NCBI GenBank assembly: GCA_000727475.1
Contig: KL647297.1
Location: 953,280 to 1,017,279 of the forward strand
Source of the DNA: Sarcocystis neurona
Taxonomy: Eukaryota; Apicomplexa; Conoidasida; Eucoccidiorida; Sarcocystidae
Length of the DNA stretch: 64,000 bases
Direction: 5' to 3'
Shown here: in pieces, positions 1 to 64,000 of the stretch
Layout of the letters: the number at the start of each line of letters is the position of its first letter
Numbering within the stretch: position 1 is the stretch's first letter
Position numbers and translations under genes: made by a program
The notes under the pieces: generated by a model
Databases searched by the model: none
Told to the model about the DNA's origin: nothing
Seen by the model: the letters and a program-made list of their open reading frames with translations, nothing else

Positions 1-696
1 AGATAGGTAGACAGATAGGTATGCATGCGTATACATATCCATATGTTGATGTAATTCTCTTGTCTATACATATATATATATATGGATGGATGGAATTTTT
101 TTCTTTCCCTAACACATATATACATGTTTGTGTGTATAAATATGTGGAAATCCCTAATTGGCCTCTTTGCATGCGATACATACACAGAGAGAGAAAGAGA
201 AGAAAATCCAAGTAGATAGCTACCCCACACGTACGTATGTGTGTGGAGTAGTTTGTGTACCGACTTGTATATGTAGCACGTATATATACGTAGACTTCTT
301 CGTGCCCGAACTACCTCTCTTTCTATTTGTATCTATTTATACGCATGCATGTATAGAGCGTTCATATATACATACGCCTGCACGGGCAACTATCGCACTC
401 TCTCTATATATGCACATACATAATATACGTGTACATGCCAAGATCTACCTATCCACCTATCTGTTTATATACATGCGTGTGTATATACAGCGTATATGCG
501 TGTACGTATACGTGCCAATATCTTTCTCTCCCTACATACACATATATATATATATATATATATATGTATAGAGAGAGAGCGCTTGTATGTATACACATAT
601 ATATAAATGTATGTTCTTGTATGCAAGACCGTTTTATAAATATCTCTATATATATGTGTGCATATATAGGTGTATACGTGCAAGACCCTGTTGTGT
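1..696. repeat. AT-rich simple-sequence region
   Basis: TATA, TATG and TACA microsatellite sequence with short GAGA patches (for example near 186-200 and 541-580). The open frames here are Tyr/Ile/Cys-rich translations of the repeats and are not credible genes. It lies just downstream of the stop codon of the giant kinase, so part of it should be that gene's 3' UTR. I see no unambiguous polyadenylation signal. Confidence 0.7.
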
Positions 697-1303
697 TCAT
701 ATAGAGTTAGGTATATTTGTATACCTGGTGAACGCCTTGCGAGAAGCCATGCCGTCGAGGAGCCAAGGATGAAGCAGCAGCTCGGCAGCAGCGCCTCTCT
801 TGCTAGGATGGACGCGCAGGCAGCAGAAGAGGAAGTCCCGAAACGTGTACGAAAAGTTGCTGCTGCTGCTGCTGAGCTGCTGCTGCAGCTGCTGCACCAC
901 GTCTTCGTCTCGCAACCCGCAGGGCAGTCCTTCAGGGAAAGGATGACGCAGAGCAGCAAGTTCCGCGAGGACAATACCTGCGCTCCATATATCTGAGGAA
1001 ACTGCCTGCATCCCTTTCCGCCTTCTGCTGCTGCTCCACTGCCGGTCCTCCCACTCCTCTGCTGCGTCGCATCCCGCGCAGCACCAGCAGCAGCACTCCG
1101 ACGCCCTGTCTCCGTCTCTTCCCGGTGACACTCTCTTCCTGCGACTACTACTGCTGCTACCACTGCTGCTGTTACTGCTGCTGCTGCTGTTACTGTTACT
1201 CCCACTGTTACTGCTGCTGTTGTTGTTACTGCTGCTGCTGCTGTTGCTGTTGCTGTTACTGCTGCTGCTGCCGTTGTTGCTGTTCCCGTTACTGCTGCTG
1301 TTA

Positions 1304-1334
<31 letters not shown>

Positions 1335-3861
1335 CGCTGCTGTTGCTGCTACTGCCGTTGCTGCTGCTGCTGGCGGTCGCGCCGCTGCTGTCGCCGATAT
1401 ATCTGGGCTTCGAAGTTTTGCTAGCGCCCTCAGGCCTACCGCAGCATCTTCCGGCTGACTCTTCCTGCGCCTGCAGTAGAAGCAAGCTTCTGCTGCCTTG
1501 GCCGGTGGCGCAGCAACTTTCCCTGTTGTTTTTGCTGCTGTTCGCGCTGTTACTGGTAGGTTTTCTTTTGGTGCTGCTGCCTGCGTTGCCCCTGCCATTC
1601 CTCCACCCTTCGAACCCGCTGTCGTCCTCGCTCCTGCTTCTTTCATCTCTGCTGTTGGTCCTGCCTCTGTTGTCTCTCGTATTTTTGCGGCTGCTGCTGC
1701 TCTGGCTACCCTTGCAGCAGCTCGTTCCTCCTCTCTTGCTCCTGCTGCTCCTGCCGTCTCTGCTGCCGCCGCTGCTCTTGCCCTCTCTGCTGTTGCTGCT
1801 GCTGCTCTTGCCCCCTCTTCTGCTGCTGATGCTCTTGCCATCTCTGTTGCTGTTGTCGTTACATTCTCTGCTGTTGCTGTTTCTCCTTTGATGAAGAATA
1901 GTGCCGCTAGAATTTCGTCTTCTGCCTCGTTCTTCCTTCGTTAATTTCTCGCCTTCTTCTACTCCGTCGGTAGCAGAAACAGCCCCTGCTGCTCCCAACA
2001 GCAGGGAAGACTGCCGTATTGCGTCTATCCCTGTCCACGCAGTTGTTTTTCCTGCTGCTGCCACTGCTGTGCTTGCTGGCGCGACTGCTTCGGGTGCTGC
2101 TGTTGCTGTTGCGTCAGGTACCTGGGGTTGTGCTGCTGCTGCAGTGGCCGCTGCGGCCGCCGCTGCTGCGACAGGCGAGCAGCACTCCACTGCTGCTGCT
2201 GCTGCCTCTGCTATGACTGCCGCTGCTGCTGCAAATCCTGCGGTACCTCCTTGACTCTTTGTTGCTGGCGCTATCGCCGCTGCCGGAGCGCCGGCTGCTG
2301 CGGCTCCTCCTGATCCTGCTGGTCCTGCTTCAGAAACGCCAGCTGCTGTTGCTGCTGCCCCTCTCGCACACGCAGCAGTCGTGCCCGTGCCACCAGGAGC
2401 AGCAGCAGTCATTCCGGCAGCAGAACGAGCAGCTGGCTGCAAGACAGCAAAAGCAGCAGCAGCCTCTTTCTTAACAGCACCAGCTGCAGCACATGTCCGT
2501 GCAGCAGCAGCAGCCGAATTAGCTACTTTCTTCCACCCAGCAGCAGCAGCTACCTCTACGGCAGCACGAAGAGCAGCTATGTTTCCTGTGGCAGCAGCGG
2601 TAGGAGAAGCAGGAGCAGCTTGACGTGTGCCAGTAGCAGCAGCAGCGCGTGTCTGGAAGGCAGCGGCAGCAGGAGGTCCGCTAGCAGTGGCAGCAGCTCT
2701 TTCAGTCGCAGCAACAGCAGCACTAGCGCCACGTTCGGGAGCAGCAGTTGCAGCAGCTTGTCGACCAAGGAAAATTGCAGCCTCTGCAGCAGCAGCAGCG
2801 ACAATAGGTGTGTGCGTTCCTCTGAAGTTGACTGACATTCCTGTGAAAGAATGTCTTTTCCTGGTGGAGAAGTTGCTGGTGGTGTTTTTTTTTGAAGTGG
2901 CAAGCAGTAGCTCCCTGAACTTGCCGCTGTTTCTTTCAACAAACGCCGACCAGCCTCTGACACTTCTCCCGCAGCAGCCAGACCGCTGCTGCCAGCAGCA
3001 GCAGGAGGAAAACAGGCGACAGCTGCAGCAGCAGCATCACCAAGAGAAGACAAAGAAGAAAAAGAAGCCGCAACAGCTGCAGGAGCAGCAGCAGGGGAAC
3101 TATCGTCAGGCATAGCAGCAGCAGCAGGTTGAACCGTCGCCCTAGGAGCAGCAGACGAAGGAGGAGGAGGCGGACAGCCAGCAGCGATTTCAAGTGCGCT
3201 AGGGTGGTGATAGCAGCTGGACGCTTGCGCTGTAGACATGCGCTGGCACGCGTCTGCTGCCCCATTGCTGCTATTCCTCCGTCTCTTCCCTTCGTCGCTG
3301 AGGCTGCTGCTTAAATTTCTCCATCTGCTGCTGCTGCTTCGCGTGCTAAAACTGTTGCTGTGGCTGCTGCTGTCATTGTTGCCGGAGCCACTACTGCTAT
3401 TGCCATAATGTTTGGTGTCCTCGCCAATCCTGTTGCTGCTATCAGCCTTGCTGCTGCTCTTCGCACTGCTGCTGTTGCCGCGCCTGGTGCCGTCGCCTCT
3501 GTCCCACGTGCTGTTGTTACTGGTGCTGCTGCTGGGATTGCTGCTGCCGGAATTGCTGCTGCTGGGATTGCTGTTCCTGTGATTGCTGCTGCTGGGATTG
3601 CTGCTCCTGTGATTGCTGTTGCTGCTGCTGCTGTTGCTGCTGCTGTTGCTGCTGCTGTTGCTGCTGCTGTTGCTGTTCCTGCAGGCGCTGCTGCTGCAGC
3701 CGCTGCTGCGGCAGCCGCTGTTGCTGCAGCCGCTGTTGCTGCTGCTGTTTCTGCTCCTGGTGGTGGAGAGGGAGGGGAGGAACGAGACGCAGCCGCGGGA
3801 GGGGCGACGCGACGAAGCGCGGGGACGTGGGGCGATGAACGAATGCAATCGTTCCGGACTC
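697..3861 (-). CDS. Kinase exon 6: SPERL, giant insert, C-lobe
   Basis: Acceptor GGTGCAG; the exon begins with G completing Met and then SPERLHSF. An Ala/Ser/Asn-rich insert of about 950 residues follows. The frame then resumes kinase sequence with [21 protein letters not shown] (Asp codon 993-991) and ends with subdomain [19 protein letters not shown] and a short tail to the stop at 699-697. The Ala-coding frame changes by one base between about 2895 and 2838, across nine consecutive T (2885-2893). With that base restored, the total coding length is divisible by three. Confidence 0.78.
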
Positions 3862-6800
3862 CTGCACCGAGTCACGCAGGCCCACGTTGTCCCGCTACAA
3901 AAGAAATATGTTAATTTTTACCTTCAAAAGCTACACATCTATTTGTTACACTTTTTAGCTTCATCAAAAGAGCCCAGGTTTACAAATATACATATATATA
4001 TATATGTGTGTAGATCTGGCTCGTGACTATCACCCCTTCACCTCGCTACAGAGAAACACGTATATACACACCGACTCAACACCTATGTACCCATACACAT
4101 CTGCACATACATCCACACATATATATATATATATATATTAACTCACTGCCTGACCATTTGCTTGATACAAATACATACGTATATATGTTTATATTGAGTA
4201 GCTATCGACTCACTCTCCTAAGAGAGGACAAATAAAGTGTTAGATACGTATAGATATATATGTGTGCGTATATATATGTGTGTGCGTCTATATATACCCT
4301 TACGTATGTCAGCACGTATATATATGGATGTGTATATATTTGTTTAACTTGTCCCACACAGGTGAACATATACGTCCACATCAATATATGGGCGTCAGCA
4401 AATAAAAACTTCCCCTCCCTCACATATGGGTGTACGTACGTGCGTCTCGCCAATATATATACCCATGTATACAGACGTATATAGACGTGTATACGGACAG
4501 ACATATATATACGGGCCCGTGTGTGGAAGTACGTATATAAATATATGTGTGTATATTAATGACTCTCTTCATATACACATATATACGTGCATAGACGTGG
4601 GTACACGAATATGTGTGTATATGTGCATACATAGGCATTTCTCCATATATACACATATATACGTATATGTTCATATGTACACACATATACACTTCTGTAT
4701 TAGTACAGTTATATACATATGTGTGAATATACATACATATAGAGCTACATATATATATATATATATTGAAGCACACATACATATATATGACTACTATGTA
4801 TACGGATATATGTATGCAGAAATATATATATATATATACATATTGAAACACACATACATACATATGACTACTATATATACAGATATATGTATGTAGGAAT
4901 ACATATGTACATATATATATATTGAAGCAGACATACATAGATATGACTACTATATATATAGGTGTATGTATGTATTAAAGAAGTAATAAGTAAGCGTATA
5001 TATTTCAGTAGAAGAGCAGCCCGTGTGTATGAATATGTCTACTTTGCTACGCAGCAGCCTTTCTCTCTCTATGAAGGAAAGTGAACAGGAGGGCAGTGCG
5101 TATCAACACATACATATATATGTAGAACTGCGCCTTAATAGATGTGCAAGCGCAACAGCACGTCTATAGATGTACGTATTATGCGTATATATATTCGTGG
5201 GGAATATAAAGGAATGAATACAGAGGAAAAGGAGAGAACGTCTACGCATTCGTGGGATGTACACCTCTCCTCCACATGCATAGAGGAAGGCAGATAAATA
5301 GGCAGAAATATATACTTTTCTACGCCACAGGCATACATACACGTATACACATGTGTGGACTGTTGCTTCTGTGCGTATATATATGCCCATGCGTTGGTAC
5401 GTAGGCGTCAAGCTACACACACACACATATATACACATATATACATATATATATATATATATGTACGGCTATGCAAACACGTGTGTATGGGCAGGTACGT
5501 ATGTACACACGTATCTACACATGTGTGTGAGTATATATGCAGCGACACGTACACACCTGTGCTCGTGCGTATTTGTGTGCCTCTATAGAAGTGTTTGAGC
5601 CTGTAGATACATATATATATATATGTACATATATATATATATATGTGTACGTGGATGAAATATGTGTAACGTGACTATAAATATACGTATCTGTCGTGTA
5701 ATAATAGAGAGACAGAGGGACACGGAGAGAGAGAGAGAGACGACGGAGAGACGAAGTCACTTATATTGCTTACATACGTAAAACTAGTAGTAGTAGTAGT
5801 AGTAGTATAGGAGTAGTAGTATAGTAATAGTACTAGTAGTAGTAGTATAGGAGTAGTAGTATAGTAGTAGGAGTAGTAGTAGTAGTATAGGAGTAGTAGT
5901 ATAGTAGTAGGAGTAGTAGTATAGTAGTAGGAGTAGTAGTATAGTAGTAGGAGTAGTAGTATAGTAGTAGTACCAGCACTAGCAGTAGTAGTAGTAGTAA
6001 TAGTAGTAGTAGTAATAGTACAAGTATAGGAGTAGTAGTATAGTAGTAGTAGTGGTACTCCCGTAGTAGTAGTAGTAATAGTGAAAGACTGTGAGAAGGA
6101 GGAATATATGAGAAGGGGGAGAAGAAGTTGCAGGGAAGAGGGGAAGTGCTGGAGGGACGTGAAGCTGCTGCTGAGGGTGTGCCCCCGTGTTGTGGGCGTT
6201 TACGAATTTGTCCTCCTGCGGCTGTTCTTCGATTTCTTCTGCTGCGCGGCCCCCCTGCTGCGTGGCCCCCCCTGCTGCGTGGCCCCCCCTGCTGCGTGGC
6301 CTCCCCTGCTGCGTGGCCCCCCCTGCTGCGCGGTCCCCCCTGCTGCGCGGTCCCCCCTGCTGCGCGGTCCCCCCTGCTGCGCGCTTCCTCTCCGCGGGTC
6401 TCCACGACAAATTTGTGGTCGTCGCGCTTACATGTAGAGGGCCGTCCCAACAAATGTGAGCGACTCCTTTTTCGAAGGACGGCGACGAGCGAGGAAACGA
6501 CTTATGCCGAAGTCGCCGATTTTCACCACCCCTGCAAGTCCAACAACCCCACCCCACCCCCCACCACCGTCTCAACAAGTCCCAACACGATAAATTATGC
6601 CTTCAATATAAGGATATTTCGGCGTATATCAAGAGAAACACGCTGATATATGCATGCATGCGTATACATATACATATATAGACATATGTGTGGATTGTAT
6701 ATACCAGCAGATGTATAGTAATACAAGACATACATATATATATGTATGTCCATACCCTACTTATAATATACCTGTACATATATATATATATAGGTGTATT

Positions 6801-9800
6801 CATATGCGTACAAACATATATACATACATCATTTATATATATATGCATGTATATATACGTTTCCATATATATGTATATGTAGGTGCATACATGTATAGAC
6901 TCTCCTACGTACACACATCCATATATAGATACGTATGTGGTTAAAACCAGGCGGAAATCAACACGCTGATATGTGCGGGGCGTCAACATTATATGAGGAT
7001 GTAATATGGTCACATTTATGTTCTGTTCAAAGTGAATATGTGTGTATTCCCTGTGTATGTGGGGGGGGGACATTTTCTAAGAGCGCTTAGAAAGTGAAGC
7101 CCCTCGCCTTCCACAACAACAGCCGGGCAGCAGGAAGAGAAAATGACGGAAAAGACATGCGAAGAAGAGAAGAGCAGCGCGCCCCTACACGTACGCAGCG
7201 CTGCGTAGCCCGGGGGGAGACGCATAAAATAGGAAGGACAGAAGAAGAGGCAATCCAGGTAGAGATACAGAAGAAGGAGAGATGATTAATAGAAAGGTAC
7301 ACGCGTAGATATATAACGACGAAAAAAGATATACACACACATATATATATGACACCGCATATATGTATATGTATGCGTACGTGAGCACCTGGTAGATAGA
7401 TAAGGAGACTGCGTACGTACGTAGATATTGGACACAGGTGATTTTATATACATATATATATATATATGTATGTATGTATGTATATGTATGTATGTATGTA
7501 TATGTATGTATGTATGTATATGTATGTATGTATGTATGTATATGTATGTATGTATGTATATGTATGTATGTATGTATATGTATGTATGTATGTGTGTGTC
7601 TATTTCGTGTGTCTATTTCGTCTTTATCAAACTATTTACATATCTTTTGTTGGTCGTTTCTTCTGCTTGCAACCCCCTGTGTCTACAGCTGTACACATCT
7701 GCCTACATACGAGCGCATCCGTCCTGCGGGAGGAAAAACCGAAGGAGAGGAAAACAAAGCGGGGCCGCAATTGAAATGTAGGAGGATAAATAGACAGACA
7801 TACGTGGAGACACCCCTCTGACACGTCTACATATACACCGGCAGACACAGAGACGTGTATAGAGGCATGTGTGTGGGCAAGGCAGCAGGACACCGACCCA
7901 CCTGAAATATATGTACGTGAATGGGAGCAGATGTATGTAGTAGACATTTGTGTATTAGAGAAAAGAAAACGAAGCCGCGACACAGACAGAGAGAGGGAGA
8001 CGCGGGGGTTCGAAAAGTATATTCGAAGAGTATACGTATATATGTTATATACATTATATTATATTACGTATAGACAGCCGTATGTAAAGGGAAGTTGGGA
8101 ACACACAGCTATATATAGGTAGGTGTGCACTTCTCTCAGCTATATATAGGTAGGTGTGCACTTCTCTAAGTACTTGTCTATCCTCTTGTATGGAACTCCC
8201 CAATAATATTCCTTTAATTTACATCTACCTGTATCTACTCCACGTCTCTATACTGCTATTTATTCACCTAGAATACATATATGTATGTATGCGCGTATGT
8301 ATCCATAGTATTCACATCTGTGTGTAAGTATCTCTCTGTAAGCTGGCATACATATATATATACACTTATTTGATTGTATTTGCCCTATGCATATACATGT
8401 GTGCTTGTGTATGTATATCCGTACATATACATACCTCTGTATATATGTATACACTTCTGTGTATATGTGTGTGTCACCGATATATGTGTATCTATCCATA
8501 TATGTATGGATGTATGGGTGGTTTTTGAGTGCGTACGCATATACACAGATATACACATATACGTATATACATGTTTTATATGCGTACGCACACAACCACC
8601 CATACAGTCATACATACATGTATATGTTCACAAGAAGGAAAAGGAAGCTGCGTCCCACACGTATACGTCGTGTACTTGTGTGGAGGAGCAGTGAAGATGT
8701 ATATGTGTATGTATGCGTAGCAGATGCATGTGAATAGAAAATAGTGTTGGAACTTCCCCTCTTTAAGTAGACAAAGATTTGTATGAATATTCTAGCGATG
8801 CTGTCGTTCTGACCACCGCTGCAGAAATATTGGCCCCACGACTTGCCACAACATATCTGCCCGCATTGGTGGAGTGTCCTCTCCCACAGCAGGTGCAGGC
8901 GGGGCTGAAATGTGTGTCGATCATCTTTCTTGGGGCAGAAATTAACCACACATATATATATGTATAGGAAAAGAAAGAAAAATACACATATACGCATGAA
9001 TACAGATATATAGAGAGATATATGTGTATACATAGAGAGACAGATAGAGAGAGACATGTTAAAACATATATGTATAGATATATAGAGAGATATAGATAGA
9101 TGTAGATATAGGTAGACAGAGATATAGATAGAATTCTAAATTCTAGATTTAGATAGATCTACGTTTGTAGACATGTATAGGCAGACCGATAGGCGTACAA
9201 GTATACATCTCGGAGAATGGTAGTGGAGAATATAGAAGAAGCAAGAGAAGTACATATCTACATTTGTGGAACAACAGACAGATGTACGAAGATAGACTGT
9301 TCAAATAGTAGACAAAGAGATACAGGAGAGGAACATAATTTCTACTTAATATATACACATACATATATATATATGTATGCAATAGAGAGAGACAGGTGTG
9401 TATACGCCTGGTCTTGTAGACACCGTAGCGTGACAAGCAGTTCTTTACATGCGCATGTTTATACACATATATATGTGGGTTATTTATTGATACGTACAAA
9501 TATATGCCAATATATTTAACTTACTGAATATATATATGTATAGAACTACTGAGATATATAGGGGAGCGCAGCAAGCTCTGCAGAAGAGAAGGACTGTGAC
9601 GTTCTTATAAATTCTGTTTGACCAGAATTGATGGGATATAATGCAAGAGAGGAGACGCTTCGGAAGCTCCCCATTTTTCGTCCTCTTCCTCTTCTTCTGC
9701 ATTTCCTCCCCTCCATCTTGCTCCGTCTTCTCTCTCTGTGTGTGTGTGTGTATTTATGTACGTCTTCCGGAGTGCAGACGCATGCGTATACTTCAGGAGA

Positions 9801-10244
9801 GCGGCAGACCGTCCGGTAGTCAACGTATATAAATATGCATAAATATATAATATAAATGAATATGTGTGTGCGCTTCCATAAAGTGAGACAGAAAAGGACA
9901 CAAGTGCACAAGAAGACGTAAATAGAGAACTCGTGGATACGGAAAGACACACCTACATAGAGATACACATATATATAGACGTCTATTTATAGATGGATTT
10001 ATATACATGCACACATATATATATTTTTGTATACGTATCTATATATATATACATGTACCTAAAGAGAGACAAAGAGAAATAGAAACACACACACACACAC
10101 ATGTGTAGACTGATGTGTGAACACGTATATACAGAGACAGATATATCTACATATATACGTGTCTATTTACATATTTATATAGAGAGAGATACACAGAGAG
10201 AGACGCACATACAAAAATATAATGAGAGAGGTTTAGGCAGAGAT

Positions 10245-10282
<38 letters not shown>

Positions 10283-13200
10283 ATATATACGTGTCTAGAT
10301 ATGAATCTATAGAAAGAGACAGACGAAGAGGTACCTACAGATATAGGGAGACGTAGACACAGATACATATATATATATATATTTATATAGGTAGATAGAT
10401 TGATAGATAGATAGATAGATAAAAACACATACGTACATACATAGAGTGAGATGTAGAAAGAGCTACAGAGGGACAGACATATGAATATATATATATATAC
10501 CCGTTTATATGTCTGAGTATACATATATACATATATACAGAGAGAGGGTGACAGAGGCACACACAGACAGGAAGACAGAAAGACACAGACACACACAGGC
10601 ATGAATATGTCTGTGTATATATATACAGATATATAAAGGTGTAGACAGACAGATAGATATCTATTCATGGACACGTCTCTTCGTGTGTGTGGGAAGTTGT
10701 CAGTGGGTATATGTTACCGTCACTGCTGATGAAAATATTTTGCGGTTTGATATCGCGGTGAAGGCAGTGATGCTGGTGAAGAAACGCGAGTCCGTCCAGG
10801 AGCTGCAGCAGCAGACGCAACAGCAAATCCAGCAGCAGCAGCAGCAGCCACGTGGGACACCAGCACACGCAGCACCCAAAACCCGCAGCAGCAGCACCGC
10901 GGCAGCAAAGGCATCACACAGCAGCACCGCACCAGCAAGGGCATCACGGCACCACCGGAGCAGCAAACGCATCACAGCAGCACCGCAGCACACGTGCAAG
11001 AGGGGAAATGCAGAGCAGCAGCAGCAGCAACGGGTGGCGGCAGACGCAGCATCGGGAATACAGACGCAGCAGCAGCGAAACGCAGAAGTAGCAGCAGCGC
11101 AGAAGTAGCAGCAGCGGGACGTAGGAGCAGCTGCAGTGGAACACAGCAGCAGGGAGAGGCATGCTGAACGAGTCTCTGCGTAGCAGCAGAAGTGCGCAGC
11201 GTTTCCCATTTCTACGGAGGCGGGCGGCAGCTACCGCCAGGAAAATAGCAGCAGAGGCAGAAGAAGAAAGAAGTCGGCTACGCACGTCGCGGCTGCGGCA
11301 GCCGCACCAGCGGGCAGCAGCAGGTGACTGGTGCAGCAGCAGCACACGCATGTTTTTTGACGCAGCAGTGGACAGACCAAGGCCGCAGACCCCTGCACCA
11401 GCAGGAGAAGCTGCAGGAGTAGAGGAAGCCCAGCGCTCTGAAGGAAAAGCAGCTGCCCGCACAAGTGCAGCAGCAGCAGAGGTAGGAGCAGCAGAAACGT
11501 TGGAGGGGGACAGGCACTTCTACAAGAAAAACAGAGGCAGCAAGGGAAGACGAGACGGCACCGAGACGAGACAGGCGGAAGCATGCGATCCCGGATTGCA
11601 GCAAACAGAAACAACAGCCGCAACCGAGCGGCAGATCCACGTCAGCAGCAGCGCAACAAAGGCATGAGCGGCAGCTGCAGCACCGGGGCATGCAGTAGCA
11701 CACACCAACCGCAAGACGCGTTGCCGGTAGAGCCGCCGGCCACCCACACACTAGCAGGAGCAGTAGCAGGCGCAGCAGAAGGAGCAGCAGCAGGAGCAGC
11801 AGTAGCAGGAGCAGCAGAGGAGCACCAGCAGGAGCAGCAGAGGATGAGCAGTAGCAATGGCAGCAGCAGGAGCAGCAGCCGGAGCAGCAGCAGTAGCAGC
11901 AGAAGCAGCAGCAGGAGCAGCAGCAGGAGCAGCAGCGGGAGCAGCGGCAGGAAGAGCTGTGAAGCCGTCGCTGTCGGTCGCAGCAGATGCATACGTCAAC
12001 GGCAGCCACATGGAGAAGAGAATAGTGCATCAGCAGCATCTGCGTGCGCGGCAGCAGGTGCGCCTGTTCCATCGCAGTAACAGCAGCCGCAAGTTTTCCG
12101 GCGTTTATTCTGTTGTCTCCGGTCTTTCCTATTTCTAGCAGAAGGGAAGAGTGTTCGCTTTCTCATGCAGAAAATCTTTGTTTGAACTGTTTGCCTCAGA
12201 ACGAGGTCTGTGTGCGTCACCCCACAACTAAAACAGGGCCCTCTTCCGCGAGGCGCCATATAAATCCGGTGTACGTACACCACAGCTGGCGGCAAAAACG
12301 AGCGCGCCTCAGGCCCCGAAGAACGCGGCATGCACGTACACCGCACCCACGTCGCCAGGGCAGCCACAGTTACAGACTGGGGGCGAATGCGGAATGCGGT
12401 GTACGTACACCCGAAGTCAGCGTACATATCAGGACTCTCACCTTCTTTACAAACTGCTGCGTCTCTGATATTAAACGCTGCTGCGGCAAAGCACCCCACA
12501 CGTCGTCTCTGCTGTCGCTCAGCAGATACAGACGCAGTCGTAGAAGTGTACGCAGCAAACGTCCGCACCCCAAGGAGAAAAAACTCGAGGAGGGAAATTT
12601 CTCTGGCATGGTTCGAGTTGCACACGAGTGAATTTTTCTTCTTCGCTTCGCTTCACGTTTCTTCTCTAACGGCACTCTTCCCGATTCAAAATTTACACAT
12701 CACCATACTTCCTACAAACACCAGCAAAACATTCGAGACAGACACATATTTCAAGGGCAATAAAAATAGATATACACACAGAGAGGGACAGACATATATA
12801 TAAATATGTATGTGGGGATATAGACATACGTACATATATACATATATATATATGTCCGTATATATATGTATATGTGTATTTCTCACATGTGCAAAGCGAT
12901 GTACGTCAGTATGCATACATAGAGAGAGGGGGACAGATATAGGCATATATATATATATATATATGCGTATGAATATGTATGTGGGTACACATATATCTAT
13001 ATATATACTTACATCCACACGTATATATACATACGTATGTGCGTATGTATACATATACATGTATATAAATATATTTGTCTGTTCGTGTAGGTCTCACACC
13101 TGAAAGGCGATGTACTTGAGTATGCTTTCTGGGATAATAGGTGAGATTTTTTTGCTGAGGCTGTTGGTGGCGGTGGCGCAGCCGTGTCTGCTCCTCCTGC

Positions 13201-16200
13201 GGCCGAGCCGCTCCTGCCTCCGCTGCAGTTTTTGTCGTTTTATCCTCCTACGCTGCTGCCGCTCGGCCAGGCGCTCCCGAGCAAATGCCGATGAAGGCGA
13301 AGAAGGAAAAACAGATGGGCCACTGCGCGTCCTGCCGCCATCAGAGTGCACTCCTTCATTCGGCAGTCCATCCCCTTCGTGGCGGTTCTCCGCTGCTGCA
13401 GTTCTCCCTTCTCCATTCCCACAAGCTACTGCCTCTCCTGCTGCTGTTTCTGCTGCTGCCGCAGTGCCTGCCGTTGCTGCTGCTGCTGATACCGTTGCGC
13501 CTCTCTGTGCTGCTGATTCTGCCTGTGCGGCTACGAGGCCTCTAGCATCCCCTCCCGCTGCTGCCCCAGTATCTGCGCCTTTTCGTATAATTTCTACCGC
13601 GACACGCGCGCCTGTTTCTCCATCGCCTGCAGCTGCTTTTGCAGTTGCCGCAGAGAGACCATCGTCTGCTGTTGCTGTTGCTGTAAGTGCTGCTGTTGCT
13701 GTTACTGCTGCTGCTTCTACTGTTGACGCTGCTGCTGTTGATGCTGCTGCTGTTGTTACTGCTGCTGCTGCTGTTGCTGCTAGTGCAGTGGCGCCTTTAC
13801 GACTCTCTTCCATCAAACTAAACAAGTGTGCGCCGCACGCATCACCGTCCCTTCCTACACAAACTTCTTGCAATCTTTTCAGGCTGCCGCTGCTGAACTT
13901 CCCGCTTATTTCTCTACTGCTCCTGCTGCGGCTCTCCTCGCTCGCGGTACGTCTGCCGTGCTCGTGACTGCCGTTCTGTTGCCCTCCCCTGGTGCTGCTG
14001 TTGCAGTCTTCACGGCTGCTGCTGCTGCAACTCTCCCGGTAAAACACGCTGCAGCCGCTGTTGTTGTTGCTGCTGCTGCTGCAGCCGCTAGAACCGCAGC
14101 TTCTGCCTGCCTCTCGCACTCTGCTGCTGCTGCTGCTGTTTCCCCTACAGCAGCTTCTCTGCTGCTGCTCCTGCAGCACCTCCTGCTGCTGCAGGTACAG
14201 CTCCTCCTGCTGCTTCTCGCTCCCGCTGCGGCAGTTCTGCTGCTGCTGGTGCAGACTAGGCCCTCCTTTCCTTCTCTCAGCACGAAAAGGAGACAGCAGC
14301 AACGCCTCACGTTCTGCTGCTGCTGCTCCCGCTGCTCGTACGGGGAGAGTCTGCTGTGTACTGCGCTGTAGCGAAGACGTTTGCTGCAGCGTCGGCAGCC
14401 GCCGCGACGGTTGCTGCAGATAATTTTGTTGCTGCAGCTGCTGTTGCGTGTCGGCCCCTTCCCTCAGCCTCCACTTCTCGACCGCCGCAAATGTCTGCCC
14501 TACGAAACCTGCTGCGAAGTGGTGGTGCTGTTGCTCTGCCTCCTGCTGCTGCGCTTGGAGCCGCTGTTCCTGCTCCTGCTGCGGTGGCTGCTCGTGCTGC
14601 ATTCCTTCACATTGGCGTCCTGCCAGTTGTCTTTGTCCCTGTAGCTGCTGCTGCTGCTCCGGCCTCTGATGCTTCTCCTCTCCGCGCTGCTGCGGCCGCG
14701 CCTCTCTGTTTTGTTGCTGCCGCTGCTGCACTTGCTGTTTGTCTTGCCTCTGTTGCTGCTGCTGCTGCTGATCGAGAAGCTCCTGCTGAAGCGGCTGCAG
14801 AATCTGCTTCTGCCGCGGCTGCTGCGGGACCGCGTGAGAAGCAGCAGTGGCGTCTCGGCCCGCCGGAGAAGCAGCAGCGCGGACGACAGCAGCAGCAGCA
14901 GCAGAAGCGCAGGAAACTGAGGAGCAGGAAGAAGAGAGCGCAGAAGCCGTGGGGCGAGGACGAAAAGAATGACACAAATACTGAGCAGAAGGGAAGTGGG
15001 AAGAAAGTAACTTTCTGCGCAGGGTTTTGAGTCTTGAAAGAAGATCCCCCAGAGAACCGCATGCAAGAAATTCAGTCACCACGTGTACACAGCCCCCTCT
15101 GCTGCTGCTGCTGCAGTACGTCCCCAGGCAGGGTACTACAAAGCACGGCAGTCTGCAGCGCGTCTCTAACAAAAGGGATGTTTGTCTCGTTCGACGAGAA
15201 AAGAACTGGGTAAAAGCAAGAGCTTGCTTCTTCTCATATTCTCCTTCTTCTCGGCAATGGCACCCCTTCTCCTCCTTCTCCCCCAACGCCGGCTTACGCT
15301 TCTGCTGCTGATTTTCCTTCTCGTCCTGTTGCTGCTGCTTTTCGTTCTCCTGCTGCTGCTGTTTTTCCTTCTGCTGCTGCTGCTTATCCTTCTCTTGCTG
15401 CAGCTGCTGCTGCTCGTGCTGCTCTTGTTGATTCGGGCTGACTGGCTTTTGCTCCTCAGAGCGTGCCTGGTGCTGCTGCTGCTGCTGGCCTCGCCGCTGC
15501 AGCTGATTTTCTTTGTCTTCCTTCTGCGAGAGCGGCGGTTTCTGCTGCTGCCGTTCCGCCTGCGGCCGGGACTCGTGCGCCGGCCCCCGCTGCTGCTGCT
15601 GCCGTCGCTCCTGCTGGCTTGCATGTGGCTGCTTCTGTTGCTGCTGCGCCTGTTGCTGCTGCTGCGCCTGTTGCTGCTGTGCCTGCTGCTGCTGCGCCTG
15701 CTGCTGCTGCAGCTGCAACACTTGCAACGCCTCAGAAATATTCGGCTGCATCTGCTGCAGCACAGACCGAAAGTACACACGTGCGTTGGGGCTTGCAGTA
15801 ACTCCTGCTGTGGCGGCTTCGGCAGATGAACTTGGCAGTACTTTTCTTGTGTCACCCCCCCATGAAGCAGCTGCTGCTGTCTCCCATGCTGCTGAAGAAG
15901 ATTCGTCCTTCGCCTCCCCCTTCTCTTGCTTTGCTGCTGCTTCTCCCTCGACAGCCCGATGACTCGTTGCTGCCGCTGAGGCTATCTCTCCTGCTTCCCC
16001 TTGGACCTGCAGCCGCACATGCAAAAGTCGGCAGGCAGCAGCTGCTGCTGCGGCCTGTGCTTTCTCCTCCTGATGCAGTTCTTCTCTGGCAGGCCCATCG
16101 CCCTGCGACGCTACTGCGGTCTCTCCTGCTGCTGCTGTTGCAGCAACAGAAGCAGCACATACAGCAGCAGCTGCTGCAACAGTGCCAGCAGCAGTGTCCG

Positions 16201-19200
16201 AAGTTGTGAGAACAGCAGCAGCAAGTGGATCGGGAACAGCAGTAGCAGTCGCAGGACCGGCGGTACGGATGACGGCAGTACCGACGTCAGTAGCAGCAGC
16301 AGCACTAGCAGCAGCAGCACTAGCAGCGGCAAGAGGAGCAGCAGCAGCTGCAGCAGCAGCAGTAGAGGCGAAGGCTGCCGCATGGGAGTGCTGTTGCAAA
16401 AACTGTCGCACAGGGCAGACAAAAGGCGCGTAGGCCGCAGCAGCGGCCAGCAGCAACAGGGAGCCTGGGCAACAGCAGCAGCAAAGAAGTGCGTGTGGGG
16501 CGCGCGGGGACGTGAAAGCAGATAGAAACCACGGGTAGAAAGAAGCAGAAGAAGGGGGAGAAGCTGGAGCAGCAGACGAAGAACAAGAAAGAGAAGCAGC
16601 AGCAGTAGAAGATGAACAAGAAGGATACCACGAAGAAGAAGAAGACGGAAGGGAAGAGGCGGGACAGGAAGGCATTCTTCGACGGCGCGAAGGGACGGAG
16701 CGCTGAAACTCTTTCAACAAGGGGGAAGACGAAGAGGGGACGAAATTATCAGCAGATGCGCCTGGTACTGCAGCAGAGAAGAATCTCTGAGCAGGCAGCA
16801 ACAGCGTTTCGCACGCAGCCGGGGGAGAGTTATAAAAGGCGGCAGCGCCTTGCAAGCAGCAGCAAGTCACTTTGTACGTCTGCAAAGAAAAGCAAACCAG
16901 CCGCAGCAACAACGCCGGCAGCGCGCTCTCAGGAACTTCCACGTATCACTACACACATACACATACATACATATATACATTTATGGATGTATATATATAT
17001 ATGTGTACAGAGGGAAGAAGAAGAACGTATTCCCTGAAAAAACGTAAAAAGTAACAGCAGGAGACGTTGATGAGGACGAACAAGCAGAGAACAAAAACGG
17101 GAAAGGGACACCTCTGAGATGAAGAGAAGGAAGCGAAAAAGAGACACCACAAAGTTAGACAAACGTATACACATATATAGACACATGTACGTATGTATGT
17201 GTGACACACACGTATACGAATGTACGTATATATATATGAGTTCGTCTATATATGTACGTAGATACAGCAGCCAGTAGAAGGATTAGTAGAGACCGAGGGG
17301 GAGATAGACCGGCAGGCAGGTCGGTTGGTCGGCAGGTCTGCTCTTCTCTTCGTTTTCAGCGTCGAGGAAAAAACAGAGAAAAGGTAACTTATTTACGTGT
17401 AGACAGGGGAGGGTCCTCTGCCTTTCCCTGCAGCAAAAGAGACAAAAAACGGGAGAAGACGAGGGGAGGGCAGACGAGACACGCGAACGTGTCTGCCCCT
17501 GCTGGGGCTCTGCACACTCCACACAAAAACCACGAGAAAAGTATTCTCACACACACAGATGGAGAGGGAAACTTGGCTCATAAACACACACACACACACA
17601 CACAGACGGAGGGGACCGAAGAAACTTCCTTCCCAAAAAAACAAGAAGATATATATGTGTGTTTGTATCTGTACACACACACACAGAAAGAGAAATCAAC
17701 ACATATATATACATATATATATATGTGTGTCTGTGTGCCTGCATGCATGTACACACAGAGACGCAGAACGAGGTAGAAGTTTTGTCGCCTTTTCAATACG
17801 TGGATACATATATGTGGGTGTATGTGTCCGGATATATTATATATACTTGGACGCTTATATATACAGGCAATGACTCCGCCTTTCTATCTCTACGCCTATT
17901 TATATATGTTTGTACGAAGTTATATAGAGAGCGGGTAGACAAAGATCAACGCATTTGCAGGGTTGTCCTCTCGTTCCTGCGTAGGGCTGCTGTCGCCCTT
18001 GCTGCTGCTTTCTCTGCTGCTGCTGTTCTACCTGCTGTTGCTGCTTTGCCTGCGACTGCTGCTCTACCTGCTGCTGCTGCTTTTCCTGCTGCCGCTGTTC
18101 TCCTCGCCGCTGCTAGTGGAACCGCTGCTGCTACCCGAGCTGCTGCTGCGCCTGCTTGCGCTCCTGCAGGGGAAACTTGAGAGTACTGCAGCAGCTGCTG
18201 CGTCTGTTGCTGTTGCTGTTGCTGGTGGAACGGATGAGGCGCTCCTGCTGTTCGTTTTCTGCTGCTGCTCCTGCGGCGCGCGCTGCAACATTCTGCTGCT
18301 GCTGCTTCGGGCCGTGCCCCTGCAGCCCCTTCTCTCCCCACACATATTTCTTTCCCTACTCTTACTTCTTTTGCCCTTCTTATTTCTGCGGCTGCTGCAC
18401 ACACGTCTGCTGCTACCTCTCATACTTCTGCTGCAGCTAGTGCGCCTCCTGCCTCTCTTTCGAATGTGCTGCTGTGCCGCTTTTTCCTCCTGCTGCTGTT
18501 GCTGTTCTTCTTCTGTTGCTGCTGTTGCTGTCGCTTTTCCTGCCGCTGCTGTTGCTCTTCCTCCTGCCGCTGCTGTTGCTCTGCCTCCTGCCTCTGCTGT
18601 AGTTCTTCCTCCTGCTGCTGCTGGTGCTCTTCTTCCTGCGGCTGCTGCTCTCTTCCTCCTGCGGCTGCTGTTGCTACTCCTGTTGCGGCTATTGCTGCTC
18701 CTGCTGCTGCTCTTGTTCTTTCTGCTGCGGCTGTTGCTCTTCCTCCTGGGGCTTCCGCTAGGCCTGCTGCNNNNNNNNNNNNNNNNNNNNNNNNNNNNNN
18801 NNNNNNNNNNNNNNNNNNNNNNNNNNNNNNNNNNNNNNNNNNNNNNNNNNNNNNNNNNNNNNNNNNNNNNNNNNNNNNNNNNNNNNNNNNNNNNNNNNNN
18901 NNNNNNNNNNNNNNNNNNNNNNNNNNNNNNNNNNNNNNNNNNNNNNNNNNNNNNNNNNNNNNNNNNNNNNNNNNNNNNNNNNNNNNNNNNNNNNNNNNNN
19001 NNNNNNNNNNNNNNNNNNNNNNNNNNNNNNNNNNNNNNNNNNNNNNNNNNNNNNNNNNNNNNNNNNNNNNNNNNNNNNNNNNNNNNNNNNNNNNNNNNNN
19101 NNNNNNNNNNNNNNNNNNNNNNNNNNNNNNNNNNNNNNNNNNNNNNNNNNNNNNNNNNNNNNNNNNNNNNNNNNNNNNNNNNNNNNNNNNNNNNNNNNNN

Positions 19201-22200
19201 NNNNNNNNNNNNNNNNNNNNNNNNNNNNNNNNNNNNNNNNNNNNNNNNNNNNNNNNNNNNNNNNNNNNNNNNNNNNNNNNNNNNNNNNNNNNNNNNNNNN
19301 NNNNNNNNNNNNNNNNNNNNNNNNNNNNNNNNNNNNGTCCTGCCGTTGATGTTGCCGTTCCTGCTGTTGCTGTTCAAGCAATGAATTTAAGTGCTGCTAC
19401 TGCAGCTGCAGTCGTAGAGGAAAGTACCTTGAGCTCTGCAGCAAGCTGGTAGCGGTTGGCCTTGATAACTTCGTCCAAATGATGAGCAACGTCGAAGCAG
19501 CCCACTTGGACTTCCTGCAACGTGCATGCAAAAATGGAGCAGCACCAGCAGCGGTAGCATCAGCAGCAGTAGCGGCAGCAGCGGCCACAGCAGCAGCAGC
19601 AACAGCAACAGAAGATGTAGTCTATCTTCTCTGTGTGTGCGTGTATGTGTATGTGTGTCCCGCTACAAACATGTATATATACATGTAGGACTGTAGGCGT
19701 TCATATCAATATCAGCGCGAGAGAAGAAAAGAAAAAAAAACCTCTCCCAAGTAAAACGGGAAACGAACACACACACAGACACACACACACACACACACTC
19801 ACACACAGAGACAAACATGTAAGAGTACATATACGTGCACGTATACTTGCGTGCTGCTCAGTAATAGTCACATACACATAGGCATGCATATATACGTATA
19901 CACATCTGGAGAGAGAGAGAGAGAGCTGCATATTTGTGGGTTTCTCTGCGTCTGTCTTTGCCCGTTGGTGTAGATTTGCTTGCATGTATATCGAGACACA
20001 TATATGTCTCTCCCAAGTGGGGAAGCTTCACATGTATAAACACATATTTTCATGTATTTCTGCTCGTTACAGCCAGAGAAATCTGCGTGTATATATATAC
20101 ACACATGTTACTGCTCCTCACAAATACCTCACACATACCCTCACATATATATATGTACTTCCGCTCGTCACACACCTATCTATATACGCGTACATATATA
20201 TGTTCCTCGCAAATAGAGAACCGCTACATATATGTATTTCCGTCTGAATTTCGAAGGCGGACACCGCCCTACTCGTCCCCCCCCCCCTACAGACACGCAC
20301 AGTCTGACGCTCTTCCTCCTCGTCGTCTCTGCTGCCCCGCTGTCCCCGTCTCCGTCTCGCGATGCGTCCGCCGTCGCGTCTCCCTCTCTGTGCGCGTGTG
20401 TGCGTGTGTGCGGGAGAAGCACGCAGCAGAATTCCTTCGTCAGCCAAAACAGCATTTCTTTGACGATCGACTTCGACACGTCTTGCTGTTTTCTGTTGGG
20501 CGCCACATTCGTTCGTCGATATTAGCTCCGCCCCCCCCCACAAACGAGTAGATATTCACCTGCTGCTGCATGGACCTACGCATGCATATCTCTTCACATA
20601 CACGTGTATCTCTGCCTCGCGTATATATATGGATATGCAAGCCGACCGGTGGTCTGCGCCTACACGTGCAGTTATATACATGTATACACAAATACATATA
20701 TATGCAGATGAATGGACGCGCTACACGTGCAGTGTGCGCATATATCTATATATGTACAGAGAGAGAGACATATTTTTCACTTGTAGGTCGATGTATGCGT
20801 GCTGATTTTCGTAGACGAAAAGGACTCGATGAAGTGTTGAAGCGACAAATAATGTGGCACTCTCGTCTGGCGTAGGCTTCTCTCAGAACTTGTTGATATT
20901 CAACGCGTCACACCTGCGTCACGGCTGTGCTGCTCCTGCTGCTCTCTCTACGAACTCCTACAATTTCATCCGGAAGTCCCTTTGCAAGTCGTCTCAAGTA
21001 TATACATACATACAAGCTTATATATGTATATATATACATACGTATCTACATGTGTATATACATAGATATACATACAGGCTTGTATGCATATATGTATGTA
21101 TTAATGTATATATATATATGTATATATATACATATGCATCCTCGACCATATATATACGTATATATATACATACACATATACATACACGCTTATATATAGA
21201 CATATACATATATTTGTATATCTACATGTATTAATGTATAAATAATATACATTTATACGTACATATATGTGTATATTTGATTGCGTCCATACATGTACGT
21301 ATATGTGCCTCTCTGCATAGACGTGTAACAGAGACAGGGCGACACAGGGAGAGACGGGGAGACCCACTTTGACGGCGAGTACTACTCCGGAAGTTTTATG
21401 TGTAGCAGCGTAGACGACGGCACTGCGGCCTCTCCCAACGAGGCGACTTTTTCCCCAGCAAAAGTCGCTTCGTTGCATACGGACAAATTCTTCTTTGCTG
21501 TCACTGCTGCTGTTGCTGCTGCTTCTTCTTGCTGCAGCCAGAGCTGCTACTGCCCTCTCCCACGTCTTAATTGCTGCTGCTGCTGCGCCGCATCCGGCCT
21601 CTGCCCCTGCTGCTGCTCTTCGTGGCGCTTCGATTGCCGCAGCTGCTGACGCCGCTGCTGCTGTGCTTCTGCTCCCTGCTGCAGCCTCAATCGCTGTCGC
21701 ATAATCTGCTGCTCCTGTCCTTGCTTCAGCTGCTGCTGCTGCTGCTGGGAGCGCTTCTGCTGGGGTTACTGGTGGTAGTAGCGCTTCAGCTGTTCCTGCA
21801 GCTGCTAGCCCTTCTGCTGCTGCTCCTGCTGATGGGTGCGCTTTTGCCGCTGCTGCTGCTGGTAGCGCTTCTGCTGCTGCTTCTACTGCTAGCACTTCTG
21901 TTACTGTGACGGCTGTAGCGCTTGTTGCTGCTGCAGTAGCTGCTCTACCCCTCTTGCAGGCGGTGGGGGCTACTGGTGTTTGCATGGTATGGCAGCATCC
22001 AGTTCGTTGAAGTATCAGCTCCTTGTCACAGAGTACAAGGTTCTTCTCTCTCTGCTGCTGCTGCTGTTCTTGATCTTGCCGCTCTTCCTTGTCCTGCTGC
22101 TGTTGCTGATTCTGCTGTTGCTGTTCCTGACTCTGCTGCGTTCGGTTCTGTTGCTGCTGTCGGTGGTGCTGTTGTCGCTTCTCGTGTTGCTGCTGTTGCT

Positions 22201-25200
22201 GCTGCGTCTGCTGTTGCTGCCGCGTCTGCTGTAACTCCTGCGACTGCTGCATCTGCTGTGACTGCTGCGTCTGCTGTTGCTGCTCTGTTTGCTGTTGCAG
22301 CTGCGTTTGCTGATGCTGCTGCGTCTGCTGTTGCTGTTTCTCAGTCTGCTGCAAGACGAGGAAAGTTTCTGCTTTTGCCTCGCTGCATATACTCCACGGG
22401 GCACTCGAGAGTCTCGACGAAGCTGCCGTGCCGCTGCACGTCACCAACCGAAATATACTGCTGCTCCTTGTCTCTTCCAGCTGCTGCTCCTCCTGCTGCT
22501 GTTGCCGCTGCCCCTTCTGCTGTTGCTGCTGCTCCTTCTGCTGTTGCTGCTGCCCCTGTTGCTGCTCCTGCTGCTGCAGCTGCTGCTCCTCCTGCTGTTG
22601 CTGCTGTTCCTTCTGCTGTCGCTCCGCCTCCATGTCCTCCTGTTGGGAGTGCTGTCTACGCCGTTGGCACTTTTTCTCCTGCTGCTGGTGCTTCTCCTCC
22701 CCGTTCGGCTGCTGCTTCTCCGTATGCTGCTGCATTCCCTGCTGTTGCTGCTCCAGAGCCAACGGCCCTTTGCTCAGGTCCTCCTGCTGCCGCTCCAACT
22801 GTCTCTGCCTCTGCTGCTGCAGCAACTCCTGCTGCTGCTGTTGCCCCACATACATCACAGCACTGCTGTGAACGGTTCCACTTCTCGCTGAAGATCCGCA
22901 AGACATAAAAGGGGGGAGGACTGGCTGCTCTCGCGGTATCGTCGCAGCATAAAAAGACCGCCTCTCTGCAGCTCTCCCCAATGCTGCTGTTGCTGCTCGT
23001 GCCGCTGCTTGTGCTGCTGCTTTTGCTACTGCTAGGTCTTTTGCTGCTTCTCCTGTTGCTGCCGTTCCTGTTGCTGCTGCTGTCTCTGTTCCTGCTGTTG
23101 CTGCTGGTGGTGTTGCCGCTGCAGGTTCCGGGAACTGCTGTATGTGGACGCTGAAATTTCGAGCCGCTTCAGCAGCAGAAGGCTGTCCGAAGGTTTTTTG
23201 CGTAGCAGCTGCAATACGAGCATGTCTGTCTTTCCTTTGTGCCGCTGGTAGACCAGCACTCCCGCGTGTGGTTGCTGTAGAGATCTTTTCTTTTGCTGCT
23301 GCTCCTGCTGCTGCTAGCACTGCGGCGGCCCAGTGTCTACACATCGTTGCCTCTTCTGCTGTTGCTGACGCAGAAGGAAACACAGAGGCTCCAGCTGCTG
23401 CTGTTGCTGCAGTCACCGGTTGCCCATCTCCTTCTACCGTCCCTACTGCAGCAAGATTCTCAAGCTCTGCTGCTGCTGCAGCCGTGGGGCGGAGGCACAC
23501 GTCTGCTGTATCTGTCTCATGAAAGCGAAGTTGTGGGGTGGTGTGGGGAAGTTCGAGTGTCTCGCGAGACACTCGGGAGGGGCGTTCTTCTGCTGTCTTG
23601 GTGCCACGGGAGCTTCCCGTCTTCTTTTTCTCGGCGTCCGATAGAGGAAAACACGAAGAAGAAGAAAATGCAGAGGACACACCAAGAAGAGAATAAGAAG
23701 AAAAACCACTTGGAGAAGGCAAAGAAGATAAAGAACGAAAACAGGCTGGGGGGGAAGTCGACACTTCGGAAGAAGAAGACCTAGCAAGAGGACTAGCAGG
23801 AGGAAGGCAAGGAACTGCAGCAGCTGCTGTTGGAGGACCACTTCTAGAAGGAAGGAACCCGCAGGAGTTCGTGCAGGGAGAAAACGAAGAAAAAACACAC
23901 ATCGAAGAAGAAGAAGTTGAGGGAAACAGAGAGAGGACGGTTTCGTGGGGAGAAGGAGACAGCGGGATCTTTGCAGCAGCAGCAGCAGCACTTGTGGACT
24001 GCGGTTGACTTGAAAATGCTCCTACGGCTGCTGTGGCAGAAGTGCGTCCTGCTGCAGCATTGAAAGAAGGAGCTCCTGCTGCAGCAGCTGCAGCAAAGAA
24101 AGGACAAGATGGTTGAGCAACAGATCCCTGAGAGTGCAGCGCTGTAGCAGAAGAGTGGCTTTTGTCTGGAGCAGAAAAAGCCCAGCAATTTCTACTATGC
24201 ACGCCTGCAGGACATGCTGCCGCCGCGTGCAAATTACTTGCTGCAGCAGGTGGCTCAGCAGCGGCGGCAGTGGACGACTGTGTGGGGTTTGCCGCTGCAG
24301 CAGGAAACGACGGCTGCAACATTTCTGCTGCAGGCGGCCGAGTAAGTGGAGCCGCAGGACCCGAGTAGCCGAAGGCACGTACGTCAGAACACCTCGCACT
24401 AGCAGCAACAGCACCTGGAAGGGACACCGCAGCAGCAGCAGCAGTAGGGAAGTGCGTTGTCTGCGTCGTTTTCTCAGACCGTCGAGTATCGGCAAGGGAA
24501 AGAGGAGAAACAGGAGGGACGACATTTGCTGCTGCTGCTGCTGCAGAAGGAGGAGAGCGATGGGGAGAGAGAGAAGCTGGGCTTGCTGCAGCCGAGAGGG
24601 AAACGACTGCTGCAGCAGCAGCATTGCGTCGCAGCAACGCGACGGATGAATGCCGCCGCCCCGAGGAAGGGGAAACTGCAAGACGGGTTGCTTCTCGGTG
24701 AGGAATTGCTGCTGCTTCTGTCGTACGTAGTGGAAGAAAAGCCGCTGGAGGAACTGCTCCGGGCGAAGACGGGGCTGCTGCCGCTGCTGCTGCCGAGAGA
24801 GAGACTGCTGCTGCAGGAGTGCTGCAGCGTTTAGCAGGGGACTTTGTTGCTGCTGCTTCATGAAGAATTGAAAGCGAAGCTGCGAGAGAGGGAGAGGGCG
24901 CTGGGTTGGATACATTCGTAGGGGAAGAGCCTGTTGGAGTGACCGGGAAAGCAGCAGCTGTCTGCTGGGCAGGGAAAGAAGCAGCAGCGAGATGTGCAGC
25001 AGCAAAGTCTCTCCGCCAAGGTGTGGGGTCGAGCGTGCAGCTTCCTGCTCCCCCACACGACACGTTTCCTTCGTCAGCAGGTAAAACGTCCGAGAGAGAA
25101 GAACGAGAAGCAGCAGCAACATCTTTTGATGCGGCTCCCGCTACTGGGCTGGCTGCTGCTGCTGCTGAGGTAGGCGCGACAAATGGGGTATCTGCTGCTG

Positions 25201-28200
25201 CAGAAGAAGAAGCAGCCGCAGCAGCATGCCGGGCGGGTGGAGGAGGAAAAGCAGCAGACGCAGGATAGCGTTCCGCCCCGCACGATAGAAAACGCGGCCG
25301 TCCTGTTGCTGTGGCTGCATCTCCGCTTGCTGCTGCTGCTGCGGTCGCAGCTGCCAGAGCATCTCGACCGCTTGTTCCGCACAACTTTGCTTCCTCACCT
25401 GCTGCTCGACGGACAACACATCCAGTGCAGGCAGAAGAAGAAGCTGCTGCCCGAGTAGCTGCTCCTGCTCCAGCAGAAGAACAGGGAAAACGAAAAGAAG
25501 GAGGAGAGGGCGAAGATGCATGAGCAGGAGGAGAAGGACGGCCGTGTGGTAGATGAGAACTAAGTCGTGGCGGTAGTGCTGCTGCCTCGGGAAAAGGACA
25601 CATGGAGGCTGCTGCGTCAGAGTTCGTGGAGTCTGCCCCAGAAGAGGAAACATATTTTTTCTTGTAAAACGCCTGAGCTGCCGAAGAAGGAGACTTTTTG
25701 CTTCCTGTGGCCGACTGATACTCTTCCGCAGCAGCAAAACTTCCCAGAAGGCCTGGCACTACACAAGTACTCCGCCGAGACGCTCCTCTCCCTCTCTTCG
25801 GAGACCCTGCTGCACTGCTACACGAAGGGAGAACAGGAGCAGCAGCGGAGCCCGACGCGGCAGCAGCAGCAGCAGCAGGACGATATGAAGAAGCAGCGTC
25901 TTCTCTAGGCAGACGTAGAACAGCAAGAGGGGGAGGAGTATCTGCTGCTGCGGTAGCAGCAAGATAGAAAGGAGCTGCAGAAGGACACGCAGCTGATGAT
26001 ACTTTTTCTCCTGCAGCAAAAGCGTGTGAGCGTGGCTTCCTGGGAGGTGGCAAGAGCTGTGCTGCAGCAGCAACACTGCGACGACTGGCGCTAGCTGCTT
26101 GCTTCTCTTTTAACGCTGATGCAAACACGGGAGAGAGGGCGTCTGCTGCTGCTGTGCTGGCTTGGGGGACGACTACTCCTGCTGCCGGGTCTTCGCAGAC
26201 TTCTGCTGCTGGACCTGTTTCACACGCTGCTGCAGACGAAGAAAGAGACGCTGCTGCTCTAACGACGGACGCTGCTCTAACGAAGGCTGCTTCTGTTCTA
26301 GCGACGTGTGCTGCTGCTCTGACGACGGGTGCTGCTGTTGCTGCTGCTCTTGCTGCTGCTCTTGCTGCTGCTGCCTTCTCGGGAAGTGGTGAAGTTTCTG
26401 CAACAGGAAAATGTTCAGCGGTTCCGAGCGACAGAGAGGCACCGGCTGTATGACTCGAAGAAGAAGAAGAAGAAAAAGAAGACGTCTTCTCTTTTAAACG
26501 CATGCAATCTGCTGCTGGTGTGGGGCTCATGTGACCACATGAAGGAGCTGCTGCGTCGCCGACTTCCTTGGCGTTTGGTTCAAAGCGGGATGCAGACGTG
26601 AAGCATGGGCGTGTTGCAGCAGCAGCCGCAGCAGCTAAAGGAGAGCGGGGATGGGCAGTGCCAGTAGACGTGGCACCCCTAGACGCAGCACAAGGAACTG
26701 CTGCTGCTGTTGTTGTCGTAGCAGGGATGTACACACCACGCGCAACGGTCGCAGCAGTTTCGGCGAGAAGAGGAAGAGAAGGACAAGCAGAAAGACAAAG
26801 AGGAGAAGAAGATGGAGAAGAAGGAGGTGGTGCAGAAGTCGCAGCAGCAGAAAGGAGAGGACTAACAGCAGTCTGGGTAGCAACAGCAGCAGCAGAGGAC
26901 GTGTACGGTGTCGTAACAGCAGCAGCGTTTGTGGGGTCTGCTGCAGCAGCAGGGGGGGGAGAGGGCGAAGAGCAGAGAGACAAGACTGCAGCATCAGCTG
27001 GCTGCCTGGCGCACTGCAGCATGCCACCAAAAGCTTCAGCGGCAAAGCGATAGGCAGCTTTCTTGAAGGAGTCGTGCGGTAGAGAAACGCACGCAGGCAG
27101 CAACAAAGAGGCTGCTGCAGCAGCAGATGCAGAACCCGCTGCAGCAGCCCGTGCAGGACGAAGGCGACGCGATCGACGGAGCAGGAAGTGTTGCGCGTCA
27201 GCAGCAGAAGAACCACCGCTGCTCCTCTTTGCAGCACTTGCTGCTGCAGAGTAACTGCTGCCGCAGGACGAGGAACAGAAAGAGGAGGAGGAGTTGACAC
27301 AGGCTTCTCTAGTGCTGCTAGAACGGCTGCGTCGCTCAACAGCAGTTCGCGTATAGCAGCTACCTGTAGAGGCACCTGCAGGAGCATGGCTAGCCGTACA
27401 CTCCGCAGCCTGCTGGTTGGCAGGACGCTGGTATGCCGCTTCAGTTGGCACCTGGCTAGCTGCTGAAGATTCGTGTATACATGCGCCTGCAGGAAATCGC
27501 CGTCCCGCTGCAGGGGAGTGGCCGTCTGTGTCTGTGGCGTCTTCAGCAGGCCGTTGACGAGCTGAGCCCGTCGTATTGATGTCCTCGGACTGCCCAGCTC
27601 TGCAAGTGAGAGGAGAAGAAGAAACGGAAGAGGAAGTCGGAGGATCGAGAGCTGCGGAGAACGTTGGAGCGTCTGGCTCAGAGGCAGCAGCAGCAGCAGG
27701 GAAGGGCGATACGAGTGCTCCTGCTGCTGCTGTCATTTCTTGGCCTTCCTCGTCGCCACCAAGCCGAGAAGGACATTCCTCGTCCACACGGAGAACAGCA
27801 GCAGCAGCGGCATCGTTCGTCTGCGCTACGTCTCCCCGGCAGCTGCGGCTTTTAGAACAGCAGCAGTCTCTTTCCGCAGCAGCTGTGCGAAGAGGAGGAG
27901 GAGCAGGAGCAGCAGCAGCAGCAGCAGAGCCGACGTCTGTACTCGCAGGAGCAGCAACAGGACCCGAGGCAGCTGCAAGACTTTCGCGTGCAGCAGCACA
28001 AGAGGCGACGGATTCCCTCGCAGCCGAGGAGGTGTCACAGGCTTCTGCACCTCCACACAAAGCAGCAGCTTCGTAGACGGCAGCAGTGTCAAAATAAGTG
28101 CCAGAGGCAACCACGTTGAAGGCAGCAGCAGAAACAGGAGCTTCACACACTGCAGAGGCAACAGCAGCAGTAAGTGACCCAGGAAAGGCTCCTTGCTGCG

Positions 28201-31042
28201 TTCCCGCGCTTTCCTGTACGTTGAGTGTGCATGTCCCCGGCTCCGGCGATGCTGCAGCGAAGCTTCTTGAAAAAGCTCGAACAGAAAAAGAGGAACATTT
28301 AAAAGGAGTTACACCAGCAGACGAATCATCTGCTGCTGTCCTGGCGGGAGGCGTTTGCTTGTCTTTCTCTGTCCAGTGCCCCGATGGGGTCCTTCGCCGC
28401 CCCTGCTGCTCCTTTCCCTGCTGCTGCTCCCTCGCATCCCGTTGGTGCTTCTGCTGATGCTGTTGCTGCCTTCCCTCCTCCGGCTGCAGCTCCCACACCT
28501 CCCGTTGCTGCTGCTGCTGCCGTTGCTGCGTTTTTTCCTGTTGCTGCAACTCCCACACCTCGTGTCGCAGCTGCTGCTGCTGTTGCTGCGCTCCCTTCTC
28601 CTCCCGCTGCTGTGCTTCTTCGTGCTGCTGGTGGGTGTGACAGGGCATTCTTTCCTTTGCAGGAAACTGCTGCATGTGATGCTGCCGCCAGGGCTGTTGG
28701 TGGTTTTCCACGAACAGCTGCATCCGCGGCGAGGCAGCACGCCCCAGGGCAGAGAGCTGTCCCTGCTGCGGAGCTGCTGCGTCATCTGTGGGACATTCTT
28801 TGCCGTCTGTTGCTGTAGAGAAATGGCGGGACGAGGAAGAGAAACACTGCAGGGCTGAGAGAAGCCGATGGGGGACAAATTGCGCCAAAGATATACAGGA
28901 GTCGTCGTCGTGTGCGGTTGTGGAAGAAGCGTTGTTTCTGTTTTTATTCTCCCACGTGCAAGGCCTCCGAGATGCCTCGCTTTCTTCAACTTTGTCGTAA
29001 TCTGCAACAACGCCGCCTTCCTCATCTGCCGCTACTGCTGCTGTTCCTGCTGCTGCGCGTTGAACTGACGCTGCTGCTCTCCGTGGCTCCACTGAAACGG
29101 CTCTCCCTGTTACTGTTGCTGCTGCCGCCGATGCAGGACGTGGCGAGGACATAGCAGCAGACATGCATCCTACTCGTACCGCTGCTCCTGCTGCTGCTGC
29201 TTCTTCTTTTTCGCAGAGAGGAAGGGCAGCACGAGAGCAGTTTTTGTAGCAGGAGAGCGAGGCATGTGGGTGGCAGAAGGAGTCTGGCCCGTGCTTGCTA
29301 CTGCAAATCGCAACATCTCTTTTGCTGCTGCTGCAGGTGCTCACAGCAGTGCTTTCAAGACGTTCTCTCTCTTCTGTCTTTGGCGGTGGTGCACCTGCTG
29401 CTTCCCCAGCAGTTGCCAAGAAACTAGGTATGTCGTGTGAAGTGCTGCTCGACCTATCGCTAACGGAAAGGAAAGGAGTGGACGGCTGAGCAGCAGCGCG
29501 AGCACGAAAGGTAAAATTGTCGCGGGCGGAGAGCACGACGTCGTGCTGCTGGGGCTGCAGCAGGCGCATGCGAGCAGTCGCCTTCGCAAGAGAAGTTTGC
29601 TGTTCTGTAGAGACGCTAGCCGATCTGTGGCCGAGACCTACAGACACAGGAGAGAGAACGCTACTGCTGCTGCCGTTGTTGCTGCTGTTGCTGCTGCTGT
29701 TGCTGCTGCTGCTGTTCCCGTCGCAGCAGTCAGTCTCAACACCCTGCCTTCGACGACAGAGAGGGTCGAAGCAGCAACAATCAATATATACGCCGCTGTC
29801 ATTTTGACTACTATGTTGGTGGTGACTACTGCTGCTACAAGTACAGCTGGCTGCCTGGGCAACAACACAAGTAGCGCTGCTGTTCCTGCTACCTTGGGAC
29901 CCGCTGGTGCGAGGAAAGCCGTAAAACACCGTGTCCCGATGCCTGCTGCTGCCCTCCTCTTCCTTCTTCGATCCCGCCCTGCCGCTTCTATCGCTGCCCA
30001 AGTCTTCCCCACTGCCCCTTATGAGGCAGCTGTTGCCGCATGCCGGAGGGCTGTGGTGTGTGGTAAACTCGCCTCCCCTGCTGGATCTTTTCCTGCTCGT
30101 CGACGTGCCCCTTCGCGGCATACCACTTTTTCTGCTGCCCTTCGAGGAGTTCCTGCTGCTGGAATTGCTGCCGTTGCTGTTTCTGGGCTGCTGCATGCTG
30201 CTGCTTCTGTCAGCGCTGCACCCGCAAGGCTCGCGAGGGTCGCTGGGCTGGTGCCTGCAGCTGGTGCAGGGGTGCCGACTTTCACTGCTGCTGCAGCCGG
30301 TAAAAGTAGGCCTTTCAGCGAGTGTGCTGCTGCTACGTGGCTCGCACCCAATGTTGAGAGAGCTGCTTCGGCGATTGGCAAGGCTGCTGCAGCTGACACA
30401 GCTACAGAGCGGTACGCCGTCCTTTCCACCGCTGTCTGTATTGCCTAAAATGTGCCCACTTCTGTTGCTGGTAGTAGGCCGTTGTATGTTGTCGTCTCTG
30501 CTACAACGTGGATCGATCCTGCAGCAGAAGTTTTGGCTGCCGCTGCTCCTACAGGGCTGCTGCGAGTCATTGTCGATCCTCTCCGTAGAAACAGCAATAA
30601 AGCATTGCTTTTCACTGCTGATGCTGCTGCTGCTGTTGTTGTTGTCGCCCAGTTGTGATGGACCAGGTCTACTATTGCTGCTTTTGATGCCGACGCTGTA
30701 CGGACTTTCGCTGCTGCTCTTGCTGCTGGTGGTGGTGTAGAACGGAGGGCTCTCTGCGGGAGTTGTTGGGACAAGGAAGGCAGGAGAGGCATCGGAGTGA
30801 AACGTCCGTTCTTCGTCATAATTGAGGTGGGAAGGCAGGCAAGGCGAGTCTCTACCGAGACTTCTTGCTAAACTCAGTGAATTTCCAAGCGAAGGAGCAG
30901 CCGGAGAAGGAGAAGTACAAGATAAAGACGATAATGGGAAAGAGCTCGTGCTTGTGCGAAAGTCTTCGCTGGTAAAGTGACTGCAGCTGCTGGTAGTCGC
31001 TAGACGAGAAGCGATTAGCGGCGGCGGGCGAGGCCGACTCAT
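697..31042 (-). CDS. Giant STE/MAP2K-like Ser/Thr protein kinase, six exons
   Basis: Predicted kinase of about 5,072 residues, transferring phosphate from ATP to Ser/Thr; substrate unknown. Six exons join with matching phases (0,0,0,1,2). Residues 1-3200 are low-complexity (poly-Ser, Ala, Gln). The glycine loop GRGRSAVVY starts near residue 3203, followed by the ATP Lys in VLAVK (3225). Next come the alpha-C Glu in AAELK (3252), gatekeeper Thr in [11 protein letters not shown] (3298), HRDIKPQN (Asp 3973), KIGDFG (Asp 3991), [21 protein letters not shown] (Asp near 4975) and the C-terminal Arg in [17 protein letters not shown]. Large inserts separate alpha-D from alpha-E and SPERL from [24 protein letters not shown] and SDIWS.G resemble MAP2K/STE7 kinases, while [10 protein letters not shown] is also typical of NEKs, so the group is uncertain. 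The start is the first ATG of the long open frame. One frame slip at 2885-2893 is needed. Confidence 0.8.
1147..1372 (-). repeat. CTG/TTG/TTA triplet tract inside kinase exon 6
   Basis: Near-continuous CTG, TTG and TTA triplets on the given strand; on the sense strand they read as a Ser/Asn-rich run (AGC, AAC, AGT). It belongs to the insert between SPERL and DIWS. Confidence 0.8.
2885..2893 (-). other. T9 homopolymer with apparent 1-base frame slip
   Basis: Nine T on the given strand (nine A in the kinase sense strand). Upstream the sense reading is Ala/Ser/Pro-rich in one frame; downstream the Ala-rich frame leading to DIWSAG is offset by one base, as if one base were missing. A sequencing error in the homopolymer is the simplest cause; a real polymorphism or programmed slippage is possible. 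Confidence 0.55.
4766..4980. repeat. About 78-bp minisatellite, three copies
   Basis: Copies begin at about 4766, 4843 and 4922 (spacing 77 and 79). Each starts TTGAAGCACACATAC or a close variant and contains ATGACTACTAT. It lies in kinase intron 5. Confidence 0.75.
5784..6085. repeat. AGT-triplet tract with ATAGG interruptions
   Basis: About 300 bases of AGT repeats broken by ATAGGAGT, ATAGTAGTAGG and similar units. It lies in kinase intron 5. Its translations (poly-Tyr/Thr/Leu) are not credible proteins. Confidence 0.9.
6241..6375. repeat. 17-bp C-rich minisatellite, eight copies
   Basis: Eight units of GCTGCGTGGCCCCCCCT or variants (CGCGGT, CTCCCC forms), mostly 17 bases. On the kinase sense strand each unit carries a run of about six or seven G. 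The array begins about 55 bases downstream of the exon 5 donor (GT at 6431-6430) within intron 5. Confidence 0.85.
6432..6531 (-). CDS. Kinase exon 5: DFG motif and activation segment
   Basis: A 100-base exon with acceptor CTTGCAG and donor GTAAGC. It encodes [18 protein letters not shown] and then [15 protein letters not shown] plus AT. The metal-binding Asp codon is 6514-6512. The Thr just before FVGT occupies the place of the second activating Ser/Thr of MAP2K enzymes; a Ser lies two residues earlier. The final AT joins G of exon 6 to make Met of YMSPERL. Confidence 0.9.
7466..7596. repeat. TATG tetranucleotide microsatellite
   Basis: About 130 bases of TATG with regularly placed TATATG interruptions, in kinase intron 4. 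Confidence 0.9.
8106..8167. repeat. Perfect 31-bp tandem duplication
   Basis: Two identical head-to-tail copies (8106-8136 and 8137-8167) beginning CAGCTATATATAGGTAGG. The lack of differences suggests a recent event. Confidence 0.85.
10718..10802 (-). CDS. Kinase exon 4: catalytic loop
   Basis: An 85-base exon with acceptor GCTGCTGCAG and donor GTAACA. It encodes [20 protein letters not shown] and then QNIFISSD plus one base. The catalytic Asp codon is 10754-10752. Its leftover G joins GG of exon 5 to make the Gly of [12 protein letters not shown]. Confidence 0.88.
10803..13099 (-). other. Kinase intron 3 with reversed CAG block
   Basis: 2,297 bases between IAFQ and LLDGL. From about 10805 to 12060 the given strand carries CAG/GCA/AGC repeats, so the kinase sense strand reads CTG, the opposite of exon 3. 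Then comes a non-repetitive island (about 12080-12720) and a TATA microsatellite block (about 12790-13090). Plus-strand open frames in the CAG part look protein-like (11161-11667, 168 codons) but have no independent support. Confidence 0.6.
12269..12412. promoter_or_regulatory. Paired 14-bp palindromes GGTGTACGTACACC
   Basis: The perfect palindrome occurs at 12269-12282 and again at 12399-12412, with a partial site (CACGTACACC) at about 12333-12342. They lie in the non-repetitive island of kinase intron 3. A role as protein-binding sites is an inference from symmetry and repetition only. Confidence 0.3.
13100..15205 (-). CDS. Kinase exon 3: hinge, giant insert, start of alpha-E
   Basis: A 2,106-base, 702-codon exon, phase 0 at both ends. 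The acceptor is TTTTACCCAG and the donor GTGTGAG. It opens with beta-4 and beta-5 ([14 protein letters not shown], then [20 protein letters not shown]), with Thr in the gatekeeper place. An insert of roughly 600 residues rich in Gln, Ser and Ala follows. The exon closes with [13 protein letters not shown], the start of alpha-E, which joins LLDGLAFLH of exon 4. The insert therefore sits in the loop between alpha-D and alpha-E. Confidence 0.78.
15206..19427 (-). other. Kinase intron 2 with CAG/CTG blocks and assembly gap
   Basis: 4,222 bases including 566 N. CTG-oriented triplets (given strand) fill 15300-15720 and 17990-18770, and CAG-oriented triplets 16130-16620. Simple repeats lie at 16950-17260 and 17580-17870. 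The exon 3 frame stays open upstream to 16942 as a Gln/Lys/Glu-rich reading, so a longer exon 3 or an alternative exon cannot be excluded; joining exon 2 to the acceptor at 15205 gives a normal alpha-C to beta-4 connection. Confidence 0.55.
18771..19336. other. Assembly gap (566 N)
   Basis: A run of N flanked on both sides by CTG-type triplet sequence, so the gap is probably an unresolved triplet tract. It lies in kinase intron 2. Confidence 0.95.
19428..19514 (-). CDS. Kinase exon 2: alpha-C helix
   Basis: An 87-base, 29-codon exon. The acceptor is TTGCAG and the donor GTACTT. It reads [16 protein letters not shown] and ends in YQLAAELK, giving AVK-EVQV at the junction with exon 1, which is a natural beta-3 continuation. 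The Glu of AAELK (19436-19434) is the expected alpha-C salt-bridge residue. Both ends are phase 0. Confidence 0.8.
19515..21367 (-). other. Kinase intron 1
   Basis: 1,853 bases between AVK and EVQV. It contains a GCA/CAG patch (19545-19615), CACA repeats (19770-19810), an island at about 20220-20560 and another at about 20790-21000, and TATA repeats (21000-21260). A 66-base phase-0 mini-exon at 20914-20979 is possible but would break the AVKEV reading. Confidence 0.6.
21368..31042 (-). CDS. Kinase exon 1: low-complexity N-terminus and ATP-binding loop
   Basis: A 9,675-base exon of 3,225 codons, open throughout. The ATG at 31042-31040 has a purine at -3; the same frame stays open a little further upstream but only with non-ATG starts. 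It contains Ser-rich, Ala-rich and Gln-rich stretches; the densest Gln run is about 22030-22850 (residues about 2730-3005). The last 25 residues are kinase subdomains I and II, ending in AVK (Lys codon 21370-21368). The donor is GTGGGT immediately after that Lys. No recognisable globular domain is visible before the kinase start. Confidence 0.8.
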
Positions 31043-31460
31043 TGCGGACAGGAGGCAAAAAAGAAGACGCCTCACGGGCCGTGGGTGGGTCAGAGGGGAA
31101 AGAATCGGGAGACAAGGGAACAGGAGAAAAAGGTGGGAATCGATAAGAAGAACGCGTTAGTCTACGTTGGTGGAGTGGAGGAGAGGGGGACGGCGAAGCA
31201 AAATTACATCAAGAAAAAAATGACAGCAGTACGCACACATATCCAAGAAGTGGGAAACCAGGCGGGCGGGATCGGTGATCCCGAGCGTATAGGATGAGGG
31301 AAAAGAAGAAAAGCAATCAAATAAATGAAGCGTAAGACACAGGAGGATATGGATAAAGGAAGGGAACGGGAAAAGGTCAACAACAGAAAGGGGAGAGGAG
31401 GGCAAGGGAGGTCCAGGACGGTAGTTCAACTGTGTTTGAAAACGTTGGAAGGTCTAAATA
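31043..31460. other. Region upstream of the kinase start
   Basis: About 400 bases of non-repetitive, purine-rich sequence between the kinase ATG and the repeat-poor segment. It should hold the kinase 5' UTR and promoter. I see no clear promoter element. Confidence 0.4.
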
Positions 31461-34400
31461 ATGCGGAATAAAGCGATTTATCACGTTTACCACTTCCTCG
31501 ATGGAGAATGCAGATATCTAGCCAGTAACACGTTGAGAGAAGGAACGCCCGACACAGGACGGTCTACTTACACTGAGAACGCGATCTGGCTCCTGGCCTT
31601 GGTGCCCGGATTATACTTACAAGAATGTAAACGTTGGCCGCCCGGGAGACAAAACAACGCAGACTCCTTCCAAGGTGTAAAATCTCCTGCATACCGTGCA
31701 GTTACTTGTATAAAGAGGTGCACGACGGCGATTATGCCTGGAAGAAAACACCTCTCTGTTGAATTGCAAGGCTACTCCTAAAAAATGCACGAAGACCTCG
31801 ACGGAAGGATTCGTAAGGCACGTCACGCATAGATCGTCGACCTCGGAAAGGTTGCCGTGGTGGTAACACATGCAGAAAAATCTGAAGTCCTACTGGACGC
31901 ACGGCGGCATATTTCTCCCTGATACTCGAACACACATGTAGAAAAAGGTCATTCGGAAGTGACCACAGTACGTAGGCCTCTCAGGTTGTTAAATACGGCA
32001 TCTGCGCACCGGAACCGCGAAATGTCAAAGGAGCAAGTGTTATAAGAGTTGTGAGGATAGCTCAAATCGGGAATTAAGGAAAAAATGAAGGCCTACCAAA
32101 ATGTTACTTGCGTCAATTGCACACAGGAGCTGGCGAAGACGAAAGGAGCGAGTACTACGACAGCGAAGTGGATTGTTAAACACGCAGGCAAGGAAAGTAC
32201 ACCGAAAAACGAAAAGACGTCAGAAACTCCTGAATGAGAAAACTGAGAGCGAGCATACGTTTCATTGGGTGGGGTCGCCGGCTAGTGAGCCGTCAACAGT
32301 GTCCTTTCACCGCAGGACACGAGCGCGGAGTTTCTCTCAGACGTCGTTCAGTACCTAGTATCTTGCGCAAGCATTCCTTTTTGCGTGTCACGGTTAAAAT
32401 GAAAAAAAAACCGAAGGTAGACACCGGTGTCGACCCGGAGTTTACACTGGGGCTTGGCCGTAGAGAGGCACGGCTAGGGGCTGCCACGGAAAACAGACGC
32501 AAACACTCAGGCTCCTGTGAAGTTGTTTTGACACTTGCATTAGCCGCGGACTTTACAGAAAAGCACGAAGGCAGCCATCTCTAGGTGCACGGCGGCAGGA
32601 AGATGCGGCAAGACAAGGCCGGGTCACCAACTCTTGTACAGGAAGGGCATGTTGTGTGGCGTGGGAGGAAGTTTCTCCTACCCTTTCGACATCGAATTTA
32701 ACACCCACGATAGAAAAGGCACTCCCCACTGGCAAAGTAGCTTTTCCCAGGGGGGAAACGGCAGAGGAAAGCAGTGTGCTTCGCGGCGCCGCAAGGTGGC
32801 AATAGAGGTGCGCTACTGTGAGGGCCGTCGCAAGACAGTGGTCCTTGCCGAGTTGTCAGGAGGACCGCAAAGGCGGGGATTCGCAGCCATGTCAGCGGCC
32901 ACGACAGTCCAGTACCGCCCACCTGTTGTATCCTCCTGCATATCTCACTTTCCTGCGCACCAGCATGTTATTCTAGCGGGAATATTAGTCTTTTTACTAG
33001 AAAAATTCTGTCGATTCTTCACGCCACTTGAAGCCGATTCCCAATGCTAGCCGGATGCGTGCAAAAGTGCACCGGCGTTACCGGTTTGCTGATGTGCGCA
33101 AATTAGTAGAGAATCGAGTCCATCACAGCTCCTTCACATAACATGATGCGCGGTGAACTGCACTCTCTCAGCAAGACGACGCAGATAAGACAGTGCGGGC
33201 TGAGCACGCACAGTCCTATGGACGAGTGCGTAACCTCACACTTCCTCTTCCTTGATCGCTGGATTTAAACCACACCGTCTCCATCCAAACACAGTCCCCG
33301 TCCTGCTGTATCTGAATCTTGTACGCTACGATATTCACGGATAAGACGCCTGAGGCATAATGTCCAGTTGTTGGGGAAGGCATATTAAACAAGTCAGTGC
33401 AATGGCTTCGCAAGGGAGTATCGTTTCTGACGGTCTGCCATCAACAGCAGGTGTCTCCAATGTTGTGCAACATTCTTCGATGCAGCGATCATGTTGAAGG
33501 GAGCAAGCGTCGCCACCTTCTTCTCCGGTCGGAAAAGAGAGAAGAACTTGTGCCCCGAGCACGATGCGCCGTCTCGCTGGCAAGCAGAAACGTATCAGTT
33601 CAAATATGGAACTCAAAGGAGATGGACAGCAGAACCTAGCGAGTAACACGATGCCGGTTAGTCAGCACATTCGTGAAGCACTCTTCGAATCAAAAGACGC
33701 ACACACACAAGTAGGCTGCAACATACTGACGGTCGCCGGATGGACTTCACGCGGCAGAACCCCTCTTCATGTGTGGGCTGTCAAACGTACGCACAAGTCG
33801 CCAAGTATCAAGTCACGCGTGTAGTGACTTGGTAGTTTCCTTGTTTCTCCCTCTGCATAATCATTCACGTACATGCGGTGTACTCTATGTGCTACATCGA
33901 AGGACGTGCGTGAATAGAAGGACAACTTTGTGGGGAAGGTGAGGCAGCTGGATGTACGGCCCGCTAGCGTGCTTACGAAGAACAGCACGTTGAGTATTTA
34001 CCGCCGAAAGGTTGGACGGTATGTAGTTTAACGACGTAACTCCAGAGAAAATGGTTCAGACGTCTTGATCTGCGATTGAAAGACTATTTTCAACCCGTGA
34101 TCATGCGCGTTGTTTCTAGAAGTAGATGAAATACATTATTTAAGGTAGTGAATAACACGACAATATGGACACCCCACAGTTCCACATGGGAGGCCACCGC
34201 GCAAAATGATAGGGAAAATCACAAGAGAAGGACTGTGATGCTGCGAAGAATTCGGACCACATTAGACAAACTTCCCACAACGAAGCAAACCCCTAACAGT
34301 AGAAGACACAGCCAAAAATAAGGGTTCCTTGAAATGCAGCACACCCCGTTAAACTTTTAATAACAGAGTGCACTGCGGATTACCAACCGTCCGCCATGAC

Positions 34401-34939
34401 TTTTCAGTCAGTGCAGCACGTTAGAACAGGCTATCACAAAGTCTACAACTTTATCCCACGCGCGTATAAAATTTCCTAGTCTGTGGCTGGATGAGAGCAC
34501 ACTGATTTACTAGTCCTCAACGGACGATGCCTAGTATGCACCAAACGGCAGCACGATCCGCTAACGTCTCTGGCTATGGTGAACACATGCCACCACCTGC
34601 ACCCGGAAACGTTTCTTCGAATCGACAGAACCCGTTCCATGATTCGTGCCACGTCCTGAGTAAAAGTGTCAGTATGGTTTGCCACTTGAAGGAAGAACAA
34701 GTCATGACGAGGTTGCTCTACGTGAGCGTTTGCAAGGATGGCTGGAGGGTGTAAGAAACTTTGGACGATGTACTCTTGCTTCGAGGGTTTTTGAGAAAGA
34801 GTCTCACCACATTCACAGATTGGTGTGACATCCGAATAGCATACGAGACACTGCTGCGAGCTCCGTGTCAAACAACGCCGGAAGCGTGAATCCGTTGGTT
34901 CCAGCTTCAGGCACTTGGAGAGATTGTTCGAGCTCCCCC

Positions 34940-35110
34940 ATTATAACAGTTCTCCGGAAAACTTCGTGACCATCTGATACGGTGTGTGCACTTCACGAGA
35001 TGGTTAGAGTACCTGCATTATAACAGTGCTCGTTAGAGTACCTGCATTATAACAGTGCTCGGGAAAACTTTGTGACCAGCTGGTACGGGTGTGATCGATA
35101 CGTGCACGCA
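34940..35110. repeat. Diverged duplication plus perfect 29-bp tandem copy
   Basis: A block of about 60 bases beginning CATTATAACAG (about 34940-35000) recurs with substitutions at about 35048-35110. Between them a 29-base unit starting GTTAGAGTACCTGC is perfectly duplicated head to tail (35003-35031 and 35032-35060). Confidence 0.75.
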
Positions 35111-37767
35111 GCTTGAGGAGAAGATTGTCACTTGTGAGCTGTGAATGTGCACAGGTATACCTAAGGGGCTGCACTCACGACAACGTGGAAGGTTACAAGC
35201 TTCACAATGAAGCAACATTATTCTGCGTGTACGTTCGCAACTACTTATACAAAGACTACTCCGTGTTGCTCGTATCCGTAGTAGCACTTACCAACGTGCT
35301 GTGCGTAAATCGAATGACTGATTTCAGGTGAATCACACTTTTTATCCTCTCATACATAGTATACATGTATGTGTGTCTCTATACGCACATACACGTACAC
35401 ACGCAAGGGTCACCACAAACCTTGGACGGCTTCCGTCGAGGACGATAGAAGCGTCTGAGTTGTCCAATGTGCACGGGAATTCTTCAACAATTTAACAGAG
35501 CGCCACAAACATATACACATACCTATATATCTGCATATTAGCACAGCTTTACCGTTTCGAGGATGTTGGATTGTTTGGCTGGTTCCAGCTGGTCAAATTT
35601 AAAGATACTGCGTTGAAGTGTGGTGCGTAGTTTTCTTTATGTGTTACACAACTGTGCGGTTGAACTCTACCCCTCTGACTAGCTAGAGATGAATTCAAAG
35701 AGAGCATACGGTTAGCGACTCCCGAACGAGGTCCACTGTCCCCACACACACCCCCGGTACCCTGCGCAGCCGCCGATAGTGACGACCTGTTTTGCCTGTG
35801 TACGGCAGATGCGTTAGCCGGCCCAAAAACGTGTTAAGATTACGGAGTAATTCAGGGTGGGTGGAATGCCCGGGGAGTAACAACAACTGGGATGCACTTT
35901 GTATCAGGGTAACGACGTACATGCGTATACGAAGAAACATCCCACGTGTTTTGCGTTTCTGACGCAGACAGTTACGGTTTTGTTCGGCCACCTCGAGAGT
36001 AAAAAATGCGGTCTCATTACACTCCCCTGACCTGCGTGTATGACGCTGAAGCCACACGGCTGAATTTGAATTTGGGCTAGTCGTTCCGCTTTCTTTGTAG
36101 TGCCATAATAACTGGATTACGCTTGAGGGTGTATGAAGCATTCTCTAATAAAGCAATACCAGAGCTAATACATGTTGTACTTGCAGTGCTAGTCACACTA
36201 GCAATGGTCGCAATGGTGGTGGAAGCAGTCCTTGTAACTGAAACAGGTTGTAAAACGCAACAGGTTTTACATTCATAGGTGTACACATCATGCTGCCTCC
36301 AGGTACACTGCTTGCGTAGGGACCTTCAGATACACTGCTTCCGTGAACAACGCTTTATTGAGAATCACTGTTCGTTCTGCCCTCTACGGATTATTTTCCA
36401 TCAAGCAGGCTCTGTTGTGAAATCCTGAAGCGTACACTTAATATGCGTCTATGTGGACGATTGAATACTCTGTCGTATGTTTGTGTCGTGCGCAAGCTCC
36501 TACCGGTGTATTTATCTCGTTCAGTGGAGCAGCTCTTTTCTGTTCGTGCGTAAGGCTTATAAACTCACATGTCGGGTACCATACATAGGAGGGACTGCAC
36601 GTGAGAGTTCACGTTCACTGGTGGTGCCCGACGGTCTACGACCGCCTAACGCAGTGATGCTTTATTTGACGTCCTTTTCTGTTAGTGTACATCTCGGGCA
36701 GAAACGGCGTACGCCGCTTTAAAATGCTGCCGGTGTTGAAGTTTTAATTCGAACAACCGTACAGGTGATGGGTCTCCAATTATTTCAACTTCGGACCACA
36801 CAGCCGCTGAAAGATTTACATTATCCTGACTTGTCGAAACGCAGTTGAGAGTGTCGGGGAAAATAAAAATGCTGCGCGTATGCGATGAGGTAACTTTGTG
36901 AGTTGCAAATAGTCAACCAGAAACATTCCCGGAACCGCGCATTTTACACTCTGTGAGCCCCAATTATTGTGCTCGATGAAGGCGATACATTTGAATAGTC
37001 GATCCTCACAGTATTGAGCTGGTGGCACTTAGCTTTCCCGCTACACTTACCGTTTTAGTTGGCAAGGACCCTCCGCCAATATAGGGGCGATGGCGAGCAC
37101 ATACGTCTGTCCATTTACGCTGGCGGTCGGAACTTATTGCGTGAACAGGTTACATGGCGACTTCTACAGCGCTACTGTAAGAGAGGCAACACCCCTTCTC
37201 TCACGCCCTTTCAGAAGTGGCGCTAAACGTATACATCATTCACACATCACAAACCTAAAGGGCAAAAACTCTTTGACCAAAATTAATATGCTCGTCATAG
37301 ATCTGAAGGATAAAACCATTTAATCAAATAAAAGAGGCCGGCAAGCTTAAGACGGGATGCAAATGTGTGCTTCGCTGATGTAGGACGGCTGACGCAAATC
37401 AAGACCGACGAGGGCTGACTAAATGCAGCCACGAGGACAGTTCCGTAGCGGGCGCCTTCCCGGCTACAGTTTACCGCCCTAGGTTTTGATCTAGTTCCGA
37501 GGTCGGCAGTAAACACCATTTACGGACGCATGACAGATTAACAGGGCCCGACGGTCTACAGCATGCCGCCCCGGTTTTTGGTCCTCACGCATATGTTTGT
37601 GTGGAAGGTGCACCGTGGTGTCGTCCTTGTGTCGGAGTGTGGTGGCTGCCTTCTGCTGACCACAGTTCGTGTTGCGGCGGTCGGACGTTACTGGTAGGGC
37701 AGCGCTTCCCAAGTCCTGTAGAGCACGCGGTACAGCTTTTCCCCAGCAAATAACAGATGAAGTCAAC

Positions 37768-37839
37768 GGTTCTATGGTGTAGTGGTTAGCACTGCGGATT
37801 CTGATTCCGCCAACCTGGGTTCGACTCCCAGTAGGACCT
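37768..37839 (+). tRNA. tRNA-Gln, anticodon CTG (CUG)
   Basis: A 72-base cloverleaf. Acceptor arm GGTTCTA pairs with TAGGACC (one G-T pair), with discriminator T at 37839. The anticodon stem GCGGA/TCCGC encloses loop TTCTGAT, giving anticodon CTG at 37801-37803, which reads CAG. The T arm is CTGGG/CCCAG. The internal pol III promoter is intact: A box TGGTGTAGTGG at 37775-37785 and B box GGTTCGACTCC at 37818-37828. No intron and no encoded CCA, as expected for a nuclear eukaryotic tRNA. Overall it closely resembles eukaryotic tRNA-Gln(CUG). It decodes the codon most expanded in the flanking genes. Confidence 0.97.
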
Positions 37840-37870
37840 GCGAAAGGCACCGTCCCGGCGGCGCCACCCC

Positions 37871-37874
37871 TTTT
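37871..37874 (+). terminator. RNA polymerase III T-run terminator
   Basis: TTTT 31 bases after the tRNA end, the first T-run downstream; the usual pol III stop signal. Confidence 0.6.
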
Positions 37875-38849
37875 CCCATACGGCCTCAGATGTTGTGTTC
37901 TCATTATAGATGTGACTCTTTCACCTTCACACCAGTGGTCACTATTTTTATTTCACACGAGTTACCACAGTCACACTTCTCCTGTGCTCTACAGATTCGA
38001 TCTCTGTGCGCCCCATTTTTGTCTTGTCACAACAGTCATACCTCGAATGGCGCGTTCGCCGGGGCAATGCTCGCTCAATGTTTTCCAATGTTCTCGAGTT
38101 TGGTAATCATCATTTCGTATTGACTTCTGTTCATCTCCTTCAGAAGTCCTACCACATTTACTTCATGTTTCAAGTACCAACTTTCCATACCGAATACTCC
38201 TCTCCTCACTTCCCCCTAACGACGCAACCACATACCATTCCGTCGTTCCCAGAGATACTGGCTCTCATTCACAAGGCAAGGGTAGCACACACGCACGCAC
38301 TAGAGCTACTTCGGCTTGAACGCTGCTCGCCGTCTTCCATAGAAACAGAGACTCAGAAGAACCGAAAAGCGCGCTAAGCGTGTTAGTTACACTACCTCGT
38401 CTACCGACGTACCTTCCATAAGCACGGCTACACGAAGTACATGTAACACAGAATATTCCACAGTCCTTTCAACGTTTCCAGCTCATGGCGTAACGCTGAT
38501 GGCGTTTCAACTATACTCAGTGGACCGTATTTCAATGTAGCTGGGAAATCCAGCGATGGTGTGTCGTGCTGAGGATCGGCAATCACGCCATGTACGGTGC
38601 TGGATATCCGCAATCATGTCAATCTACTCACATGCCAGCTTTGTCTCTGTCAGTCGCTGTATGAAGGTATGTCCAGCTCCGAATAAAAGTGAGAATTATA
38701 TTACAGCGTCTCAGGACATACTACAGAAGCGTAGCATGAAAGTGTAGATTGCCGGAAACGCGGAACCACCTGCATTCACGGCGGCGTTTTCAAAATTTCA
38801 GTCCGTCCTACTGCACACCGCAGTCTCAAGCGCACGCACCCTGCGTAGA

Positions 38850-39145
38850 ACAAATACGAAAGAAGATTAAGCACAAACGGACTTCCCATCTTCTACGATG
38901 GCTTGGATGCGATTGCGGTTGCGGGGCCGTTCGCGTACGCCCCCGCAAGCGCAAACGTGCCTCCGTGCGAGCCGTGGAGTTACACCCCGTCTGCGAAGAC
39001 CGGTGTCGTGCAGGCCTTCCACTTCTTCGATCTACGGTCTCCGTGGTGTACGACAAATGCGCCACAACGTGATAATATCGAGGGGTATCCGCCTGACTGC
39101 CCACTGCGTGTTCAGACGGTACCGCTCCTTGCTGTAGGGCCTTGA
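38850..39145 (+). CDS. Possible coding block of unknown function
   Basis: A GC-richer block inside the repeat-poor segment. The best-looking frame runs from a stop near 38848 to the stop at 39143-39145 and reads about 98 residues, including GLPIFYDGLDAIAVAGPFAY and PPCEPWSYTPSAKTGVVQAF, with three Cys. It has no ATG start of its own, so it would be a terminal exon or a gene remnant. A different plus frame (ATG 38898 to 39137) is Arg-rich, and the minus strand is also open for 230 codons (38826-39518), so strand and frame are uncertain. I do not recognise a family. Confidence 0.3.
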
Positions 39146-39836
39146 CGTAAACTGTACATACGCAGTCCATACTATGATGATCCGCACTGCCAGCAATAGT
39201 GAAGAAAAGCATTCTGCCGGCGCAGACGTCTGCCGCATGTTCACCCATGGAGCGCAACTTTTTAGCGTGTGGCCGCCACACTACTACAGTGTGCCGCCGC
39301 TCATGGATGCACCAGCCATTCTGTGCCTTTCCCGGTTGAAGTAGCGGAGCCCCTTCTACCTGAAAAGGAACATCGAGACTTCGTCTCAGTGCGTTAGACA
39401 CTGCATGTCTTGCCCCTTTCACGTAGGAACGTGCTTCTGATTTGGATGCGAAGAGGGACTGGCAGCAGCTGAAACCTGCACAAGTTAGTAGGCCTCCTTC
39501 ACAATGTTCCTGTGCCACTTGCTGTTACGTTGTTGTGCGACTTTGGCGCGGGAGCGTTCTGAGCAGGTGGTAGGTATGTGGTAGTGTCTGCCCACGTGCA
39601 ACAGTAGCGGTAGGTCTTCGCTACTTGCACAGCCTTCCCCAGCTGGACCCACGCTCTGTTCCTTCAAATGGCATTAGAGCAGGTGGTCACACGGTGGCAA
39701 GTCATATTAAGTTTACGTCAGCACACATTCAGAGAAAGAGCTGGTCTGCACGTCCCTAATGCAGTACTTGCAGTACTTACCTAAGCGCGATCAAACACTT
39801 GTGTTCTAAGAGACGTGTAAAGGAGGTGAGCACCTA

Positions 39837-40759
39837 CGAGGAGTGCATTATTTGTGGTGAGATTCCAGGCGCTCAGCGAATGGGTGATTCACGATTGTTT
39901 TCCTTCTATGTACCACGTAGTAGCAGGTAATGCTTCTTCTTGTGTCTTTTCGTCAAGACATGTAGGACGGGTGGATCTGCTACTAGAGGAGTGCATTATT
40001 AGTGGTNNNNNNNNNNNNNNNNNNNNNNNNNNNNNNNNNNNNNNNNNNNNNNNNNNNNNNNNNNNNNNNNNNNNNNNNNNNNNNNNNNNNNNNNNNNNNN
40101 NNNNNNNNNNNNNNNNNNNNNNNNNNNNNNNNNNNNNNNNNNNNNNNNNNNNNNNNNNNNNNNNNNNNNNNNNNNNNNNNNNNNNNNNNNNNNNNNNNNN
40201 NNNNNNNNNNNNNNNNNNNNNNNNNNNNNNNNNNNNNNNNNNNNNNNNNNNNNNNNNNNNNNNNNNNNNNNNNNNNNNNNNNNNNNNNNNNNNNNNNNNN
40301 NNNNNNNNNNNNNNNNNNNNNNNNNNNNNNNNNNNNNNNNNNNNNNNNNNNNNNNNNNNNNNNNNNNNNNNNNNNNNNNNNNNNNNNNNNNNNNNNNNNN
40401 NNNNNNNNNNNNNNNNNNNNNNNNNNNNNNNNNNNNNNNNNNNNNNNNNNNNNNNNNNNNNNNNNNNNNNNNNNNNNNNNNNNNNNNNNNNNNNNNNNNN
40501 NNNNNNNNNNNNNNNNNNNNNNNNNNNNNNNNNNNNNNNGTAGTAGCAGGTAATGCTTCTTCTTGTGTCTTTTCGTCAAGACATGTAGGACGGGTGGATC
40601 TGCTACTAGAGGAGTGCATTATTTGTGGTGAGATTCCAGGCGCTCAGCGAATGGGTGATTCACGATTGTTTTCCTTCTATGTACCACGTAGTAGCAGGTA
40701 ATGCTTCTTCTTGTGTCTTTTCGTCAAGACATGTAGGACGGGTGGATCTGCTACTAACA
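39837..40759. repeat. 148-bp satellite array with internal gap
   Basis: The unit starts GAGTGCATTATTTGTGGTGA and ends GGTGGATCTGCTACTA. Copies begin at 39841, 39989 (truncated by N) and 40612, with a partial copy from 40540 right after the gap. The first two starts are 148 bases apart. Visible copies are nearly identical (one substitution seen). The array ends near 40756, where the sequence turns unique. Confidence 0.92.
40007..40539. other. Assembly gap (533 N) inside the satellite
   Basis: N run with satellite sequence on both sides. The true copy number is unknown and the array may be longer than shown. Confidence 0.97.
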
Positions 40760-41846
40760 CATAGCATGAAAGATAGTGTGATGGGGCTGGGCTTTCCACA
40801 AAACGTCTACGCATACCCGTTACTCATCTGACTTCCACAGGAAACTTGATGTTTTTCGGGCCTTAGACATTAAGGACCGTGCTTCTGTCCAATTGCGAAG
40901 TAATTGACGTGTGTAACTCTGACACTATTTACGAATCACGTTCAATAGACGATTTCAGTCTTCTGAAACAGCGTATTCTGTCGCCACGCCTGTTTCTATT
41001 GTGCTGGGGTATGACACTTGAGCCTCACCATGTATTATCTTCCGATAAGATTGTTACTTTGGCTGTGCGTACACTAAGAAACAGCGTATTACTCTGATAT
41101 CATTACTCCTACTACACTGCGTACTTCTACTCATGATGCATTTAATGCTGGTACCTCACTCACTTTCCCTACTCCCCCCCCGGGCAGTGCACAACTGCGT
41201 AACGGAATGACCTCCGACCAAACGTATTTTACTACACGTCCGGTTACAACAGACTCGTAGGTTCTCTGAATGTAGTGACACGGTATCTTCAAAAGCAGAA
41301 GTTTCCAAAAAATACTTTTCATGTGTGTGTAGTAAAGTCAGTGACGTAGATAATGCTAACACTGATAATCAATACGTTCTCCGAAGGAACAACATATTGA
41401 TTGCGCCCTGAAAAAGCGCCGCTCGTGAGGGAAAATTATCTTTATTCCTCCCAATGCAATACCTCTCACTGCGCAACACCAAGGAAGCAATCCTCTTAGC
41501 GAAATAGTTCCAACGCTTGCAAATCTGTAGCGTGTGTTACCTTGTGAGAAACATGTGTTAGTTTGAGCGAGAAAACCTGAATCGAATACTGAAGCGTATG
41601 GCAAAAATTTTTCCTTCAAGGGTAAAGGTAAGTAAGCATTCGTAACTGAATGAAGAGCGCAGGAACAATCAGCGTCCACCAGTTACAGAAACGTTATCAT
41701 CCCGATATTGTTCAAACAAATTTACTTTTGTATGGAGAGGGGGCTCTTTGAAGCAGGAAATGCATCTTCTACATTTCATACAGTCTTACTAGAAGGTCCA
41801 GACACACGTGAGTGCGACTGCGGGGATCACAGTCGAACATGCACAA

Positions 41847-42137
41847 CTTGAACGACGAGCTCTACAGTGTTCTGTACTTTTGTGTCCTTATCTTCCGCAG
41901 TCGGTACCTCTTTATTGGTGGCGTCGTATGAGTACACGTAAAGCTTGCACGACGAGCTCTACAGCGTACTGTACCTTTGTGTCCTTATCGTCCGTATTCA
42001 GTTTCTGTTTATTGGTGCCGTCGTATAAGTATATGTGAAGCTTCAACGACGAGCTCTAAGCGTACTGTACTTTTGTGTCCTTATCGTCCGGAGTCAGTAT
42101 CTGCCTATTGGTGGCGTCGTATACGTATGCGTACAAG
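41847..42137. repeat. 97-bp tandem repeat, three copies
   Basis: Copies start at 41847, 41944 and 42041, each beginning CTT(G/C)(A/C)ACGACGAGCTCTA and containing TTTGTGTCCTTATC and TTGGTGGCGTCGTAT or variants. Copies differ at several positions, so the array is older than the 148-bp satellite. It lies at the edge of the repeat-poor segment. Confidence 0.92.
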
Positions 42138-42469
42138 CACGTATATCTGGGCAAAGCTCTTCGTGTGCTGTGGTCGCAAAAAACGAGAGTACGCTTTCAC
42201 CCTCAGCGCAGCAGAGGTTCGCTGGTGCGCACGTAGTCACTGATCTGCATACACGAATTTCCATGTAGGTATGCCAACAATGCAGAATATCACTATTATG
42301 TGTATATATATATATTTATATATAGGTATATGTGCACACGCTGCAGAACAGTATGTGGGTATGACAGATTCTGTGTATGCACTACCTGTATCTGCATGCG
42401 CCCAAATAGGATTTAGGTATATTTGGACTAACACGACGTTACGTTTGTAAGTGTTCGATGCACGAATAA

Positions 42470-43132
42470 GTGCAAAAGTACGTTTATATACAGCATAAAT
42501 CTACTAAGATGTACCTGTATTTACAAAAAAACCTCGGCGTGTTGTACGCGCACGAGGCGGAGTCGCTGTGCGCTGGTTTGTGGACGCAGCAGCACCAGCA
42601 GTTCATTCTGCAACCGCGTCACGCCTTCATGTGTGAAGGGAAGACCTTCACAGCTGAACCTCAGGGCGTCCGCAGGGTGGATCAGCCCTACGTATGCGTG
42701 TGCACGTACGAGCGCACGTGTGTATCTACGGAGGCACGCGTAAAGTATAGTTGTATCCCTGCAATACTACATATACGTAGAGCGTTGCTCACAACGAGCA
42801 GGAGGCGTTCAAGTATAAGACGTTATTTGTACCGGGGTGGCACAGCATTCCGCATGAGACGGGTTGCACCTCCCGGCACGCAGAAACATGCGGAAAGAGG
42901 AGGAAAAAAAGAAGAAACGCTGTGTCCTTCGGCGCTGTTGTTAACCGGAAGCACCACACCGTCGCACACCACCATGTTTGACTTCAAGTCACCTTTGGGA
43001 AGACGTGAATACACTTGCAGAAATGTACAATGTAGAACAGGAGAATCTCTTTTACAATTAAAGGAAGAACAAAAACGCATGATAGAATTCACGCCTTCTT
43101 TCACAGGAACAATATTAGCGCTGAACATATGA
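42470..43132 (+). CDS. Open frame of unknown function at the P/R boundary
   Basis: A 220-codon plus-strand frame whose track start is not clearly a good initiation site; an internal ATG at about 42509 begins MYLYLQKNLGVLYAHEAES. The stretch 42530-42720 is GC-richer than its surroundings and reads as ordinary protein sequence, but the minus strand over the same bases also reads well (GLIHPADALRFSCEGLPF). The downstream half looks non-coding. No family recognised; it may be an exon fragment. Confidence 0.25.
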   Translation: MQKYVYIQHKSTKMYLYLQKNLGVLYAHEAESLCAGLWTQQHQQFILQPRHAFMCEGKTFTAEPQGVRRVDQPYVCVCTYERTCVSTEARVKYSCIPAILHIRRALLTTSRRRSSIRRYLYRGGTAFRMRRVAPPGTQKHAERGGKKEETLCPSALLLTGSTTPSHTTMFDFKSPLGRREYTCRNVQCRTGESLLQLKEEQKRMIEFTPSFTGTILALNI

Positions 43133-43139
43133 GGAAGAC

Positions 43140-44810
43140 CTACAGAAGAAACACTGACTGAATACAGCTGTACTTGTGGTTGCAAGAGTGAGTGAACGTG
43201 GGAGGCCAAAATGAACAAAAAAGGTGTCATTGATTCACAAGGCAAGAAGGGTCATAACCAGGAAGGAACAAGTCGTGTTCCGCGTGTGACAAGAGCACTA
43301 GAAGGTTTCACGCCCAGATGTCTGAATAAGTGAAAGAGGGGAAACAGATCTGCGGTTTTCAAGGAGCGACCTTCACCTGTCGCTTTTCTTTTATCAGGCT
43401 CCATGTAGACAGACGCGCGTACGTTCGTACGTGTGCGAGAGCTAATCCGCTACACGCAAGCAGACGCGTCACGACGAGTTACACACCCGCTGGAATACGG
43501 GGATGTCCGTGGGTGTATGCACACGCACATACGACTTTTATTAGTAAAAAACAAGTGCGCACCTATTACATGCACAGACACGCACTCCACACGCAAACTG
43601 CCACCTCCACATGGGCGCACAAATCTAGAGACATATTTACACGTATGAGTACCCACACACATACACACATGCATACACACAGTTATACGTCCCTTCATAC
43701 ACACATTCACACATCCATACGTAGACTGCATGGTACGCACTTACACGTAAAGAAACTCACGCAGGCGACTCTTCTTGTAGACGCAAATTCATGCACAAAT
43801 ATACGCTTTAGTACAGAGACATGGCCACAAACAAAAACGACTGCAACTTCATACAACCACATGTACATGGCCAAACATAACCGCACTGAAGAACGCACAA
43901 GGGCGACTGGTTTGTCAGTGTGATATGAAGGGCTGCAGAGCAACCGTTTAGTACGCGTTGTTCAACTGGTCGTTGGGTTGACTTCTGTGAATCTCACAAG
44001 TGCACTTGTGCGGGTGAAAAGAGAGTTGACCCGCAAACCAGGAGACGGCGGCTTGCTTTCGATCCTGCTGGCTTGGCAGAAAATTGCAACCTATCCGCAC
44101 TTGAGCCAGAAGAAATTATCTGAGACCGCCACCCGTACCGAGGGGTCGCTGTCCAGTCGTGCGCCTACGTGTCTGTCCGCGTGTGCTGGCAGTGAGATGG
44201 TGAAAGTCTAAAACAGGCGGTAAGATGACCGTGCACATCTACCTGTCGATTTATCTGTCTATTTTCTACGAGTCTCTTCGCGAGTTTACCTATAAACTTT
44301 TTTCAATCTGTCTCTACGTCTTCACTCAAGTGTGTTCTCACTTGGTGAAGAGTCGTGGTGCCCACAGCGTGTGCTCCTTTCCGCCGCAGATTCGACGGCG
44401 AGCAGCCTACAGGTCTGTGCCTTGCAGACAACTGCTGTTGGAGATCTGAAAGCGACAGATCAACGCGTCTCCTTTTTCATCCACACTCAAATAAAAAAAC
44501 AAATAAACGCATTTGCGCCCACCGGCGTGTACGCATCTGTACTTAGATATATGAAGCTATACTTACACATACGCACATGTACATATATACATATATATAC
44601 ATATATATATACACACACCTATACATACATGGATACATATATATATATATACACACGTGTGTGTGTCACTAGGGTGCTCATGTATACGTGTGCCTTCGTA
44701 CACACATGTGAACATATCAGAACGCGTACGCATACATGTGTGCACCCATACGAAAAAAGTTCCTATATTGCTACAGAGATATACACTTTTTCCCGGTGCA
44801 GGAATGCGGC
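43140..44810. other. Transition zone, no defensible gene
   Basis: Mixed unique sequence with CACA and CATA repeats (43640-43720) and TATA repeats (44560-44670). Open frames are short and repeat-derived. A block at about 44330-44450 is less repetitive, but I cannot tie it to a gene. Confidence 0.5.
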
Positions 44811-44814
44811 GGGC

Positions 44815-45064
44815 AGTTTCATGGCTTGGAGGCTGCTGTCAGGAAGGACTGCAAAGAAATCTTCGTAACGCTGACGTCTCCTCACACGTGGCACCGTACG
44901 TGGACAGTCTCTCGTGGACTTCGGCAACTCCACAAGTTTCTAAGAAAAGAAAAGCATCTTGTTGGGGTTGTTGCCTCTTGGTTCTTCATCGCTGTGCTGC
45001 TCGCCAAATGCTTTGTCAGCTCGGGAGTATGTCGCCTTTTCTTTCGTTTACCCTTTATCCCTAG
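44815..45064 (+). CDS. Possible terminal exon, unknown function
   Basis: Follows a good acceptor (TTTTTCCCGGTGCAG ending near 44804). Two plus frames are open. One ends at the stop at 45062-45064, nearly abutting the stop of the convergent minus-strand gene (45048). The other continues over that gene and contains a hydrophobic stretch (LVGVVASWFFIAVLLAKCF) after a basic segment, as in a membrane protein. I cannot choose between them and recognise no family. Confidence 0.25.
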
Positions 45065-48000
45065 GAGACGTGCTGCTGCCCGCCGCACTCGCCAGCAAGC
45101 GACGGTGCGCGAGGAGGTTACTGTACATCATTTCGTAGTGACGCCTCGCTGCCTCCAGACTCATAAGCTTGACGGGGTATCCGTCACGGTCGAAGACAAC
45201 GGCTGAGTCTCTTTGAACGCCGAATCTTTTCAATTTCTCCCGCATTGCCTGTATCGCTGCTTTCTCAGCTGCCTTCGCAGCAGCTACCTGCGCGTTCTCG
45301 CTTACGCTACTGCTGCTGCTGCAGGTGCCTCCTGCTGCTGCAAGAGCAGCGGGTTCGCGTGGCGGTCGCCGCTCTCCCACACACGGAGACGTCGCTAGGG
45401 CCTCTTCTGCTTCTTCCTCTGCTGCTGCCTCGTCTTCGTCTTCTTCGTCGAGATCTTCGTCTTCCTCATCTTCTTCTTCTTCTTCATCCGTTTTAGGAGC
45501 GTCCCGTTTTTTCCGTCTTTTTCTTCGACTCCGCGGGGCATTCGCGTGGCACGCCGCCACCGCCCCGAGCACGTCCTCCACGCCCACTGCCAAGTACCCG
45601 AAGCACGGGTGAATGCGGATCTAGTGCCAGTACGGACAAAAACAGGCGGGCATAAGACTCCGCCATGTAGGCGTGTACAAATATTCATTTGTACACGTGT
45701 AAAAAAAGGATACATATACACGTCTTTGAAGACACAGACGCAGCACTAGCCAGCCACTTCATCTCTTCTTGTGGGCAGTGTTGGGGAGACCTCCCGCAGA
45801 CACTCACAGGTATACCTAGCCACCAACAGACGCTGTGGAACGAACGCACGAGCAAATGCAGACATATCCATATACACACACGTACACACATACATGAGAC
45901 AGCCAGAATGGAGAGTGCAGATATACTCATACAAGTACATAGGGAAGTGTCTCACCTGCAGCAGAATAGGTTCTACTTCAGACACATATACGTAAAAACG
46001 TGTATATATATTCACTTGAGGGACCGGGGGAGAGCGACATACACACACACACACAGTTACATATATACGCATGTATGTATACAAGAGTACACATGTAGAA
46101 GTCCTCTGGCGGGGACACACAAATCTACCGATAGGAAGACGTACATATGTATATAGATTAATGGACAAAAATTGACGCAGTTCTCCTTGCAAGGAGCACC
46201 GCGTCCACCCGACTTCGAAGGAGAAACTACCGAACTGCTGTGTGAGACAGTATATACACATGTGACTATTCTCATAAGACTGATAATGACTTGAACACCT
46301 GTGCATACGTCTGCATACACAAAGCCGTATCTATGTGAACATGTGAACGTCCAAGTAGCTCTTTCGTACACGGACGTACACGTGAGGAACATAAATATAC
46401 AGACAGACAAGTGGATAAATGCATACATAAATATATACATGTGTATGTATTTGTTACTGTATAAATATATATATATATATATATAGACATACGTATCTAT
46501 GTGTCGTTGTACATACACATATATATACATATCCACATGTCTTCGGTTCTCTCTCTCTCTGTGTATATGCACGTAGGCAGCTAAGGACGTGTCTTCATTC
46601 GTGTACAACGCATATACACGTAGATTCACATATATATATGTATATACAAACATATGTATATGCATATATATTTGTGTCGCCACCTATATACGCTGCCGCG
46701 CCTCCCATTAGAAGCGCATTTCCTCAGTCGACTCGATATGAGCGCATGATCCACACCAAGTGTTCGTCGAAGATGTCTACAGTTTTCACACACACCTTTG
46801 AACGCATATATACACGCACGTATGTGTTTATACACATGAGCTATACGTGTACTCCTTTGTCTAGATGTGTATACAAAAACGTATATTGCATATAGTGGCG
46901 CCTCCACAGCCTTCACCTACACACAAGTATATCCGTACACCTGTGCACACCCACGCAAGGACCTTCACACACGTTCTACGTGTACATATATACATATATA
47001 TACGTATACACTTGTAAGATGTACGTGTATCCTTCATACACGATATATATATATATACACATATATAGATTTAGATATAGATATACACGTGTACGACGCA
47101 TGTATATCCCTCCTTCACTTCCACGTATATATATATATATATATATAAGATATAAGTGAATATCTATTCAACGACATGAAGGGAGAGTAAGGAGCCGTGA
47201 AAGAGGCGCTAATGTACCTTGAAAATGGAAGGGGCTTGTCCCCAGCAGTATCTGCCTGTACATACCATCTGCGTATCATACGCACGTGAGTACATACACA
47301 CAACCCGTATACACACGTAAAAAAAGTTTATATGTACATATATATATATAGGTATGTACATAGCGTCATCCTAATGCTGGACGTCTTTTGTGGTGCAGCG
47401 TATATATACACAAATATGTACAGATACGTGTATACATATGTGGATGTATACTTCTTTCATAGAAATGGATGTAAGTGAAAAAGTGGGAGTGGTGTCGGTG
47501 TCTAACTGCTGCTGCCCCGCAGATACGGCATCAAAGCCACAAGCGATGGAGCAGAATTGACGATTAAAAGGAGCCTACATATAAAACCTGGAACGTACAC
47601 AAAATACCTCTGTTTGTGTGTAGATATATATATATATATATATGTATCTACCTGCATCTCTCTCTATATATGTATATATTTACATCCGTGAACACATGTA
47701 AATACTTTCTATGTACACAGAAGATACAACTGCGCATGCTCCTGCACCGCTTTTCTGTTTTTCATTGTGCACCCTAGGTACAGGGATGTTGATGTGGCAA
47801 GCATCTGTGGGATCCAATAAATATTTATTAACATATATATATATGTATGTATATATATATATATTTACGTATACATATATGTATGTACAGAGCTTAAATT
47901 TGAATACAGGAGAATCAAAGTTCCCATGTTTGTCCTAGTTTCTCCTAACGTACAAAAGAATATATTTGTGTGCAAGACGGAATGACTACTAACGTGTGCA

Positions 48001-48214
48001 TGCGCTAAATACGTCCACTGGCGGAAGGATGTTCAGACGTGGCCAAGGACGCAAATTTAACACGCTTTTGTTAATAGGCCTCTTCGCTGCCGCAACTACA
48101 CAAGGACACGTGTACATAAGTGTGTAGACGTAGCCACACACAAATACATATATATATATATACATACACGTAGACACGTGTGGACACAGATATATATATA
48201 TATGTATATATATG

Positions 48215-48246
<32 letters not shown>

Positions 48247-51200
48247 TATATATACACACGTAGACACGTGTCTACACACATAGACATATATATATATACA
48301 TAGACACGTGTGTACACACATCCACACACGCATTTACACATGTATTCACATGCAGACAAACATACCTACGTACGCACCATAAACACACACACATACGTAC
48401 ACGGACACATAGCCGTTACGTGTGTGAATGGATATTCACCCCTACATGTATGTATATATATATATAAATATACATATACACATATATATATATATATATG
48501 CGTAGGTACACGTGCAAGTGTGTATATGTAAATGTATGAGAATGCCTGTGGACGACGCGCAGCACGTCCTCGTAGTCACACACGCACGCGTACACACACA
48601 TACATATACATATATACGCCTATATATATATATATATATGCACCAATGGAGATGTTGTAGTGCGGACGCACCACGTCTTCATCGTAGGCGTAGACGGTTT
48701 CGAGCTGGGGCAGCTGTCGCTCTGCTGCTTCAGTTAAATAGACCTTCACGGCTGCTGCTGCCGGATTCGTTGAACTTTCGCTTTCCCATTCTGCTGGGAT
48801 TGAAGAGCCGTCGCCTTCATGGGCAAATTTCTCCATCGCCGCAAACTCCTTCATTCCTGCTGCCGCTGCCGCTTCCATCCCTGCGGCTCTTGTTGCCGCC
48901 CCTGCTGCGGCTCTGCCCGTTTTTCCTGCTGCTGCTCCTCCTCCTCCTCTTCCTGACGCCGCTGCTCCTGCTGCTTCTCGTCCTTCTCCTCCCGCAGTTT
49001 CCGCTGCTGAGTGCGAGGCCGCGGTTTCGCGCAGACTCCGTCGGCACGCGAAGGTCTTGCTGACGGCAGCGAAGCGAGACCACGGGTACAGCCGCTCGAA
49101 AAGGTGGCTTTTAAAGCGAAGCACCTGCACCAGCGTGCAGCAGCAGCAATACGCAGCAGCAGCAGCAAAACGCAGCAGCAGCAAGAGTACGCAGCAGTAG
49201 CAGCAGTCCGCAGCAGCAGCAGTACACAGCAGGACGACGAGAGGGGGCAATATTTTGTACCACGTATGAGTTCGCACGTATAGATAGTTATGTGTGTGTG
49301 TAGATGGGAGGAGAGAAGCTGCGAAAACCTGCACCGGTGCGCAGGGCGGGAGGTATCTGTAGCCACAGCAGCAGATGCCAGCAGCAGCAGGGCAGTCGCA
49401 GTACCCGAAGAGACGGCGTCGCCCAGCGGCACCAGAGAGGGGCAACTCGCGAAGAAGCAGCAGCAACAGCAGCAGCAGCGAGCGAGCAGACGGCGTCTTG
49501 TCAAATTCCCACCCTTCCTGAACAAAGTGGTGTGTAAATAAAGCTTTCCCCGCGCAAGACGCAGCACTACGGTCCCTCAGTCGGCTGTCGCTGTCTGCTC
49601 CTCTCCTTCAGCTTCTTCGCCGCACTAGCTCTCCTTCAGCAGGGTCTTCTTCCTGTGTGTCGTCTGCTGCAAAGGTTCCTCGTCTGTTGCTGCTGGGCCG
49701 GAGGGGCCACGCGCGCCTCCCTCATCTTTCCAACGCTCACAGAGAGACGACGACGAGAAGAAGAGACAAACGCTGCTCCACGTGTTGCAGGCGCAGATAA
49801 AAAGACGTACGGGAAAGAAAGTCGTGCCGAATGAGAAGGCGGCAGCCGCAGTCACAAGTGGAGAAAGATAGCAAGCGTCTCGAGGATCTACTGCAGCCGT
49901 CCCTCTGTCCCCCCCGGGACGGACACGCGGAGCATCAGGAAGGGCAGGCATGGCTCGCGTGTGTGTGTAGTACACTCGGCGTGGATCTCACAAACGCACA
50001 CACATATCCAGATACTATTTCCTTGTCTGTCTGCCTACGTACGTATGCAAACATGAATAAACGGGGATTGAGGACGGCTACACCGAAAAAGAACGGAGAA
50101 AGAGACATACGCCGTCGTCTATCTGTCTACAAACAAAGCTGTTGATGCGGAACTTTAGCGGGGACGGCTAGACAAAGAGCGAACTGCAGCAGAAGACCCT
50201 GCGCGCGCGTGTCTCCCCAGCTGCCGGCGGCTCTCGTTTGGGTCTTCGTTTGAGCCACCGGGAAAGCCGAGCGAAATTGCTGCGTTCGTGGAGGAGGTGC
50301 AGAGAGCCGCACACATTCTTCAGCAGCAGCAGAAAAGAGAGAGTTTGCTGTATATATACGTATACAGGCAACTGCGCACGCAGACAGACACCTATATACG
50401 TCTACACACCAAAATACGTCGGTACACATATGTACGTGTATGTTGATACGTATACCTACACACAAAATTACACACAACCACACAACTGGGCATGCACACA
50501 GACACGCCTACACATCACACCAGTAGACATATATATGTGTATGTTGATAGATACACCTACACATAAATATACGCACAACTCGGCGTGGACACAGATATCT
50601 ATATACGTCTGCACATCACTGTACATATATATTTGTACTGACGCAGACACATACTTATAAATATACCTATATACGTATATATAGACGCACCTACACCTGC
50701 GCATATATATATATATATATATATATTTTTGTCCTGAAGAAACTGATGCTGGATAGGTACCTGTCAGCCCCCACGCCCATTTGTACACACACACACACAC
50801 ACACACAAATAGGTGTCTTGCTATCCTGAGGCGACACGTCCTTGTACACACTGACAAATATGTTTGTCAGATACGCCCACTAGGAATTGGCAATACGTGG
50901 ACACGTGCGTAGAAATAACGGATGTGTACGTATAAATTCAGCGGAATGACACTTATGGGCGATACATACATACGTAGAGAGCCTTGTGGAAGTGCACGTA
51001 CAACACCAGCATACCCACACATGTGAGCGACGCATATACGAGGTACGTAAATGCCAGTATACACCTTGTGGACAGTATACAGAATAGCACGGGGCACCCA
51101 CACACATGGACAACACATATATATATATATATGGATATATGCCCGCGTGCTGGACAAGGATAGTGTATACACGCGATACACAGGCACATACACATATAGA

Positions 51201-51350
51201 GTTCACATAAATATATATATGTATTCAGACACTGATAGGGATGCAGACATGTAAATATAGAAGTATATCTACACGTATGTTGAAGTGTAGGGAGGTTGGT
51301 CTCACTTTCATTTTCAGCTGTTGAACGTAGAAGCGGTCGGCAGAGAGCAT
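45048..51350 (-). CDS. Conserved-looking protein of unknown function, three exons
   Basis: Model: exon 1 51350-51306 (MLSADRFYVQQLKMK, donor GTGAGA), exon 2 49124-48644 (acceptor GGTGCAG, donor GTGCAT), exon 3 45586-45048 (acceptor TTGGCAG). Phases 0 and 1 match, giving about 354 residues. Exon 2 starts VLRFKSHLFERLYPWSRFAA, passes through an Ala/Gly-rich linker and ends VKVYLTEAAERQLPQLETVY...RPHYNISI. Exon 3 begins VGVEDVLGAVAACHANAP, then has a basic cluster (RSRRKRRKKR, a candidate nuclear signal), a long Glu/Asp tract, and a conserved-looking C-terminus (FGVQRDSAVVFDRDGYPVKL, then helix). Exon 1 is the weakest part; an alternative start in the block near 49567 gives a basic, presequence-like N-terminus but does not splice in phase. 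No family recognised. Confidence 0.5.
45587..48643 (-). other. Intron 2 of the unknown gene, simple repeats
   Basis: About 3 kb between NISI and VGVED, dominated by TATA, TACA and CACA repeats (for example 46440-46490, 47130-47150, 47620-47650, 48140-48500). No coding segment is supported. Confidence 0.55.
49130..49480. repeat. CAG triplet blocks upstream of exon 2
   Basis: CAG/GCA triplets on the given strand at 49135-49230 and 49365-49475, in the proposed intron 1 of the unknown gene. A plus-strand frame (about 49290-49541) and a minus-strand frame (to 49567) both read plausibly, and AATAAA occurs at 49536-49541 on the plus strand, so an independent short transcript is possible. Confidence 0.5.
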
Positions 51351-52228
51351 GCGTCCGGTATAGAGCCGTACCTGCAGCAGCAACAGCAGGAGGCGTCGCT
51401 TCTTTCCTTTTTCACACGCGCAACTCACTCTGGTAGAGAGAAACAAATTTATACACATATACCCATACGCACACATGTACACATATATATATGTGTATAT
51501 GTAAATATATATGAGTAGATACACACACGCGCACCCCCACACACACGTGCGTGTGCTGCAGCAGCAGCTGCTGCTGCTGCTCGACGGTCGAGAAGGAGGA
51601 ACGAAGGCATATATACTCACACGGATACACGAATATTACACACAGAGAGGAGTACATTCCTATTATCCGGAGAAACCTAGACACACACAGACACACACAC
51701 ACATAAATACACACGAACACACAGATGCGTAGATATCTTCTCCGTACACATATACACACAGCTACATATATATATATATACTTACATACACGTATTGACA
51801 GAGAAACAGAGACATACACATACACATATACATGTATATATTTTTTGGATGCACACCAAATGCGCACCACACACCGACAAAGATATACATATACGCTTAT
51901 ACATCTCTCTCCCTCAACATATACATATATATATACATATATATTAACAAAGACATACACATACACTTAAACCTCTCTCTCTATACATGCATATACAATA
52001 ACAAAGATATACGTATACTTTTACACATCCATCTCTACACATATTGACAAGGGGCTACATATACACTTATATACATATATATCTTTCTCTCCCTCCTCTC
52101 TCTCTCTCTATATATATATATATACATATATTTATATATTAAACACACATACAAATATACATACATACATACATACATATATGACATATACATCTATATA
52201 CATATATATATATATACATACTATTTAC

Positions 52229-52259
<31 letters not shown>

Positions 52260-52405
52260 CGTATACTACCACCAGAGACATACATATATACTTATACCTG
52301 TCTCTGTCTCTCGCTATATATATATACATGTATACATGTACTAAAAGAGATATACGTATATACTTATACCTCCCTCTCTTTCTTTTTTTCTCTCTCTCTC
52401 TCTCG

Positions 52406-52440
<35 letters not shown>

Positions 52441-53337
52441 TGTATAAATATATATATATATGTGTATATAAAGTGAGCACGCCATGAGAGAGAGCGGCGC
52501 GAGTGGTTGGTTTGGCGTAGATGCGGCAACAGGCAGAGAAGAAGTGCGAGCAAAGAGAGACGAGAAGACAGGCACGTACTTCTCCATTTCTTCCTTTTCT
52601 CTTCTATTTCTCGCCGTCTCTCTCTCTATGCTCTTTCCCCTTACCCCCGACCCCCCCCCATACACACAAGTGCACTTATACGCACGCGGATGCGCCCCCT
52701 ACATATATATATATATATATATATATCCGCCTACACGGGTGCATCGCAGTGGGAAGGCACGCGGTGCTTGCATGACAGCGTCTCTATGAAGGCTGAATAT
52801 ACACATATAAATATATATATATATATGCATATGAACGGTGGAAAACAGTATTTGTGTAGAGGTGGTGTATTTGTAGTAGCGAACTTCCGTCTACTGATCT
52901 GGGCGCAGGTGTCTGTCTCTGTCTCTTGTGCTGCTTTCCCTTTCCTCTCTTTTTTCCTCCTGTTGGTCCTTCGAAGAGGTAGCTGTCGTCCGTCTACCGC
53001 TTTGGCTCGCTTGTCTTCCTTTCTCCTTTTCCCACTGCAGTGCAGTCGTGTAGTAGGTCTACACCTCGTCAGCTCCTTTCTTTTTCTCTCTTCTTCTCTC
53101 TTTTCCCGCTGACGCGGTGGTATACTTCCTCAATCTTTTTTGCGCAACTTTTTTTTTTCTCTCTGTCTCTCTCTCTTCCTTCTCTCTCTTTTTCTCTTGT
53201 ACTGTCCTTTGGGGGATTGCAGGACGTCTTCGTAGTGTGTCCTCTTTTTCTCTTCTCCTTCTAAGAGGCAGCAGCCGTACGTTTCCCTACGGCGCTGCCT
53301 TTCTTCTCCTTCCCTCCTTTTCGCGCGTTTCTCCTTC
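51351..53337. repeat. Intergenic simple-sequence region
   Basis: Separates the unknown gene from the glyoxalase gene. Dense CACA, TACA, TATA and CTCT repeats cover 51440-52470. A non-repetitive patch at 52480-52620 and pyrimidine-rich sequence at 52900-53330 follow; the latter probably includes the 3' UTR of the glyoxalase gene. No gene is supported. Confidence 0.6.
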
Positions 53338-55154
53338 TTAGACAGGACGTACTTTTTGCAAAGTCGGGGTCAGCGGTACGCGCAGAGGGACGTACTTCTG
53401 CACCGGGAGAAGTTTCTCTTTTTCTTCCATCACACGCAGAGTCTCTTTGAAAAGAAGCAGCTGCTCCTCTAAGCTTCTCGGTTTGTCTACAAGTCTGATG
53501 CCCAGCGCCACACGCAGACGTTCCGCTTCCTCCTCTGCTGCGTCGCCTTTCTCTTCCTCTTCCTGCTGCCGTCTCATCTTCTTCTCCTTCTCCTCCTGCG
53601 TCTTCTTCTCGGCTGCTTCCCTTCCCGTTTCTCTTCCTGCTGAGTCGCCTTTTTCCTCCTCCCCGTGTTCGGTACCCGAGGAAATCTGCTGCAGCGAATG
53701 CTTCTGCTTTTGCTTCTTTTTGTCCCATTCTTTCCTCTGCATGTCTCCCACCACCTGCTGCTGCTCCTTCTCCTTCTCCACCTCCGCCTCTTTCTCTTCT
53801 TCCCTTCTGGCTGCCTGCTTTCCCTCTTGCGTCCCACCTGCTGCCGCTCCGTTTCTTTGTCCTCTACCTGGCTCCCCCCCCCGCTGTTGCTGCTGCAAAT
53901 GTTGCTCCAGAAGAGCAATCTGCTGCTTCAGCTCTTCCTTTCGAATATCTCGTTCTTGATCCTGCATGTAGGCTTCCCACGACCGCAGAGCGCGAAGCTG
54001 CTGCAGGGCCTTCTCTGGGGACAGGCTAATGCTGCTATTTCTTGTCTGCTGCTGCACTTCGATGCCGTTGCCTTCTGGATCTAACAAATAGGCCGAAGTT
54101 ACCCAGATATCTTTCCTCGCCTACAGAAAAAAGGCGAGAAAGGAAGAAAGCCGCAGCAGAACACCAACACAACTTCCGTCTATTCAACACCAACAGGAGA
54201 AAGTGAGACGCTCAGCAAGAGCAGCCAGTCATCCATGCACATATACGTATACGGAGTGAACAGAGGAAAACAAAGGTGTACACATATGGACATGCAGAAG
54301 AGGAAGGAGAACGCGACAGGAGAAGAAGAAGCACACGTAAGAGTCGCATACAACGGTAGAAAGGCACGAAGACTTCCACGCACGTATGTTGCTGGGGTCA
54401 CCTGGACCCTACACACAGGTGCGCATACATCTGTGTATGTACATGTATACGGGCGAACGTAGAACAGCCACAACATCGTTAACCCGGGATCTTCGCCAGC
54501 CTTATGGGAAGAAAAGAGAGAAAGTGGCAGAACACGACAAGAGGCGAGGCAAACGTCTCGCTATGAACGCATCTATGCATACATATATATACACCTGGGT
54601 ATATATGCATGTACACGTATGTATATATACATATATGGATAATGCATACGTATGTATATATATATATCTGTGCACACACATGTAAGAGGAAAGTGTCGTG
54701 GTGGGCGGAAGACGCGGGTCTTCTCGGGGCAGCGCGGGGAACGTGGCAGGAAAAGCAGCGTTCTCGAAGCGGCGGCAACCCAGGACAGCGGCCACAGCAG
54801 AGCCGGCGCAGCAAACGGCAGATGTCACAGGCACAGCAGACAAAGCAGAAGCACCAGCAGCAACATCGCCGCGGCAGGAGCAGCACCAAGAGCCGCGCGC
54901 AGGGGCAGCAGCTCACGTGGACGAGGCGACAGATATTTATAGACACTGCAAGCTTGCCAGCCTGCGCAAGTCTTTGCCTTCCCTTCTTTCTCCTATGTAG
55001 ATGCAAACAAAACGAACCAAATACACACAAATACACCTACATATATAGAGGTACATATATATATATATGTACATACACAAACGTCAGAATATACACATAT
55101 ATGCATTCATAAACGTATATACACATGTACGCACAACCAGTTGAATACAAATAG

Positions 55155-55187
<33 letters not shown>

Positions 55188-58100
55188 AACGCTGAGATGG
55201 CTGCACGTGGAAACGCAGAAACAAAAGAATTCCCGATGTTCGAGGCTGCAGCTGCCTTCCACGTACATCGACGCAGGAGAGATAGGCAGGGAGACAAACG
55301 TCAAGGTGCAGCATCGTTCTAAATATGCCAACATCAGCGTCTGTGGACATTCTCCCCGTCAAAAAAGGTGAAGTCAGTCACATCCCAAAACACCTGCTAA
55401 TGTACATGTGTGTTTGTATGTGTACCTGTCTATACATGTGTGTGCGTGTGTGTGTGTCTGTACATATACATACATACATATATATATATGCGTGCGTATG
55501 TGTGTACGTATATATATATATATACATACGTGTGCATACATATGTGTGTGTACATATATGTGTGTATATATATGTGTAGGTGTGTGAACGTGTGTGTACA
55601 TATATATATATATATATGCGTGCGTATATATATATATATATGTGTACGTATGTGTGTGCATGTATACGTATATATCTATATCTATATATATATATGTGAC
55701 GTACGTGTTCATCAGGTATCATAGAGGGGACTACTTTTCTTTTGGCGGGTAGCTGGTAAAGCTTGCCACCGGCAGCAGCAACAGCAGCAGGCGAGAGATG
55801 TAGCAGGGAGGGGAGAGAGCAGGTGAAGCCGATAAAGCCGTGGCATTGTCGATCAAGTCTGTCCCTTTTTTTCTCAAATTCCCGCGCTCGGTTCAGCGCA
55901 GGGAGGTCTGTGCACAGGCCCTGCATGTGCCGCTGCAGCTGCAACAGAAATTGCTGCCTCTGCGCCTCGTCCTCGGCCGCTGTCGGGACGTCCACCTGCT
56001 GCTCCATGATCGCCGCTGCTGCAGGTGTGTAGCTCAGCTCAATTTTAAGGGAGTTCACAAAATAGCCAGACAGCTCCGCCGGCAGCGCCTCAGCAGGAGA
56101 TGGAGAAGCACCAGTTGAAGAAGGAGGAGAGTCGGAAGAACAGGCAGAGGACGCCGCTGCGGAGGCAGCAGCAGCAGGAGCAGCACCCTGCCCCGCAGCA
56201 GAGGCATCAGCGCGACGTGCTCCACGAGCGCCACCGCGAGACGCAGTCGTAATGCCTGCGGCTGCAATGGCGTCGACAGCAGCAGAGGCAGCAGCAACAG
56301 GGGAGGAAGTAGCAACCGGCGAGGAACCAGCAGCAGGGGACGAAAGCGCAGCAGGGGAAGAAGGAGCAGCAGGGGAAGAAGCAGTAGTAGCAGCTGGCGT
56401 AGCAGTGTTCGAGAAACCAGCAGGACGGGACGGAGTTTTCTTCTCCGTCGCAGGAGGCGGAGGATAACCGAGGAGCACAAGAGTAGTTGGCCCTGCCTTT
56501 TCGGCGGCTTCTACGGCAGCGCGTATAGCTGCTAAACTTTCTGCTTCCTTAACAACATCCCTTCGGTCGTGAGAGAATATGTGAGGGGGAAGTAAATAGG
56601 AGCGGCGACTATAACTAGACACTGCTGCTGCTGCTTCTTCCTCTTCCTTCTCTTCTTTCCCAGACCGCCCTTCTTCTCCTTTTTGGCCGCTCACAGCAAA
56701 TGTTTCCACCCTTTCATTTCTTTCCTTATGAGAAGTGTTTCTTTCCTTCCCTTCGCTTCCGCTGCTGCTGCTGCTGTCGCTGCCCGTCTCGGCCTCTCTA
56801 CAGACGGCCGCGGCCTCTATCTCCTCACGCTGGCCAGACCACTGTTCATTTGCTGCCGTTGCTGCTGCTCTTCCGCCCTCTTCTTCTTCTTCTGCTCCTC
56901 GTCCTCTCCCAGCAGCTGTCGCCGCTGCTGCTGCTCCTGCTGCTGCAGCTGCTGGTGGCGCAGAAGCTGAGCGTGTCTGCTGTTGTTGCTGCAGCGCCGG
57001 CCGATGAGCGTAACCGAGGACCTCCATATGCAGCACTTCTTTGTAAAAACGAACCATTTTCTCTAAATTCTTCACCCGCAGTCGAACATGCAGAAGCTTG
57101 CGTACCGGCTCTTTCCCTTCTTCTTTCTCTTCTTGTTTTTCTTCCTCGGCTCTCTGTCCGCCGCTTTTGTGTATTCTCAAACTTTCGGCGTCTCCTCCTC
57201 CTCCTGTATTTGTTTCTTCGATGCGTGCCGCAGCAGCAGAAGTCCTTCCTTCGTCTGCTGCTTCAAAGGCCACTGTTCCTACACGCGCAGTTCTTTTCTG
57301 CCCGTCAGCATTGCATCTCTTCGCTGCTGCTGCTGTTGCTTGTCGGGACTGCTGCTGCTGCAGCTGGTGTGCTGTTGAGGCTGTCGCTGGTGCTCTAGGC
57401 GCTGCAGGTGCTTGTTGAAAAAACGTTGCCTTCAAGGCAGCTCTTCTCCCTGCCACTGCCGCTGTTGTTTCTGCTACTGTTCGCATTCCTGCTCTTGCCG
57501 CAGCTGCTACAGAAAATGTGCCTCTTTGTTTCTCTGCCGCAGCTGCAGCACGGCTCTCGCAGATGGCCGAGAGGCTGTATCTTGGCGCTGCTGCAGCCGC
57601 AGTCGTACGACCGGCAGCAACGCCAGCTCCGCAGTTGCCAGCAAAAGCAGAACCAGCACGGTCGGCAGCAGCAGCTGCAGCAAGAGCAGAGCAGGAGAGG
57701 GAGGCAAAAGGAGGGGCCAAATAAGCAGCAACAGCAGCAGAGACAGCAGCAGCGGCTGCTGGAGGAAACGTACTGAGCTTATCTGAGGCGTGGACCGCAC
57801 TCCATACTGCTGCTGCTTCAAGTGGCCTACGACCGTCACCACTCCCACCCCATGCTATTGTTCCTGCAGGTCGACTGCGTCGTATACTAGGAGAAGCTGC
57901 TTTGTTGCAAATTTGAAAATATACTGGCGCTGCTGCGCCTGGGGTTCTTTCTCCTTCACTTACGCAGAGCCACGGACTCGCGTTTCTCTCTGTGTTGCAG
58001 CTGCTTCTGCCTTTGCAGCTCTGCTGCTGACCTGCGCTGTCTCTCCTGCGGTTGCTGCTTAGCCCCCACGCTGCTGTAGTGGATCCGCTGCTGCACCTGC

Positions 58101-59430
58101 GGCCGTGTCCCAAGACGCTGCTGCTGCAGGTGCACACGCCAGCGATAAAGAGAAAAAGGAGACTAAAAGGTCGCTCTCTCCGGCGAGGGAACTGTGCTAC
58201 AGAAGAAAAAATATTCCCTCTGCAACTGCTGCTGCGGCTGCACCCGTCGCCGTCGCCGCTGGACCTGCTGCTGCTGCTGCACCCGTCCTTGCTGCCGCTG
58301 GAGCTGCTGCTGCTGCAGCACCGTAGCGCCGTGTTACTCTCGCGCTTGAGACTACTGCTGCACTTTCCCACGTTTTGTTCAGCAGCACCGGCTGCGTGTT
58401 TTCCTTTTATCTCATGCAGAGCAGCAGCAGCAGCAGGCCACTGCCTCCTCGTGCTATCCCCAAGTGGCTCCTGCTGCTGCTGCTTCTTCTCCTGGGACCG
58501 TAACAACAGCTGCTTGCTGCCTACGTGGAAGCATTGCTGCTGTTGCTGACATTCCTTCCACCCTGATTGTTGCTGCTCCTGCTGCTCCGGCGTCTGTGAC
58601 GGCTGCTGGTGGCGACGTTGGGGCTTTTGCAGCTGCTGGTGTGATTCTTCGCCAGAGGCTCTTCTTCGCGGTCGCTGCTGAGCGCCGAACGGAGGGAGGT
58701 GGTGTTGTTGAGCCTCGTGCTGCGAGGCGGAGACTGCCTGTTGCTGCTGTAAACATAGGAGACTCTGCGGCTGCATATCGCAAAAATCACAGTGCTGCTC
58801 ACGCAGAGAAGTCTGCAGCTCTTGGTGTTCAAAACGAAAAGCCAGAAGTCTGCCTCTTACACTGGCTTGCTGGACAGCTGCAGCGGGTTGCTGCTGCCCA
58901 CAACGCAGTCCGCTTACGCTTTTCCGCTGCTGCTCCTGCTGTCTTCGGCTTCGCCCAACGCTCGGCTTTTCAAAAATTTGTTGCTGCTGCTTTTCTTCTG
59001 AGAGAGAGAGTCGTCGCGGACGTGTTCTACGCAGCGGACCCCCCTGCTGCTGGTGCCGTTGCTGCAGCTTGTTTTGCTGCTGCGGATTCTGCTGCTGCTG
59101 CTGTCGCAAGGGGGAGAAGCCGAGACGCCCTAGGTGCAGCAGCAAACTTTGCTGCTCACGCTGCTGCTGCTGCTCCCGCACCCGTGGCTGCTCCTGCAGC
59201 TTCTGGATTTGGTGCCGCTCCCGCTTGAAGACTTGCTGCTGCTGGTGGACTCGCCGCTGCTGCTGCTGTGCGCCCTGCTGCTGCTGCTGCAGCACACGGA
59301 GGTGAGACACGTGTTGCGCGTGAGGCTGCGATAGTTCCCTCAGCGCTTTTGTTGCACGGGCTGGCTTGACGCCAAGGGAGGCAGAAAAGAGGAAGAACAG
59401 AAGGAGAACAAAGAAAGTCCACTTTTCCAT
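53338..59430 (-). CDS. Glyoxalase I-like protein with signal peptide and long inserts
   Basis: Predicted metal-dependent glyoxalase I (lactoylglutathione lyase) fold, which converts the hemithioacetal of methylglyoxal and glutathione to lactoylglutathione. Exon 1 59430-55705 (donor GTACGT) joins exon 2 54120-53338 (acceptor TTCTGTAG) in phase 0, giving 1,502 residues; typical enzymes have 130-350. The ATG at 59430 starts MEKWTFFVLLLFFLFSASLG, a clear signal peptide, then a basic stretch. Gln/Ala-rich sequence fills residues 40-770. Domain landmarks: His781 in LLHVRLRVKNLEKMVRFYKE, Glu1131 in KIELSY, His1197 in CHGFIGF and Glu1263 in DPEGNGIEV, matching the two His and two Glu metal ligands of E. 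coli GloA. A charged coiled-coil-like tail (Glu/Lys/Gln) ends the protein. A 350-residue insert separates the first two ligands, so catalytic activity is not certain. Confidence 0.8.
54121..55704 (-). other. Intron of the glyoxalase gene
   Basis: 1,584 bases from GTACGT to CTGTAG. TATA repeats fill 55030-55190 and 55430-55700. A GC-rich CAG-type block lies at about 54690-54950, on the strand opposite to the gene. It is not needed for the glyoxalase frame (DEH joins ARKDIWVTSAYLLDPEGN directly). Confidence 0.7.
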
Positions 59431-60565
59431 CTGGGGAAAAGGACGCAGCAAATTCCCTTTACCAGGCCACCTAGAGAGATGAAGGAAACCGCCCGCCAGG
59501 GTGTCGTACGCGAAAGAAAAGATAAAGGAAAAGGCAGAGGAAAAGCTGATAGAGAAGAAGCGGAAGAAAGATATGGAGAGACGGAGGAGAGGAGAAAGCA
59601 GAGGAAAAAGTCAGAGAAAGGGAAGACGGGAACGTGGAAAAGGGAAAAGAAGTAAAAAGACGATGACGGAGAAGAAGAAGAAGAAGAAGAAAAGGATGGG
59701 GCTGAACAAGAAGGGCAAGACGAAAGCGGAAAAGGAGAAGAAAAAGGACGTTGTCAGAAGAAGAAAAAAGGAGCGGGAGGCGAAGACAGAACGAAGAAAT
59801 ACAGAAGAAGCTGAAAGAGCTTACAGAAAGATTCTTAGTGAAAAGAAGGGGCAAAAATCCCCAGGAGGAAGAAACAAAAGGAGACAACAGAGCAAATAAT
59901 AAAGTCAGTGAAAGGGAGAGAAGGAAGCAGCACGATGGTAGCACGCAGAAGAAGCGAACCAAGGACGACACGGACAGCTAAGTGCCCCAGTTGTATACAA
60001 CCATCCCACGCGGAGAAAAAGGAAACGGAACCTAAAGAGAAAAGGAGGGGAAAAGGAGCGAAAAAAGGGAAAACGGAGAAAAAAGGAAATCCCCGTTTTC
60101 AGAAGAGGAGGCCCAGAAGAGAAAAAAGAAGAACCACCACCTTCTGTTGAGAGAGAGTGTAAAAAGCTGCAGCCCCACAAATGCAGCAGCGGCAGCAGGA
60201 GCAGTAGCAGCAGCAGCAATAGCAACGGCAGCGGCAGCAGTAGTCGCAGTAATAGCAGGAGAAGCAATAGCAGCAGCAGCAACAGCAGTTGTAGTAGCAG
60301 CAGCAGCAGTTGTAGTAACAGTAGCGGCAGCAGCAATAGCAACAGCAGCAGCAACAGTCGTAGTACTAGCAGGAGCAGCAGTAGCAACAGCGGCAACAGC
60401 AGTTGTAGTAGTAGTAGCAGCAGCAATGGCTACAACAGCGGGAGTTGTCGCAACAGCACCACCAGCAACAGCAGCAGTCGCAGACGGCAGCAACAGCAAG
60501 AACTTTCCTGCTGAACCCGGTACGCTGCCGTCGCTGCCTTCTCTGCTATATCCGCAGGAACAGAA
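59431..60565. promoter_or_regulatory. Divergent intergenic region
   Basis: About 1.1 kb between the starts of the glyoxalase gene (minus) and the next plus-strand gene, so both promoters should be here. It is purine-rich on the given strand (GAA, AGA; a GAAGAAGAAGAAG run near 59670) from 59470 to 60150 and then CAG/GTAGCAG triplets from 60180 to 60490. No individual element can be named. Confidence 0.4.
60180..60490. repeat. CAG/GTA/ACA triplet tract
   Basis: About 310 bases of interrupted CAG, GTAGCAG and AACAGC triplets on the given strand, just upstream of the ATG at 60566; either 5' UTR or upstream spacer. Confidence 0.8.
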
Positions 60566-61000
60566 ATGGCGGCGGTAGCGGAGCAGAACTTTCTTACGCA
60601 GGATCAAGTAGCAAAGATGAAAGAGTTCGCCTGTGGCCCTCTTGCTGCTGCTGCTACTTCTGTCTTTGCTGCTTTAGGCGTCCCTGCTGCTACTGCTGTT
60701 CTGGGAGCTTTTGCTGCTGCTGCTGGTGCCGCATCAGGCGGCGGTCGTGCTGCTGCTGCTGCCGCCCTGGACGACCTATGGCTGCTCCTGGTTTTTCAGG
60801 TGCGTCTGCTGCGAACTTTGCTGCTGAGGTGGACGCTTGTGTTGCTGCTGCTGCATGCGCAACGCTACTACTGCTGCCGCTGCTGAACATGCGGCTGAAA
60901 ATGCTGTCGGAGTCTTTTCTCCACCGGCCGCTGACAACATTCAAAAATTTCCTTCAATAAAACAAAATCTGCTGCAGCCGTTTGGGAGAACCAAAAGCAG
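60566..61000 (+). CDS. First exon of an unknown Ala-rich protein, two frame slips
   Basis: The ATG sits in a strong coccidian-style context (ACAGAAATGGC). It opens MAAVAEQNFLTQDQVAKMKE followed by Ala-rich sequence. The protein-like reading changes frame twice, near 60766-60772 and near 60860, each consistent with one missing base. It then continues through HAAENAVGVFSPPADNIQKF and QNLLQPFGRTKS to a strong donor (GTGAGTAA, GT at 61001). Alternatively a donor at 60800 (CAG/GTGCGT) ends a 78-codon exon. Later exons are unclear: candidate acceptors lie at 61129 and 61296. I recognise no domain. Confidence 0.45.
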
Positions 61001-61129
61001 GTGAGTAACCTCCTGCTGCTAAGGCCGCGCTGTTAAGGCCGCGCTGTTGAGACCGTGCTGCTGAGGCGGCAGTGCTGAGAGGCAGCAGCTCCTGCTGCTA
61101 CAAAGCTGCTGCTGCTGCTTCTTCTCCAG

Positions 61130-61557
61130 GCGGCTGGGCTGCTGCCGCTGCTGCCGCTGCTGTTGTTGCTGCTGCGCGCGGGTCGTTTTTCTGGAGAAAA
61201 ATGTGGGGAGGAGGAAGGCCGAGGAGCAAGAGCTTGACAAGACAGCAAGGACGATTCGTTGAGGTGCAGGCGTGACTGGCTTTTTTTAATCTTCAGGTGC
61301 ATACGGCAGCAGCAGCAGCAGACGCAGTAGAAGAAGAAGGAGCGGAGCAATTCTTTTCCGCTCGCAGCTGCGGCAGGGTGGAGGATCTGCCGCAGGTCGA
61401 ACTTTTTTTCTGTCGAAGGCAGAAAGAGTTGCGGGAAAGAGAGAAAGAGAGAAAAGATGGAGAGGGAAGGAGGCAGCGGTGGAGAGACAAGAGAGAAGAA
61501 AGAAGCAAAGTGGACACGAAAAGAAAAGGTAGAGGGAAGACCAGATTCCAAAAGTGA
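61130..61557 (+). CDS. Candidate downstream exons of the plus-strand gene
   Basis: After an acceptor at 61129, the phase required by the 61000 donor gives a Cys-rich start and then ARVVFLEKNVGRRKAEEQEL to a stop near 61261. Another frame gives poly-Ala and then RGSFFWRKMWGGGRPRSKSL, to 61275. A second strong acceptor (TTTTTTTAATCTTCAG) precedes 61297, where an open frame reads HTAAAAADAVEEEGAEQFFS and becomes Lys/Arg/Glu-rich to a stop at 61557. These cannot be joined into one consistent model without further frame slips. Confidence 0.3.
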
Positions 61558-62699
61558 AAAAGAAGCTAGCAGAGGTAAGGAGGAGGGGAAGAAGAAGAAG
61601 AAAGAAAAGAAAAAACGGAGGACGGAAGAGATGTGGAGTAGGACAAAGTTCGAAAAAGGACAGGCTGCAAAGTAAGAAAACGGAGGAGGAGAGACAGAGA
61701 CGAGGGTTAGACCGAGGAAGAAGAAGAAGAAAAACAGACGCACAGAGGCGCGCCTGAAGACGAGAGCGAATCAAAAATAAAAAAAGGAGACATGAAGAAG
61801 AAATACGAGGATATGGTGCGGCGAAGGGAGACTCGCGAGAAGAGCGTTCGAGCCAACGACAGAACGAAGAAGAAGAAAAACGGAGAGAAGGGGAATAGGG
61901 GAGGGACACCGGAGGTTTGGCGAAAATGAGAACTCGAAGGAAAACACGGGCTGCAGGCGGGGAAAGTAGAAGAGGAAGACACAAAGAGGAAAGACAAGTG
62001 AAGGAATGGGAGAGGAAATCGAACACGACCGAAGGACTGCCACAAAAGAGAAGAGAGAGGGACATATGGAAGAGAGTGGGAGCGCGAGTAGAGGCAGAGC
62101 ACACAGAGAGGAGGGGCGGAGAAGAGACGAAGAAAACGAATTCCTCAGGGAGAAGAAAAAGGAAGGAACGAAGAAGAAAGTGGAGGAGAAAGCAAGAAGC
62201 GAAGGAAAACGAGATAACGAGCAAGCATGGGCGAAAAAGGGGAAAAGGAACACGGGAAGGAAGAGGAAGGGAAGGGAGAAGGGATGCAGGAAGAAAAGGG
62301 AGAAGAAAGTCGAAAAGAAAAAGAACGGAGGAGACGAGAGGAACAGGAAGAAGAAGAAAAGAAGAGAGTGGTCCGTGCAAGTGAAGGAAGTAGATTGCAG
62401 ACGGCGGGAAACGGACAGAAAGAAGAAGTAGCAGAAAAGGAGAGAATAGAGAAGGACGAGATGGAGAAGATCGAAAAAAAAAGGAACTGGACAAAAAGGA
62501 AGCGACTACACGAGAAAACCTCGAAGAAGAGGAAGGTGAAATCAAAAGGGCAGGGAAGAAGAGAAAATGGGTAAAGCGCAAGCAAGCGAACAAGAAAGCA
62601 GCTTCGCCTCTTCTTGATAGCCCTGTTGCTCGCTGGAGCGATATAAATGGAGAACAGTGTAGCAAAAACGATGAACGAACCAAAGGCGACGAAAACATA

Positions 62700-64000
62700 A
62701 AGAATGGACAGTGCCGCATACAAACGCGACGCAAATGTATATCTATCTATCTATATATATATGTACATGTTGCTTACTACGCATGCGTAGACATGCAGAT
62801 GCACATACACGAGAATATATATATATATATACACACGCATACGTACAGTGCCGCATATATACGATACGAACATATATATATATATATATATGTATACTTT
62901 GCTTAGTATGCATGCATAGACATGCACACGCACATACACGAAAATATATATATATATATATATATATGTATACGTACTATGCACGTATACGTGTATATAT
63001 ATATATAACCATATACATATATATATATATATATGTCGATGTGGAGGTATGTAGATACCCACACATATATGTATATATATAGTTATATATGAATATGTAT
63101 CTGGATGTGGAGACCTGCGTGGATATTTACACAAGTAAGACACCTGGGTCTGCACACACATAAGCACTTCTAGACAGACACATACAGACAAGGTTCACTG
63201 TGCATCTATGCTTCGGCTACAAAATACTCTCTCTCTCTCTATATATATATGTATACATACACATGTATATAGATATAGATAAACATATATATATATATTT
63301 TGAGAGAGAGATAAACAAGGAGACGTAGAGACGGAAGCACGCGAATGTTCAGCTTGTAACCGAAAAAAAATACACAGATAAGAGTGTAGTAGACACACTT
63401 TCTTCCTTTCTCTCTTCCTCTGAACTCTGCATTCGTTCGCCTCTGTGTGTGTGTGTGTGTGTGAACCCCCCCTCCTCACTTTACACATTCCCAGCTATTT
63501 CTACTTGTGTATTTATACATACGTATACGTGTGTGTACTATACACAGACACAGGTAACTGCGGGGCGGCTAAGTGAGGAAATCTATCAGTCTTTCTCAGT
63601 CTACATGCATAAATATCCTGATATACGTTTTTATGCAAAGATTCAACCGGCTGGTGTGCGTATAAAAAGACACGCATACGTGTATACACACGTATACACA
63701 CACACACACACACTTTCACACACGTATAGACACGTACACAGGCGTAAGCGTAGATACACATAAGTATACATACATACACATACGTATACATACACGCACG
63801 CACAAATACTTACATAATTCTGAATGTATACGTATACATATATACATACATACATACGCGTCTATACGTTGACGTACACACGTACGTACACACGCACACA
63901 CACACACACACACACGCACACACACACACACACACAAGCGTATACCTTCACACATGAGTAATAAGTACGCACGTACACATAGACGCACACACGTACACAG
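62700..64000. repeat. AT-rich and CA-rich simple-sequence end region
   Basis: TATA/TACA/CACA microsatellites, with CTCT at 63229-63240 and CACA runs at 63700-63720 and 63880-63935. A diverged duplication of about 115-120 bases containing ATGCATAGACATGCA-type sequence occurs around 62770-62990. No gene seen. Confidence 0.75.

What the first reader, a model, noticed from the sequence alone, without database searches (positions are those of the whole stretch)
697..31042. A ~5,000-residue STE/MAP2K-like kinase whose catalytic domain is dispersed over 20 kb
All catalytic hallmarks (glycine loop, VLAVK Lys, alpha-C Glu, HRD Asp, DFG Asp, SPE, DIWS) fall in six exons whose phases all match. Two low-complexity inserts, about 600 residues between alpha-D and alpha-E and about 950 residues between SPERL and DIWS, swell a ~260-residue domain to about 1,870. 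Kinase inserts of this size that leave every motif intact are very unusual. MAP2K-like features are notable because classical MAP2Ks are sparse in apicomplexans.
Basis: partly seen in the sequence, partly recalled or inferred. Interest (0 to 1): 0.8.

Follow-up and report, generated by a model that had tools for sequence, protein, structure and literature searches.

The report
Hidden MAP kinase kinase in coccidia
The gene encodes a very large signalling enzyme related to the kinases that switch on MAP kinases; its catalytic part is split by three huge inserts, relatives with the same three inserts exist in Toxoplasma and its kin, and a 2022 review says such parasites have no enzyme of this type.

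Summary
Five coccidian orthologues (Toxoplasma, Neospora, Hammondia, Besnoitia, Cystoisospora; 2,039-2,555 aa) share its N-terminus and a core 59-60% identical.

Two corrections. (1) Junction 19428/15205 is probably wrong: exon 3 most likely starts at 16879, adding a third insert (about 558 residues, alphaC-beta4) that all five orthologues also have. All six proteins carry inserts at the same three places. (2) "Exon 6" (3861-697) is not one frame: SPERL and DIWS lie in different, overlapping frames, so an assembly length error, a frameshift or a short unplaced intron must lie between.

Trees put the coccidian clade with MAP2Ks, near ciliate ones; placement with NEK is only weakly rejected (p-AU 0.04; 0.06 without long rows). 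Catalytic residues are complete in 6 of 6, although databases call three of the proteins "incomplete catalytic triad" and a 2022 review says Apicomplexa encode no MAP2K. An N-terminal docking-like motif suggests it activates a MAPK; my guess is MAPKL1 (TDY motif, no known activator). Activity and target are inferred, not shown.

The parts
21368..31042 (-). Exon 1: N-terminal low-complexity region (3,191 residues) and start of the kinase domain
   Evidence: Open frame of 3,351 codons (21101-31156); start matches orthologues; donor AAA|gtgggt
31010..31042 (-). N-terminal docking-like motif [11 protein letters not shown]
   Evidence: R-x-R-P-P-P-L-x-[A/M] at residue 3 or 4 in 6 of 6; coordinates
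27014..27070 (-). Conserved motif [19 protein letters not shown] in the N-terminal region
   Evidence: Compare AFKKASYRLSAVALDGVQL of the orthologues; coordinates
21368..21469 (-). Kinase start: glycine loop GRGRSAVV and AVK lysine
19428..19514 (-). Exon 2: most of alphaC with the glutamate (QLAAELK)
   Evidence: gcag|GAAGTC ... CTCAAG|gtactt; aligned without gap
13100..16879 (-). Exon 3 (corrected start): end of alphaC, insert 1, beta4 to alphaD, insert 2, start of alphaE
   Evidence: Acceptor ctggtttgcttttctttgcag before 16879, best of 123 sites; ORF 13094-16945 open
15158..16831 (-).
   Evidence: Orthologues have 346-448 residues here
13136..15004 (-). Insert 2 (alphaD-alphaE), 623 residues
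   Evidence: Orthologues have 196-371 residues here
10718..10802 (-). Exon 4: alphaE and catalytic loop HRDIKPQN
6432..6531 (-). Exon 5: DFGIS, activation loop, FVGTALYM
697..3861 (-).
   Evidence: 10 stops if read as one piece; ORFs 2577-3917 and 697-3036
1009..3842 (-). Insert 3 (between SPERLH and DIWS), about 945 codons if unspliced; length uncertain
   Evidence: Orthologues have 255-599 residues here; coordinates
2577..3036 (-). Overlap of the SPERL and DIWS frames: frame conflict
   Evidence: frame measure switches near 2900-2840; nine-A run 2893-2885
724..1008 (-). C-lobe QAVSSDIWS ... [16 protein letters not shown]
   Evidence: Pfam 4.6e-11; 57% identical to Neospora over 1023-721

Best explanation
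This is a catalytically complete, MAP2K-side (STE7-like) protein kinase of a coccidian, probably Eimeria-like, orthologous to one gene in Toxoplasma, Neospora, Hammondia, Besnoitia and Cystoisospora. An ordinary kinase core of about 305 residues carries three long low-complexity inserts at the same three places in all six: alphaC-beta4, alphaD-alphaE, and between SPERL and DIWS. SHOWN by sequence: motifs, orthology, shared insert sites, best tree place on the MAP2K side. INFERRED: the inserts loop out at surface turns so that the core folds as usual; the N-terminal R-x-R-P-P-P-L motif docks on a MAP kinase; the kinase phosphorylates the activation loop of that MAP kinase; the inserts serve regulation or anchoring. 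Most likely target, as a guess (about 0.27): MAPKL1, whose TDY motif fits a dual-specificity activator and which has no known upstream kinase. The confidence below is for the shown part, that is, an active-type MAP2K-side kinase with three inserts.
For: Five orthologues (E 2e-87 or better), core identity 177-181 of 299-302 columns. Catalytic Lys, Glu, HRD Asp, DFG Asp in 6 of 6. Profile of five cores against solved structures: MAP2Ks first (dSOR1 5e-38, MEK1 8.5e-38), NEK7 3.6e-36, STE20-type about 2e-30; best 60 of 2,749 listed. Tree of 54 rows: coccidia (100/100) on the MAP2K side of a 100/98 branch, next to ciliate kinases; 100/97 with 48 rows. MAP2K letters in 7 and NEK letters in 0 of 12 separating columns. 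N-terminal motif in 6 of 6. MAPKL1: TDY (PMC12172689), no known activator (PMC9560070).
Against: Coccidia with NEK is rejected only at p-AU 0.0415 and not at 0.05 in the reduced set (0.0563); a MAP2K group without coccidia is not rejected (0.217). NEK7 is close behind MEK1. The motif lacks the last I/L of the strict docking consensus: strict matches at the N-terminus 0 of 6. Only the second of the two activation-loop sites is conserved in all six (by eye). No transcript, no activity, no structure was available. The frame conflict leaves the window's own gene unproven as one open frame. Four of the 17 rows in my MAP2K set bore no MAP2K name in the listing and two had names cut off.
Confidence: 0.74

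Rival explanations
1. A NEK-like or unclassified STE-side kinase that resembles MAP2Ks in part; it does not act on MAP kinases as a MAP2K does.
For: NEK7 scores close to MEK1; AU test rejects the NEK placement only weakly (0.0415 and 0.0563). In Plasmodium NEK kinases have been proposed to do the MAP2K job (PMC9560070).
Against: Branch 100/98 and 100/97 for the MAP2K side; 0 of 12 NEK letters at separating columns; the genome has a clear NEK1-like kinase elsewhere whose best solved relative is NEK1 at 5.5e-49.
Confidence: 0.13
2. The insert stretches, or the longest of them, are artefacts of the gene model: introns or repeats that are spliced out, so the kinase is nearly normal in size.
For: No transcript evidence was available. 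The codon measure disagreed with the exon-3 frame in 29 of 62 windows and with the SPERL and DIWS frames in parts of 3861-697. The frame conflict in insert 3 would fit an intron.
Against: Five published orthologue models have inserts at the same three places with conserved edges. Exon 3 is open for 1,260 codons at GC 0.585-0.588; the gene's introns are 1,853-4,186 bases at GC 0.375-0.54 with 12-34% dinucleotide-type repeat, against 0.4-1.2% in the insert-bearing stretches. No good donor inside 3861-697 and no good acceptor just before DIWS.
Confidence: 0.07
3. A pseudokinase or a decaying gene: databases call relatives 'incomplete catalytic triad' and the window's copy has a frame break.
For: Names of P0246, P0248 and P0249; frame conflict at 3036-2577.
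Against: Lys, Glu, HRD Asp and DFG Asp present in 6 of 6; the C-lobe after the conflict is still 57% identical to Neospora and open to its stop, so any break would be recent; a nine-A run lies at the place, where an assembly length error is plausible.
Confidence: 0.06

Closest known systems
Coccidian orthologues: Toxoplasma P0248, Neospora P0247, Hammondia P0249, Besnoitia BESB_045180 (P0245), Cystoisospora P0246
   Same: N-terminal motif, FKKA motif, kinase core (59-60% identity), all catalytic residues, three insert sites
   Different: Half the length (2,039-2,555 aa against about 5,630 codons of exon here); inserts shorter in each place
MAP2K (STE7) family: MEK1/2, MKK5, MKK6, dSOR1
   Same: Best solved relatives; FVGTxxYMSPER segment; tree side
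   Different: No inserts of this kind in the solved ones aligned; N-lobe aligns poorly; first activation-loop site not shared by all six; target untested
Ciliate kinases P0006 (Blepharisma, named MAPKK) and P0013 (Paramecium), and P0005 (organism not named)
   Same: Nearest rows outside coccidia in the 54-row tree, with the Amoebophrya kinase P0162
   Different: Compact domains of 251-266 aligned residues without the inserts
Apicomplexan kinases with large insertions: R45 FIKK, several Plasmodium kinases, PfPK4/cgd1_890
   Same: Large low-complexity insertions inside the domain (PMC526369; PMC3227725; passages)
   Different: Other kinase families; the reported insertion or domain sizes (570; 659 for the whole domain) are below the totals here
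Sarcocystis neurona SRCN_5172, STE kinase of 6,552 aa, kinase span 3410-4122
   Same: Giant coccidian STE kinase with a stretched domain (PMC5371900, table passage)
   Different: Classed MST-like there; its sequence was not seen, so its relation to this gene is open

Membership tests
MAP2K (STE7) | Groups with MAP2Ks in a kinase tree | tested here: met
   100/98 and 100/97 for the MAP2K side; caution: NEK placement p-AU 0.0415 and 0.0563
MAP2K (STE7) | Complete catalytic residues (VAIK Lys, alphaC Glu, HRD Asp, DFG Asp) | tested here: met
   6 of 6
MAP2K (STE7) | FVGTxxYMSPER segment (motif taken from the MAP2K rows) | tested here: met
   [13 protein letters not shown] here, FVGTELYMSPERL in 5 of 5; most MAP2K rows shown agree, not every one
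MAP2K (STE7) | Two phosphorylatable residues in the activation loop (spacing recalled: S-x3-S/T in animals, S/T-x5-S/T in plants) | tested here: inconclusive
   Thr before FVGT in 6 of 6; the window has S-x5-T, the other five have no Ser or Thr at either first position (read by eye)
MAP2K (STE7) | N-terminal MAPK-docking motif [K/R]-x-[K/R]-x2-4-[I/L]-x-[I/L] (PMC9560070) | tested here: inconclusive
   Met except for the last residue (A or M) in 6 of 6; strict form 0 of 6 at that place
MAP2K (STE7) | Dual-specificity phosphorylation of a MAPK activation loop | not testable with these tools
   Needs an assay
MAP2K (STE7) | Acts below a MAP3K | not tested
   A survey found no STE11 in the apicomplexan genomes it covered (PMC3239843); not searched here
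NEK | Groups with NEK kinases; NEK letters at columns that separate the two sets | tested here: not met
   NEK set is its own clade (99/89) without coccidia; 0 of 12 letters
Pseudokinase ('incomplete catalytic triad') | Loss of catalytic Lys, HRD Asp or DFG Asp | tested here: not met
   All present in 6 of 6

The most novel reading that the evidence does not exclude
Coccidia kept a true MAP2K that surveys largely missed because three giant inserts split its domain. It is the missing activator of MAPKL1 (TDY), so a two-tier MAPK module without a MAP3K acts on centrosome duplication and budding, with the inserts taking over regulation. The pair MAP2K plus MAPKL1 would have been kept in coccidia, Cryptosporidium and chromerids and lost together in Plasmodium.
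Probability: 0.27. Interest if true: 0.85.

Novelty: new variant of a known kind. Interest (0 to 1): 0.62.

Why it matters
A 2022 review states that apicomplexans lack the STE family and encode no MAP2K or MAP3K, which leaves the activators of MAPKL1 and MAPK2 unknown (PMC9560070, passages and one section). Here a MAP2K-side kinase with complete catalytic residues is seen in six coccidian sequences. MAPKL1 is a target of bumped kinase inhibitors (PMC12172689, abstract and passages). If the link holds, a gap in parasite cell-cycle signalling becomes testable with one knockdown. It also shows how inserts can hide a conserved enzyme and mislabel it. Credit to earlier work: Talevich et al. 2011 reported STE7 instances in N. 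caninum, C. hominis and C. parvum and unclassified STEs in T. gondii GT1 and ME49, E. tenella and Cryptosporidium (PMC3239843, passages); whether these are the same genes was not checked. UniRef already names the Neospora protein 'mitogen-activated protein kinase kinase', and its names for the Besnoitia and Cystoisospora proteins, cut off in the listing, begin alike.

Tried and rejected
Only the third, 3,520-aa query reached the orthologues: 5 of 18 proteins that passed. No Eimeria protein was named in the three listings; that is weak evidence of absence, because candidates are limited by length (about 197-628, 558-1776 and 1936-6160 aa) and by shared words.

Reading exon 2 on past 19428: rejected (score -11.8 against 16.2). 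Acceptor at 16787: rejected (-19.6). By sequence match alone, without the acceptor condition, 16879 is not outstanding: third in the gap at 16 codons, seventh at 12, eighth at 8, as listed, with better matches elsewhere on the strand.

Codon measure as proof that inserts are coding: rejected. It mainly follows which frame reads alanine, agrees with the exon-3 frame in 33 of 62 windows from 16900 to 13240, and in 3861-697 it prefers a third frame before 3320 and a frame other than that of DIWS between 1940 and 1100. I use it only as weak evidence on where the frames switch.

Intron inside 3861-697: best donor-like site AATGTCAGT at 2836, no acceptor with a good pyrimidine tract just before DIWS. 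A short intron was not excluded.

Pfam on the whole exon-1 frame found nothing. No structure was predicted: the joined core is not letter for letter in the window, and the orthologues exceed 1,200 aa. Literature: eight searches of the paper library. Their listings showed no title naming this kinase as an activator of MAPKL1 or describing its inserts; apart from the passages cited and one section of PMC9560070 the papers were not read.

Full report
WHERE IT IS. The window is C10:953280-1017279 of a 123-Mb, 74-contig genome without a name. Long Ala, Gln and Ser runs from CAG-type repeats fit Eimeria, whose coding regions carry CAG repeats (PMC8785600, passage). In the tree the window's kinase stands outside the five other coccidia (96/60 for those five), which fits an Eimeria-like coccidian. 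The species is not established.

CHECK OF THE OBSERVATION. Pfam sees the kinase only in pieces: N-lobe 0.0013 (under its cut-off), middle 9.6e-24, C-lobe 4.6e-11. It is more than chance: five coccidian proteins align to the joined pieces at 59-60% identity over 299-302 columns, without gaps at the joints 21368/19514, 13100/10802, 10718/6531 and 6432/3861.

FIRST CORRECTION. The orthologues continue alphaC as [A/T/I]HR[L/M]IS[Y/C]C... and then carry an insert of 346-448 residues before beta4. A strong acceptor, ctggtttgcttttctttgcag, opens at 16879 in phase 0 on [16 protein letters not shown], to be compared with THRLISCCSDVAALSF of Neospora. The match alone, without the acceptor condition, would not have been convincing. 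The frame is open from 16945 to 13094. So exon 3 is most likely 16879-13100, and the domain has three inserts: 558, 623 and about 945 codons.

SECOND CORRECTION. 3861-697 is not one frame. MSPERL sits in ORF 3917-2577, DIWS in ORF 3036-697, and joining them as written gives 10 stops. The orthologues also carry a stretch of 255-599 residues between SPERLH and DIWS, so an insert here is likely real, but its length in this species is uncertain. The codon measure switches from the SPERL to the DIWS frame near 2900-2840, where a run of nine A lies at 2893-2885; this measure is weak and disagrees with the open frames elsewhere (see Tried and rejected). The gene's five introns are 1,853-4,186 bases with GC 0.375-0.54 and 12-34% dinucleotide-type repeat; 3861-697 has GC 0.585 and 0.4%. 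An assembly length error or a real frameshift is therefore likelier than an ordinary intron; a short intron is not excluded.

WHAT IT IS. A profile of five coccidian cores finds MAP2Ks first among solved structures (dSOR1 5e-38, MEK1 8.5e-38), then NEK7 (3.6e-36; one chain with a cut-off double name 5.9e-37), then STE20-type kinases (about 2e-30); the best 60 of 2,749 were listed. In a tree of 54 kinases over 247 columns the coccidian clade (100/100) lies on the MAP2K side of a 100/98 branch, next to P0005 and an Amoebophrya kinase (95/76) and ciliate kinases (98/91). Without six long rows the branch is 100/97. Against this reading: forcing coccidia with NEK costs 27.0 log units, p-AU 0.0415, and 18.95 units, p 0.0563, in the reduced set; with STE20, p 0.0153; a MAP2K group that excludes coccidia is not rejected, p 0.217. 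Of 12 columns that separate my MAP2K and NEK sets, coccidia carry the MAP2K letter in 7 and the NEK letter in none. The reference rows were picked from my own search hits: 17 MAP2K (11 so named in the listing, 2 names cut off, 4 placed there by me: P0013, P0075, P0083, P0138), 15 NEK and 7 STE20 (all so named), 2 STE11, 7 other. It is not a balanced sample.

CATALYTIC STATE. Public names for the Toxoplasma, Hammondia and Cystoisospora proteins say 'incomplete catalytic triad'. Lys, Glu, HRD Asp and DFG Asp are present in 6 of 6. The likeliest cause of the label is that the inserts split the domain for automatic models (inference).

HOW IT LIKELY WORKS. The inserts sit at alphaC-beta4, alphaD-alphaE and between SPERL and DIWS, places at the surface of a kinase fold, so the core can fold as usual (inference from general kinase anatomy; no structure was made). 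The protein begins with R-x-R-P-P-P-L-x-[A/M] at residue 3 or 4 in 6 of 6, although the rest of the N-terminal region differs greatly in length; the same relaxed pattern occurs 1-4 times per protein in all. It resembles the docking consensus [K/R]-x-[K/R]-x2-4-[I/L]-x-[I/L] (PMC9560070) except at the last place. MEK1 has its docking site at its extreme N-terminus too (recalled). MAPKL1 has a TDY motif (PMC12172689), sits at the centrosome, has no known interacting partner or activator, and is listed as missing in Plasmodium and Gregarina but present in Toxoplasma, Cryptosporidium and a chromerid (PMC9560070). STE7 instances were reported in N. caninum, C. hominis and C. parvum (PMC3239843), Plasmodium is said to have no MAP2K orthologue (PMC8960227, passage), and chromerids appear to have MAP2Ks. 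The patterns match in outline, but this comes from papers; I did not search those genomes. Only one of the two usual MAP2K activation-loop sites is conserved in all six (by eye), so control by a MAP3K may be reduced; no STE11 was found in the apicomplexan genomes of the 2011 survey.

COPY NUMBER. With the core as query, 7 of 29 matches in the window's genome are pieces of this locus (61-100% identity). The other 22 are 30-49% identical; the strongest of them, on C20, scores 78.6 bits at 41%, more than several short pieces of the locus itself, and its best solved relative is NEK1 (5.5e-49). So no second copy was seen.

NOVELTY. The family exists in databases, UniRef already calls the Neospora protein a MAP kinase kinase, and STE7 was reported in N. 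caninum in 2011, so this is not a new family. What is new here, as far as the eight paper searches show, is a catalytically complete MAP2K-side kinase kept across coccidia with three shared giant inserts, against a review that says there is none. Large inserts alone have precedents.

Noticed in passing
window 37768-37839 (+): tRNA-Gln with anticodon CTG, which reads CAG, the codon whose repeats fill this genome's coding regions.
   Followed up: no
window 55378-59610 (-): Open frame of 1,410 codons with a Glyoxalase-type Pfam match (5e-05, above its cut-off) at residues 838-903.
   Followed up: no
G000:C20:2122474-2123097 (L001, L011): A NEK1-like kinase inside an open frame of 3,721 codons in the same genome: other kinases here are also giant.
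   Followed up: partly
window 27070-27014 and orthologues P0245-P0249: A conserved stretch, FKKASYRLSAVALDGVQL in the orthologues, lies alone in the otherwise low-complexity N-terminal region; function unknown.
   Followed up: no
insert 1 of P0245, P0247, P0248, P0249: Conserved TP-rich pieces (PLTPSTM, LL[T/P]PTP) inside the alphaC-beta4 insert, possible proline-directed phosphorylation sites; read by eye.
   Followed up: no
MAPKL1 of Toxoplasma, Neospora and Sarcocystis (literature): The guessed target is itself reported to have three additional segments in its kinase region (PMC12172689, passage).
   Followed up: no
P0005 (354 aa, organism not named): A compact MAP2K-like kinase without inserts, among the nearest relatives outside coccidia (36% identity; trees); it may show the form before the inserts.
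   Followed up: partly
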